Assembly: GCA_009746045.1 (NCBI GenBank)
Contig: RPFO01000213.1
Coordinates: forward strand, 8,559,814-8,623,813
Direction of reading: 5' to 3'
DNA length: 64,000 nucleotides
DNA from: Mesostigma viride
Taxonomy: Eukaryota; Streptophyta; Mesostigmatophyceae; Mesostigmatales; Mesostigmataceae
The position numbers and the translations under genes are program-made. The notes beneath the pieces are model-generated. The model had not been told where the DNA came from. It saw only the letters and a list, made by a program, of their open reading frames with translations, and did not search any database. Below, in pieces: positions 1 through 64,000 of the stretch; position 1 is the first letter of the stretch, and each line of letters begins with the position of its first letter.

Positions 1-2
1 GC

Positions 3-2240
3 ACGACGAGAGAGTGCATCTGGTACTATGTTATCTACACCCTTGACATACTGAAGTTTAAAAGGGGAAAACTGTGCTAAAAATTCCATCCAGCGCGCTT
101 GCCGAGGGGTAAGGTTGGGTTGGGAGAGAAGATGGGTAAGGGGACGATGATCCGTTTGGATAACTAACCTATAAGGATCTAGCTCACAGGGTTCATTCAG
201 GCAGACATCAAATTGAGCACCTTTAAGGAAGTGCTGCCACGCGTGGCAACAATACACCACCGCTAAGAGTTCCTGCTGGTGGACGGGATAGTTACGCTCC
301 GCAGGGAGCATTGTCCTAGAGATATATTCAATTGGCTGTAAGCCCTGACCCTGATCCTGGAGAAGGACACCACCTATAGCTACTTTACTAGCATCTGTAG
401 CCACAACAAAGGGTTTAGTAGTATCCGGTAGGATGAGTACAGGAGGGGAAAGGAGTAGGGATTTTAGGCACTGAAAAGCAGACTGACACTCACTACTCCA
501 AACAAAGGGGATATCCTTCTTTAATAAATGATTAATAGGGGCTGCTATAGTGGCGAAACGCGGGATAAAACGCCTATAGTAAGAAGCAATTCCTAGGAAA
601 CTACGTACACCTTTAACGTCGGTAGGAGTAGGCCATTCCTGAATTGACTTAGTTTTATCCGGGTCGGTAGCGACCCCGGCATCTGACAGAACGTGCCCTA
701 AAAATGGGACACTCCTACCCGAACGCACTTTAGCACGGCGCGCCCACAAAGAATTTTCAGCCATTATTTCTAATACTTTCTTTAAATCACGTAGGTGCGT
801 TTCAAAATCAGGAGAGTAAATAAGAATATCATCTAAGTAAGCTTGAGCACAAGAACGGTCATGCTCAGATAAAGAAACAGAGGAGAAGGAGGGATCCTTT
901 AGATCAGAGGACACCTGAGGAAGATGAGAATTTCCCATAACAGGTCTAAGCACTTCATTCATTAACATTTGAAAAGAGGCAGGCGAGTTACAGAGTCCCA
1001 TAGCCGCTACTCTAAACTGGTAATGACCAAAAGGGGTAGCAAAGGCGGTTTTATGGCAATCCTCAGGAGCTATCCGCAACTGCCAAAAACCATCCGCACA
1101 ATCCAGTACTGTGAAACAAGTGGAACCTTTAACCTTATTAAATATATCGTCAATACGAGGTAGAGGGTATTTAGATTTCACAGTAATATCATTCAACTTC
1201 CTATAATCAGTAACTAGGCGAAACTTGCCATTTGGCTTAGGAACTAACAGGACACCAGCTGAGTAGGGGGAGTTACTAGGCTCTATCAATCCTGCTTCTA
1301 ATAATGACACTAAAATCTGTTTTAGTTCCTTTAACTCGGTAGGGCCCATTCTATACATCGGAGAGTGCGTAGGAACTGCACCGTCCTTGATAACTACACG
1401 GTGTAAAACAGAACGAGGAGGAGGATAAGAAGGAGTCTTTTCTTCAAATACTTTTGAGGAATCTATCACAGCCATGTATCTTACTATTTCATTTTCAGTA
1501 AATCCTACTCCTATTGTATCCACTGTATTTACATCTATATCCACACTATTGTTAGTGATAGGTATCTGTTGTACTTCTAACTGAAGGAACATACATAATA
1601 GGTATCCATTTTGCTTTAATTCAGAACGTAATTCGTCATTTGACATTATTACTTCAGGTATAGGTCTTACAGGAGGATCAACAGGTGTAGGAGGAGTAAT
1701 ATCTACCAAGGATAAATTTTCCAATCTATAATGACGTTCAGGTACCCAGTAAGAGCTATCTGGAAACCAAATGACCATGGTATCATAATTAATAGTAATC
1801 TTATTATCCTGGTGCCAATCTAATCCTAGTAATACATCAGCGGTAGTGATAGGGCCTATAGTGGCCGTCAGGTTGACAGTACGTCCTTGTATAACCATGG
1901 GAAGGGACACCGTACCCGGGGAATGACTGGTGCGACCATCAGCATAATGAACAGTAACGGGTTTGGTGTGAGGGGTAGGGACTAGTCCTAAACGTCTAAC
2001 TAGGGCCTCGCTCACAAAGGAGCTAGCCGCACCGCTATCTACCAACACAGAGACATTCAAGAGTTCATCAGCATGCAAGAAGGGGTCTACAACAGTGTGA
2101 GGGACGGTTAAACCACCATTCAAGAACATAAGAGGACGCACACGTAGTGGTAGGGATGATTCAGCTCCTACAGAGGTTATAAAAACAGGCAAGCAAAAAT
2201 TAATATCTGGGGTACTATCTAAGGACCTGTCCAGGTTACC
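3..2240 (-). CDS. pol: gypsy Pol: protease, reverse transcriptase, RNase H (partial)
   Basis: Conceptual translation of the minus strand shows a retropepsin active site (VDSGAASSF, Asp codon at 2037-2039), then the reverse transcriptase with the catalytic motif YLDDILIYS (Asp codons at 828-833), then the RNase H/tether region with VVATDAS and, at the window edge, DALSRR. The protease and YLDD codons lie in the same frame 1,209 bases apart, so there is no net frameshift between them. An insertion rich in Ser and Asp sits just before YLDD. The product copies element RNA into DNA inside virus-like particles. Integrase is expected beyond position 1. The start is unclear: the frame opens near 2,240 just after the gag stop, so Pol may be made by frameshifting or by processing of a fusion. 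Confidence 0.9.
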
Positions 2241-2254
2241 CCCGGCTGACAGGC

Positions 2255-3986
2255 CTACTGTTCCCCCTCCCCCCCCAAATCCATAGGAACGAACCCCGAA
2301 GAAGACCCTGGCGGAAAAGCCACTGCTGGAGGGTCACGAGGGATTGAAGAGGGTGCGGGAGCCTGATTATCATAGGGGAACCCTGGGGATCCTGTCTGCA
2401 CAGCATTCAGCCTACTAGGGGTAGCTGAAGGAATGCGTCCTGAAGTGGGACGAATAGGAGCACGCTGAGGGGTACGAGGAGGGCGAGCGTCGGGATGAGG
2501 GGGAGCACCCGAAAGGAACTTGGGGCACTCACGTTTAAGATGACCTACTTCCTTACAATGATAGCAGGTAATATGAGAGACATCCAGAGCTGAAAGGTCA
2601 GTCACACAGATATCTAATTCTTCTACATAGGAGTTCTCCTCCTCAGGGGTAAGGATAATATTATTAATACGGGAACGGGTAGGAAGAGAAGGCGTGGAGA
2701 AGAAATCTGCTACACGTAAAAGATGCTGGCGCACATGCTTGAGGGGCAGGTCAGTAAAACGGTAGGCAGAGAACTGGCGTTGACTTCACGCAATAGGGGT
2801 CTACTGAGGCCCTGAAGGAAGCGGCACGCACTTCTGCACCCGACAGATCCCTAATTCGTACCATCTGAGCATCAAACTCTTTCATATATTCTTTGAAGGA
2901 CTTGGTACCCTGCTGCAAGGTGCCAAAGGATAATCTATCCTGCCAATCTGCATCGGGAGGGACTAAATGGTTCTCTAAACGCTTGAACAATTCTGCTACA
3001 GAGTTTGGGTAGGCATGAGAGGCAAGAGACTCACACTGGATGAGGTTAGCAAGTTCAGGAGTAATGCAGGTAGTAAGATAATGAGGAACTAGTACAGCAT
3101 CAGAGAGGCGCCACCTATTGTGGTTCTGCCAGGACTCTGTGTTCTGGGTGAGCAACATAATGAAGGTGAAAAACTGTTGAGGGGTAGACTTGACATCCAG
3201 CTTAGGAAGGTTGGCAAAGAGGGGAAGAGCAGGAGGCTTAGGGGGATTAGAAGAATCAGTTTTTCCCATAGGGCCACTATCTTCCACTGCTACATAAGCG
3301 GGATAGAAGGAAGGATAGGAAAAGTCTTGGGTAGGGGTCTAGAGGGAGCCACCGTTTCCGGATGGTGCCCATAGGAGAAGGGGACAGTATATTGCTCACG
3401 AAGAGAGGAATAGGCAAAATGATCATAATTCCTATCATCTAGGGGCATGGTACTGAAATCATTATTAACTTCTAAATCAGCCACACGGGTAGGAACCTGG
3501 GCAGCCTCATAGGCCGTCTCAGGGTAGGACCAGGAAGCAGGTGGGAAAAAGGGACTGCACTAGGGCGCCCAGAAGGGCCGACAGGGGCCGAGGTACGACC
3601 CGTGTTAATAGCAGGCATTGAAGGCACAGGGTGGGAAGGAGGCCTAGGAGCATTGTTAGTGTGTGAGGACCTGCTGGAGGGTGAGCCAAGGTTGCAGAAG
3701 GGGCAGGGGCCTGGTTCACAACGAAAGAAGGTTCCTCACTAAATCTGACTTGGGAAATACGTTGTTCATAGGTAGGTGGGGTAATTGAGGGACGACGGCG
3801 ACCACCAGCAGCAGGAGAAGGCGGTGAGGTACGCAGAACCTTGAGGAGTGAGATGGTGTACCGTTTCCAAGGAGTCCCGTCGGTTACCACGAGTGTGTTA
3901 ATGTTATTAGTAGTAGTATTATTATTATTATTGGTAGTAGGAGTATTGGTAGGTATAGGCGACAGGTTACCACCCATTGGATCCAT
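2255..3986 (-). pseudogene. gag: gypsy gag, broken by frameshifts
   Basis: The reading starts at the ATG at 3986 (MDPMGGN), followed by an Asn/Thr run and Pro-rich sequence. It continues in other frames near 3,520-3,290, then 3,287-2,790 (capsid-like, with WQDRLSF and FKEYMKEF), then 2,734-2,255. The last piece has a zinc knuckle CYHCKEVGHLKREC followed by Pro-rich sequence and a stop. At about 2,740-2,800 the natural continuation is found by changing frame twice within 60 bases. At least four frame changes are needed overall, so this is read as a decayed gag rather than programmed frameshifting. Base-calling errors are an alternative explanation. Confidence 0.75.
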
Positions 3987-4110
3987 TTTTGTTTAAGTAA
4001 ATGATCAAAAATCTAACTGAAAGCAGCAAGGATAAAGGACAAGGCCTAATATAAGGCAAGGAAAGAAAAGGAAAAGATTTTAATGGTTTAACAGAAAGGA
4101 ACAATTTAAA

Positions 4111-4503
4111 TCAGTCCTTTTTAACAACAGTAATGGATAGGGAACCGAATTCCAAGGTGAGAGGAGTATCTAAGCTAGAAGAGGATGCAGCCCTCTTAGG
4201 GGGAGACGAAGGAGGGGTAGCAAAATCTAGAGCTTCTACAGGAGGGCGACCATGAGGAGTAGAACGTACGTGTAGGCCTAGATCTGATACGCTATGGTCT
4301 ATAAGGAATTGTTGAGCTTCCTCGAAGGTAACAAATTTCTTATACCTAATTACATTATATGTACGGTTTTGCACTATCTTCCTAGCATCTGACCAAGAGA
4401 GGAAAATGGCTGACCATTGAGGGGTAATAACCACGTAATACTTAGCTAAACTATTATCACTAGATGAATGGGAAGGCGCAGTAAAAACACGACGTTGACT
4501 CAT
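4111..4503 (-). CDS. RNase H1 hybrid-binding-domain-like ORF upstream of gag
   Basis: This 130-residue ORF has an ATG at 4503. Its middle part (about residues 20-70) has the pattern of the RNase H1 N-terminal RNA:DNA-hybrid-binding domain, also known as the caulimovirus-VI-like domain: an aromatic start (KYYVV), a hydrophobic-plus-Trp strand (AIFLSW), a helix, and then KKFVTFEEAQQFL. The family binds RNA:DNA hybrids or dsRNA. The C-terminus is Ser/Pro-rich. It lies in the same orientation, about 125 bases upstream of the gag ATG. I infer that it is an accessory ORF of the retrotransposon, perhaps acting during reverse transcription. It could instead be a captured host fragment. Confidence 0.6.
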   Translation of the reverse strand: MSQRRVFTAPSHSSSDNSLAKYYVVITPQWSAIFLSWSDARKIVQNRTYNVIRYKKFVTFEEAQQFLIDHSVSDLGLHVRSTPHGRPPVEALDFATPPSSPPKRAASSSSLDTPLTLEFGSLSITVVKKD

Positions 4504-5753
<1,250 letters not shown>

Positions 5754-5759
5754 GTCTTA

Positions 5760-8700
5760 CGCCGCACATGGGCAGCAGAGAATCTATTATAGTGGCCGAG
5801 GGCCGGATAGACTAACAAGTACAGTAACAACAGCAACAACGCACGAGTTGCTTGGATGCGGCTGACTTGTCACGCCGTCGCACGAGGCATGGCAATTGGC
5901 GCATGCGAATTTCCGACGAGAGATGACAGGTCGCAGGGCAGCACTCTAGCGGCCACGCTAGGGCTTAATTCGGGACCCTCTATACAGCCACTCTGGACAG
6001 CGGTGGCCAGGGATGGCCACGTTGGAGATATGCGGGTGCTTTTTATAAGAATGCCGTGCCGCATGGCCGCGAGGCTGGGACTTAAGCTGGCATAATGGCC
6101 GGTGTCTCGGGCAATACCGCAAGGCCTAGGTGCGAGCGGCGCATAAAATTTTGCAATAAACAAGTTCTGCCGACTGCATGGTCGGTTGGTGGCTCACGGC
6201 GCGCTTGTATTTGAGATGACGCGTATAGCCGTCGGTCGATCGTGAGGCGATCGATGGATCAGTTTCTTCTGGCGCACGGTCTCGCTTCTGAGCAATTGGG
6301 GCCTGCACTGCATGCTGTGCCTCACCGTCGTCGACGCTAGTAGTACTTCCTAATTGTGATGTGATTACGCGCATCAGTCCCGCTGTAAGGCTGGGCTTCG
6401 GCTGGACGGGATACATGACTGGCCACCTCGTCGGCCGGATCGTCAAGTTGCATGCATGAAAAATATTCCCTCCTCCTGGAAGTCCCGATTGGCTATATAA
6501 AGAGTTGTCCTTGCGTGGCAAGTCTGGGGTGACCTGGTTTCACTGGCCCGTTGGTGAACAAGGGCTGGGACATAGTACCCCTATGGTCAACATTTCATCA
6601 AGTTTGAGGCTGTTTACGACCTCAGGACTGGTTGATATGCGGGATCACATGGACTGTGCATTATTATGTGTGTGTTTTTGTGTTGTGTGTTGCATGGCCT
6701 CCGCCGTCCAACTGAAGACGCGGGTAGGGGCTACCGGCCCCCGGCCAGGGAGAGGGAGGAGTGTTGCGGCCCGACCCTTGGAACGGGCGCAACAATGGAA
6801 TAAATTATGTATTTTGGCTTGTTGTCATGAATAGTCCGTAGTAGGACTTTGGGACTCATTTCGGGACTTAATTTGGGAATTGTCCCTTGGTCAGGACTTT
6901 TGTATGGAACTATGATAGTTTGTGCGATTCGGACCAGTTATTTTGGGCCTAGGTTGATGTATGCGATCTTCTAGGGCCGGCCGGTGCAGTCGCGCCGCGC
7001 TGCGTACTTTATAGCTGGTTGAGATATTGTAATCATGCGTGGATTCTGTAGGCGAGGGTCGATGTCGACCCGAGGATCTTGTGTGGACTGCATGTTTTGG
7101 AAGGTCGGCGCCATGTCCGCGCCCCTTGCCAGCTTGGTGGCAGACCTAGGTGAAATTGGTCCGAGGACGAGAGTCTCGTCCTCTTGGTTTGATGAATGTA
7201 AAGTGCGATGACGCCCAGTTCATATTGAACCTGGGGCAACTATCCATTCATTGTAACCGACTGGTATTGCTAGCCATTATAAGTGTGTATCAATTAGCTT
7301 GGCATCAAGCCGCGGTGCCAGATATCTCACGACTCACGTCGTGAAGCGCAATCTACTACGTTACTAGGCCACCTTGATTATTCCTAATTCCGGCATGGTT
7401 GATCTTTCGCTGCGTAGCCGGCTCATATTGAGAGTCTGGGCTGCCGGGACGTTACACTAACTATTGTCGCCGTGGACGTAACTGAACACTGAAAATGGCT
7501 GCAAAAATTTCAGCGTTAGAAGATTTCTTTTGTGGCCATGCCTAGGTCGGTTGGGGGGGGGCGGAAGCCCCCCCAACCTATCATCGGCCAACCTCAGTGT
7601 ATAATCACCTATAATCGGGCCTGAATGAAGTGTTACCTTTTGGCTGGGCTGGGTGCAGTTTTGGCCGGGCGGGGCGCTCCAGTTGACGCGGAAGTCCTGG
7701 CGCCGGGTACCAAAAAGGAAGGTCCCCTACCCAGGGCCCTGACCTGTACGGTCCAAAAATCGAATCCAGGGCTGACAATCTTAAACATCATCACAATCTT
7801 AAACATCAACTAGCCGGCGTCGCTGCGCGCCTGGCAGAGCCAACTCAGCCAAGACGTGGGGCTGAACAACACGCCACGCTGTGAAAGGCGGGAGTTTGAT
7901 TCGTGAAATTTCCGGGTAAATGGGTCTCTTTTATTAACCAATGGGAATATCGTTAGGTAAAGGGGTACCATGTATCGACCAGCTAGTTACCCAATGTGTA
8001 CAGTATAATGTGGTAGGTGATATGTTTAGAAAGTTTGATTCGTGAAACTACGAAGCAAGCCGCGGCGTCCGTTGCACCCTCCCGCACCTCGCGTACCAAC
8101 TACCGCTACTTAGCAGCCTTTTGTGCGTACTGTAAGATCTTTTCTCCCAAACCAGCCCCGCGATCTTAGTTGGATATTCCAAAATCCAGGGTCTCAACTT
8201 GAGATTCTTAGACGTCAAGCTGGCAGTGGAGTGTACTGATAGGTCCATTTCGCAGCTGGGGTGGTTGACTGGTTGTTGACTCCACAACGCCGGACATGGC
8301 CAGAGTGAGGTTTTGCGGCTTTGCGGGGGATGTCCGGTGTACCAACGAACTCCGCTTTTACCGTTGACTGCAATCGTTTTGTTCACGAATCAGGGTGAAC
8401 ACTGGAAGGTATTCATTTGGTCGCTTTGATGGGAAACAACGACGCGCTTGAAAAAGGGGAACATAAGGTTGGTAACATGCATACCAGAAAATGTTGGTAA
8501 CATGTCTACATTGGTCGTGCTTGGCACATTATTCTACGCGATCAGCCCCATGTGATCAGCCCCATTTGGGCATTCGCGGGGCAGCAGATAATGGAGACGC
8601 ACCCCTCGCTCTATAAACAGTACCTGAGGGCCGGCCGCCATCCGGCAAACGACGTACATGCATTTATTTAGCGCGGCACTACCCGACACGTACGCGAAGC

Positions 8701-9060
8701 TCCGATCCTACTCACGCTTAAAGACTCCGTTCAAGGTACGTACCTGGAAACGCGTGGGAGTGAAGCATGCCAACGTTTGCTTTCGTGGCTGCCATGCAAA
8801 GTTAGATTATTGCCACCGTAGCTCTTGCAGGCTAAAGTACGTACTGGTGCGCCCTGTACGGCTGGACGGGATTCATTAAGTACCCACACTGAAAGCACAT
8901 CATTCCAAAAAGCCATTTTTCCACCCTGAAAATTATTCTAGGACAGGCTAATGATTAGTTTGGCCTCAAATTTGGCACCAAGGTGCCTAATCAGATATCT
9001 TATGGTGGCATGTGGTCAAATAATTTTTTGGGAGTGGGCAGCATGGTAACATGGTGACAT
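5760..9060. other. Gene-free stretch
   Basis: No convincing gene was found; all open frames are short and without domain motifs. A G/C-rich hairpin at 7549-7578 has arms of 11 bases. A 13-base direct duplication occurs near 8,545-8,565. Confidence 0.4.
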
Positions 9061-9665
9061 TTGCTAGCATAAAAATACCGAATTTTCAGCATTTCCTCAC
9101 GTGTATGCACATACAATGACACCAAATGAACTCAGTTGGGCCTGGAACTTTGCACATGTTCTAAACACATCCCATGCAGCATGCCCACAAAGTTTCAGGC
9201 TGGTTGGATGACAAATTGGTGACAAATGCTAGCATAAATACCCAAAAAATGCAGTTTTTCATGGTTTTTTAAGGGTTTTATCACACATATGCATACATAA
9301 TGACACCAAATGAACTCAGTTGGGCCTGGAACTTTGCACATGTTCTAAACACATCCCATGCAGCATGCCCACAAAGTTTCAGGCTGGTTGGATGACAAAT
9401 TGGTGACAAATGCTAGCATAAATACCCAAAAAATGCAGTTTTTCATGGTTTTTTAAGGGTTTTATCACACATATGCATACATAATGACACCAAATGAACT
9501 CAGTTGGGCCTGGAACTTTGCACATGTTCTAAACACATCCCATGCAGCATGCCCACAAAGTTTCAGGCTGGTTGGATGACAAAATGGTGACAGATGCTAG
9601 CAGAAGTACCACAAAAAATGCAGTTTTTCATGGTTTTCCAAGGTTTTCATTACATAGGTGCATGG
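9061..9665. repeat. 184-bp tandem repeat, about three copies
   Basis: The landmark TGACACCAAATGAACTCAG recurs at 9117, 9301 and 9485, giving a constant period of 184 bp. The second and third copies are nearly identical and the outer edges are more diverged. The array ends about 140 bases downstream of the stop of the minus-strand transposase-like gene, so it may be the 3' subterminal part of that element. Confidence 0.9.
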
Positions 9666-9804
9666 CATTCACTCCCATCTGGGTTAAATAAGTCCACAGT
9701 CCACACAAGTATCATTAAATTATTTGCCATTACCAGTTTACAATGCAGAAATGCATACTTGGGGGCACATGGGCCCATAATACAAACTCAATTATGCACC
9801 ATGT

Positions 9805-12087
9805 TCAAATAACGGCCAATGCCACCCCCGGGGGCACATTCTCAGGGTCCTGCTGCATCCTCTTCCTCTTCTTCTTGTCGGCATCTGACAGGGGCCTAGC
9901 AAGCTTCTCATCCACTAGCTTGCTGAGCGTCCTCACATTGGTGACCTGCTGCAGCACACCTACACCCATGGCCTTCTTGGCCTTACCCTTGGCGTGCGTG
10001 GAGGGGTGGGTGCGACCGTTGGTCTGGGTTTTCATCACCTTCTTCTTCACGGCATGCGAGTGCTCCAAAGCCTGGGCAGAAAAGTATTGCAGGTTACCCC
10101 ACCTGAGGATGGCAGCTGGCAGGTGGTCTACTGCGATGTGGAAGTAGAGTGTGAGGTTCTCGGCTGCAGTGGCTCTAGCTAGTGCATCTGCAGCCTTGAT
10201 GGCAGCTGCCTTGACCTTGCCTGCCACATCCTGCCTGATTGGGCTGTTCTCTACCCCATCATCCTTGAATGGCCTGGCTACCTCCACCCAGAACCCTCTG
10301 AGGGCGTCTAGGGAGTCCTGCATGGCAGGGCGCATGTCGTGCTCGGGTGGGAACACGATGTCCAGCAGCTTGTCACCGCTGTTGAGCACCCTGTGGCACT
10401 CCCTGCCTATGACTGTCACCCTCTCACTAAGGTCCCCCTTCCCCTGCGTCTTCTTGCGTGCCTTCACCTGCTCCTTCTTGACTGCACACTTCACCTCATC
10501 CCTAAGCACATCAAGGAGAGTGTCCTCATCCTTGGCCTGCACATGGTCTAGCACTACCCGCTGCAGCCAGGTTGCCACCATGTTGAGCTCCATGTGGAGC
10601 ATGCAAAGGGTGACGTGGGTGAGGGGAATGTCGAAGATGGGTGGCCTGCCAAAGAACTGCCCATAGTGGCACCTGGCAAAGGCTGCACTAGATGTGGGGT
10701 TCCTGGGCTCACTCCTATCCTCGTCATTCTCGCACGCAAAATGCGCACCACACGCAGGGCAGTCATAGGGGTACCCACCATGCTTCCCGTAGGCGTGCGC
10801 CATCTTCATCATGCCCTCCAACGTCCGCAGCTCGTGCACCACGCGCCCCAGCATGCCCTGGTGGAGCTGGTCCTTGCTCATGTGGCACCAGGGGCATGGG
10901 TACGTGCCTGAGCACCCCACCAAACCCAGCACGGCGTGCAGCCACTGCAAGTCCCCCCCTAGTGCTACCTCCAGCTCACGCCTCAAACTGCCCTCCGTCA
11001 CCCCTCTTGCCCGCTTGATGTCAGCAAGCTCCCCCACCAACTGTGCTGTGACCTCACACAGGACCTTGTAGTCATCGTCAGGCCCCTTGGCCATGACAAG
11101 CTCCTGCAGCTTGCTAGGGGATTGGTGCAACCATACCTCATTGCTTGGCTTGCCCTGATGGCACATGAGGCGGCCTGCGATGCTCAGTGCTTTAAAGCCC
11201 CGGGCCATCTGGGCCCCATCTCCTAGGATCTGGTATAGCAGCTTCTGCCTACCTTTGAACTCACTAGGGTTGGCACGAAGGTCCTGCCGCAAGGCAGCGA
11301 GCAAGCTAGACGTCACTACCGTGCCATCCTCACTCTGCACAATATTCATCTCTGCCAGCATTTCCTTCATCTCATCCATCATCTTGTGCTTGCTAGGCAG
11401 CTTGGGGAAGGTGGCCCCTGCACTTGTGGTCCTAGGCAGGTATGACTGAGTGAGCTCATCGAAGGTGCAGCTGAGCATTTGCCTGAACGTCTGGTACTTG
11501 TCATAGCTGATGTTCAGCCTGAGCTTGAAGGCAATGGCAAGGACCAAGTCCCATGCTGCCTCAATCTCCGCTACCACAGCCTCGTGCAGTGTCTTGAGCA
11601 TGCCACTATCCTTGATGTATGCATCTAGCATGTCAGGGTGGTAGGCAAGGTAGGCAGGGATGACCTCCTCTATCACATCCTCGGCAAAGGTCTCGTGCAG
11701 CCACGTGGCTACCCTGCCACAGAAATCATACGCCCTGTTCGTCGGGTCAGACTTCCCAGCCACAATCCTGGGATTCTTTGAACCTAGAGGCCTGCCCACG
11801 GGTGCCCTGGGGCTCACCAGCTCCGCCACGTAACCTGCCTGAGCCGCATAATGCTTGGCCGCCTTCAGCTGCTTCTTCAACTCCGCTATCTCCTCCTCCT
11901 GCTCCTCCACCTTGCGTGCCAGTGCCTGTGCATGTGCCTTTAGCCTCGCTATCTCTGCCTCCCTGACATCAAGCCCCTGCTCCAAATTCCTCAGCTGCCT
12001 GCTCCCATCACGAACTCCTGTACGATGGACCTTAGGGGTCAAGCGAGCAAAGCCCTTCACACCAGCTTGCACATTCAACTGTGCCAT
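9805..12087 (-). CDS. DDE-transposase-like protein, family unassigned
   Basis: The frame continues upstream to 12153, but the first ATG in a strong context (GGCCATGGCA) is at 12087, giving 760 residues. Using numbering from 12153: a coiled coil at about 52-105; a middle helical region; then GDGAQM (Asp 312), GGDLQWLHAVLGL (Asp 401) followed by a CPWC zinc pair (420/423), a CPACGAHFAC cluster (465-474), and near the end FSAQALEHSH (Glu 697). The spacing of the two Asp, the zinc insert and the late Glu resembles RNase H-fold (DDE) transposases with a zinc-containing insertion, including RAG1/Transib-like and several unnamed families. Lys-rich C-terminus. The family is an inference; no terminal repeats were found. 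Two further minus-strand ORFs just upstream may belong to the same element. Confidence 0.5.
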   Translation of the reverse strand: MAQLNVQAGVKGFARLTPKVHRTGVRDGSRQLRNLEQGLDVREAEIARLKAHAQALARKVEEQEEEIAELKKQLKAAKHYAAQAGYVAELVSPRAPVGRPLGSKNPRIVAGKSDPTNRAYDFCGRVATWLHETFAEDVIEEVIPAYLAYHPDMLDAYIKDSGMLKTLHEAVVAEIEAAWDLVLAIAFKLRLNISYDKYQTFRQMLSCTFDELTQSYLPRTTSAGATFPKLPSKHKMMDEMKEMLAEMNIVQSEDGTVVTSSLLAALRQDLRANPSEFKGRQKLLYQILGDGAQMARGFKALSIAGRLMCHQGKPSNEVWLHQSPSKLQELVMAKGPDDDYKVLCEVTAQLVGELADIKRARGVTEGSLRRELEVALGGDLQWLHAVLGLVGCSGTYPCPWCHMSKDQLHQGMLGRVVHELRTLEGMMKMAHAYGKHGGYPYDCPACGAHFACENDEDRSEPRNPTSSAAFARCHYGQFFGRPPIFDIPLTHVTLCMLHMELNMVATWLQRVVLDHVQAKDEDTLLDVLRDEVKCAVKKEQVKARKKTQGKGDLSERVTVIGRECHRVLNSGDKLLDIVFPPEHDMRPAMQDSLDALRGFWVEVARPFKDDGVENSPIRQDVAGKVKAAAIKAADALARATAAENLTLYFHIAVDHLPAAILRWGNLQYFSAQALEHSHAVKKKVMKTQTNGRTHPSTHAKGKAKKAMGVGVLQQVTNVRTLSKLVDEKLARPLSDADKKKRKRMQQDPENVPPGVALAVI

Positions 12088-12286
12088 GGCCACTAGTACC
12101 ACACAAACCCAAACCATGCATTTTGTTTGTCGCAAGCAAGAAAAAAGGTTCAAGCCAGTTTATTATAAAGAATTGTAAGGCATTGTATTGAGAACACATC
12201 ATCATCGTCATCGACATCATCATCTAGCTTATAGCACGACATGATGATCATTGCCATCACACACAGGTCTACGTAGCAGGGACTGT

Positions 12287-12901
12287 CTACTTTGTCACCA
12301 TGATGCCCCTCTCATCACGGTATGTTATCTTAGGTGGCCACACGTAGCGGCCATGCTTAGCCTCCCACGTGGCTAGCTTCTTGTAGTCTACCTTAAAGTT
12401 TAGAATGCCTGCCCTTATATTCCTCATATCTTCATCATCACAACCCCGGTACGGATCCTCAGGGTCTTTGCGAATGGTGTCCCGCCTAGGGTCAGCCAGC
12501 CTCCTAGCTTCAAAGTTCATGTCCACATGCACCACCCCCGACCCCATCCACAGCTCATGATCCGTAGGCTTATGGAAGATGGGAAACACCTCCTGCACCT
12601 CCTCCCCCCCCCCTCCCCCCTCCTCCATGTCACCAGCCAGCTCGGACATGCCCAGCCTGTCCCCCTGCTCTGAGCTGCATGCCATGCTCTCTAGGTCCCC
12701 CTCCCCCTCCCCCACCTCCTTCTCCTCATCACTCAGCCCATCCTTGTTGACATTGCTGCCGGGTATGGATGGACGAGGATGGGAGGAGAGGAAACTGCCA
12801 GCAGCCGCCTTTATGTCGTCGGTGATGCTGTCAGGGAGGAAGCATTGGCAGTGATGGGCTGCGTGCAGCACTTTTCTAGCTGCATATCTTTGCAAAATCA
12901 C
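12287..12901 (-). CDS. Hypothetical protein, acidic linker plus conserved-looking C-terminus
   Basis: This open frame has no ATG at its left border: the first codon is GTG, and the frame overlaps the end of the ORF at 12898-13536 by four bases. It reads as the continuation of that ORF after a frame change. It begins with a helical His/Cys segment, followed by an acidic Glu/Gly-rich linker and an ordered C-terminal part containing HELWMGSG, VHVDMNFEARRL and KHGRYVWPPK. I recognise no family. The best reading is the second half of one gene broken by a frameshift or a missed splice. It lies in the same orientation upstream of the transposase-like gene. Confidence 0.45.
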   Translation of the reverse strand: MILQRYAARKVLHAAHHCQCFLPDSITDDIKAAAGSFLSSHPRPSIPGSNVNKDGLSDEEKEVGEGEGDLESMACSSEQGDRLGMSELAGDMEEGGGGGEEVQEVFPIFHKPTDHELWMGSGVVHVDMNFEARRLADPRRDTIRKDPEDPYRGCDDEDMRNIRAGILNFKVDYKKLATWEAKHGRYVWPPKITYRDERGIMVTK

Positions 12902-13536
12902 CCTGGCTGCTGCCTCCCATCCTTTGCTGCTTGCCTCTGATTGGGGTTCTCTTCATCCACCAAGCCCCATTGCTCAGCCAATACATGAAATGGGTGATCT
13001 GTGGCATACACCACATTCCCCATCACGTTCAACACCATGTAGGAATACCGCACCTGCAGCGTTTGCTCCTCGGCGAAATTGCTGTGCCACTCGAGGTACA
13101 GGGGGGGGATCACCACCGACACACTGCTCTTGATTTGCTTTGCGCCCGCCCACTCCTTCTTCTCCTCGGTGGCGTGCTCCAGTAGCGTCTGAAGCTCGGC
13201 GCAGCTTGTGATTTCACGCTTGATTTTCTTGAACTCGACCCCCGGGTGAGCGCTCGACTTCCTGGCGCTGTCGTGAGTCAGCGTGCCTGCCTGGCCCAGG
13301 GTAGCGAGGAAAGCGTCCTCAGGAAACGGGTTGATGGTAAACGACTTGTTCGCCTGTGGATGGTGGGTGAGGCCGCGATAAATCCTCCTGTTTAGGGCGA
13401 CCAGGTATGGCTTCGGGCTGCAGAGGAACGACCGATTGTTATCATTGCCGCAGCCCGTGCACACCAGGGAGATGGGAAGTGCGCCCCGCCCGCAGCGGAC
13501 ACACCTGTTGACGTTGCTCTTACCGAGCGATGTCAT
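12898..13536 (-). CDS. Hypothetical protein with N-terminal zinc ribbon
   Basis: The ORF starts at the ATG at 13536. An N-terminal CVRC...CTGC pair (about residues 16-33) looks like a zinc ribbon. It is followed by a mixed alpha/beta region with YLVALNRRIYRG and a hydrophobic strand SVVIPPLYLEW. The stop overlaps the next minus-strand frame. Domain-poor regulatory or DNA-binding proteins often accompany transposases, and its position just upstream of one makes an accessory transposon protein plausible, but the function is unknown. Confidence 0.45.
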   Translation of the reverse strand: MTSLGKSNVNRCVRCGRGALPISLVCTGCGNDNNRSFLCSPKPYLVALNRRIYRGLTHHPQANKSFTINPFPEDAFLATLGQAGTLTHDSARKSSAHPGVEFKKIKREITSCAELQTLLEHATEEKKEWAGAKQIKSSVSVVIPPLYLEWHSNFAEEQTLQVRYSYMVLNVMGNVVYATDHPFHVLAEQWGLVDEENPNQRQAAKDGRQQPG

Positions 13537-13539
13537 ATA

Positions 13540-15820
13540 GCTGCAAGAAAAGACGTAAAAGCGATTAAAAGCACGACATGCAGTGTTGCCCCTGTCAGCG
13601 CTCCTATAATTCTCACTTTTTCGCGGAAGGGGCGTAAAAATCGGAAACGCAAAATTAAGGGAAATCCATCGCTGGGTTTCTTTGAAATGATGTTAGGAAC
13701 TGGTAGAATGTGTCCATAACCAACGAGAGCATGTTTTTCCTGTCTGTGTTTTACCTTGCACACACACGGGTCGGGCCGGTTGGTGTGCAAAACGCCCGCC
13801 TGCTGCCCACGTGCCCTCGCTGCAGAAAAAAAAGAAACTGTTTTTCAGGTTTTTTAATGTACGATAATTTTCCTTATGTAATCACCGTCCGAACAAGCGA
13901 AATAACGTCCAAAATGGTTGCGTAATCAGCTCGCAATAAATTTTGGCGTCACCATAGCCGTGCACACCGAATTTCAGTCAACATTGCACGGCACACCGAA
14001 TTTCGTCAAATTTCGCGCGGGAATTACCGGGGTGCGCAAGGCGCGGCGTCGGACTGATGTGAGGGCGGGGTGCAGTGTCTAATTTAGTAGTGCCAGCAAA
14101 AATGGTATACGATCAAGTAGCTACCATGGAAAAGTATCATAGCTATAGACGATCGACCCTACTAAAACCCAAACAAAAGGAATGAGGGCGCTCAACTAGC
14201 TTTTCTCACCTAGCTAGTTAGGTCGAGGGCTCGCCGTATATAACCAGGAGGGCAAGGCATGCTCTGGGAGGACAGCATGCTCTGTTGAGCATAGTAATAG
14301 ATCTGTGCAGGCACTGCTGGGGGTGCAACAGGACACCCACATTGACGAACAGGGGCCGTATGCTGGTAAAAAAGGTGGGATGCCTTGCTCGGGCAGTAGT
14401 ATTACGCACACATCTGCCAAGGAGCTTCCCGCTCTTGTTTCAGAGGCGGAATCCCGAGAATGCTTTGCTCAGGCAAGGACAAGTGACAAGATCAAGTAAT
14501 CTACTAGTACCGGAAAGTGCCTAACTGACAAGCCATGTCGTTTCGTACATAACCAGTGAATGAATGTGGATCCTTGGCTTGAGCACACATGGCTTCTTTC
14601 ATAGACACAGCCTGAATAGACACAGCCTGAATAGACATGGCCTGAATAGACACAGCCTGAATAGACCCGGCCTGGTGGGCACACATGGCTTGAGTAGACA
14701 CGGCCTGAATTAATAGACATGGCCTCAGCAATACTGAGAGTGCTGCCAGCTGGCACAGCACTGCCTTTGAAGATTTAGTCTTGCGACTGCCACTCAGGGT
14801 TGTTTGGACTCATGCCTGGTTGGACGCATGAACGCGGGTTTAGGATATGATAAGGCCTCTTCCGGGGCCTGAGGGTATTTAGGGGCATACCCAGAGTTGA
14901 CCCAGAACCGTTCGCCTACAAGGGCTACTAGAGCACTGAAGCTACGTATACAAGCTACTTTAGAAATCAAATTCATGCTCCTTAAGCTACTTAATCATAC
15001 AACTGAAAGGGTGGGCCCCCGTCATTGGATGATGTCCCCCCTGGGGTCCTCGTGGCTCCTCGTAGTAGCAGCAGTAAACTCCAGCAAGCATCACCGTGCG
15101 CGTGCTGTATGGGCTGCACATTTGGTGGGTGGCCACCGTGAACACCCGCTGTGTGTGCGCGTGTCATCAGTCGTGGTGGTGCATGTGGCGCATTTGCTCG
15201 CCGTACCCAGCGAGCCTGACTGCAATGAGGGTTGCAAGTGACGGGTGAGGCCTCACATACAGGACCGTGTGATTAGCCGACGCACCATGGGGTGACCCTA
15301 ACCATCCTCTCTGTGAGGCGTTCACAGGTCCCACCCCTTCACATCACTCTTCCCTCTGCCTGGTCTTCACCCTCCCTCTGTCTGGGCTTGCCCGTTCTCT
15401 TTCCTTCCCTTGCACACTCACACATTGTTTGTGGCGATCCCTGTGCGGGTTTGTGTGCGTGCCGCAGGTGCGCGACGGCCTGAGGCAGGCGACGGTCATG
15501 GCTGCTAATAAATTTTAGCGCGCGTCTGGCCAATGGTCATGATATGATGCGTGGTCCCAACATCCCCAGGGTCGTATGACTCTTCAGCTTGTAGCCATAT
15601 TGACAGGGTGAGCCTACCTGTTTCCATTGCCTGCGGCCATCTTGGCCCCTTCACGGCTTCGCTTTCCTGGACACAACGGAGGCATCGAGTGCTCACTATA
15701 TACCAAAGACAAGCTCATAAGGTCGTACAAGGCAAGTGGACAACGTCGTGATGATGGTGACAGCTGTCGCCACCTGCCCTCCCCAGTCGCGGTAAGACGG
15801 AATCGGGACCCGCACGCACT
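13540..15820. other. Intergenic, no gene recognised
   Basis: Only short frames without motifs are present, apart from a 15-bp minisatellite listed separately. Upstream of the glycosyltransferase ATG no clear TATA box was found. Confidence 0.4.
14600..14730. repeat. 15-bp minisatellite
   Basis: Units of the type ATAGACACAGCCTGA are repeated about seven times with drift and some length changes; the last copies include the variants ACATGGCC and ACCCGGCC. Confidence 0.8.
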
Positions 15821-15822
15821 TT

Positions 15823-17412
15823 ATGGGGAACAGTGGTTTCTTCGCACGTGCCCGAGGCGCATCGGCGTCGGGGCCATATCTCTGGAAGGTACTGCCGCTG
15901 CTCCTGGTGGTGGTGCTGCTCTTCGTGGCCCCTGCACACGGCAAGCACAGGCATAGCAAAAGGGGCTCTCGCACGAAGGTGGAGATTATCTCCTCGAAAT
16001 CCTTCTCCCTGCCATCATACACCCTAATGGATGCCGACCACCTGGCCGCCCGCAAGTGGCACCCGAGAGCGTCGACGCCCCGTGCGCAAGCGCAGGCTCC
16101 CTCTGATCAACCATTGACCCAGGTCTCAGACCGCACGCTCCGCGCGAGAGCGTCGACGCCCCGTGCGCAAGCGCATGCTCCCTCTGGTCAACCATTGACC
16201 CAGGTCTCAGACCCCACGCTCCGCGCGAGAGCGTCGACGCCCCGCGCGCAAGCGCAGGCTCCCTCTGGTCAACCATTGACCCAGGTCTCAGACCACACTC
16301 GCCGGCCCTCATTCAACTCACCCTTGTGGAGGAATGAGAGATTAGAGGCGCTGCACTTGGCGCGTCTGCACAAAGGAGACACACACTTTGACACGGATGC
16401 GTTGCGCGAGCGCATGCGAGCGAAAGCGATGAGCACTGACAGCGCGAGCTTGCCCGTGATGACCACACAGGGGACAGCGCGCGCCCCCGCCCAGGTCCCA
16501 CGCCCCCACGCCCCCTGGGCGTCTTCCATGGCGCCCATAATGAGCACACCCGAGACGGACGCGCTTCTCGCGGTCCAGGTGGACTTGAAGCCTACCGTGC
16601 TCCCAGGGCCCGCTGGCGCGCCCACCATCATGCCACTGGTGCTCACGGCGCCCGAACGGAGGAAACACGCGGCCGGGCTCCTGGGGTCCTTGAACGTGTC
16701 GGACCCGGAACGAGCCCTGTTCCCGGCGCCCATGTACTCAGATAGCCGCTCGGGCGTCAAGGAATTCTACAAGGCGTGGGACTGCGCGGCGGCGTATGGC
16801 CGTTTCCGTACGTTCCGTGTCCACATGATGTGGCAGGAGAAGGACGCGGCGGTTTTCTTGGGCCACGCGCGCATGCTTCGTCACTTCTTGAACGCGTCCG
16901 ACGCGGATTTTTTGCTTGCGATGGAGGACGATGCGGTCGTGGGGGGGGACGTGACGGCCCATAGCATCCACGAGCTGGTGGCGCGGGTGACCAAGGAGCT
17001 AGCCAGTGGGATGGAGCCGTGGGATCTGATCAATCTGGGCCAGTCAAACTACGACTACTGCCCCGGCAAGCGCTTGATTACAGGGATCAAGTTCACGAAG
17101 AAGGCGGACGCGCACGCCGTGATACATCCCACGGGCATCGTGTTTGGGACACTGGGCTTATTGTACACCCGCAAGGGGGCGGCCACGGTGTTTGAGGCGA
17201 TTCGAGCACATGGACCGGTTGTATTCGCTAGCTACCGTGATGGGCCGTCGACGGACCCTCATGGCTGTTTCACGTACGACGACTGGCTGTTTGCCGGGAA
17301 GCGCTGCCAGCAGCTCATTATAGCTCCGCCCCTGTTTTACCAGGATCACGTCACTTCAATACGGCTCTCGGGAAAGTTTTATGAGAAGCCCAAAACGTTC
17401 TGCAAACTGTAG
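15823..17412 (+). CDS. Type II membrane glycosyltransferase, GT25-like
   Basis: This intronless ORF of 529 residues begins at the ATG at 15823. A single hydrophobic segment at residues 20-37, preceded by basic residues, fits a Golgi/ER signal anchor. Residues 81-161 hold three copies of a 27-residue Pro/Ala/Gln-rich repeat, and a Pro-rich stem follows to about 290. The C-terminal domain (about 300-529) has a helix ending HARMLRHF, then FLLAMEDDAVV (Glu-Asp-Asp at 368-370), then a Gly-Thr-rich strand with LLYTRKGAATVFEAI and YDDWLF (485-490). This is the pattern of family GT25 (LPS/procollagen galactosyltransferase-type) enzymes, where EDD binds the nucleotide-sugar metal. NVS at 291 and NAS at 357 are possible N-glycosylation sites. 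The acceptor is unknown; a cell-wall or secreted glycoprotein is plausible for an alga. Confidence 0.7.
   Translation: MGNSGFFARARGASASGPYLWKVLPLLLVVVLLFVAPAHGKHRHSKRGSRTKVEIISSKSFSLPSYTLMDADHLAARKWHPRASTPRAQAQAPSDQPLTQVSDRTLRARASTPRAQAHAPSGQPLTQVSDPTLRARASTPRAQAQAPSGQPLTQVSDHTRRPSFNSPLWRNERLEALHLARLHKGDTHFDTDALRERMRAKAMSTDSASLPVMTTQGTARAPAQVPRPHAPWASSMAPIMSTPETDALLAVQVDLKPTVLPGPAGAPTIMPLVLTAPERRKHAAGLLGSLNVSDPERALFPAPMYSDSRSGVKEFYKAWDCAAAYGRFRTFRVHMMWQEKDAAVFLGHARMLRHFLNASDADFLLAMEDDAVVGGDVTAHSIHELVARVTKELASGMEPWDLINLGQSNYDYCPGKRLITGIKFTKKADAHAVIHPTGIVFGTLGLLYTRKGAATVFEAIRAHGPVVFASYRDGPSTDPHGCFTYDDWLFAGKRCQQLIIAPPLFYQDHVTSIRLSGKFYEKPKTFCKL
16060..16302 (+). repeat. 81-bp coding tandem repeat (x3)
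   Basis: Three nearly identical 81-bp units lie in frame in the stem of the glycosyltransferase, each coding 27 residues starting around RASTPRAQA. The landmark GAGAGCGTCGACGCCCCG recurs at 81-base steps (about 16066, 16147, 16228). Length polymorphism would change the stem length without breaking the frame. Confidence 0.93.
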
Positions 17413-17900
17413 CGTGTTGAGTTTTGTTTGTTAGCTCAGTTTGCTTAGTGGAGTTGATTGACAAGCACATCTGCAGCCCGCGTGCCTTGTTTTTGCGCTC
17501 CCATTAAGTGGGCGCAAAAACAAACCGGAGCAAATACTTTTCGGGTGGAGGGCGGCGATGGAGGTGGCGGTTGGGCAGGGGGGATAGAGAGGCGCGAGCC
17601 GCGATGAGGGTCAATGCTTGCCATCCCATCAAATCTTTTCTGTAGGCGCGAGATGTGACATCTCCGCCCACGCTTGGGCTGCCGTGTGCAATCAATCAGG
17701 GATGAAATTAATTAATTAAGAACATACCTCCGTGGGGAGGATATGTAAATGTGAAGTGAGACACATATCCCTGTAACACATATCCCTGAGACCCCCCTGC
17801 TGTGAGGAAGAAGCGTATTTGCACCTATGGGAAGAATGCCAGGAGCGAGAGGTAGGGTCTGGCTCCATCTTAACCCGTTTTTCTAACAACGGTATACATC
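17413..17900. other. Downstream of glycosyltransferase, no gene
   Basis: AT-richer sequence without coding features. A short inverted repeat near 17,490-17,525 (TTTTTGCGC...GCGCAAAAA) could mark the 3' end of the transcript. Confidence 0.35.
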
Positions 17901-17904
17901 GTGT

Positions 17905-18212
17905 TGTAGGGTTAGAACGCGATGTACCGCGTTGTAATCTGACACGTGGCTTGCAAACCCAGTAGACATGAGATTTTTAGGTCTGCAAATCGGTACGGAG
18001 GTCACATAAATCCTACATCTAATCTAAACAAACATTTATGCATGTTTGCAAAAAAAAAAAAAAAAAAGACGCGATGTACCGCATTGTAATCTGACACCTG
18101 GCAAACCCAGTAGACATGAGATTATTAGGTCTGCAAATCGGTACGGAGGTCACATACATCCTAGATAATCTAAAAAAACATTTATGCATTTTTGCAAAAA
18201 AAAAAAAAAAAT
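17905..18212. repeat. Tandem ~145-bp unit, each ending in poly-A
   Basis: Two copies of one unit (about 17920-18067 and 18069-18210) share GATGTACCGC, CAAACCCAGTAGACATGAG and GGTACGGAGGTCACATA, and each ends in an A-run of 15 to 18. This arrangement fits a dimeric SINE or a tandem insertion of a small retroposon. No A/B-box promoter was recognised. Confidence 0.7.
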
Positions 18213-18548
18213 GGTGCCGGCCAGCCGTACACAAGAATCTGTACCGCTGAACTTTGGTGTCAGCGTGGGTACGTGAAGGAGTTGGTACGGATGCACCCGG
18301 GCAATGTATCGCGCCATCAAGCCTCGGGTGGATCTGTACATCGATCGCGATGGATCAGAGAAAATGCGTTAAAACCCCAGCACCTCTTCGTGAGGCATGC
18401 ACGCAACATGTTGTAAGAATTGATGATGCTTTGGCTACGGCGCCCAGACAGTATTAACACTGTCAGTAACTAATTAATAATTAATAAATCAAGTAAACTC
18501 GTGCTCCGGTTGGGGAGTTACTCTCTGATGAGATGCCATGCACCTGCT

Positions 18549-19540
18549 ATAAATTAAATTAAATTTAATTATAACATGCCTCCGTTGGGAGATAATTTAG
18601 CACATATTCCTTGGTGGGGGTGGAGGTGGAGGAAGCCGCGCAATTGAGCTAACCTAACTCTAAGCTATCTAGTCTATAAAATCCTAACTACACTACTCAG
18701 CAAAACGCCCCTTCCTCTTGGGGGGGCCGGGTGCATGGCTTGCCTACAGGGGCTGGCGTGTGAGCCTGGACAATCTTCTGCCACCGCTTCTTGTTCTGCA
18801 TGGCAGTCCAAAGACGGGAGAGGGAGTGGATGTGGTGTTCAAACTGAGCTGGGACCACTAGGTCGGCCAGCAACATCTGGGTGTAGTTCATGGCAGGTTT
18901 ACCTAGCTTCCTGGGAATGTCCTTGGGGCCAGGCCAGGTCAAAAAATGCCGCCCTGGCTGGCCAAGCCGCTGGGGGCCGGCCAGACCAAGGGCGGTGTCG
19001 ACCTGGCTGGTGTGAGCAAGAAGTCCTACAAATGTTATCCTACGCTGCCTAATCTCGTTCGAAATGCGAGGCATACCACGATACAAAGACTCTTATGACC
19101 TACGCTTGGAAAACCCGACATTCAGGACCTGTCGGAGCATCCTGTAATAAACCGTGCCGTCGAGCTTAGCTAGCTGCCAGTCTGTCCGCACTGTGAGGAC
19201 GAGGACCTTGAAGAGCATGCACGCTTGCGGTGCTCGCCCAGGCCCTTCGAGCACCAGTAGGTGTTGAGCGAGCGGAGCCTGGCCCAGGCCAGGCCGATGC
19301 GGATGTCCAAATCGTCGGCGGTGTCAGGGAGCATGCTCCCCAACAGTTTGAAGCGGTCGCGGAACGGGACCTCCGTCCCGTCGAGCAGGCGCGGCAGCGG
19401 TGGGCGACTGCATGGAGGCCCCACCAATCACCATCACCTCATTTTTTACACTAACTTCCAACCCCACCGCCCTCGCCTCCAAGCCCAGACAGTCCAGCCA
19501 TGTCTGAATGTGCTCGGGGCGCGCGATGAGGGTGCACCTG
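18549..19540 (-). mobile_element. L1-like non-LTR element, 5'-truncated copy A
   Basis: The minus strand encodes the C-terminal, post-catalytic part of a non-LTR reverse transcriptase protein: KLLGSMLPD, DLDIRIGLAWARLRSL and later PGRHFLTW and HTPAPVGKP. Stops and frame changes interrupt it. At the low-coordinate side it ends in an ATTAAATT-type short tandem tail next to ACATGCCTCCGTTGGGAG, matching the tail of copy B. It begins (5') next to the tail of copy B, so the two lie head-to-tail. Confidence 0.75.
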
Positions 19541-20815
19541 CTATAAAATTAAATTAAATTAAATTAAATTATAACATGCCTCCGTGGGGAGGTCATGTAG
19601 CACATATTTCATGATGGATGGGGTGGAGGAAGCCGCGTGATCGAACTATCCTAACTCTATCTAGAAAATCCTAACTACACTACTCATCAAAACGCCTCCT
19701 CCGCTTGGGGGGAGGTGGCTTGCCCACAGGGTCGGGCGTGTGCGCCTTGACAATCTTCTTCCACCGCGCGTCTTGTCCTGCATGGCAGTCCAAAGACGGG
19801 AGAGAGAGTGGATGCGGTGCTCAAACTGGGCTGGGACCACTAGGTCGTCCAGCAACATCTCGGAACGTAGTTGGTGACAGGTTTCCCTACCCTTTTGGGA
19901 ATGTCCTTGGGGCCAGGCCAGGTCAGAATGTGCCGCCCTGGCTGTCCAAGCCGCTGGGGGCCGGCCAGTGTCCTACAAATGTTATCCTACGCTGCCTATA
20001 ATCTCGTCCGAAACACGAGGCATGCCATGATACAAAGACTCTGATGACGGACGCTCGGAAAAACCTACATTAAGGACCTGCCGGAGCATCCTGTAAACTG
20101 TGCCGTCGAGCCGAGCTGCCAGTTTGGGTGGGAGGGTCCACGCCTCGGCGCCATACGTGAGCACCGTGAGGACGAGGACCTTGAAGAGCATGCGCTTGCG
20201 GTGCCCGTCCAGGCCCTTCGAGCGCCAGTAGGGTGTGAGCGAACGGAGCTTGGCCCAGGCAAGGCCGATGCGGGTGTCCACATCGTCGGCGGTGTCAGGA
20301 AGCCAGCTCCCCAACAGCTTGAAGCGGTCGCGGAACGGGACCTCCGTCCCGTCGAGCAGGCGCGGCAGCGGTGGTTTACTGGATGCCCCTATCACCATCG
20401 CCTCAGTTTTGACACTAATCTCCATGGCCCCACCGCCCGCGCCTCCAGGCCCAGGCAGTCCAGCCAGGTCTGAATGTGCTCGGGGCTCAGTCGATGAGGG
20501 TGGTATCATCCGCATAAATCAGGTCGGCTACTAAGGCGGTAACCAGGTCTAACCCCGCCGTGCTCTTTCACGTTAAGGATGTCCAAGCCTGGCTCGAACC
20601 CCTTAAGAGCAGTAAAGCGCGCACGTGCCCGGCGCATGACGTGATCCACGACAATAATGAACAGGTATGGGGACAGGACACAACCTTGCCACACCCCGTG
20701 GTGAAGGGGGAATGGTGGAGTGGTGCCCTCCGCAGTCCGCACTACTGCCTGTGAGCCCTCATACAGACGGCGAATGGCAGCAATAAACGCAGGTGGTACC
20801 CGCTATATAGCCTGC
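19541..20815 (-). mobile_element. L1-like non-LTR element, 5'-truncated copy B
   Basis: The minus strand shows reverse transcriptase motifs GVWQGCVLSPYLF (near 20,700) and YADDTTLI (near 20,500), then KLLGSWLPD, IGLAWAKLRSLTPYWRSKG, the typical TYGAEAWTLPPKL thumb/connection segment, and MLRQVLNVGF. A stop follows directly after YADDTTLID, where copy A has a different base string, so this copy is defective. The 3' tail is an (AAATT)n run at about 19,543-19,572. Confidence 0.8.
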
Positions 20816-20829
20816 TATAATTAATTAAT

Positions 20830-20950
20830 TAATTAAACTCGTGCTCCCGTTGGGGAGTCACGGAGCACCGAAGTGCTTTTAATCCCTGTGTGTGCACAAC
20901 AGGAGAAAGGGCAGAGACCCCCAGTCTCCTTCATGCCAAAGGCATGCCAC
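20830..20950. repeat. Non-LTR 3'-end fragment shared with 23,335-23,440
   Basis: After a (TTAA)n run the sequence from CTCGTGCTCCCGTTGGGG through AGTGCTTTTAATCCC to GCCAAAGGCATGCCACA is nearly identical in both places. These are 3' ends of one retroelement family. Here the sequence is cut off by the start of the next element. Confidence 0.8.
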
Positions 20951-20959
20951 AGGTACGTG

Positions 20960-22890
20960 CCACGAGCCACGAGGTAGCCATGGCTGACGGCGGAGCTCAT
21001 AACTTTCACGTTTGAGCACCGAATTTAGCCGTGAATATCACTATCGCTTCGTTTTTCTAAGACGCACATGCTGATATAATTTTCCGAATCTAAAACGCAA
21101 TATATGGCGAACAAACGCGCCTCGACGCAACGCAGCCTGGCGGCTGCGCTCGGCAATGAAAATACGTCTGCAGCTCAGGCTGCAGCTTCGCCTTCAGGTC
21201 CGGCAGGCGGCGATGACACTAGTCGTGCACTGGTGGTCGTCCAGCAACCCCCCGGGCTTAACGCCTCGCCATCTGCATCGCCTGACCCCAAGCGCACCCG
21301 CCCAGCCGACGACACAGGAGGGTCTTCACGCCCAGAACCGAGCTTTCGGCCCCGGCCTTTCAAGGTCGCAGATTACGACTGGGCCACCATTTCTCCGACC
21401 GATGCTATGCGCTGCATCTTCTTCGGGGATTACGCTTCGCTTTACGACCTGTGCCTCCATTTCCACTCCATCAATCGCCTCCTCTGCCCAGACGGCCGCC
21501 GCTGGGACAACATCTACGGGCTGTCCGGCTGCGTCCGCCCCCATCTCCAGCACGCCATCCTCAACTCCCTTCTCCAGCGCTCTGACGGCGAGATCTGGGC
21601 TCCACCCCTTTCCGTCCCCACCCTCCGCTCCATCCTCACGGAAGCCTTTCAGCAGCACGTGACCCCCCTTGCTGCCGACATAGCAGCAATCGGCGGCACG
21701 CTGACTGCTGAACTTCCTCACATTTCCACCGCCGCCGCCTCCACCTCCACGGCCATTTCCGCCTCCACTGCCGACATCAAAGCCCAGCTCCTCGACCTCG
21801 ACCAACGCCTTCAAGCCACCGCCAACGCCCTTGAGAGCTTGCATGACACCGCCGGCCTCACCGCCCAAGCGGTGAAGGACATCGCCGCCCAGCCGACGCC
21901 TGCTGGCCCGGCCGGCGATGCTCCCTCCAGCTGGGCGGACTTGCTTAAGCAGCACACCACCTCCACCACCTCCACCATCTCGGCACAACTCAAGCAACAA
22001 GCCCTCGACCTTCGCGAGGACACCGACATCGCCCGGCGCAGCCACAATGTCATCGTCAAGCACTTCGACCAGCCGGCAGGTGAGACCTCCACGAGCCTTC
22101 TTGAGGCATTTAAGCGCGACATTCTTGCCCCCATGCTACTCACTGGTGAGCTGGACATGTCGGCTGTCCGCCTCCCCCGCGCGCGGGGGAAGGCTGGCCC
22201 GGCACCCGTGCTCCTCACCTTTAAGTACATGGCGGACAAGCTGTCGTAAATGCCGCAAGAAGCTCTCAAGGACTCGCTTCACGCTGGACGACGACTTGAC
22301 CCTGGCCCAGCAACAGCGGCGACGCGAGCTATGGCCGACCTACCTTCAGCTCCGGCACAGCGCAGGGGGGAAGCCGGTATACTGGAGGGGGGCGGTCATC
22401 CACGTTGACCACAAGCCCTGGCAGCCCCCTCCTGCCACCCCAGACTAGGGAATTCATACCAGTAGTGTAGATTAGTCAGGCTTAGCCTAGCATGTGGCCC
22501 ACGCGCATGTGCGCCCATAACGGCCCCCATGGATGTTGTCTACAGAATTTAGCCAAGCCCTGCCTATAAAGGGACCCCCATGGATGTTGCATTAAGAATT
22601 TCGCCATGCTATGCCATGCAGAGAGATGCTCTCTGTAGAGAAGCCATGTCCTAGCTCTTGTATAGCCATGATGATCTTCCCCACCTATGACAGGCTCCCC
22701 TTCGCTGGGTGCTGCCTGAAACTCTGGGTGGTGCAGGTGCCCTAGTGCACCTAGAGCAAGTGTTGTTTACATTCCCACCCTTGCAGGAAGTAGCTTAGAA
22801 TGTATGATAGGCCATATGCCCCTTCTCTGGGCTATGTGCTACATATACTCCCAACGGAGTTATGTTACAATTCAATTCAATTCAATTCAA
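20960..22890 (+). mobile_element. ORF1-only L1-like element, copy C
   Basis: This element has a 5' leader (20,960-21,103), an ORF1-type frame (21,104-22,249, continuing to about 22,445 in another frame), a 3' UTR and a terminal (AATTC)n tail near 22,868-22,890. It is the inverted counterpart of 24,665-26,670. No reverse transcriptase frame follows ORF1, so it is non-autonomous and would need a partner element for transposition. Confidence 0.75.
21104..22249 (+). pseudogene. L1-type ORF1 (nucleic-acid-binding) protein, frameshifted
   Basis: The ATG at 21104 opens 381 codons. The N-terminus is Ser/Pro-rich and disordered, followed by a long Ala-rich helical stretch (about 190-280) suitable for a coiled coil. 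The C-terminal part begins with RRSHNVIVKHFDQP and VRLPRARGKAGPAPVLLTF and, in the next frame, continues with CRKKLSRTRFTLDDD, LAQQQRRRELW and YWRGAVIHVD. The order RNA-recognition-like then C-terminal domain is that of LINE-1 ORF1 (Transposase_22-like) proteins, which coat element RNA. Compared with copy D this copy lacks five bases (TTCCT) just before the stop at 22247, which causes the early stop and frame change. Confidence 0.7.
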
Positions 22891-23249
22891 TGCCACAGCT
22901 GCAATCGGGCGCGGCTAGCTAAAAGGACAGGCTAACGATCCGGCAAACTGTGGGTGCAATAAGACCCATGTGAGCATATCATAGCAAGGAGCGTGGGCAA
23001 GTAATCTGAACATAGCCAGGGCGTAGCCTGCTATAGCCTAGCTATAATCATCTTCCACCCCATATGGCATGCATGCAGGCCTTCCAGGCCATCTCCCCAC
23101 GCCGCCCCGTGCGAGCATGTTCCGGATGCATGGTCCATCATGGTGGTGCAGGTGCACAGTGTGCACCCAGAGCAGGTGACAGTTTACATCCTCCACATGC
23201 AGGTTGTAGCCCAGACAGTATTAAAAGCCCATAGATGCCCCATTCTCAG

Positions 23250-23331
23250 GGCTATTAATTAATTAATTAATTAATTAATTAATTAATTAATTAATTAATT
23301 AATTCATTCATTCATTCATTCATTCATTAAA
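23250..23331. repeat. (TTAA)n followed by (TTCA)n
   Basis: A compound tetranucleotide tract at the 3' end of a minus-strand retroelement. The same tail type closes the other non-LTR copies of this cluster. Confidence 0.92.
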
Positions 23332-23334
23332 CAC

Positions 23335-24650
23335 GTGCTCCCGTTGGGGAGTCACGGAGCACCGAAGTGCTTTTAATCCCTGTGTGCGCACAACAGGAGA
23401 AAGGGCAGAGACCCCCAGTCTCCTTCATGCCAAAGGCATGCCACAGCTGCATGCGGGCACGCTAGCTAAACGGACACGCTAACGATCCGGCAGTCTGTGG
23501 GTGCAATAAGACCCATGTAGGAATATCATAACAAGGAGCGTGGGCAAGTAATCTGATCGAAGCCAAGACGTAGCATGGCTGTACAAGGACTAAGCTAAGG
23601 CTATGGCTGGTTGTGTACCGTGCGTTAGCGGTGCACGTGACTAGGTAAGGTGGCACAACTAGGCAAATATTCTAGGCATGGCTGCCATGGCGGCAGTGCG
23701 ACTACCAATGAAGTCAAGCTAGTAGGGCTACAAGCTATTCTAGCCCACTGGGGGCGTCCACATCTTGTGGTTGATCATCAGGTCCCCGCCCCTCCAGTAT
23801 ACCTTGGGCTTCTGGGATCCTGCTAACCTGCTTGTGGCGGATCGAGGTATTCAGGCCACAGGTCACGTCGCTGCTGCTGGTGAGCGGGGGTCTGACAGGT
23901 CGTCGTCCAGCGTCCAGGTGAGGTCGTGCATGCAACCGCTTGCGACGAGAGAGGAACCGCTGCTCAGTGTCCTCACGGGAGGGGAAGGTGAGCAGGACTG
24001 GTGGGGGAGCCGCCTTGTCCCGTGAGTGGGGAAGGCGGTGGCACCCACGCAGTTCTACCTCACCTACCAGGCCCATGAGGGTAAGGAGCTGGTCCTTGAG
24101 CTCGTCGGCAAGGGAGGTTGACGTCTCACCTGGCTTCTGGGGGAAGCGACGCAGCACGGCACCCGGCAGTCGCGGCGGGCGCGATCGGTGGCCTCCCGTT
24201 GTTGAGCCTGGCGAAGGTCTTCAAGCTCCTGGAGCTTCGTAGCGATGGCGTCGGTGGTACGAGGCGGTCACTGTCCGCAGCAGGTCCGCATAGGAGAGGG
24301 GCGGGAGGTCACCAGCATCCAGCCGGGGTGGCTGGGATGCGATGGTGGCCGTCTGCTCCGCTATCTTTGGGACCTGTGAGGCAAGGGCCTCGGTGTGCAT
24401 GGGCGGTGCATGATGGCTTCAAGCTTCTTCATGAGCACGCCGCACTTGCCCATCTTGTTAAGGTGAGAGACAAGTGCAGCGTGCGTCTCAGATGCCTGCG
24501 CCGCGGTGTGCAGCGTCGTGAACTGGGGCTGGAGCTTGTGGACGACCTTGGTTTCCACATTGGAGATCGACCCGGGCCTCCACCGTGTTGATTGAGCGTC
24601 GTGTTTCATATGCTCAGGGCTATGTGTCAACATATGCTCCCCCCAAGCGG
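23335..24650 (-). mobile_element. Diverged ORF1-type non-LTR fragment, copy E
   Basis: The minus-strand frame at 23,735-24,157 contains PGETSTSLADELKDQLL, VELRGCHRLPHSRDKA and VLLTFPSREDTEQRFL, which parallels the C-terminal half of the ORF1 in copies C and D at low identity. Upstream, at 24,361-24,633, lies a helical stretch with a frame change. The 3' end is the tail at 23,250-23,440. It represents a second, more decayed subfamily sitting between the two inverted copies. Confidence 0.65.
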
Positions 24651-24664
24651 AAGGGGCACTTTGC

Positions 24665-26670
24665 TGAGTACAATTAATTAATTAATTAATTAGGAACATC
24701 ACTCCGTTGGGAGTCAATGTAGCACATATCCCTGAGAAGGGGCCATATGGCTTTTAATACATTCTAGGCTACTCCCTGCAAGGGTGGGAATGTAAGCGAC
24801 CCTGGCTCTAGGTGCACCAACGGGAGCACGAGTCTAATTAATTAATTAATTAGGTGCACTAAGGCACCTGCACCCTCATATAATCTTCACACTATGCCCA
24901 GCTAAGGGGGAGTATGTTATGTGGGGGAAGATCATCATGGCTATACAAGAGCTAGGACATGGCTTCTCTACAGAGAGCATCTCTCTGCATGGCACAGCAT
25001 GGCGAAATTCTTAATGCAACATCCATGGGGGTCCCGTTATAGGCATAGCTTGGCTAAGTTCTGTAGGCAACATCCATTGGGGCCATTATGGGCGCACATG
25101 CGCGTGGGCCACATGCTAGGCTAAGCCTGACTAATCTACACTACTGGTATGAATTCCCTAGTCTGAGGTGGCAGGAGGGGGCCGGCCAGGGCTTGTGGTC
25201 AACGTGGATGACCGCCCGGCCCTCCAGTATACCGGCTTCCCCCCTGCGCTTTGCCGGAGCTGAAGGTAGCCGGTAGGTCGGCCATAGCTCGCGTCGCCGC
25301 TGTTGCTGGGCCAGGGTCACTTGAGTCGTCGTCCAGCGTGAAGCGAGTCCTCGAGAGCTTCTTGCGGCATTTAAGGAACGACAGCTTGTCCGCCATGTAC
25401 TTAAAGGTGAGGAGCACGGGTGCCGGGCCGGGCCAGCCTTCCCCCGCGCGCGGGGGAGGCGGACAGCCGACATGTCCAGCTCACCAGTGAGTAGCATGGG
25501 GGCAAAAATGTCGCACTTAAATTATGCCGCAAGAAGGCTCGTGGAGGTCTCACCTGCCAGCTGATCGAAGTGCTTCGGACGATGACATTGTGGCTGCGCC
25601 CGGCGATGTCGGCTTCCTCGCGAAGGTCGAGGGCTTGTTGCTTGAGTTGTGCCGAGATCATGGTGGAGGTGGTGGAGGTGGTGTGCTGCTTAAGCAAGTC
25701 CGCCCAGCTGGAGGGAGCATCGCCGGCCGAGCCAGCAGGCGCCGGCTGGGCGGCGATGTCCTTCACCGCCTGGGCGGTGAGGCCGGCGGTGTCAGTGCAA
25801 GCTCTCAAGGGCGTTGGCGGTGGCTTGAAGGCGTTGGTCGAGGTCGAGGAGCTGGGCTTTGATGTCGGCAGTGGAGGCGGAAATGGCAGTGGAGGTGGAG
25901 GCGGCGGCGGTGGAAATGTGAGGAAGTTCAGCAGTCAGCGTGCCGCCGATTGCTGCTATGTCGGCAGCAAGGGGGGTCACGTGTTGCTGAAAGGCTTCCG
26001 TGAGGATGGAGCGGAGGGTGGGGACGGAAAGGGATGGAGCCCAGATCTCGCCGTCAGAGCGCTGGAGAAGGGAGTTGAGGATGGCGTGCTGGAGATGGGG
26101 GCGGTAGGACAGCTGGTAGATGTTGCCCCAGCGGCTGCCGTCCGGGGCGAGGAGGCGATTGATGGAGTGGAGATGGAGGCACAGGTCGTAAAGCGAAGCG
26201 TAATCCCCGAAGAAGATGCAGCGCATAGCATCGGTCGGAGAAATGGTGGCCCAGTCGTAATCTGCGACCTTGAAAGGCCGGGGCCGAAAGCTCGGTTCTG
26301 GGGGGCGTGAAGACCCTCCTGTGTCGTCGGCTGGGCGGGTGCGCTTGGGGTCAGGCGATGCAGATATGGCGAGGCGTTAAGCCCGGGGGGTTGCTGGACG
26401 ACCACCACTGCACGACTAGTGTCATCGCCGCCTGCCGGACCTGATGGCGAAGCTGCAGCCGGAGCTGCAGACGTATTTTCATTGCCGAGCGCAGCCGCCA
26501 GGCTGCGTTGCGTCGAGGCGCGTTTGTTCGCCATATATTGCGTTTTAGATTCGGAAAATTATATCAGCATGTGCGTCTTAGAAAGACGAAGCGATAGTGA
26601 TATTCACGGCTGAATTCGGTGCTCAAATGTGAAAGTTATGAGCTCCAAGAGCCATGGCTACCTCGTGGCC
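24665..26670 (-). mobile_element. ORF1-only L1-like element, copy D (inverted)
   Basis: This is the reverse-complement counterpart of copy C: the leader at 26,535-26,660, the ORF and the 3' UTR down to about 24,905 all match. The 3' UTR has received an extra (TTAA)n-containing insertion at about 24,815-24,855. The tail is (AATT)n near 24,671-24,692. Confidence 0.75.
25141..26534 (-). pseudogene. L1-type ORF1 protein, multiply frameshifted copy
   Basis: It starts at the ATG at 26534 with the same N-terminus as copy C (MANKRASTQRSL). The frame breaks several times (pieces 26,534-25,977; 26,226-25,792; 25,808-25,401; 25,417-25,199). The segment DKLSFLKCRKKLSRTRF is intact here where copy C has a deletion, so the two copies carry different inactivating changes. 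Confidence 0.7.
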
Positions 26671-27160
26671 AGATTTGGCTTTTTTTTACTACCTACTACA
26701 CAGGTCGCCATGTTACTACCTACTACTATACAGGCTGAGTAGAATAGGTAGGGTTTTCTAGATTAGATTAGCTTAGAGTTAGATTAGTTCGGTTTCGCGG
26801 CTTTGTCCCCCCTCCATCCATCCACGGGAATATGAGCTACATGATCTCTTTTTTTAATATGCTCCCCACGGAGCTGTGTTCTTAATTAGTTTATTAATTA
26901 AGTTTCCCAATCGAATCCGCCAAAGTCTTTAGTTAAAATCTTTTCTAGAACCTGAGTAGAGACTTGGCCAGACTAGTGAGAAGTTTGCCCACCACGCAGA
27001 AGCATGCCATGCCATGCGCTCCTCGTCAATCACACATGATTCCTTGAAATTCCTAAACGGCGTTGCATGCCTTGCACGGCGCCGATCCCGCGTCTGCCAA
27101 GCACCATGTCAGCACATTCAGCTCTAGCGCCGGCCATCCAATATACATGGATCCCATCGC
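26671..27160. other. Intergenic, no gene recognised
   Basis: AT-rich remnants of retroelement tails (TTAATTAA near 26,883-26,905), then unique sequence forming the 3' flank of the PsbP-domain gene. Confidence 0.35.
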
Positions 27161-27167
27161 TAGCGGT

Positions 27168-27602
27168 CTAGTAGCCCGACCACCCAGTGCCTGCGACACC
27201 CGTGACCGTGAACGAATCCACAATCTCCTTGAGCACGGGAACATCAGCCTTGGGCCCCGTCGCAGTGCACGCAAACAACTTTGATCCAACGGTCGTCACC
27301 GAGATGAGCCGTACGGGGTTGGCCACTAGCTGGTACTCGAGGTAGACGCGCCCGCCCTCATCCGTGCGGCTGCCCTGGATGACCTCGTCGGCCGTCTCCA
27401 GCTGCTCCTGCAGCGCCAGGTCGGACAGCGCCAGGATATTGAGCACGTTGTCCGCGTTCACCGTCATGTCCTGCAAGGGGGGGGGGGTGTAAGCATACAT
27501 AGAAATGGAGAGAGGATGCAGCAAGCCCGCACCAAAGTTGTCCGTGTTCACTGGCATGTCCTGAAATGGGGCGGGGGAAGGAGGGGGGGGCCACATGGTG
27601 TG

Positions 27603-27665
<63 letters not shown>

Positions 27666-30600
27666 GTCCAGGGGGTGTGCCGGGGGTGGGGTGGTGGAAG
27701 GCTGAGTCAGAGTTTCACTGGGGGGTGGCCGCGGGGGTATTGGGGTTTGCAGGGGTTAATGTTCGGGGTTTGCCGGGGTGGGGGTGGGGGTGGGGGAAGA
27801 GGGTGCCATGACATGCAGAAAGCGGGGATGGCCTCATAAATTGTATCAATGTTTTCCTGTGAAGGTCGTGGTAAGGCTAATGGCTAAGTATATCATGGTG
27901 TCGTGGGGCTTGCTTGTAGCAAGCATAGAAATGGAGAGTGGACGCAACAAGCCCGCACCACAGGCAGCACCCGACTCCGGGCGAGAGGCCGCGTATATAA
28001 AGCAAGGGGCGGGGGACCAAGGTTTAGGAAACGAGCAGGGGGGGACTCAAGGGTCGAAGGGAAAGGAAGGGGTTGTTGGGGAGCAAGCTGCAAGCGGAGA
28101 ATCCACATACATCCTCCAAGGGGTGACGTTGAAACGCGGTAGAATAGACACAAGTGGCGCGAATAAAAGGAACCGAAGCAAAAAAAAAGAAGGCAAAAAA
28201 TTGCGTGAGGAAACGTAGCAAAAAATAAGAGAAGTATCACACCCGGGGGACCTAAACCCTCCTTGCAAAACAACAAGGCATGAACAACCAAGAGCCCTGC
28301 CATGGGCTGCAGCGGTGCCAGCAAGGACCTGCCACACCAGGCCCGCAGTACCAGGCAAGCACAAGTGTTGACTTTCGAAAGCGGTAGGAAGACCACACGC
28401 CATTTTGCTGGGCCCGGCCTCACCAGTGGCTTGCACGTCTCCTTGTTACAAGCTCAAAGCCACTTTTTCTTTGTGCGGCCAGGACAAGGTGCTCTAAAAA
28501 GTCCAACGCTAGGATCATGAAAGGAAAGCATGTGACTCCTTTCGTGATTGATATATCAAGTAACGTGCGTGTTTGCAACTTGCCCGTTGAAACTCTACGG
28601 CGGAGCCAATTTTCGGAAGAACCTCACCCTTATGCTTGCAAATTCGGGACAAATTCCGTGGATGTATGTATGTATGTATGTATGGATGTATGTATTGACG
28701 GATTTTTATCCCCTATTCCTATGTTTTCTCACGTGTACGGCCTTATAAGCTTCGCCAATTCTGGCGAACCTAACGGTTCTTCCGAAAATTGGCTCCGCCT
28801 GATAATAGCTGTCTCCTTGATATAGTATAATATATTCCTTCTATAGAGCTTCAACCCCCACCACCCATACACACGCACCTGCCCCTTGCCCCGCCAGTTA
28901 CTAGATTCACGCACCTGCCCCTTGCGCAGGCCTGCTCCCCCCGCGGACGTGTCAAAGATGTTGACGGTGACCGCCTCGTTGCGCGCACCCTTGTTGTAGA
29001 TGACCACGTCCACTCCCATGTCCCCACGCTCAATCTTGCTGGCCGCGCGCTTAGTCCAGGTGGTCGGGTACCGGAGCGTGTACGCGCCCGACTGGGTGTC
29101 GTCCGCATAGCCCCTGCGGGGTGTCCGGGGGTGGGGTGGGGTGGGCCAAGAGGACGTGGGTGGGGGGCGAGGGTCAAGGGGACGTGGGGCAAGTGGGTGG
29201 GTGAGTGAGTGAGTGAGTGAGTGAGTGAGTGAGTGAGTGAGTGAGTGAGTGAGTGAGTGAGTGAGTGAGTGAGTGAGTGAGTGAGTGAGTGAGTGAGTGA
29301 GTGAGTGAGTGAGTGAGTGAGTGAGTGAGTGAGTGAGTGAGTGAGTGAGTGAGTGAGTGAGTGAGTGAGTGAGTGAGTGAGTGAGTGAGTGAGTGAGTGA
29401 GTGAGTGAGTGAGTAAGTGACGGAGGGAGGGAGGGGAGGGAGGGAGGGAGGGAGGGAGGGAGGGAGGGAGGGAGGGAGGGAGGGAGGGAGGGAGGGAGGG
29501 AGGGAGGGAGGGAGGGAGGGAGGGAGGGAGGGAGGGAGGGAGGAGGGAGGGAGGGAGGGAGGGAGGGAGGGAGGGAGGGAGGGAGGGAGGGAGGGAGGGA
29601 GGGAGGGAGGGAGGGAGGGAGCGAGTAAGTACATGCGTGCCCTGCGTATAGCATGTAACCGACTACTAAGCTAGTCTCATTCACTAGTGGGCTAAAATGG
29701 GAACAAATCGTCTGTATCGTGCCCCAGCCATGCAAACAAGGGGATTGGGGCAAGAAGGCATGCTGCCAGTCTATTCTCACGCAATCCAATCCGTTAAAAT
29801 AGGGTTCGCCGGACGAAGCATTAGGATGACGTGCGGGGAAGCGGGGAGCCGGCAATCACAGGCCCAGATGTAGGGCGCTGATGGAAATGAATTCTTGATA
29901 CTCATGCAGGAAGAGGTATTTGGCAGACATCCACAAGGACGGCACTCATGCTGCATAACCTGGAACTTAAAGATTTGTGGGCACGGCCCTCTCTAGCTTC
30001 ACCTATGTACAGAGTAATCAATGATGGCATCGTCAACGGTGGCAGCATCTATGCTATAGATGTAAGGAAACCTCGACAAGGCGCATGCTAGCGGGCGCAA
30101 GGGGTCATTGATGAAGCGCATGCGCATGAACGGGATCACCAGTAGTGGCGTCAAGTGCTTCAAAATGATGTCCGATGGATAATCAGCCCCGGGTGCCGTG
30201 AGAGAAGATCGTGGCGTTGGCCAGATCATAGCCTTGTTTGAATCAGCAGCCTAGTCCAACCAGGGGGGGGGGGGGGGGGGGGGGGGGAAATGATCAGGCA
30301 ACCGCTTGGCCTGGAGTGAGGGGGAGGGGGTCAGTGTGTCGGAAGTTGATCTGCATCTATCTGAAAATACAAGGTTTCGTGATCGTTTTATACTGCAGGT
30401 GTCGCTTATCTACAGCAGGTGCCGCGAGAAACCTTTTTTTAATCCTTTGTGTTGCGGTGTTGGTGATGGCGTATTAAAAAAAAAACGCCAAGGGAACGGG
30501 CCTGCTGGAAAGGAGGAATTCTAAAAAACTGTCGAAATCATTCGCACATCGTACCTTGTGTTGTCATTCTGACGCGGTGCCGCCGGGGGCGTGAATTATG

Positions 30601-31060
30601 CCATTGAGGAGACCACGGTGCACCAGTAGACGTAGCCAGGCATGCAATTGTAGGAATTCCAAAATTTCTCAGGAAAAAGCCCACGCAGCGATAGAGATAC
30701 AACAGCGTACTAAAATTTTCGACGCAGCAACGTATGCAGAAGCCATGAACGAAATCGACTCACCAGGTAGCACAAAGGGCAGCTGGCTTTCCCGTAGTAG
30801 ATGTCAAAATCCGCTGCAGAAGCAGGGCCTTGTCCAGCCAAAAGTGCAGCTGACAAGGCGAGCGCAATACCGCTGCGGGCAAGGTCAAACTTGGGAGCCT
30901 GATCGGAGTTACCTAGCGCACGCACTGGCGCGGGCTTAAGGCTATCTTTCACTTTTGGCACCACTGCACGGGGTTTAGTCAAGGGACTAGAAAACCGGTT
31001 GAGACCGCGCAGGGGGACCAGATGGGCTGAGGCCTGTGAAACCGAGATGGAGGCAGCCAT
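27168..31060 (-). CDS. PsbP-domain thylakoid lumen protein (4 proposed exons)
   Basis: Proposed coding exons are 31060-30764, 30568-30555 (a 14-base microexon), 29113-28915 and 27470-27168. All borders are GT-AG, phases are compatible, and the total is 270 residues. Exon 1 gives a Ser/Pro/Lys-rich plastid transit sequence, then a hydrophobic thylakoid-transfer segment ending in an A-X-A site (PASAAD), so the mature protein should sit in the thylakoid lumen. The later exons give GYADDTQSGAYTLRYPTTW, VTVNIFDTS, then YLEYQL, LISVTTVGSKLFACTATG and EIVDSFTV, the strand order of the PsbP fold. PsbP-like proteins assist photosystem II or NDH assembly; which subgroup this is cannot be told. The microexon is needed only to keep phase and is the least certain part. 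Introns carry large satellites. Confidence 0.75.
27605..27665. repeat. (GT)n microsatellite in PsbP intron
   Basis: About 30 dinucleotide units within the last intron of the PsbP-domain gene, followed by G-rich sequence to 27,800. Confidence 0.97.
28599..28799. mobile_element. 201-bp MITE-like element with 25-bp inverted ends
   Basis: 28599-28623 and 28775-28799 are perfect inverted repeats of 25 bases beginning GGCGGAGCCAATTTTCGG. The interior holds an ATGT-type microsatellite. It lies in the PsbP-domain gene intron. No convincing target duplication is visible, so the superfamily is open. Confidence 0.75.
29201..29622. repeat. Compound (GAGT)n-(GGGA)n microsatellite
   Basis: About 215 bases of GAGT units, a short junction at 29,415-29,423, then about 200 bases of GGGA units, in an intron of the PsbP-domain gene. 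In the mRNA sense the strand is C/T-rich. Confidence 0.97.
30263..30287. repeat. Poly-G run of 25
   Basis: Homopolymer in the first intron of the PsbP-domain gene (poly-C in the transcript sense). Confidence 0.95.
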
Positions 31061-32876
31061 TGTTTATCCCTTTACTTGCTACAATTCCTGGGGACGACTG
31101 CAACGGCTCGAGGCTGCCCACGAAATCAGTGAAAACCTCACTGCCGAATTACTCTCACTCAAGTTTTGCACTCAGTCGAGGAGCCAGGATACTGACACGT
31201 TAGATCACGTTCCGAGATAATACCATAGTGGATATGGCTGATTGGCAGTGCCGGATTGTCGGTGGTCGGGAATGACGTGCCCTGAGGGCATCTTCCGGTA
31301 TCTCCCTGAAACTTTTCAGGATCCTTTCCTGGGTCCTATTTGTCTGCGCGGCACGCCTCTCCTCGCCAGATGCAGTCTGCTCACTAGGGTTGTACCGAAT
31401 AGCGTTTTGGCTTGCCGAATCGGATACTCGGACCAGGGGGGTGCCCCGAACCCGATGCCGAATATATTTGGAGCCTCCCGATACCGATACCGAATATGTT
31501 CGGAGCTGAAGGGCCCTTCCCGAATCGAACACCGAATAGTTCTCCGAACTATTCGGACGCCGATCGAATAATGACGACAGTAGCTACTATAACGTATTAG
31601 GTAGACAACTTGTCCCCTTCTAGTAACTACGATTTAGCCCATCGCAAAAGTTTGGCGAACCGTGAGGCCCGAAAAGTGGCCCGTACGAAAACCGCGAGCG
31701 CAGGGCGGCCGATAGTCAGGGCGATCCGGGGATCCGCGGTGGCGCCCAATCGGAGCAGTTGCCCGAAAAGTGGCAAACTAGGGAGATCGACTGTCACAAA
31801 GTCTGAACGGGGTCTGAAACGGCAGTTACGTCCAGATCCGGTTCAGCACTTTTGCGGGCAGGTGGGAGGCCAGCCAATGGCCGCGGCCAGATAAAAATAC
31901 GGAACCCGGCACGATGTCGGCTTGTTGTGAGCCCCGTCAAACTGTTGCGCGAAGCATCTCTAACGAAACAAACCGTCACTTACGGCGATCAACTGCGGCT
32001 ACTGGGCCCATCCTTAGGCCGAAAGCGCGCCGTTCTCAAATTTCGTAGCGTTCAGTGCGGCAAGTCGACGGAACGTCCAGAAAATGTGAAGAAGCCGTAA
32101 TATTTTGGGCGTTACGGCAGATTTACAGTCCGCATTTCGTTCAGAGACCGTCAAACGTAGGGCTTCCGTAGCAGTTTTCGATTCAGACCGAAATTGAAGT
32201 CTGAACGTGATCTGACCATGAATTCTAGATGAAGAGTGCACGCAAAAAACGTGGCCTGAAATCGTGGCCACTACAGACTCTGCTGCATAATTGCCCATGG
32301 CGTGGGATTCAACTAATTGAGGCGTGCCTGTATTTCATGATGTGTATACAGTAGCATTTTATGCTTATATATTGGTCGATAGATGAAAAATGGTGCCAAG
32401 GCCCCCCACATGGTGCCAACATAGGGATATTACTGTAGCGTGTAAAGTGAATTCGTAGACGTAAATGTCGAGACAGTGATCGGAAGAGTTCAGAGCGAAG
32501 AGAAAGTCGTTAGTGACTCATGCACTGACGTGCGAAATATTAGTATCGTGATAGCGTCCGTTTTGTTCGGAACGGCGACGAGACGGATCGTTCGGTGCTG
32601 AACAGGCTTTCAAGCCGCAGCATTTCTGGGAATTGTGCCAGGCTGGCCTGTGGGCAGTGGCAAGCCTACGACCAAGTCGCGCAAGCTAAATTAGCTAGCA
32701 GGCGATGGCGGAAATTCGTGGTTGGAAATTGGGGTTGACGAATGCATCGCCTTGGTTTTAATACGCAAAGGTTTGATTTTTCGACGCGGACGTACCAATC
32801 AACGAAGTGGGTGGCCATATTGGGATTCGTATGACACCTGGTTGCATGACCTGATGACTTGATCAGCTAGGGAACC
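31061..32876. other. Intergenic between divergent genes
   Basis: No gene was found between the start of the PsbP-domain gene and the start of the large plus-strand gene. A cluster of CCGAAT/ATTCGG motifs in both orientations lies at 31,395-31,570 and resembles a decayed inverted-repeat element. Promoters of both genes must lie here, but I see no certain core element. Confidence 0.4.
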
Positions 32877-33845
32877 ATGGCGCTAGACTACGACGCAAGG
32901 ATGCCGGGTCTTTTGTGGACCGCCATCCTCGTGGCGCGCTTTCTGCATCTCGAAAGGGAGGATGGAGTGGCGTGCCTGAGGTTGGCGTTGTGGGCGGTAT
33001 GGTGGTTCTTCACCGAGCTGTTGTGCGTTGTTCGGCTCATCATTTACTACCCAGGTAGGCGCGGTGTTGTTCACAGGTTAGCACCTGCTTTGTTTGTCTT
33101 CTGCAGCTCAAGTTACGTTTATTTGGGGGGGGAGGAGGCATCACGAGTCATGTTTATCTTTTGCAGAAAGTGATGAAATGATGTTATTGTGTTTTTTCAC
33201 AATGCTGCTGGCCCTTTGGCATCCCACTTGCAGAGCTTATGGTGAAGCTACTTGTGCAACTTTTCATGAAGTTGGCCTATGGTAAGACGCTGTACAGGAA
33301 TTGTTTTGCATATCCGTTTCAAGTTGTTGTTGATTTTGGTATGAAGTCATTTTCTTGTGGCAGAACACATGTCTCTTTCTGGAAGGGCTGACAGCTGACA
33401 AGAGTTTGTTGTACATGTCTTTGCGGTGCATGTTTTGTTGTGTTTTCTCCTGAATCCACAAATGCAGCCGTGATGAGGCTACTGTGGAGGGTTTCGCGAG
33501 TGGTCTGTGCGATGGCAGGCGCGATGGCAGGCACACGGGAGTTCAGCAACATCATGGTTGTGGTTTCCATAGCGGCGATCGTGATTGTCGCTGAAATGGC
33601 CACTGTCGGCTACGATGGCATCGTTTTGGCTGTTTGCAAGCCAGGTGGGTGCAGTTGTTTTGGGACATAAATCCTGTGTTGGATAAGATAACTTTGATTT
33701 CAATGTTGAATGTTTCTACTAAATGACGTGTATGCTTGTGCGGACTGTCGCTGATGTGTGGGTCTTGCTGGCACCATGCAGATCTCCGTTTGGAACTGGG
33801 AGCCGTCGTGGCGACTGTTGGGTGGTATATCTTCCTTGGCTTCTG
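32877..33845 (+). CDS. Exons 1-4: hydrophobic N-terminal region
   Basis: Four short exons (phases 1,1,1,2) encode hydrophobic segments separated by basic residues: [61 protein letters not shown] and [16 protein letters not shown]. Four to five could span a membrane. Helitron transposases are not known to be membrane proteins, so this may be a separate or captured gene whose exons are now spliced in frame to the rest. Codon phases continue without break into exon 5. Confidence 0.45.
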
Positions 33846-36800
33846 GTAAGTGCCTCTGGTATTGTCATGGACAGTGGTAGTAGCATCATTACTTTCTTAT
33901 ACATATGTGCTAGCCTGTTTGTGTCATGTATAATCATTGTGAACAACATGCTTGCTTTCTTTTTGCAGTCAGATGCCCATATTGATGCGTGGTTCCACAA
34001 TGATATCTTTTCCTTTTCATTGTGTGGTGGTTTCTGTTTCGTACTTGGCAGGCACAGGGCTGCACATTGTCCATGGAAGCAGTGCAGCACCCTAGTGTGG
34101 ACATCACAGCGCTCAACCACGGTGTTGCGGTGTTATCGCTTGCCAAGGCATCCTGGCATTGTGCGGAGGCTCGAGGGAAGACATCGACCTATGAGGAGGC
34201 GACTAGCATGGGTAGGTGGAGTGCATCCAGAGTATTTCTGGAAGGTCTCAAATTGTCGGGAAGCAATGAAAAATACTGTGTTAGGTTTCCTTGGTGGCAT
34301 TTGTGGTTGTTTTTAACTGTGGGCGTGTCTTTTGTGTTGGTGCGCTTGTTTATGCAGGCTCCTGTGCCGCTTTTTGGTGTGCGTCCGAGGCACAGTCCTT
34401 GCTCTCGCGTTCGGTGCATCATACGGCGCCGTTTGCCCCGACCGCAGCGGTCGGCGTGGCGTCCCACTCGGTACCCGCGTGCTACACCGCAGCGAGGTTC
34501 TGGCCCGGCACGGCAATCGCGAAAGCAAAGGCGTAGGATGAGGGCTTTGGCTGCTGCCATGTGTTGGTGTGCACGTCCTGTCGGATATGGTGGAGAACCG
34601 GTGTACGATGGCGACTGCGAGATTCCTTTGGCAGGGGAGGACGACTTGTGCGAGGAGGTATGCGGCGCTTGATGCTACTATATTCACATTCTGCAAATGA
34701 TCGTCTGTTCGGCTGATGTGTGGGAATGGCGTTTCTGACCATGGTTGGTGCCTTGCTGCCGTGCATTGGCGTCATTCACAGGGTGGCGATTCCGACGTGG
34801 GAGAACGTGTCGATGTGGAGGGAGATTGGGACGAGAGCTACTGTGTATGTTGCTGCATGTCTGTTTTTTAAATTGAATGTCTGATGCATGTCATTTGCAT
34901 TGTTGGTGTGGTGTTGAGGCACTGATAGTTCCCTTCATGCGTAAACGTTTGTGTATGATAGCTAACGTGTACGGGATCTGTATGCGTGCATTCTGTGTTG
35001 CCACGCCAGGGCGTGTCCTGCCACGAAGGCATGTCTTCACAGCGGCATCGACGCAGGAGGAGGAAGACAAGGGTGGGTGAATAAAGCGTGAGCTGCTAGT
35101 TGCCAGTGTCAACATTTGTGAAGTGGTAGCTGCCAGCGTCAAATGGTGTTATGACCTTGATTGTATTAAACTGAATTTACGTGATGGCTCGGTCCATCTT
35201 TCTTCACGCGTGTGTTTTCTTCGAGCCATGCCCAGGCACCACGTGGATCGGATGCCCAAGCTTCATGCGCATGTGGATCGCAATGTGTAGCAACAACTTC
35301 GACTCAAGGGTCAGGTCCAACCCTCGCTGCGAGTTCACCAGCATCACCGTGCGCCACATCATCCCCACAGCTAGTGGTATCGCCGTATCACACAGCGGCT
35401 TCACCTCCCATGGGCGGCGGGTTGCCACCGTGCGCTATGGCTCGTGGTGGGGACCCTCGGCCTCGGGCGTACTTGTGCGTAGAACAAGCCGACTGCTTAG
35501 TTGGGAATCCATCCGCTTGGGTGGCCTTCGTCCGAGGTAAAATCGACGAGTTGGTGAACGCGGCGCCAGACAAGTTCAGTGACAATATTTATTATGCGGT
35601 GAGTGCAGTGTGACAGAGTCGTGTTCATGGTGACTTTGCTCAGCTTGTGTCCTTCACATATGTGCGCGTGCTGTTACTAACATCGACGGTTGCTTGATGA
35701 TGTGTCTCTGTCTTTGTCTTGCAGATGCTAATGCTGCAGGCAAGGGTGGGTCCTGTCGTGCCTTGGCCAAGGAGTGCTTCGGAAACGCTGTTGGTAGGTT
35801 GTGCTTTGGGTTGATGACTCATCTTCCTGCCTTCCTTTGGTGTGAGTCGTTCGCTTTGTTTCGGATGCTACCGGTTGGCATTCTCAATGCGTGCCAGTTG
35901 TTCTGTTGGCCTTGACGTTCTTGCGCAGGCGGAGGTCGCTGGGTACTGGGCACACGGGTTTGTCCAAGCCGCAACCGCATTGGTTGGCGATCCTCTACAA
36001 TGCATGGCGACTCTGCAGTTTATGATGGGTATACTGCAAGTACGGAAATCGGAGTTTTCGTGGGATGACTACTGCATGGCGGTAAGTTGAGCTGCAGTGA
36101 TGTTTTGGTCCTTATGCGATTGCTTGGTGTTTGATTTTTCTGATGATTAGCTGTTGATAATTTATCGAGATAAGATGATCTGTGGAGTAAGGACGGTGCT
36201 GTTTTACTTCGGAGTCTTACTGAGTGGTGGATGTGCTTCATTATGGTGGTTGCCTTGTGGCAGGTTACTAGCCTCCACGACAATCTGCGGTATTGGGAAA
36301 CGCTGCGCATCCAGATGGAAAGCCAGGGGTGTGACACCATGACAGCGGCCCCGGTGGGTGTGCCTGCGCAACCGTCGGTTAGTACATGGGCAACACCACA
36401 AGCGGATGATCCTGCCCAGGCAGCACAGGCAACAGTACCATCGCAACCACAAATGGGTGCATCACTTCCGACAGTGGTGAGTTTGTTTTGAAGTACCCGT
36501 GTATGTCATTTAAGGTAGGAGGATTTTGGTTCACCTTTGCTAAGGGACCAGTGTGGACCATGGCTAAGGTTTCTTTTTTTTCGAGTGATTCGGTGTCAGT
36601 GCAGGTTTCAAGGAGGAAGTTCCAAAGTGCTTCCTCGTTTCTGGAAGCTGCCCTGGCATGTGATGGGACTGTGGGGGAGCGCTTGGTGACGGTCGAGCAT
36701 TACCTGCGGATAGTGGAGGGACGACGCGACGTGCTCTATGCTGCGGACTATGAACCTGCGGTGAGTGATGTGAACCGTGCAAATGATTCATCTGTAACTG

Positions 36801-39800
36801 GTTGCTTTTCTTATTGGATTGTCAGGTTGTCGCTTTCTACGTAATGTGTAATATATTACGTAATGTGAAATATATATGATTTGTACGGTTTGTGCGGTGG
36901 TTACCTGCAGGTCGCACAGCTGAAGGAGCTGTTGCGGTATTGGATGGAGAGGAGTGGAGGTCAGGTGGCAGAAACTGCACAAGGAGACGTCCAGGTGCTG
37001 CAACAGACTGTACCAACACAAGTGGGGGTGGCTGCGTGTGTGACACCGATGGCCATGCCTGCACATGGGACAGTGGCATTGAAGCCAGGGCCAGTGGTAC
37101 ACGAAGCAGAAACGGGTGCGACGACGGTGAGTTTGTGTTTTAGCGTTGCTAAGGTTTTTTATGTAAAGCTCTCTAACTGGATCTGAGTCCATCTTGGTGG
37201 CAGGTCGTTGAAGTATTGGATTTAGAGCAGCCTCCTGACTTTGCTGTGTTGTTATGTTTTAATGGTTGGCCTGCAGGTGGATGTGCGCCGATTTACAACG
37301 GCGTCAGAGTTTGCGGATGCGGCTTTCACCGGCGCTGCGAATGTCTGGGAACGGCTGGCACGCATCCAGTATCTCTTGAATGCGTTGGAACAGGAGAAAC
37401 ACAGATTTTCCGCCAAGTGTGTTGATGCAGCAGTAAGTGACTGCGTCTGTGTCTCGCTTTGATCTTGCTTTGTTGTTGTTTTCATGGATGCATGCAGTGG
37501 GTACCCTTTGGATACAAGTGAGTCTATGCTAATAAAAGTTTCTTGGTGTGGGCGGGTGTTGCTTTCCTGGGTACAGACGAAAAGGCTGAAGGATGCACTG
37601 CGCAACTGGAAACAGAAATGGTCAAGTTTGGCTGAGGAACAAAAGCAGCGCTTACAGTATGGATGTGCGGCGACCACACCAGCTGGCAAGGTGCCTCTGC
37701 ATGTGCGGCCAGCTGTGGTGGCGGAACAAGGGCTGCCACATGCGCGTGTGAGCCCAGCAGCTGCTGCAGCACAAGGGGGCACGCCGGCATGCGTGAGCGG
37801 TGTTCAGGTTAGTTGTGCTGGCACTGTGTCCTGTTGCATATAGTGCGCTGTGTGCTTTCTCGAGTGATTAAGTTTCATCAGTATGCTGTGTAGGATTTTG
37901 TGACATTTAAAAGAAGCTAACCACACACTAGCTCGGCACATGGAACTCAAATGTTGCGGTCTAACTTTGACAAGTGTCCCTTTTGCTCCGTTGTGTATCG
38001 ATGCAGGACGGGGACACACGGCCTTTCAAAATGGCGGTTGACTTTGTGACGTTTGCAAAAAGCTTCTCTCGTAGTAGGGAGATGTCGGTGGAAGAGAAGA
38101 TCGCCCGGCTCGAGTCGCTGTTGGAACAAGCACAGCAGTGGAATTTGCATAAAACTGATCCCGAAACGACCATACAACGAGACATGGCGGTAAGCTGTCA
38201 TTAACACATCTTGTTTAGTTCTGGGATACTCGAGTCTCGAATGGCACTTTTCTTTTATTTTTTGTGTTTGATCCTGCTGTCTTTGACAGTTGCTTTACTT
38301 TGTGTGCAGATGACAACGATGCAATGAATTTTCTGTTTATCTGGGCTTCATTGCAGGTGAGGACACTGCAGAAGATGGTGGACCGTCGACAGGGGCGTCA
38401 ATCTTCGGTGCGTGGGAGACAAAAAGGGAATGCTGAGAGCAACGTGTGGTCTTTATATTTGGCGTTTCTGCACAAGCTAGCAACGTTTATTGTATTAAAC
38501 TTACTTGATTTTTCATAAATGGGCGGTCACGTGATTTTGCAGGATGGTGTGTGCGAACCCGGTGCGACGTTGGCCTATGTGCGTGCGGCGGAGGCCTTTT
38601 GTTGTGGCGACGTACACTCGGTTGAGGAACAGATCGAGTACCTGAAGTCATTAGTGAACGAGATTCGACGTCGGGATGATTTCACTGACGAGCAACGTCG
38701 GACCCTGGTGAGTTCTTAATCCATCTTCTGTGCACTCAATCGAAAAGCAGATCGAGTACTTGCAGGAGTTGGTGAACGAAGTGCGACGCCGGGATGATTT
38801 TACGCATCAGCAACGTCAAACCTTCGTGAGCTCTTTATCCATGTTAGGTACCTGTCAATTTGCGTTTGCTATTTTGGTATGATTGCTGCTGCTGCTACTG
38901 CTGTGTAATAATCCCCAGTATTTTTGGGCACTTTGTGCATGCCACATTTTATCGCAGGGAAAAACTCTGCTGGACATGATCAATGCAAGGGTTCAACCTC
39001 CATGTCCCAGCACAGCGGTAAGCATAGGTATTGGTGTTTTGTGGTTTAGGGTTGCTGGTATGGGATGATGATACACGGATTGTTATTATCATTGGTTGTA
39101 CTCTGCATACCATGTTATACAGCCATGTCACAATGGTGGAATTTTGTGCACATTTGTGCGGCGGATGGGACGCTTGGTGTCTGCGCTGTGTGACATTGGT
39201 GACGACTAGGATCTGTCTACCTCGCATGTTTTTTGTCCTGCGGAATGCGCAGGATGCTACTTGCTGCTGATACCATTTTATGCAGTCATATCACTGTGGC
39301 GCACATTTGTTCCTGCAGTGTTTAGTGACGGCGACCTCACATTCTTTTTGTCATGTCACATGCGCAGGATGCTGCTGGTGTGCAAGCACAGGGCGATGCG
39401 GGGCGGCGTGATGCTGTTGTCAACCAGTTGAATGCGCAGCGAAGGCGGAAGAGTGACAGTCGTGTGAGACAAAAGAAGAAGAGGATCGCGAGCGATGCAC
39501 ATCACACGCGAGGCAAGAAGGATGCGAGGATGGACGACAATGACGCTGATGACAGTGAGGGGGCTGATGCCGACAGCGATGCGAGGATGGACGACAATGA
39601 CGCTGATGACAGCGAGGGGGCTGGTGGCGACAGCGATGCGAGGACGGACAGCGACGACACCGACGACAACGTGGGGAGCACCGGCGACGGGGAGCGCATC
39701 GATCCGGTTGAGGCAGGCAGCCCGGGCTTGTCATCACCTGGCAGTGATGGGAAGCGAGCTGTTGACGATGTGGCGCCTGTGACCGAGGAGACGCAACGGC

Positions 39801-42800
39801 AGAAGAACAAGAGGGTGAGTTTTTCTGACGTTATGTCACTGGTGTGCCATAAATTAGATTGCACTTGGTTTGGTATTGGGGTGATGGGCAGGGCATCGCC
39901 AAGTGTTCCCATCAACGGCACTGCCGTGTGCGGTTGAGAAGATCCACACCATAATCGCATTTATATTACACAGTATTCATTCCATTGCATTTTTCGTACT
40001 GTTTTGGTCCTTACCGATGCAGGAAAACGACGAGATGAAGAAGTTCGGCATGACGCTCGCGGAGGTGCGGCGGCTCTCGCGCTGCCTGGACACTGGCGAC
40101 TATGCTGGCTTCGGAATGCGGCCGTTCAAGCTGCGACCGCTGACCGACGACCCGAGCGCCGCGCATCCGTACTCACTCGATGAGCACCGCGAACGCAACA
40201 AGTGCCCGAAGTGCCACACGCCCATGTTCAAGGAGGAGGAGCCCAAGGGTAGCCGCTGCTGCTCGAAAGGCAAGGCAAAGGTGTTGGAGCCGAACCTGAA
40301 TCTCATCATCGAGAAGCGCAGGCGGCGGGAGCGGCTGCTGGCTGAGGCGAACGCGGATGAACGCGAGCTCGCGCGCAACGAGCTGACCCACCAGGAAGAG
40401 ATGCTGTGGCAGATCCACTGCAACCCGACGAACGTGGCGCTGTGGATCAGGTACGGTGTTGGCACAAGCACTGCTCTTAATTACTACGTGTCTGTGTGTA
40501 TTGACGCATGGACTGTGCGGGCATGTCATGCGCCCTTATAGTGCATGAGCTATGCTCAAATTTTCTTCACCACCCTTGTAGTGCGGAAGCTATGCTGAAA
40601 TTTTTTCACCATGTTTGGTGCGGAAGCTATGCTGAAATTTTTTCACCATGTTTGGTGCGGAAAAGTTTTTTCACCACGCTTGAGGCTTGACCTACGAGCC
40701 TTGGGGCATGGGATGCGGCAAACAGGCGGGCAGGCAGCCAGCCACATCCACATGATTAGGGGCCAGACAGCAATCAGGGGCACCGCGGGCCCACTTATGC
40801 ATGCCAGCCACACCCCTCACCAACGTACGCATGCCAGCCACCCCCGACACCCACGCACGCATGCCAGCCACCCCACGAACCCACGCACGCATGCCAGCCA
40901 CCCCCTAAACCCACGCATGCAGGGCAGCTCCCCACCACAGCCACGCATGCATGCCAGCGCCCCCCCACACCCACGCACGCATGCCAGCCCCCCCCCAAAC
41001 GCTTGTGGTGCGGAAGCTATGCTGAATTTTTTTTCACCAGCCTAGGCTGAAGTGCGTTGTGCCTTGTATTGCACCCTGACACATCGTCCCCGCCGATGTA
41101 TTTGTGAACATGCATCAGGTATGGGCGGATGATCAACCAATTTTTCGCAGTGGCACGCATCGTTGCGAGCGGGCGCATCGGGGATTCAGTCAAGAACAAG
41201 GGGGCGTGCGTGCTCGAGCTGCACGGCCAGACCGTCGAGCGCATCAAGCCGATCATCCGGGACGGCGTGCACGTCAACAACGACTTCTTCTTCTTGCTGG
41301 ACAAGCCGGGAAAGGACGAGGCGCAGGAGGACGTGTTGAAACGGTGAGGGGCACGGCAGTTGGTGGTTTTAGCGAGTGCGCGTTGTGATGTGTGATGGGG
41401 TGATTCTTTGGCGTGAGGTGGCGCACACGATGGCTGACGGTGTCTGTGAGTGCGGATGCGCGTACCTTTGTGGCTTCCTGCTCCGCAGCTGCGAGGTGAA
41501 AGAGCGAGACCCCAACCTGCGCAAGCTGCTGGACCTTCTAGAGGAGTACCTGCTCACCTACAACCCGTTGCTGCAGCAGTTTGCCCGGCAAGCGACCGAG
41601 GAGCTGGAGCAGCGGCAGGCGTCCGTAGAGGTGGCGGGACAGTTCTCGCCGGAGGTGCACGCGCCGGAGATCTTCCTGCTGCCCAGGTGGGTGGGACATG
41701 GGTACGGGCCCCACCCTTGACTGCGTTTGTCGCTAGCGACGGTGCACTGCTGCATGCATTAGGGATCAGCCGCGTTCCTCCCATAAACCCACGCATGCAT
41801 GGCACTCCCCCCACACACCCACGAATGCATGGCAGCCCGCCCCGCCCCACATGCATGCATGGCAGCTCCCCCCCACGCACGCACGCATGCCAGCAAGTGT
41901 GTGTACCTTTGTCATGTTGTAAAGAGCTATCATTGGAATGGTAATCCTCCCACCCACGCAAGCATGCCAGCCCGCCCCCCCCCCCACGCACGCATGAAAG
42001 CACCCCCACGAACCCACTCACGCATGCCAGCCCCCCCCGACACCCACGCACGCATGCCAGCCCTCCCATAAATCCCCCCACATGCACGCATGCATGCCAG
42101 CCACCCCACGAACCCAGGCACGCATGCCAGCCCCCCCCTAAACCCACGCATGAATGGCAGCTCCCCACCACATGCACGCATGCATGCCAGCCATCCCACA
42201 AACCCACGCATGCATGCTAGCCACCCCCACACACCCACGCATGCATGCCAGCCCCCCTGCAAACCCACACACGCATGCCAGCCCCCCCCCACGTGCACGC
42301 ATGCATGGCAGCCCCCCCACAAACCCACTTATGCATGCCGGCCACCCCCCTCACCAACGTACGCATGCTAGCCACCCCCCACACCCACGCACGCATGGAA
42401 GCACCCCCAAGAACCCACGCACGCATGCCAGCCCCCCCCGACACCCACGCACGCATGGCAGCCCTCCCATAAACCCACACACGCATGCCAGCCCCCCCCC
42501 ACATGCACGCATGCATGCCAGCCACCCCGCACATGCACGCATGCATGCCAGCCACCCGACAAACCCACCCACGCATGCTAGCCACCCCCACACCGCCCTT
42601 ACTTATGTTACGGGAGCTATAGCGAAATTTTATTCTCCGCCCTTATGGCGTGGGAGTTATGTTCTTCACCGGCCTTACTTATGTTGCGGGAGCTAGGGCA
42701 AAATTTTCTTATCCGCCCTTATAGCGCGGGAGCTATGCCAAAATTTTCTACACTGCCCTTACTTATGTTGCGGAAGCTATGGCTAAATTTTCTGGTTGCA

Positions 42801-45800
42801 CCCTCGCGTTGATCATGTCCAACACAGTTTTTCCCTGCGATAAAATGTGGCATCCACGACGTTCCCAAATTGATGGGATTATTACACAGCCCTTGCGGGA
42901 GCTATCGCAAAATTTTCTTCTCCGCCCTTATGGCGCCGGAGCTATGCTAAATTTTTCTTCACCGGCCTTACTTATGTTGCGGGAGATATGGCAAAATTTT
43001 CTTCTCTGCCCTTATGGCGCGGGAGCTATGCTAAAACTTTCTTCACTGCCCTTGCGGCGCGGGAGCTATGCTAAAATGTTCTGCACCACCCTTGTGGCGC
43101 GGGAGCTATGCCAAAATTTTATGCACCACCCTTGTGGCGCGGGAGCTATGACAAAATTTTCTGCACCACCCTTGTGGAGCGGGAGCTATGCCAAAATTTT
43201 CTGCCCCACCTTTGTGGCGCGGGAGCTATGCCAAAATTTTCTGCACCACCCTTGTGGCGCGAAAGCTGTGCCAAAAATTTTCTGCCCCCCCCAAAGCCGC
43301 GCACGCATGCCAGCCAACCCCACACCCACGCACGGAGATATGGCAAAATTTTCTTCTCTGCCCTTATGGCGCGGGAGCTATGCTAAAACTTTCTTCACTG
43401 CCCTTGCGGCGCGGGAGCTATGCTAAAATGTTCTGCACCACCCTTGTGGCGCGGGAGCTATGCCAAAATTTTATGCACCACCCTTGTGGCGCGGGAGCTA
43501 TGACAAAATTTTCTGCACCACCCTTGTGGAGCGGGAGCTATGCCAAAATTTTCTGCCCCTATCGCAAAATTTTCTTCTCCGCCCTTATGGCGCCGGAGCT
43601 ATGCTAAATTTTTCTTCACCGGCCTTACTTATGTTGCGGGAGATATGGCAAAATTTTCTTCTCTGCCCTTATGGCGCGGGAGCTATGATAAAACTTTCTT
43701 CACTGCCCTTGCGGCGCGGGAGCTATGCTAAAATGTTCTGCACCACCCTTGTGGCGCGGGAGCTATGCCAAAATTTTATGCACCACCCTTGTGGCGCGGG
43801 AGCTATGACAAAATTTTCTGCACCACCCTTGTGGAGCGGGAGCTATGCCAAAATTTTCTGCCCCACCTTTGTGGCGCGGGAGCTATGCCAAAATTTTCTG
43901 CACCACCCTTGTGGCGCGAAAGCTGTGCCAAAAATTTTCTGCCCCCCCCAAAGCCGCGCACGCATGCCAGCCAACCCCACACCCACGCACGGAGATATGG
44001 CAAAATTTTCTTCTCTGCCCTTATGGCGCGGGAGCTATGCTAAAACTTTCTTCACTGCCCTTGCGGCGCGGGAGCTATGCTAAAATGTTCTGCACCACCC
44101 TTGTGGCGCGGGAGCTATGCCAAAATTTTATGCACCACCCTTGTGGCGCGGGAGCTATGACAAAATTTTCTGCACCACCCTTGTGGAGCGGGAGCTATGC
44201 CAAAATTTTCTGCCCCACCCTTGTGGCGCGGGAGCTATGCCAAAATTTTCTGCACCACCCTTGTGGCGCGAAAGCTGTGCCAAAAATTTTCTGCCCCCCC
44301 AAAGCCGCGCACGCATGCCAGCCAACCCCACACCCACGCACGGATGTCAGCCCCCCCCCACACCCACGCATGCATGCCAGCCCCCCCGCAAACCCACACA
44401 CGCATGCCAGCCCCCCCCCACATGCACGCATGCATGGCAGCCCCCCCACAAACCCACTTATGCATGCCAGCCACCCCCGTCACCAACGTATGCATGCGGC
44501 CTCCCCCCCACACCCACACACGCATGCCAGCCCGCCAACTCCCCAGTGGTGCACCACCCTTGTGGCGCGAAAGCTATGCCAAAACTTTCTTCACTGCCCT
44601 TGTGGCGCGTAAGCTATGCCAAAGTTTTCTTCGCGACCCTTGTGGAGCGGGAGCTATGCCAAAATTTTCTGCCCCACCCTTGTGGCGCGGGAGCTATGTC
44701 AAAATTTTCTGCACCACCCTTGTGGCGCGAAAGCTATGCCAAAAATTTTCTGCACCACCCTTGTGGCGCGGGAGCTATGCCAAAATTTTCTGCACCACCC
44801 TTGGGGCGTGTAAGCTATGCCAAAACTTTCTTCACTGCCCTTGTAGCGCGGAAGCTCTGCCAAAATTTTCTGCGCTACCCTTGTGGCGCGGGAGCTATGC
44901 CAAAATTTTCTTCGCTACCCTTGTGGCGCGGGAGCTATGCCAAAACTTTTTTCACTGCCCTTGTGGCGCGAAAGCTATGCCAAAATTTTCCCGCGGCGCG
45001 GCGCGGTCATGCCAACATTTGTGTGGCACGAGGCACGCGATTGGCTGATGTTTGCTCGAGGAAAATTGGGGTGTGTGGGTGGGGATCGCGTTTGCGTGGG
45101 CGCGTGCTCGCGTGCAGCGGACAAAGGAACGCGCAGCCGGGCCACTTTCGTGTTGATGTAGTGGAACGTGGGCCGGAGGGCCAGCGTATCACGAAAGAGC
45201 TGCCGCTGGGGAGCAAGGACTACATGGCGCTGGCTTTCCCGGCCATCCATTCGGAGGGCAAGGGGGGCTGGTCGTACAGCTACGATGGGAAGAGCAAGCG
45301 CAAGCAGGAGGTCAAGCTGCAGGAGGAGATCAAGTGCCGGCTGTTCTCCGAGTGGCGGCTCAAGAACAAGGGCGCTTTCGGGCAGCTGTACCCGCTGCAC
45401 GGGAACTCTGCCAAGGAGGACCAGACGATCACCTTCCTGCGGGGGAAGCAGCGTGAGAAGCACCAGAGGCGGTTGGCGACGTGGGCCGAGCTGAACGACA
45501 ACCTCAAGGTATTGGACGACCTGAAGATGATGGGGGTGTACAGCGAGAAGGACTGGAGGAAGTTCACCAAGGCGAACGCCAAGGACCTGCCGGATGAGCT
45601 GCGCTCGGGGCTCACCATGCAGCTGCCGTCCGGCTCAGGGATGGCCAACCGCTTCGTGCTGCACAACATCCAGAACAACATCGCTGCCATCGCCGAGGAC
45701 GGGGCCCCCTCGGTGTTCGCCACGTTCACGTGCAATCCGATGTGGCCAGAAATCCAGGATAACCTGCCGCCGGGAACCGACGTGTACCAACACCCCGAGT

Positions 45801-48800
45801 TTGCCAACCGCTCGTTCCACATCCGGCTGGCCGCGTTCATCAAGGGCATCGAGGACGGCGTGATGGGGGCCAAGCCGCTGTACTTGATCTATGTGATCGA
45901 GTACCAGACGCGCGGGCTGCCCCACGCGCACGTCATATTCCGGCTCCCCGAGCCCTTCCACCCGACCACCGCCAACGGGCGCATCGACGAGCTCGCGTGG
46001 GCGGAGCTGCCGCCAGAGGACGTCGCGGCGGGGCGTCTGCGCGAGCTCGTGCTCCAGCACATGGTCCACAACCACACCGCTGGCGCCAAGTGCATGAAGA
46101 ACCGGCGGCACGAGGTGCCGATGCCCCCGCGGAAAGCGCTGCGCGCGGCGGACGTCGCGGCCGCGCGCGACTCGTTCGACCTCGACTCGGCCTCCTCGTC
46201 CTCAGACGACGAGCCGTTCACCCCGTGGCAGCCGCGCACGTACAAGTGCGCCAAGCGCTTCCCCGAGCCCTACGCCAAGCGCACGTTCGAAGACGTGCGG
46301 GGCTTCATCCACCCGCGGAGACGGCACACGTGCAGGCTGAACCAGTGGATCGTCCCGTACAACGCCTGGGCCACGTTGCGGTTCGAGGCCCACATCAACT
46401 TTGTGGTGACCTCGCACACGCACGTCGTCTTCTACCTGAACAAATATATAAACAAGGGGCAGGAGTACGCGGAGATCAAGCTGGGCGAGTGCGACGAGGC
46501 CGACGAGTACCTGCGGGGGCGCCGGGTGAGTGGCTGAAGGCATGCACGTGGGTGCTTGTGTGCAAAGGGGAGGGAGTAGAGCGTGTGGAGCTTCCTTTTT
46601 TCCTTGCGGCGTGTTTTTCTCGTGATTGCGCTCCCGTTTACTCCGTTGCTGACATTTACGCGCCCACGTCTTCTATGGGCATGTCTCTATGTGTGCGTGC
46701 GCGATGGCGGCAGGTGAGCGGCACGCAGGCGGACTGGGTCGGCCGCGGCTTCCACGAGCGGGCGATGCGCCCCGGCTGCGAGATGCTGCCGGTGCACCTG
46801 GACGGGCAGCACAAGATCACCTACAAGGAGGGATGCAAGTGGTCGCTGGAGAACGCGGTGGAGCAGAAGCAAGACACGCCGCTGACGATGTACTTTGATC
46901 GGCCCGGGGACGAGGACGTGCCCGGGATGAACGCGCTCAAGTACTCCGACTTCCACAAGAAGTTCGTCATGCGCAAGTTCATGGGAGACAAGCGAACCTC
47001 CACCGTATCGGTGAGGGCGCTGCCACTGCCTATCGTCAGGGGTGGGCCACGATGATGGACTAGTGCAGGGCATGCCTCCTCGTTTGCATATTTTAGGACC
47101 CTGGCCCGTCTCTAACGGTGGGCACGTGCTCGCGCGCGCAAGGGACCATGGCACCCCTGGCCATGTCCACCCCCCCAAACGATGGACCTGCGAGCCCCCA
47201 CTTTGCACACATGATGGACTAGTGTGGGGCATGCCTCTTCCCAAATTTCAGCCCAATCCAAGCTCGTTTGCATATTTTAGGACCCTGGCCCACCTCTAAG
47301 GGTGGGCACGTGCTAGCGCGCTCTAGGGACCATGGCACCCCCTGGCAATGCCGACCCCCCCAAACGATGGACCTGCGAGCCCCCACTTTGCCCACATGAT
47401 GGACTAGTGTAGGGCATGCCTCCTCCCAAGTTTCAGCCCAATCCAAGCTCGTCTGCATATTTTAGGACCCTGGCCCACCTCTAAGGGTGGGCATGTGCTC
47501 GCGCGCGCTAGGCACCATGGCACCCCCTGGCAATGCCACCCCCCCAAACGATGGACCTGCGAGCCCCCACTTTGCACACATGATGGACTAGTGTGGGGCA
47601 TGCCTCCTCCCAAGTTTCAGCCCCATCCAACCTCGTTTGCATGTTCTAGGACCCTGGCCCAGCTGTAAGGGTGGGCACGTGCTAGCGTGCACTAGGGACC
47701 ATGGCACCCCCTGGCAATGCCACCCCCCCAAATGATGGACCTGCGAGCCCCCAGTTTGCCCACATTATGGACTAGTATGGGGGAAGCCTCCTCCCAAGTT
47801 TCAGCCCAATCCAAGCTCGTTTGCATATGTTAGGACCCTGGCCCACCCCTAACGGTGGGCACGTGCTCGCGCGCGTAAGGGACCATGGCACCCCCTGGCC
47901 ATGTCCACCCCCCCAAACGATGGACCTGCGAGCCCCCACTTTGCACACATGATGGACTAGTGTGGGGCATGCCTCCTCTCAAGTTTCAGCCCAATCCGAG
48001 CTCGTTTGGATACTTTAGGACCCTGGCCCACCTCTAAGGGTGGGCACGTGCTCGCGCGCGCTAGGGACCATGGCACCCCCTGGCAATGCCACCCCCCCCA
48101 AACGATGGACCTGCGAGCCCCCACTTTGCACACATTATGGACTAGTGTGGGGCATGCCTCCTCCCAAGTTTCAACCCAATCCAAGCTCGTTTGCATATTT
48201 TAGGACCCTGGCCCACCTCTAACGGTGGGCACGTGCTGTCGGCGCGCAAGGGACCATGGCACCCCCTGGCCATGTCCACCCCCCCAAACGATGGACCTGC
48301 GAGCCCCCACTTTGCACACATGATGGACTACTGTGGGGCATGCCTCCTCCAAGTTTCAGCCCAATCCAAGCTCGTTTGCATATTTTAGGACCCTGGCCCA
48401 CCCCTAACGGTGGGCACGTGCTGCGCGCGCTAGGGACCATCGCACCGCCTGGCCATGTCCACCCCCCCAAACGATGGACCTGCGAGCCCCCACTTTGCAC
48501 ACATGATGGACTAGTGTGGGGCATGCCTCCTCCCAAGTTTCAGCCCAATCCAAGCTCGTTTGCATATTTTAGGACCCTGGCCCACCCCTAACGGTGGGCA
48601 CGTGCTAGCGCGCGCTAGGGACCATGGCACCCCCTGGCCATGTCCACCCCCCCAAACGATGGACCTGCGAGCCCTCACTTTGCACACATGATGGACTACT
48701 GTGGGGCATGCCTCCTCCCAAGTTTCAGGCCAATCCGAGCTCGTTTGCATGCTTTAGGACCATGGCCCACCCCTAACGGTAGGCAGCCTTCCCCCACACT

Positions 48801-51800
48801 AGCGTTATTGCATGGCGCGCAAGGGACCATGGCCCCCTCTGGCATGCGTTATTGCATGGGTTGTCTTGGTGCGCGTTTTTTCTCACCTTTCGCTATTGGG
48901 ATGCTTCATGCGTCGGTGGGGTCCTGCAGCTGAAATGGCAAGCTCCCGAGCGCGCGTTGAGGGACGTCAACAACGAGGTGCGTCATTGTCGAATTGTCGC
49001 CATTGTTTTCCATTCGTTTGATGTAGCGTGCTTGGGGAGGGGGCGTGTGCTAACCGACCGCGGCGGCTGCGATCTTGTGCTGGCGCTCGCAGGTGATCGT
49101 GTGCGAGGGCCACACGGCGCGATGGTGGCTCATGCCGCGCGTGACGCGCGTCTTCACGCGCATGTACGACCCCGACCTGCGCAACCCCGAGCTCTTCTAC
49201 CTGCGCGTGCTGCTGGAGAAGCGCGCCGCGCAGTCGTTCGAGGAGCTGCGCACCGTGGGCGGCGTGTTGCTCAGTAACGAGATGGCGTGCCGGCGGCTGG
49301 GCCTGCTCGAGGACGACGACGCGGCGGTGGAGAGCATGCGCATCGCCGCGCGCCGGCTGGAGACGCCGTACGCGATGCGGCGGCTGTTCGTCATCCTCGT
49401 GCTGCAGAAGCTGAGCACGATGAGCGCGCTGTGGCGGTTCAAGGAGGAGATGATGAAGGACCACCTGTTCTACGCGTACGAGGACGTGCACGGCGGGGTG
49501 GGCCGCAGAGCCAAGCAGCCCATCACGCTCGAGGACCGCGAGGCCGCGCTCGCGCGCACGCTCGCCTACCTGGACAAGCGGCTGTCGGCCTACGGCTACG
49601 ACGTCTGGGAGCTGGAGCCCGTGCTCAAGTGCCGGCGCGACAGGGGCGAGGACGTGTGCCGGCGCAAGCGCAAGCACGACGACGACGACGACGCGAACAT
49701 CCTCGCGCCCGACCTGAGCAAGTTCTCTCTCGTGCAGCGCGAGGCGTACGAGACCTTGCTGCTGGCGATCAAGGGGCTCAGCCCGGACCGCCGGCTGTTC
49801 GTGGACGGGCCCGCGGGCACGGGCAAGACCATGGTCATCAACGCGGCGATGCAGCAGTCCGCGCGCGACGGCTTCAAGGTGGTGCCGATGGCGTTCACGG
49901 GCGTCGCGTCGCTGCAGATGTGGGGCGGCCACACGTCGCATCACGCGTGCGGGTTCCCGCTCGAGCTCGACCTCGAGTACGGCTGCCGCGTGACGCGCAA
50001 CTCCGCCAGGGGGCGCACGCTGTTGGAGGCGCACGCGCTCGTCGTCGACGAGATCGGCATGATGAACGTGGAGCTGATCCATCTCTTGCACGAGCTGCTG
50101 GTCGAGCTCACCTTTGTCAAGGAGCCGTTCGGCGGCAAGGTCGTCATCTTCGCCGGCGACTTCCGGCAGGTGGCGCCCGTCGTCAAGGGCGCCAGCGAGC
50201 TGGCGACGGCCGACGCCAGCGCGGTGCGGTCGCCACAGTGGGTGGGCGTGCACCGGCTGCCGCTCGAGTTCAACTACCGCGCGCGCGAGGACCCGGAGTA
50301 CGCGCAGTTTGTCGCCGACGTCGGCATGGACAACGTCGCGTACGAGGCGGTGATCGACGACCGCACGCACCAGGAGGTGGCGATGATCCCGCTGCGCATG
50401 GTGCAGCCGGTCAAGGACGAGGACGAGCTGATCGCGCACACGTTCCCCAACGTCAACGACGCGAACGCGTGCATGCGGTCCTCGATCGTCGCAGTGACCA
50501 ACAAGGCGTGCGACGACATCAACGCGGCTGTCCTGGCCAAGCTGGAGAACCAGGAGCGCAGCACGTTCAGCCACGACCGCGTCGCCAAGTCGGGGGAGAG
50601 GGTCTCCATGAGGACCCTCAACTGCGCGCGTCAAGACGGCGTCCCCGACCACGAGTTCAAGTGGAAGGTGGGCGCGGTGGCCATGATCACGCGCAACCTG
50701 TCCCACAAGGACAGGTTGCAGAATGGGACGCGCGTCGAGCTCGTAGACGAGCAAGACGGCGCGTTCCTCGTGAAGACGCCGGACGGGGAGCTGCACGCGA
50801 TCCCGCGGATCGCGTTCAGCATCGACGCCGACAAGTTCAAGATCCTCAGGATGGCCTACCCTTTCAAGGTACGTGGGCGCGCGCAGGGAGGGGCGGGGTG
50901 AGCGCCATGCGGTGTCGTTGCTTGCGGTGTCGGCTCACGCCTTGCGATCGTATGACTTGCGGTGGCCTTGGCTGAATGCTCCCTTGCTTTCCTCGATGTC
51001 TTGCTTGCTTACGTCCGCGCGTTTGTATGGTCGTCGCGCAGCTGGCGTATGCGGTCACGATCAACAAGTGCCAGGGGCAGACGCTGGAACGCGTCGGCCT
51101 CTGGCTCAAGCACGACGTGTTCGCGCACGGCCAGCTTTACACGGCGCTCACGCGCGTGGGCGCGAGGGGGCACATCCGGGGCTTGTTCGGCTACGAGTTC
51201 GATGGCGTCGGCTACAGCAGGAACATCGTCAACTGGACGATCCTGCAGGGCGCGGGCATCAACATGCGCAACAAGGCGGAGGACCGCGTCAAGGCGCGCA
51301 TCCGGAGGCGCCAGCGAGGCCGGCGCCGCGCACAGGCATCCGACGACTGGGAGCTGCCGGACCCCATGAGCGGCGAGCCCCAGGACAACGAGTACGACAA
51401 CCCCGACGACGAGCACACGTGGGAGCTCGGGGACGACGAGGCGTGTGCGGAGGCCGACCAGGCGTGCGCCGATGACGCGGCCAAGAGGCGGTGGAGGCAG
51501 GTCGTCGAGGAGCCACTGTGGGCGGACTTCATGCTGGAGAGCGACGGCGAACAGGATCGCGACATCCTGCGGCAGGACGGCTTGATGTCCGACGGCGAGC
51601 CTGAGGAGCCCGAGCTGCTGTTGTACGAGGGTGGCGACAGCGACGAAAACGAGGGCGTGCCCGACCTAGGTGACTGTGAGGATATGGTAAGCATATGCTG
51701 ACTGTGAGGATATGGTAAGCATATGCCGCCGCCGTCGTCACGAGATGAAAGCCTCCCTTGGCTGCACCGAGCGTGCGCGCCCGCTGCTGACGCATCTCGT

Positions 51801-54800
51801 GCGCGTGTGACCTCGTGCGTGGCCGTGTGCGTGCCGCGTTGTTTTGGCGCTCAGGGGCTGGACGAGTACGGCGACCCGCTTGACGACGACCGCTGCGACG
51901 CGCCGTCGGCGCCCGACGACTTTTGCGAGGAGGTGAGTGCTGCTGGCCCATCTCGCGTGCTAGCGCCCTGTTCCGCGTCCACTCGTCCTCCTTTTTGTTG
52001 CTCACATTCGCCTCCGCGATCGCTTGCTGACCCTCACAGGACGACGACTCCGGGCTGGGTGCCGCCCTCGACGACTTTCGCGACTGCGTGGGTCAATTCG
52101 ACGACTACCCCTACGTACGTTTCCCGGTGCCGCTGTCTTTCTTGACGCGCGTTTCCTACCTCCGCCTACCTTTGCTGCGCGCGCCACGCGTCCAGGGACG
52201 CTGAGCCGATCGCCGTTCGATGCGGTTGCGTGTCGTGCGATTTTTCCCTTGCAGGACGATGACGACTCAGACCACTCGTACGCGGATATCCGATCGGGCC
52301 CTGAAATCGGGCACCTGGCCGTGGGAGCGAAATGCCCTCCGGATTTCACGATGGAGGAGCGCGACGCGATAGCGGTGGGTCTTTGAGCTTGCAGCGGTGA
52401 CTCTTCCACTTCCCTTGCTAGCCGTTGCCAGCGCGCTCTCGGTGCAGGGCACGTGCTAGCACGCGCGAGGCACCATGGCACCGCCTGGCCATGTCCACCC
52501 CCCCAAACGATGGACCTGCGAGCCCCCACTTTGCACACATGATGGACTAGTGTGGGGCATGCCTCCTCCCAAGTTTCAGCCCAATCCAAGCTTGTTTTCA
52601 TATTTTAGGACCCTGGCCCACCTCTAACGGTGGGCACGTGCTAGCGCGCGCTAGGGACCATCGCACCCCCTGGCCATGTCCACCCCCCCAAACGATAGAC
52701 CTGCGAGTCCCCACTTTGCACACATGATGGACTAGTGTGGGGGAAGCCTCCTCCCAAGTTTCAGCCCAATCCAAGCTCGTTTCCATGTTTTAGGACCATG
52801 GCTCACCCCTAAGGGTGGGCACGTGCTAGCGCACGCAAGGCACCATGGCACCGCCTGGCCATGTCCACCGCCCCCAAACAATGGACCTGCGAGCCCCCAC
52901 TTTGCACACATGATGGACTAGTGTGGGGCATGCCTCCTCCCAAGTTTCAGCCTGATCCAAGCTCGTTTTCATATTTTAGGACCCTGGCCCACCTCTAAGG
53001 ATGGGCACGTGCTAGCGCGCGCTAGGGACCATGGCAGCCCCTAGCAATGCCACCCCCCCCAAACAATAGACCTGCGAGCCCCCACTTTGCCCACATGATG
53101 AACTAGTGTGGGGGAAGCCTCCTCCCAAGTTTCAGCCCAATCCGAGCTCATTTGCATATTGTAGGACCATGACCCATCCCTAACGGTGGGCACGTGCTAG
53201 CGCGCGCTAGGGACCATGGCACCCCCTGGCAATGCCCCACCCCCCAAACGATGGACCTGCAAGGCCCCACTTTGCCCACAAGATGGACTAGTGTGGGGCA
53301 AGGCTGCTCCCAAGTTTCAGCCTGATCCAAGCTGGCCCACGCCTAACGGTAGGCAGCCTTCCGCCACACTAGCGTTATTGCATGGTGCGCAAGGGACCAT
53401 GGCCCCCTCTGGCATGCGTTCGCTGACCTCGCCTGCCCACTCGCGATCGCGTTCACGGTGCTTGTCGATTGCGTGGTCGCAGGCCGCGATGGTGTTTTCG
53501 TCGGACGAGGAGGAGGACGTTGGAGACAACGATGCCTCACGGGATTCGGAGCGCGGTCCCGCTGACGGGCGCGAGACGACCGTCGACGCCGCGCCGGGCG
53601 GGCCTGTCCCGGCGGTGGCGGGTCAGGTGCCGGCTGGAACGCACGGGGACGCCGCACCGCACGCCGCTGCGGCCGCCGGCGTGCCGGGTGACCCCATCCT
53701 TGGGACAGCGGACCCTGCAGACCCAACGCTCGTGGGGACGGCGCGCGAGCATGGCCGGGACGTCGAGGGTCTCCTGACGCACGTGCGCGGCGTCCTCGCG
53801 GCGTGCCGAGCGCTGCTGCCGCGACTGCAAGGGGTCCCACTCGGCGCGCCGCCTCGCCGCGACCCCGTGGAGGCGCTGTACGCGAAGCTGTGCGCGTCGC
53901 GGGCGCGCGGCGAGCTGGGCGGGCAGGACCGGCTGCGCTTTGATGGGGGCAGGGACGGCCTGGCCGGGTTCGGGGCGGCCTCGCTTGCGCCCGCCGAGTT
54001 CGCGATGACGCTGCTCCTGTGGTCGCGCGAGCACGTTGGCGGCTCGCCGCCGCTGCTGGTGAGCGACGAGTGCGAGCAGCTGCGCGGGCTGTTGGGCGGG
54101 GACGGCGACGTCGCGGACGTGGTGCGCCGGTTGCTGGCGCACGCGGATGCGCACACGTTGGTCGAGCGCACACCGTGCTGCGTCGACGCGCGCTGCGAGG
54201 CCGCGGCGGACGAGAGCGCGCTCGACTTGGTCGACCTCGGCGCGGGCGAGGGGACGCTCGCGGAGCGCATGGCGGCGCTGCTGAGGCGCGGGCGGCCGGA
54301 TGGCGCCTGCGTGGATTGCGGCGAGCCGGGCGCCAGCCGCGGGCGCCACCTCGATGGCGGGTTCCCTGCGAGCGTGCTGTTCCACGTCGCGGGCGGGGCG
54401 GACTTGCGCGCGTGCGGGGGGGGCTGCCTGCCATCGTCGCTTGACGTGCGCGTCGTGGACGGCCCTCGTGGGCAAGAGGTCGCCGCGGTCGCGCGCCTGC
54501 GTGGCTTTGTGCAGGTAAGGGCCGGCAGCGGACTCGTTTTCTGCCGCGCCGTCGACGGCGAGGCCAGTCGGTTCCGAGTCGTCGACGCGCTCACGGGCGG
54601 CGTCACTGTGGAGACGCTGCGGCTGGATGACCTGGAGCAGCCCGTACTCGTGTGCATGTACGCCGTGACAGCGGCCGAGGACCCGGCGAGGACGCGCGAG
54701 TCGTGGCCCTCGCAGGCAGCCACCTCTCCCGGGGCTGCCGGCGAGCGCGCTGCCACTGCAGAGAGGAGGCGCGAGGAGGACGCCACGGCCCCTGCTGCCG

Positions 54801-57800
54801 CTCAGGTGGCTCCTTGCCAGGAGCGGACGGGTTGCGGCGCTTGCGCCATGTTCGATCGGCTGATGGCGTCGCACGGCCACGTCCGGCTGTGCGCCGACCG
54901 CACGCGCACGTTTTCCTGGCGCGACAACTGCTGCCACATGAACGCGGCGCTCGAGTTCGTGTGCGAGCTGCTGCTGCTGCTGCAGACGCCCGCCGTGTCG
55001 GGCTTGCGATTCCTGACGTGCTGCGCCGCGGGAGAACCCCACGACTGGGGCTGCGAGCTGGGGCTGGAGCTGCTGCGCTGCGTGCTGGGGGTCGCGCAAG
55101 GGCGGGGCCGAGAAATGGACGCGCGGCGCGACGCGGTGCTGCGCGTGCTCGACAGGCACTTGCCCGGGCGAGTGGCCGCCGACCCGGACGACGCGTATGA
55201 CAACATGAGGATGCTGATGCAGCACGTGGCGGCCGGCGGCCCGCGCTGCGGCGAGCGCACCTGCGAGCTCGGCGTCAGGTCGGACGACGGCCCGGTGGAG
55301 CTGCCGCTGTTGGTCATCGACTGCCATGACGAGTGGGACGTCGCGACGCGCCTCGCGTCGGTGTGCCGAGAGTACGCGCCGGACGTTCCCGTGGCTTGCG
55401 GTCTGTGCCAGCAAAAGGACTGCGTCGCGCTGCGCCACTACGACGAGCTGCCGCGCGTGCTGCCCTTCGGCCGCCTGAACCAGCTGCCGCCCGGCGCCTA
55501 TCGCGGGGCGGGCCTGCCAGAGACGATGCAGCTGACCCTGTCGGTCGGGCCGGCGCGGCGGCAGGTGCGCGTGACCGCGCGGCTGCGGGCCGTGGTCGAG
55601 CACACGGGCGGCCACTTTGTGCTGCTGCGCCGTCGACGAGCGGGCGCGCGGTGGGAGGTGGTGGACGGGCTCGCCAAGTTGGACGGCGTGAGCCACCGCG
55701 ACCACGTCGACTTGGCGCGGCTCGCGAGGCTGACGGACGCCTGCTGCTACGTGCTGGATGAGCAGCCGGGCGCGACGCCGGCGCTCGACGAGATGGACTG
55801 CGACGACGGCGTCGCCGCGCACACGCTCGTCGGGGACAGCGAGTCGGCCGTCGTGCGGGAGTGTTGGCAGGACTTCGTGCACCTGCAGGACGCGTGCGAG
55901 GGCCTCGCGCTGCGGCAGCGCAGCGACGTGGCGTTCAAGGGGCCGCTGTCCGCCCCGCTGGAGCTGCTGTACGCGGTGCTGTGCCGCTGCCAGGCGCAGA
56001 GCGCCGCGCGCGACCTGCGCTGCGTCACCTTCGACCGGGCGGGGCAGGTGGGCGGCGCAGGGGACGTGGGCGCGCGGTTTGCGCTGGCGCTGCTCATGGC
56101 CGTGTGGCAGCGCGCGCAGGGCACGCAACAGCACGTGGACGCGGCGTCCGGCGAGCTGGAACGCGCGCTGGCGGCGTTCGAGCGGCGCGGCGACGACGGG
56201 TCGCTGCTGTTCTCGCTGGAGCTCATGCTGTCACACGTCGACGCCCCGCGGTTGGTCGAGCGCGGTCCGTGGTGCGTCGCGTGCGGCCAGCCTGTCGGCA
56301 CGGTCGTCGAGACCGAGCTGCCCTTGGTCGACTTGGCGCGCACGACGGGCGGCCTGACGCATCTCATCGCGGCGGCCGTCAAGGAGCGCGTGTCCACGGG
56401 CGAGTGCGCGGCGTGCGGGTTCGCCTGTTGCCAGAGCTTGCGCAGACTCCACGGGCGCTTGCCCGCGTGCCTCGTGTTCCGCGCTGCCGACGAAGCGGTC
56501 TTGAGCGCGGGCAGGGTCCCGCCGGACCGCTTCTCAGACTGGCTTGCCCTCGGCGACGACCACGAAATCGAGGTGGACCTGCGCCTCTGCGGCTTCGTCC
56601 AGCGCACGTCCGGCGACCGCCTCTCTTTCTGGCAGCGCGCCTGCGACACGCCCGACGGCTGGTGGGTCAGCGACGGCACGGGACCGGCGCGGCGGCGGCG
56701 CGACCGGGACTTGGCGGGCGGGGCGGCCACGGAGATGGTGTACGCGTACGAGGTGGCGGCCGCGGCCGGCGCCGCCTACTATGACGAGGACCTCGGCGAC
56801 GCGGCCGATGCCCCCTTGGACGCGCCGGCGCCACAGGAAGCAGAGCGCGCGCCGCGTTCGCCCGTCGTCGTCGACGGCGATGGCCAGGACGAGCGTGCCT
56901 CGCACGCAGCGCCCGTCCGACCCATCGATGTGTCGCGCGATGACGACGTCGCCATCGACACGGAGTCCCTGACGCGACCGCTGGCAGCGGCGCCGCGCGA
57001 CGACGACTGCGTCAGGACGGGCGAGGGGCAGGACACCACACCGTTCGCGTTCCGACCGCGTAGGGCCGCGCAGCAGCAGCCGCTGGTGGCGGACTGCCAT
57101 CGGTTCGTCACCTTCTTGCAGCAGAACGGCGGCGCGACTCTGCCTCCGAACCCACGCGGCTCGTACAAGTGGGGCGAGAACAGCTGCCCCACCGACGCGG
57201 CGCTGGGGCTGCTGTACTTGGCGCTGGCGGTCACCAAGGAAGGTCTGCGCCTGCTGACGTGCCACCGCGCGGACGAGTCGCACGGCGACGCGTGCGCGCT
57301 CGGGCTGCTGCTGCTGTTCTGCATGCACGCGTCCAGGACCGGCAACGTGTCCATCATGACGCGCGCGAGGGAGGCGGTGCGGCCGCGGCTGGACGCGTCG
57401 CTGGGGAGGGCCCGCGGCGCGATGGACAGCGTGACATCTACCGCCGCGGGCCTGCTCCGGTACGTGGACGGCGTGGTTCCTCGCCAGGGCGACTTCGCCT
57501 GCCGGGCGCCGTTCCCGGTGGACGGTCGGCTCGTGGACGTCAACAAGTTCACGCTCAGCCCGTGGGAAGCCGACCGCATGGACATCGACGAGCGCATCGC
57601 GGCCGCGTGCACGCAGGAGCGCATGGGCGCGCGCCCGCCGTGCCACCACTGCGGGTCGCCCCGCTGCGTGCCTCGACGCTACTTCGACCGAGTGCCGCCC
57701 GTGCTCGTCTTTCTGAACGTCTCCAGCCACCTCCCGCTGATCAACTACGTCGGGAGCGGGCTGCCCAAGACGCTGGAGATGACCCTCTACATCGGCCGCG

Positions 57801-58030
57801 CGTGCGTGCAAGTGCGCGTCGCCTTGCGGCTGTGCGGGGCGGTCGAGTACCGCCCAGCGCACTTTGTCGTCTTGCGGCCGGTGGACTTGGACGCGGGCAC
57901 GTGGGAAGAAGTGGACGACGGCCCGGGGCTGTGCGCCCCAGTCATCCGCATCCACCCGCGCATGAACCTCGTCGCCCTGGCCACCAAGACGACGGCGTGC
58001 GCGTACTCCGTGACGGTGCTCGACCGGTGA
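32877..58030 (+). CDS. Giant multi-exon Helitron Rep/helicase gene fused to USP-like protease modules
   Basis: Proposed exons: 32877-33054, 33234-33281, 33468-33644, 33782-33845, 34052-34211, 34358-34657, 34782-34844, 35010-35072, 35236-35598, 35725-35793, 35929-36081, 36264-36476, 36605-36760, 36911-37126, 37277-37432, 37577-37807, 38007-38189, 38357-38443 (or -38407), 38543-38707, 38958-39017, 39368-39814, 40023-40450, 41119-41343, 41489-41686, 45118-46525, 46714-47010, 48930-48977, 49093-50868, 51042-51686, 51855-51932, 52040-52114, 52255-52374, 53483-58030. Every border is GT-AG and every phase fits, so one frame runs from the ATG (context GGAACCATGG) to the stop, about 4,465 residues. 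The core (40-52 kb) is a Helitron transposase: a Cys/His region, HUH-Y2 Rep nuclease and Pif1-type helicase, acting by rolling-circle replication. The N-terminal third and the protease-like C-terminus are unusual. Two or more genes, or captured host exons, remain possible; the join across 52374/53483 is phase-compatible but unproven. Confidence 0.65.
34052..35072 (+). CDS. Exons 5-8: Arg-rich then acidic segment
   Basis: Exon 5 and the first half of exon 6 are strongly basic ([33 protein letters not shown]), suited to nucleic-acid binding or nuclear targeting. The end of exon 6 and exon 7 turn acidic ([21 protein letters not shown]), and exon 8 is basic again ([12 protein letters not shown]). 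All joins are in phase 0 after exon 5. No domain is recognised. Confidence 0.45.
35236..39017 (+). CDS. Exons 9-20: amplified two-exon cassette
   Basis: Short phase-0 exons alternate between two types. Type alpha (35929, 36605, 37277, 38007, 38543; probably the end of 35236) codes a helical segment with an aromatic/Ala start and an E-x-I-x-x-L pattern, e.g. [20 protein letters not shown] and [13 protein letters not shown] with [12 protein letters not shown]. Type beta (36264, 36911, 37577, 38357, perhaps 38958) starts with a charged helix such as [18 protein letters not shown] or LKDALRNWK and ends in a Pro/Ala/Gln-rich tail. I infer tandem duplication of an alpha-beta exon pair. The function is unknown; oligomerisation through helices is possible. 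Confidence 0.5.
38730..38825 (+). pseudogene. Duplicated alpha-exon end, possible alternative exon
   Basis: This region repeats the 3' half of exon 19 (38543-38707) with about 80 percent identity. Within it, a change has created a new acceptor (CTTGCAG ending at 38765) and the donor is kept (GTGAGC at 38826), so 38766-38825 would be a 60-base phase-0 exon. It could be an included exon or a relic. Confidence 0.55.
39368..41686 (+). CDS. Exons 21-24: Helitron N-terminal zinc-finger region
   Basis: Exon 21 (39368-39814) is a charged linker with a repeated [14 protein letters not shown] motif (two copies, 60-bp DNA repeat) and an Arg/Lys nuclear-localisation-like cluster. Exon 22 (40023-40450) holds [13 protein letters not shown]...CC, as found in the zinc-binding region at the start of Helitron transposases. 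It is followed by exon 23 (41119-41343, [13 protein letters not shown] and later FFFLLDK) and exon 24 (41489-41686, [19 protein letters not shown]). Intron phases 0, 2, 2, 2 match across all joins. This part recognises element ends or RNA in better-known Helitrons; that role is assumed here. Confidence 0.6.
40540..40680 (+). repeat. GCTATGC-AAATTTT minisatellite, short block
   Basis: Three to four units of the ~41-base family that dominates 42.6-45.0 kb (CGGAAGCTATGCTGAAATTTT), in the intron between exons 22 and 23. Confidence 0.85.
40795..41005 (+). repeat. CACGCACGCATGCCAGCC minisatellite, block 1
   Basis: About seven units of roughly 28-30 bases, C-rich with a GCATGC core, in the intron between exons 22 and 23. 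Confidence 0.9.
41775..42595 (+). repeat. CACGCACGCATGCCAGCC minisatellite, block 2
   Basis: About 27 units of the same 28-30-base family, interrupted by a unique stretch at 41,895-41,945, inside the long intron between exons 24 and 25. Open frames across it on both strands (Pro/His-rich or Trp/Gly-rich) are artefacts. Confidence 0.92.
42596..45000 (+). repeat. ~41-bp GGGAGCTATGCCAAAATTTT minisatellite with ~658-bp higher-order repeat
   Basis: Units follow the form CACCCTTGTGGCGCGGGAGC plus TATGCCAAAATTTTCTGCAC. The segment beginning GGAGATATGGCAAAATTTTC at 43,333 recurs at 43,991 with almost no change, and similar starts occur at 42,986 and 43,640, showing a higher-order unit of about 658 bases. 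A block of the other family (GCATGCCAGCC) is embedded at 43,295-43,333, 43,953-43,990 and 44,320-44,540. Frames through this array are artefacts; one of them runs into the genuine exon at 45118. Confidence 0.93.
45118..47010 (+). CDS. Exons 25-26: Helitron HUH-Y2 Rep nuclease domain
   Basis: Motifs appear in the Helitron order: [14 protein letters not shown] (motif 1, near 45,715-45,750), [15 protein letters not shown] with the HUH pair (codons for GLPHAHV at 45914-45934), [43 protein letters not shown], then YLNKYINKG with the two catalytic tyrosines (codons at 46433 and 46445). Exon 26 continues with [11 protein letters not shown] and [12 protein letters not shown], also typical. All catalytic residues are present, so the nuclease looks intact. 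It cuts one strand at element ends and forms 5'-phosphotyrosine links. The preceding intron (41687-45117) is full of minisatellite. Confidence 0.88.
47042..48850 (+). repeat. ~185-bp minisatellite array, intron 26/27
   Basis: About ten units containing GATGGACCTGCGAGCCCCCA, TGGACTAGTGTGGGGCATGC, TTTGCATATTTTAGGACC and GGGACCATGGCACCCCCTGG. The last unit ends in a distinct terminal sequence (GGTAGGCAGCCTTCC...GCGTTATTGCATGG, about 48,778-48,850). Confidence 0.93.
48930..51686 (+). CDS. Exons 27-29: Pif1-family helicase domain of Helitron
   Basis: Exon 27 (48 bases) joins to exon 28 giving [15 protein letters not shown] and [20 protein letters not shown], the conserved linker of Helitron transposases. 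Then come Walker A GPAGTGKT (49807-49830), Walker [27 protein letters not shown], and [16 protein letters not shown]. Exon 29 brings [18 protein letters not shown] and [11 protein letters not shown], the last SF1B motifs. No motif is missing. The helicase unwinds the displaced strand during rolling-circle transposition. The tail of exon 29 is acidic with [18 protein letters not shown]. The large antisense frame over this exon is a composition shadow. Confidence 0.9.
51668..51726 (+). repeat. Tandem 29-bp duplication across a splice donor
   Basis: TGACTGTGAGGATATGGTAA plus GCATATGC occurs twice in direct succession, so the end of exon 29 and its GTAAGC donor are present in two copies. Use of the second donor would add codons that include an in-frame TGA, so the first donor is preferred. 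Confidence 0.85.
51855..52374 (+). CDS. Exons 30-32: acidic linker
   Basis: Three small phase-0 exons (51855-51932, 52040-52114, 52255-52374) encode very acidic sequence ([39 protein letters not shown]) ending in [10 protein letters not shown]. They connect the helicase to the last exon, which itself begins with [12 protein letters not shown]. The matching acidity on both sides of the 1.1-kb intron supports continuity. Confidence 0.6.
52440..53420 (+). repeat. ~185-bp minisatellite array, intron 32/33
   Basis: About five units of the same family as 47,042-48,850, in the same orientation, ending in the same terminal sequence (about 53,349-53,420). It lies inside the intron joining the helicase part to the USP-like exon. 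Confidence 0.93.
53483..58030 (+). CDS. Exon 33: four USP-like (C19-type) cysteine protease modules
   Basis: This is a 1,515-codon last exon. Module A1 (about 53860-54670): [17 protein letters not shown], ending VLVCMYAV; no catalytic residues. Module B1 (54820-55765): Cys box [17 protein letters not shown], zinc-like CGLCQQKDC, His box TGGHFVLL then WEVVDG. Module A2 (55850-56765): [25 protein letters not shown]; no catalytic residues. Module B2 (57090-58030): [30 protein letters not shown] and [10 protein letters not shown] Cys box followed by a CxxC pair and then His and Asp boxes is the layout of ubiquitin-specific proteases, which remove ubiquitin or similar modifiers. B1 and B2 look potentially active and A1 and A2 look degenerate. 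The A-B pair was duplicated. The family call is by motif only. Confidence 0.6.
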   Translation, partial: AAMVFSSDEEEDVGDNDASRDSERGPADGRETTVDAAPGGPVPAVAGQVPAGTHGDAAPHAAAAAGVPGDPILGTADPADPTLVGTAREHGRDVEGLLTHVRGVLAACRALLPRLQGVPLGAPPRRDPVEALYAKLCASRARGELGGQDRLRFDGGRDGLAGFGAASLAPAEFAMTLLLWSREHVGGSPPLLVSDECEQLRGLLGGDGDVADVVRRLLAHADAHTLVERTPCCVDARCEAAADESALDLVDLGAGEGTLAERMAALLRRGRPDGACVDCGEPGASRGRHLDGGFPASVLFHVAGGADLRACGGGCLPSSLDVRVVDGPRGQEVAAVARLRGFVQVRAGSGLVFCRAVDGEASRFRVVDALTGGVTVETLRLDDLEQPVLVCMYAVTAAEDPARTRESWPSQAATSPGAAGERAATAERRREEDATAPAAAQVAPCQERTGCGACAMFDRLMASHGHVRLCADRTRTFSWRDNCCHMNAALEFVCELLLLLQTPAVSGLRFLTCCAAGEPHDWGCELGLELLRCVLGVAQGRGREMDARRDAVLRVLDRHLPGRVAADPDDAYDNMRMLMQHVAAGGPRCGERTCELGVRSDDGPVELPLLVIDCHDEWDVATRLASVCREYAPDVPVACGLCQQKDCVALRHYDELPRVLPFGRLNQLPPGAYRGAGLPETMQLTLSVGPARRQVRVTARLRAVVEHTGGHFVLLRRRRAGARWEVVDGLAKLDGVSHRDHVDLARLARLTDACCYVLDEQPGATPALDEMDCDDGVAAHTLVGDSESAVVRECWQDFVHLQDACEGLALRQRSDVAFKGPLSAPLELLYAVLCRCQAQSAARDLRCVTFDRAGQVGGAGDVGARFALALLMAVWQRAQGTQQHVDAASGELERALAAFERRGDDGSLLFSLELMLSHVDAPRLVERGPWCVACGQPVGTVVETELPLVDLARTTGGLTHLIAAAVKERVSTGECAACGFACCQSLRRLHGRLPACLVFRAADEAVLSAGRVPPDRFSDWLALGDDHEIEVDLRLCGFVQRTSGDRLSFWQRACDTPDGWWVSDGTGPARRRRDRDLAGGAATEMVYAYEVAAAAGAAYYDEDLGDAADAPLDAPAPQEAERAPRSPVVVDGDGQDERASHAAPVRPIDVSRDDDVAIDTESLTRPLAAAPRDDDCVRTGEGQDTTPFAFRPRRAAQQQPLVADCHRFVTFLQQNGGATLPPNPRGSYKWGENSCPTDAALGLLYLALAVTKEGLRLLTCHRADESHGDACALGLLLLFCMHASRTGNVSIMTRAREAVRPRLDASLGRARGAMDSVTSTAAGLLRYVDGVVPRQGDFACRAPFPVDGRLVDVNKFTLSPWEADRMDIDERIAAACTQERMGARPPCHHCGSPRCVPRRYFDRVPPVLVFLNVSSHLPLINYVGSGLPKTLEMTLYIGRACVQVRVALRLCGAVEYRPAHFVVLRPVDLDAGTWEEVDDGPGLCAPVIRIHPRMNLVALATKTTACAYSVTVLDR

Positions 58031-58600
58031 ACACCGGGGGCAGGCGGGGGGGGGGGGGGGGGAGCGTGGATGCAACTCGTCACGCGGGAGTTGCGTGCAG
58101 GGGGGGCCAAGTCACCTGCCGTGCCCGGCATCTAGCGCGGATCGCGACGGTTTGTATGGCTGCACGGCTGACACGTTCGCACGTTCAAGAGCACGCAGCA
58201 CGGTGAGTTCATCCTGTTGCGACCGTCCCAATCACCTTATAGTGCGTGAAGGTGCAGCCTGCCTTGCGCAGACTAGAACGCAACCGCATTGCACCGCGCT
58301 CCATTCCAGGTACGTGCCCGTGTCCCAGTATCATAGTCCTCGCACTGACGTTGTGTGCAGCAGCTTGCACTTCTACTCGATGCTAACACGCGGTCTGCTC
58401 AGCTTGCCCTTCTACTCGATTGCCGGTGCTGACCTCCCGTGAGGCAGGGTGAAGGCACATTGCAATCGCCGTCGGGGACGAGCTCGCGTGGATGCAACTC
58501 GGAGGAACGCAACCACATTGCAGCGCGCTCCATTCCAGGTATGTCCCGGTGTCCCAGTATCACAGTCCCTCAGGCTGCGTCCCTCACGCTCCACACACCT
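58031..58600 (+). repeat. 3' flank of the Helitron gene with poly-G and direct repeats
   Basis: A G-run lies at about 58,045-58,062 just after the stop. The landmark GTGGATGCAACTCG occurs at about 58,067 and 58,487, and GCGCTCCATTCCAGGTA occurs at about 58,298 and 58,525. A weaker third copy of the CTTCTACTCGAT...GCTGACC part is near 59,515-59,560. The element's 3' end (hairpin plus CTRR) should be sought here but I could not fix it. Confidence 0.6.
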
Positions 58601-59230
58601 TGGCAGCCCCCACACCGATAGGCCCCCATTCCCACGCACGCATGGCAGCCCCCCACACACCCGGCGCATGCGTGCCAGCCCGCCACCATTCCCACGCACG
58701 CATGCTAGCCCCCCACACACACACGCACGCATGCCAGCCCCACCCCCAAGCCACCCATGTATGGCAGCTCCTGCCCACACCCACGCACATTCCCAGCGCC
58801 AACACAAACCCACGCACGTATACCAGCCTCCTTCCCCCACCACGCATGCATGGCAGCTCCACCCCACACCCACGCACGCATGCCTCCCCCCCCACACACC
58901 CAGCCGCTGCCTGCTAGCAAGTACGTTGTGCTTGCATGTGGCTGCCTGCCGCATCCCCCTACCCACGCCACTAGGCTCACGGCTCACGGTGCATGTCTCA
59001 TGCCCCATTTCGAGCTAATGACGTAACATGTTCACACGTGGCTGCCTGTCCTTCATGACCCATGCCCCACGTCGCAAGGCTCATCGCTTGTGGCTCATAC
59101 TCCATGCTTGCCTATCCACACCCACGCACGCATGCCAGCTCCGCCCCACACCCACGGATGCATGCCAGGACCCCGCCAACCCACGCACGCATGGCATCCA
59201 CGCATTCCCACTCCCCCCGACACTGACGCA
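58600..59230 (+). repeat. CACGCACGCATGCCAGCC minisatellite, downstream blocks
   Basis: About 12 units at 58,625-58,900 and about three at 59,118-59,200 belong to the same 28-30-base family as the introns at 40.8-42.6 kb, but here lie outside the coding chain. Confidence 0.88.
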
Positions 59231-60545
59231 CATTATCGCTCCTCATCACTTGCCTAAGTCCCCGCTCGCTGCTTTGCACCCTCAAGTGGTTTATCACGCC
59301 TTCCCGCAGTACCCCTGATTGACGGCTTGCCCCTATTCACGTGCATGTGGCTGCCCGCCTGATTGCCGCATCCCCCAACCCCATGCCCCAAGGCTCATGG
59401 CTCATGCCAGCATGTCATGTGTCCCTTGCCGCTCGCCCGCCATCCTACTCGTGCGGCATACCCTTGCAACATCCCACCTACTACAGTGTCATCGACTTTC
59501 AATGCATGTTATATCGCAGTCTGCTCAGGTTGCCCTTTTACTCCATTGCCTGTGCTGACCCCTCCCCCGCACAGAAATGGCGACAGCCGAGGTCGCTATG
59601 CCAGCCATGCGCACTACGGCCGCTCCATGTGATGGTTGTCACGGAGAAATCAATTAATAAAAAAAAAATTCCCATACAATTATGGCCATACAATTGTGCA
59701 TGTGCAAACGATAGCAAATCTCAAATCTGGCTGTCGCAGCGCGGATCATTTTATTACAATTTATTATTTTGGTTCATGTAAGAAATTATTCTGGCAATTA
59801 TTCTGGTCATGAAATAAATTTCATGTGTTTGCACAGATACCATAATCATGTCTAACATTATTGTAGTGTGCTGGTCAAAACCCCAAGACAATTAAGTGGC
59901 AGAGGATGAGCGTCAACTTGATTTTGTTGTGTGGGGGGCTCGCATACTTCCGTGGGTTTCTGGGCTGGCTGGCATGCATGCGTGCCTGTGGGGGCGGGGG
60001 CTGGTTTTTTTTAGTATGTTAAAATCCAGGGTTTATATTTTTAATAAACCCTTGAATCTTTATTTCCGCTTTATTTCTTGTTGTTTCGTCATAAACTGTT
60101 ACGCTAACTATGTGAGAAGGAACAAGGGATTAATGTGTGATTGTTCCCCATGCTTACCACACATGGATTGCCCCATTCAACACCACATACACTTGCCGTC
60201 CAGGTTTTACATCTCGGCTCGGGTAGCGTCAAATGTGGGCGAGCTGCAACTTCTGATTTGCTGCTCAAATAATGCTTGATTTGAGGACCAGTGCCGCACT
60301 TGGAGCCAGTTCTTATGTAATGCACTATTCATGACTCCAATATGGTATAAAAGCAATCATGTAACTGACACCATGGCACAGGTATGAGGCGTCTTGATGA
60401 TCAACATGTGGAACAGTAACACTTCATTGACAGGCTGGCTTCAATTGCGTGCTTGCTACCATAATTGTTAACTAGTGCCATAGTAGCCTGATAGCAAGAT
60501 CGCGGCTCCGCGGAAGGTGACCACCAATTGCATTCACCAGCATTA
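59231..60545. other. Gene-free, AT-rich stretch
   Basis: No supported gene. AATAAATTT and TTTAATAAACCC strings occur (59,812; 60,040) and may serve as polyadenylation context for neighbouring transcripts. Confidence 0.35.
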
Positions 60546-60555
60546 AATATGGTCA

Positions 60556-60752
60556 TCTTGGCAGCGGGCAGCGGGCTGCGGGCAGCGGGCAGCGGGCAGC
60601 GGGCAGCGGGCAGCGGGCAGCGGGCAGCGCGCAGCGGGCAGCGGGCAGCGGGCAGCGGGCAGCGCGCAGCGGGCAGCGGGCATGCAGCGGGCAGCGCGCA
60701 GCGGGCAGCGCGCAGCGGGCAGCGGGCTGCGGGCAGCGGGCAGCGGGGCGAA
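60556..60752. repeat. (GGGCAGC)n heptanucleotide array
   Basis: About 27 units of a 7-base repeat with GCGCAGC and GGGCTGC variants. The repeat length is not a codon multiple only once per unit, so all frames stay open across it and the resulting Ala/Arg/Cys-rich or Gly/Ser/Gln-rich translations are artefacts. Confidence 0.95.
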
Positions 60753-61000
60753 GTACTGCCACAAAAAGGGACCCTGTTTTGGGCTGGGCGAAGCCAGCGG
60801 GTGCCACTAGTGCTATTGTAAGACAGACCACAATGGCCACCGAGCAGCCCACCCATGCCGTAATGTCATCCCGTCATGTCACGGCATGCCACACACCAAG
60901 CATAATACACGCCATGCAATTAAGCATCTCGACCACCCTACACTCCCGGCTGGCCCATGCCGCCCACACCACCCGTGCCACACAAGGCAAGACAATGTAT

Positions 61001-61684
61001 TCAGTCATCATCCATGCTGTCGTTCTCCTCGTCGCTGGGCTGGCTGGCCTCCTCCACATCCTCCTCGCCCAAGTCACTGTCCTCCAAATCTGCAGCATTG
61101 TAGGAGTGACGCGTGGCAGTTGCCGCCCGCCTCAACTGCTTCCTCCCTCCTCCGAGGGGTGCCGCACGACTTGTGCCAGCTGCCGGGTGCGCTGGCGGCT
61201 GCCCGCGCCTCCCACGAGTCTGCACGCCCCTACCGCCTCGCGTAGAAGGCTCCGCATGTGCGGATGCATCCTCCTCGACCACATCAGGCTCAGCCCCTGC
61301 AGTCTGCCCAGCCGAGCCCTGCCCACGAATTGGCTGCGCTCCTCCTGCTTTTGCAAGCCAAGGTACTTTTCTCTGGCTGCACACCAGACTCGGAAATCCC
61401 GGACTGAGGTGCCGACTGGTCCCATGCAATCCTTTTGGCAGCATGTGCGAATAAGGCTCATGTCAGCGACGATGACGCTGTCCACCAGTTTCTCCGACCG
61501 CACCGTGGCGATGCTCTTTCTCCCTGCTTGCCTGCGTTCGCTACCAAGGCAGCCAGCTGCCCCCGGCTGGTTAGAATCCGTGCCGAGGGAGCCAACATTG
61601 GTGACGCACACGCTACCATCCCTGTCGACAAAGGCTGCTGTCCTGCCGCCGGGGGTGGCTGACCTCGAACAAGAAGACGCCATT
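61001..61684 (-). CDS. Hypothetical protein with acidic tail, frame broken
   Basis: The likely start is the ATG at 61684 (AAAATGGCG), giving a Ser/Gly-rich N-terminus with FVDRDGSVCVTNVGSLG and then SLIRTCCQKDCMGPVGTSV and FRVWCAAREKYLGL. Near 61,330-61,400 the plausible continuation switches to another frame, which carries an Arg/Gly-rich segment and a strongly acidic tail (DLGEEDVEEASQPSDEEN) ending at 61001. A frameshift, a missed intron or an error is needed to join them. The family is not recognised. It neighbours a foldback repeat and could belong to a DNA transposon. Confidence 0.4.
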
Positions 61685-62040
61685 TTCAACGCATGGTGCG
61701 CAGCTGTCAACTGAACGTGGACCTGTCCACATGACAGACTGATAGAGAAACTAGTAGTCAATGCACAACTCCTACAGAAGACTGACCTAATTTCCACACA
61801 TTTACATCAGTTCATCCTCGTAATGCATTACTACCTCGTAACACATTCACAAGCAGTTAGTCGACAGTGGCAAAATGCAGTTGCCGCGGAAGTACGCAGG
61901 TTGGCGTGGGACAAAGCCAACCTGGCAGTGAAGTGTCATGCATAATACGCGGGGAAGCACCTGAGTTAGGCGGGAAGTCGAGTTGGTCGGCGAGCTGACA
62001 GGTTGTTCACCGACTTGCAGGCACCAAATTACGAGATGGT

Positions 62041-62547
62041 CAATTGCCAACCGAGATGTCAAGTTGTCAAACGAGATGTCAAGTTGACAACCGAAGTGCC
62101 TCCTGAACTGTCAACTAGGCAATTGCGCAAAACCGGCCTACCTTCTGAACTGTCAACTTGTAGTACTGTCGATTGCGGCTTTAGACTTTTAGTTGACAGT
62201 TCAGAAGGTAGGCAATTGCGCAAAACCGGCCTACCTTCTGAACTGTCAACTAACAGTCTAAATCGATTGCGGCTTTAGACTTTTAGTTGACAGTTCAGAA
62301 GGTAGGCAATTGCGCAAAACCGACCTACCTTCTGAACTGTCAACTTGTAGTACTGTCGATTGCGGCTTTAGACTTTTAGTTGACAGTTCAGAAGGTAGGC
62401 AATTGCGCAAAACCGACCTACCTTCTGAACTGTCAACTTGTAGTACTGTCGATTGCGGCTTTAGACTTTTAGTTGACAGTTCAGGAGGCACTTCGGTTGT
62501 CAACTTGACATCTCGTTTGACAACTTGACATCTCGGTTGGCAATTGA
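62041..62547. repeat. 507-bp foldback element with 76-bp perfect inverted ends and four internal hairpin units
   Basis: The arms 62041-62116 and 62471-62546 are exact reverse complements, both starting CAATTGCCAACCGAGATGTC from the outside. Between them a ~93-base unit is repeated four times (starts near 62117, 62211, 62303, 62396). Each unit carries an inverted pair CCTTCTGAACTGTCAAC / GTTGACAGTTCAGAAGG. The whole is therefore a palindrome of palindromes. No ORF of note. Confidence 0.92.
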
Positions 62548-62633
62548 AACAGGTTTGCTCAACGGAGGCTGTGAGCGCGGGAGTTCACCCGTAAAACCTT
62601 GTGCCCGCAAGTAGCAAAGCGCATCAACCGGGG

Positions 62634-64000
62634 ATGGCTACTGCCGACGATGCAAATTTGGACGATGCTACTAGCTGTGAGGCTGGCATGGCAGAGTGCC
62701 ATGCAGCCGCAGCAAATGGCAATGACCCAAAGTTTCTCAAGGGTGCAACGTGTGAATGCTCCGGAAAGTGTGGGAGAAAGGCGCATGCTGCATGCACGTT
62801 TTTGCTGTCACCAAACCCTACCGGTACTAACAGCAGTGGACAGACGGTTTGGAAATGTGTGCAGTGCACGGTGCCCGATGCTCAGTTACCAGGAGATGCC
62901 CCAGACGATGCCATGGCTGCCTTTGCTAACAGGTTTAGGCTGCGTCCCAACGACCCCACCTCACGGCAGCTAGAGGTGGATTTCGGAGCAGGGTCCTCAC
63001 CAGGAATCACGCATCCGGTAACGGCTGCGACATCTGGGGTCACACAGGAAACGCCGCAGAGCCACTTGCCGGAAATCTCAGGGCTGGCAAACGGCGATGT
63101 GCAGCCGTCCGGTGAAGTGCTGCAAACGACGCTGAGCAACGCGACGGCGGAAGGAGTTCCTATCACTGTAGGAGTTCCTGTTGAAACTCCTTCGGTTTCT
63201 CAGAGTGAGGGCACCTCGCCAGTCGAGTTTGCTCCTGGCGGCTCGTTATACCAGGTGTGTTTGAAGGAAAACTGTTTCTGTGCAGACATGTATTTGGATT
63301 TGCTTGGTTGACAATGCTATAGACTGTGTGTACAGTAGTGCTCTACACTGTGTGTATATAAAACCCTGCACGGCTTGGCACTATAAAATATAAAATTTCA
63401 CTCGTGGGGGGTTGCAAAGCGGTAGGGCTGCGGGCTATATTCCCTCGCGGGGGCGTGCAAACTCAGGCATAGCGTATAGGGCGCGTGAAAACGGCGAAGG
63501 CTCCGCTACGCCCGCCCAAAGGCGGCGGGCTCCGCTTTGCCTTTGCCGTTTTCACGCGCCCTATACGCTATGCCTGAGTTTGCACGCCCCCGCGAGGGAA
63601 TCTGTTTCTCTTGGTAGGAAGGCACTCCAATTGAACTTAGCTTCAGTCACCTAGACTATGGCTTGCTTGTTGGTTGTGATTCAACGGGAATGGTAGCTGA
63701 CTAGTGCTTGCGTTTTTATGTAAATTGTGCACATTGCTTGTCTTCCCATACCGCGACTTGTGCAGGGAACGGTCTCCTGGACAAATGCTGCTGGACAATT
63801 TTGTCAAGTCAGTGTGGGTGACGTGGTCGCCCCACACAGCTACGTGTCAGACCAAGCGTGCTGCGTGGTTATTGTGCACCCAAATGCCGGTTTCGTGCTG
63901 GCACCTACAAACTGCAGGGTCGGGCCCGACAATCGATCATGCAGTCGGGTGCGTCAGCATTGTGACGAGAATACGCTGCGACTTTGGCATGAATTCTATT
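62634..64000 (+). CDS. PHD-finger-like protein, 5' part
   Basis: Exon 1 runs from the ATG at 62634 (context GGGATGGCT) to 63254; exon 2 starts at 63766 after CTTGTGCAG and is open to the window end. Phase is 0 at the join. Residues 40-78 show C-x-C-x3-C-x4-H-x2-C followed by W-K-C-x2-C (CECSGKCGRKAHAAC, then VWKCVQC), the ligand pattern of a PHD or related zinc finger that reads histone tails. The rest of exon 1 is Ser/Thr/Pro-rich and probably disordered. Exon 2 encodes FCQVSVGDVVAPHSYV and ACCVVIVHPNAGFVLAP, a beta-rich stretch I cannot assign. It may be a chromatin protein or a transposon-borne gene; the 3' end is missing. Confidence 0.6.
63439..63601. repeat. 163-bp palindromic (foldback/MITE-like) insert in intron
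   Basis: 63439-63495 and 63545-63601 are perfect inverted copies of 57 bases (ends ATTCCCTCGCGGGGGCGTGC), extending a few bases further with one mismatch, around a ~45-base G/C-rich loop. It sits in the first intron of the PHD-finger-like gene. No clear target duplication was seen. Confidence 0.92.

Follow-up and report, generated by a model that had tools for sequence, protein, structure and literature searches.

An intron-rich candidate Helitron gene with exon-pair modules and a USP-like tail in the streptophyte alga Mesostigma viride

Overview

The window analyzed here, a 64,000-nucleotide stretch of Mesostigma viride DNA (contig RPFO01000213.1), contains what we consider, with a probability of roughly three in four, to be an autonomous Helitron of about 30 kb with one intron-rich gene (33 exons, about 4,450 residues) that joins a transposase center to a front of repeated modules and a USP-like tail. 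Selection on the exons, protein motifs, repeats, element ends and further copies were all observed directly.

Gene model and reconstruction

The gene, a comparison-based reconstruction on the + strand (32877-58030), comprises 33 exons encoding 4,448 residues. Both the start ATG (32877-32879) and the stop codon (58028-58030) are present, all introns (32/32) have GT-AG borders, and intron phases 0, 1 and 2 occur 25, 3 and 4 times, respectively. A preliminary description had read from the sequence a chain of about 33 exons from one ATG to one stop over 25 kb, with GT-AG borders and fitting phases. Rebuilding recovered that chain, which is confirmed as a gene model; the protein then proposed had about 4,465 residues. 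The features are listed below; exons are from the comparative model unless another basis is given, and P numbers denote annotated paralogue models.

31613-59997, +: Helitron, preserved part; 5' terminus TCCCCTTCTAG; interrupted by another repeat at 59997/59998
31613-31860, +: 5'-terminal ~250 bp; 97-100% match at at least 39 other places (298 candidates, of which 40 were scored; window counted)
32877-33054, +: exon 1, start ATG and hydrophobic segment; P0015 begins with homologous residues
33234-33281, +: exon 2, hand-added on the basis of P0015-P0017; two copies aligned, without third-position bias
33468-33644, +: exon 3, strongest hydrophobic segment
33782-33845, +: exon 4, also in P0015-P0017
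34052-34211, +: exon 5, also in P0015-P0017
34358-34657, +: exon 6, Arg-rich
34782-34844, +: exon 7
35010-35072, +: exon 8
35236-35598, +: exon 9
35725-35793, +: exon 10
35929-36476, +: module M2, exons 11 (35929-36081) and 12 (36264-36476); this and M3-M6 also from module alignment
36605-37126, +: module M3, exons 13 (36605-36760) and 14 (36911-37126)
37277-37792, +: module M4, exons 15 (37277-37432) and 16 (37577-37792)
38007-38407, +: module M5, exons 17 (38007-38189) and 18 (38357-38407)
38543-39017, +: module M6, exons 19 (38543-38707) and 20 (38958-39017, added by hand)
39368-39814, +: exon 21, low-complexity acidic stretch with a weak third-position signal
40023-40450, +: exon 22, Cys-rich finger region before Rep
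41119-41343, +: exon 23
41489-41686, +: exon 24, joined to exon 25 by P0016
41687-45117, +: intron 24, the largest, mostly 30-bp and 40-bp tandem repeats
45118-46525, +: exon 25, Rep, with HUH and two-Tyr motifs
46714-47010, +: exon 26
47079-48785, +: 185-bp tandem repeat inside intron 26
48930-48977, +: exon 27
49093-50868, +: exon 28, Pif1-type helicase, Walker A at 49807
51042-51686, +: exon 29, helicase end and acidic linker
51855-52374, +: exons 30 (51855-51932), 31 (52040-52114) and 32 (52255-52374), also in P0004
52447-53333, +: 185-bp tandem repeat inside intron 32, consensus near-identical to that of the intron 26 repeat
53483-58030, +: exon 33, C-terminal extension and stop
53774-54673, +: C-domain A, without Cys and His boxes, judged by eye
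54830-55765, +: C-domain B, USP-like, with Cys, His and Asp boxes, from alignment and a low-confidence structure model
55862-56764, +: C-domain C, without Cys and His boxes, judged by eye
57092-58027, +: C-domain D, Cys, His and Asp boxes as in B, from alignment

The model was built by a dynamic-programming script from eight other genomic copies (loci with a similar Rep) and annotated paralogue gene models. Scores covered synonymous versus non-synonymous change across copies, codon use and splice sites, and later also the annotated paralogues. The first comparative run gave a break at 35.4 kb and a spurious extension beyond 58 kb; forcing a single chain gave 34 segments (one empty), 4,305 residues and a start at 32901; and more paralogues with the start fixed at 32877 gave 32 segments and 4,410 residues. 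Five details set by hand from paralogue models yielded the final 33 exons: segment 44531-44608 was dropped, exon 24 was ended at 41686, exons 38958-39017 and 33234-33281 were added, and exon 12 was lengthened to 36476. Tandem-repeat ORFs at 42.7-44.9 kb were rejected as exons because they lie inside intron 24 and because the segment 44531-44608 and the start at 44895, both chosen by the scoring, contradict P0016. An exon-like copy at 38766-38825 was excluded as a likely decayed duplicate. It repeats a portion of exon 19, lies in a 118-bp tandem repeat and perhaps represents module duplication in progress.

Chance and selection

Phase compatibility alone is not beyond chance, whereas coding length, splice-site conservation and third-position bias are. 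The earlier argument that so many compatible joins are unlikely by chance is wrong as stated, since every shuffle of the whole region (4/4) also gave 15-31 phase-compatible exons. These shuffled chains held 2.2-5.7 kb of coding sequence, compared with 14.2 kb in 28 exons for the real sequence under identical scoring. The reverse strand gave 22 phase-compatible exons and 6.8 kb, and for the 5' part alone six shuffles gave 7-20 exons and 1.2-2.5 kb, versus 19 exons and 4.3 kb in the real sequence. The shuffled phase compatibility is what would favor a chain produced by free choice among GT and AG sites, but the difference in coding length, conservation in copies, third-position bias and the paralogue gene models make that reading extremely improbable, and it was rejected for most exons.

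Codon positions were compared in 2-8 copies per exon. Distinct substitutions at positions 1/2/3 numbered 269/258/452 in exons 1-20 (third position 452/979, p 6e-17), 42/40/56 in exon 21, 23/9/103 in exons 22-29 (103/135, p 2e-24), 3/0/3 in exons 30-32 and 8/14/40 in exon 33 (40/62, p 5e-7). No stop codon had arisen by substitution among aligned gap-free codons of up to eight other copies. Splice sites were kept across the whole chain in 195/196 (acceptors) and 188/191 (donors) copy observations; because the copies are related, neither these nor the substitution counts are independent trials. At 33-39.4 kb, where the median intron divergence between copies is ~17%, 104/107 donors and 110/111 acceptors were kept, versus 936/1381 other intronic GT and 367/589 other intronic AG dinucleotides. 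Third-position bias, kept splice sites and the lack of substitution-made stops in the copies agree with the earlier impression of a selected gene.

Exons 1-20 are weakly constrained (348 synonymous and 573 non-synonymous changes). Exons 2, 5, 16, 20 and 21 have little or no third-position bias and, as predicted exons, draw most of their support from the paralogue models. Compared with the window, 31 exon-copy combinations have frame-breaking indels, which affect 13 exons and all 8 copies; part of these may be assembly or alignment errors. “Recently intact” is apt for the open frame of the window copy but not for its element, which is interrupted by a repeat at 59998, nor for the other copies with their frame-breaking indels.

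Median divergence between copies at intron sites drops along the element, from 17.4-17.5% (33-39.3 kb) to 7.7% (39.3-41.7 kb), 6.1% (44.6-47.1 kb) and 0.4% (48.8-52.4 kb), and is 3.1% just past the stop. This gradient (33000-58560) might reflect chimeric copies or gene conversion in the GC-rich 3' half.

Element ends, copies and interruption

A search for termini, as the preliminary description had proposed, located a 5' TC end at 31613, where the element begins with TCCCC, and related copies end in a hairpin followed by CTAG or CTTG. All 20 other fetched 5' ends (20/20) begin with TCCCC like the window by fuzzy match, one of them (L033) with four extra bases in front. Directly before 13 of these lies a type I 3' end, i.e., the hairpin with CTAG (nine) or CTTG (four), again with the four extra bases in L033; four follow a second hairpin type ending in CTTG, and three follow other sequence. 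Canonical Helitrons insert between A and T without duplicating the target; here, 17/20 ends abut another element, and an A precedes TC in only one of the other three (L040). The base before TC in the window is G, and the base after the 3' end of copy C1106 is T. Junctions of this head-to-tail kind have been published for maize and bats (PMC2267711; PMC numbers denote papers represented here by parts of their text).

Canonical Helitrons end in CTRR; here, the 3' end is CTAG in copy C1424 and CTTG in copies C1a and C1106, each with the hairpin GGGGGGCCTTGGCCCCCC; end and hairpin are both absent from the window copy. The hairpin of these three copies is closer to the end than the ~11 nt printed for Helitrons (PMC4067079). 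In C1a and C1106, of which 3' parts only were fetched, the 3' end lies 2.2-2.4 kb beyond the equivalent of 59997, and in C1424 it lies about 255 bp beyond the equivalent of 59768. A terminus at 59768, as C1424 suggested, was rejected because other copies run on. The composite element (31613-59997 plus the C1a remainder) is ~30.6 kb long.

The window copy is cut at 59998: the matches at at least 31 other places begin at query base 391-408 (59990-60007) and continue to the query end at 95-100%, and four Helitron copies match the same query up to base 398 or 399. The interrupting sequence (59998-64000) is a different, young repeat with a palindromic stretch at 62.0-62.6 kb. Elsewhere in the window, a retrotransposon gag fragment lies on the minus strand at 2754-3338 (PF03732, 24.9 bits). 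Outside it, C1424:680936-689424 has three family 5' ends spaced 4,121 and 4,120 bases apart, suggesting perhaps a tandem array of short derivatives beside an autonomous copy.

Other genomic copies with the same order, which the preliminary description had also proposed to seek, were found at eight loci, collinear with the window outside tandem repeats as far as fetched. This collinearity extends from about 31.6/31.9 kb to 58.6 kb or beyond in C1b, C1513 and C1424, and from 32.0 to 56.1 kb in C1413; in the remaining four copies it covers parts.

Rep-helicase core

The Rep domain was identified by profile search (PF14214, 83.6 bits), and its HUH motif (LPHAHVIF at 45914) and two-Tyr motif (YLNKYINKG at 46433) are spaced as in Helraiser (PMC4778049). 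The Pif1-type SF1 helicase (PF05970, 125.8 bits) shares one protein with Rep in the annotated paralogue P0013. Identity to the protein described here is 42.7% for P0013, over the Rep-helicase and part of the tail, and 41.6% for P0018, from finger to helicase. Protein features and 5' end identify the element as a Helitron, with a 3' end that varies among copies. Profile searches gave no endonuclease family in P0001 (E≤10) or P0013 (E≤1), and hence not the C-terminal AP endonuclease that characterizes Helentrons; no clear Helitron2-type inverted match was found between the ends of the window copy, which itself lacks the 3' end. Helentron-type Reps are known from green algae (PMC4067079).

N-terminal extension

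The front part contains hydrophobic segments and five copies (M2-M6) of a module of ~75 residues. Each module is encoded by two exons and split at the identical place, with the intron in the same alignment column in M2-M6, and each stood at 0/200 shuffles in a leave-one-out test. The module fold is probably helical, and the N-terminus may contact a membrane. By eye, the P0018 model has one N-module; it has no tail. Among ~7,980 scored candidates sharing most words, the N-extension had no relatives outside Mesostigma (4/4 protein matches from Mesostigma).

C-terminal USP-like domains

The tail consists of four related domains, A-D (0/200 shuffles in each of 14 tests). N33, C35, C190, C193, H262, W275 and D279 are invariant in five sequences (three B and two D). 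The residue order in B and D (Cys, CxxC, Gly-Gly-His, Trp..Asp) is what we take to be the box order of USPs (C19), with Asp after His; in B, the box Asp follows His by 17 residues. HMMER gave no match to the USP profile PF00443 at E≤10. With a low-confidence model of one C-domain, rows 1-16 of a Foldseek search were USP or USP-like, and all 50 of the matches listed by VIA-align were USPs. With these boxes kept, B and D are probably deubiquitinases.

No tail relatives were found outside Mesostigma among ~7,980 candidates sharing most words (11/11 protein matches from Mesostigma), nor in viral contigs searched with two patterns. With P0013 as the query against a candidate set of the same size and kind, three of four matches were from Mesostigma, and the fourth, P0019, matched the Rep-helicase only. 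Diverged gene models retain the tail at 39-66% identity; that of P0013 ends within or after domain C, without D.

Alternative explanations

Annotated M. viride gene models of other copies, all of them predictions, overlap along the chain and bridge its doubtful joins, but none covers the whole chain. P0015, P0016 and P0017 extend from the N-extension to exon 24; P0018 covers finger to helicase. Breaks had been feared near 35.1 and 40.0 kb, where P0012, P0015, P0016 and P0017 bridge both sites, and near 52.4 kb, which P0004, P0012 and P0013 bridge. P0006 matches the last exon at 100% over its best stretch. Several models are incomplete, with P0015 and P0017 ending at about 41.7 kb, i.e., at intron 24, P0004 starting at 51.2 kb, and P0005, P0006 and P0007 starting at 53.5 kb (53.49). 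These limits, and the separate ORFs for extra proteins in Helentrons (PMC4067079), would suit an over-joined chain of two or three genes (N-extension plus finger, Rep-helicase, and C-extension) with separate transcripts. We consider this unlikely, as one or more models run across every junction: P0016 continues from exon 24 into exon 25, P0013 runs from Rep to the C-extension, P0004 runs from the helicase end to the stop, crossing 52.37 to 53.48 kb, and P0012 runs from the N- to the C-extension, skipping the Rep-helicase. In addition, splice dinucleotides are kept in the copies, and although the largest intron parts the finger region from Rep, one protein holds both in Helraiser (PMC4778049). 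We infer a single mRNA across the chain. Copies and paralogue models bear out the Rep-helicase core with long extensions on both sides that had been described, and this comparison of sequences supports a giant Helitron gene.

Less probable than separate genes are two further readings, one concerning the nature of the tail and the other the origin of both extensions. VTD and OTU deubiquitinases are reported from Helitrons (PMC9741609), and the confidence of the structure model is low, so the C-terminal domains might belong to another papain-like cysteine protease class. The box order as in USPs, with Asp after His, and the USPs at the top of the fold search make this improbable. VTD has Asp/Asn before His (PMC9741609; this is our reading, as the available text gives the rule for the classic papain order, of which it describes VTD as the mirror image), and by motif the box Asp in B instead lies after His. 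That the extensions are captured host gene fragments, carried as passengers without a role in transposition, is slightly less probable still. Helitrons are able to carry along flanking DNA, as in Helraiser read-through (PMC4778049), and constraint on exons 1-20 is weak; however, the same extensions recur in the same order in the copies as far as fetched, the tail persists in the diverged models, third-position bias occurs in both extensions, and Cys, His and Asp are kept in the three B sequences compared.

Proposed mechanism and significance

Enzymatic activities and roles can be proposed for each part of the autonomous Helitron. The center would be a complete rolling-circle transposase, composed of the finger region, an HUH two-tyrosine Rep and a Pif1-type helicase. 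By its motifs and by analogy with Helraiser, Rep would nick at the 5' TC end, the helicase would peel the strand off, and the GC-rich hairpin at the 3' CTAG/CTTG end would stop the reaction. The front extension may have grown behind the N-terminal hydrophobic segments as a two-exon unit with phase-0 introns was duplicated repeatedly. The tail may be a duplicated pair of USP-like domains (A-B and C-D) in which B and D keep the Cys-His-Asp boxes. As deubiquitinases, B and D might shield the transposase, or their targets might be ubiquitinated chromatin or repair factors, and A and C might be ubiquitin-binding or structural pseudo-domains. A single protein of ~4,450 residues combining a membrane-associated N-terminus, a scaffold of duplicated helical modules, the transposase, and two active and two pseudo USP deubiquitinases is a tentative picture, somewhat less likely to be right than wrong.

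We know of no earlier USP-type deubiquitinase in a transposase; if correct, this would be the first, together with a case of exon duplication building the protein of a mobile element. The gene shows a transposon protein growing through exon-pair duplication with phase-0 introns, which to our knowledge is unusual among mobile elements. The element is also a candidate driver of short derivatives with the same 5' end in the Mesostigma genome. It has been argued that some deubiquitinase, of whatever class, benefits animal Helitrons and herpesviruses (PMC9741609). If real, the USP-type array of this streptophyte-alga Helitron would add another, separate acquisition and make it testable whether transposition depends on ubiquitin removal.

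Comparison with known systems

The canonical bat Helitron Helraiser/Helibat1 (PMC4778049; sequence match to PDB 7lcc) shares the finger region, the HUH Rep with two Tyr four apart, the helicase, the 5' TC and a 3' hairpin, with the 3' CTAG in part of the copies. Its PDB chain has 1,496 residues, with no such extensions described in the available text, and its hairpin lies 11 nt from the end rather than within a few bases, as here (PMC4778049). Of the related Mesostigma models, P0013 lacks D and P0018 lacks the tail. USP (C19) deubiquitinases such as USP7 and USP15 have the same order of Cys box, CxxC and His box and a weak structural match; unlike them, the tail has no sequence-profile match and consists of four domains in a row, two without catalytic boxes, within a transposon.

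Animal VTD/OTU Helitrons and Helentrons likewise combine rolling-circle and deubiquitinase-type domains, sometimes two per protein, but these belong to another protease class and another host lineage, and the AP endonuclease was not found here (PMC9741609, PMC4067079). The word “helitron” does not occur in the available main text of the M. viride genome paper (PMC6947507), and open-licence papers yielded no printed report of a USP-like array, exon-pair modules or a gene of this size in Helitrons. As far as the open-licence literature reaches, VTD/OTU deubiquitinases in animal Helitrons were already known, and what is new is the size of the gene together with its exon-pair modules and USP-like array.
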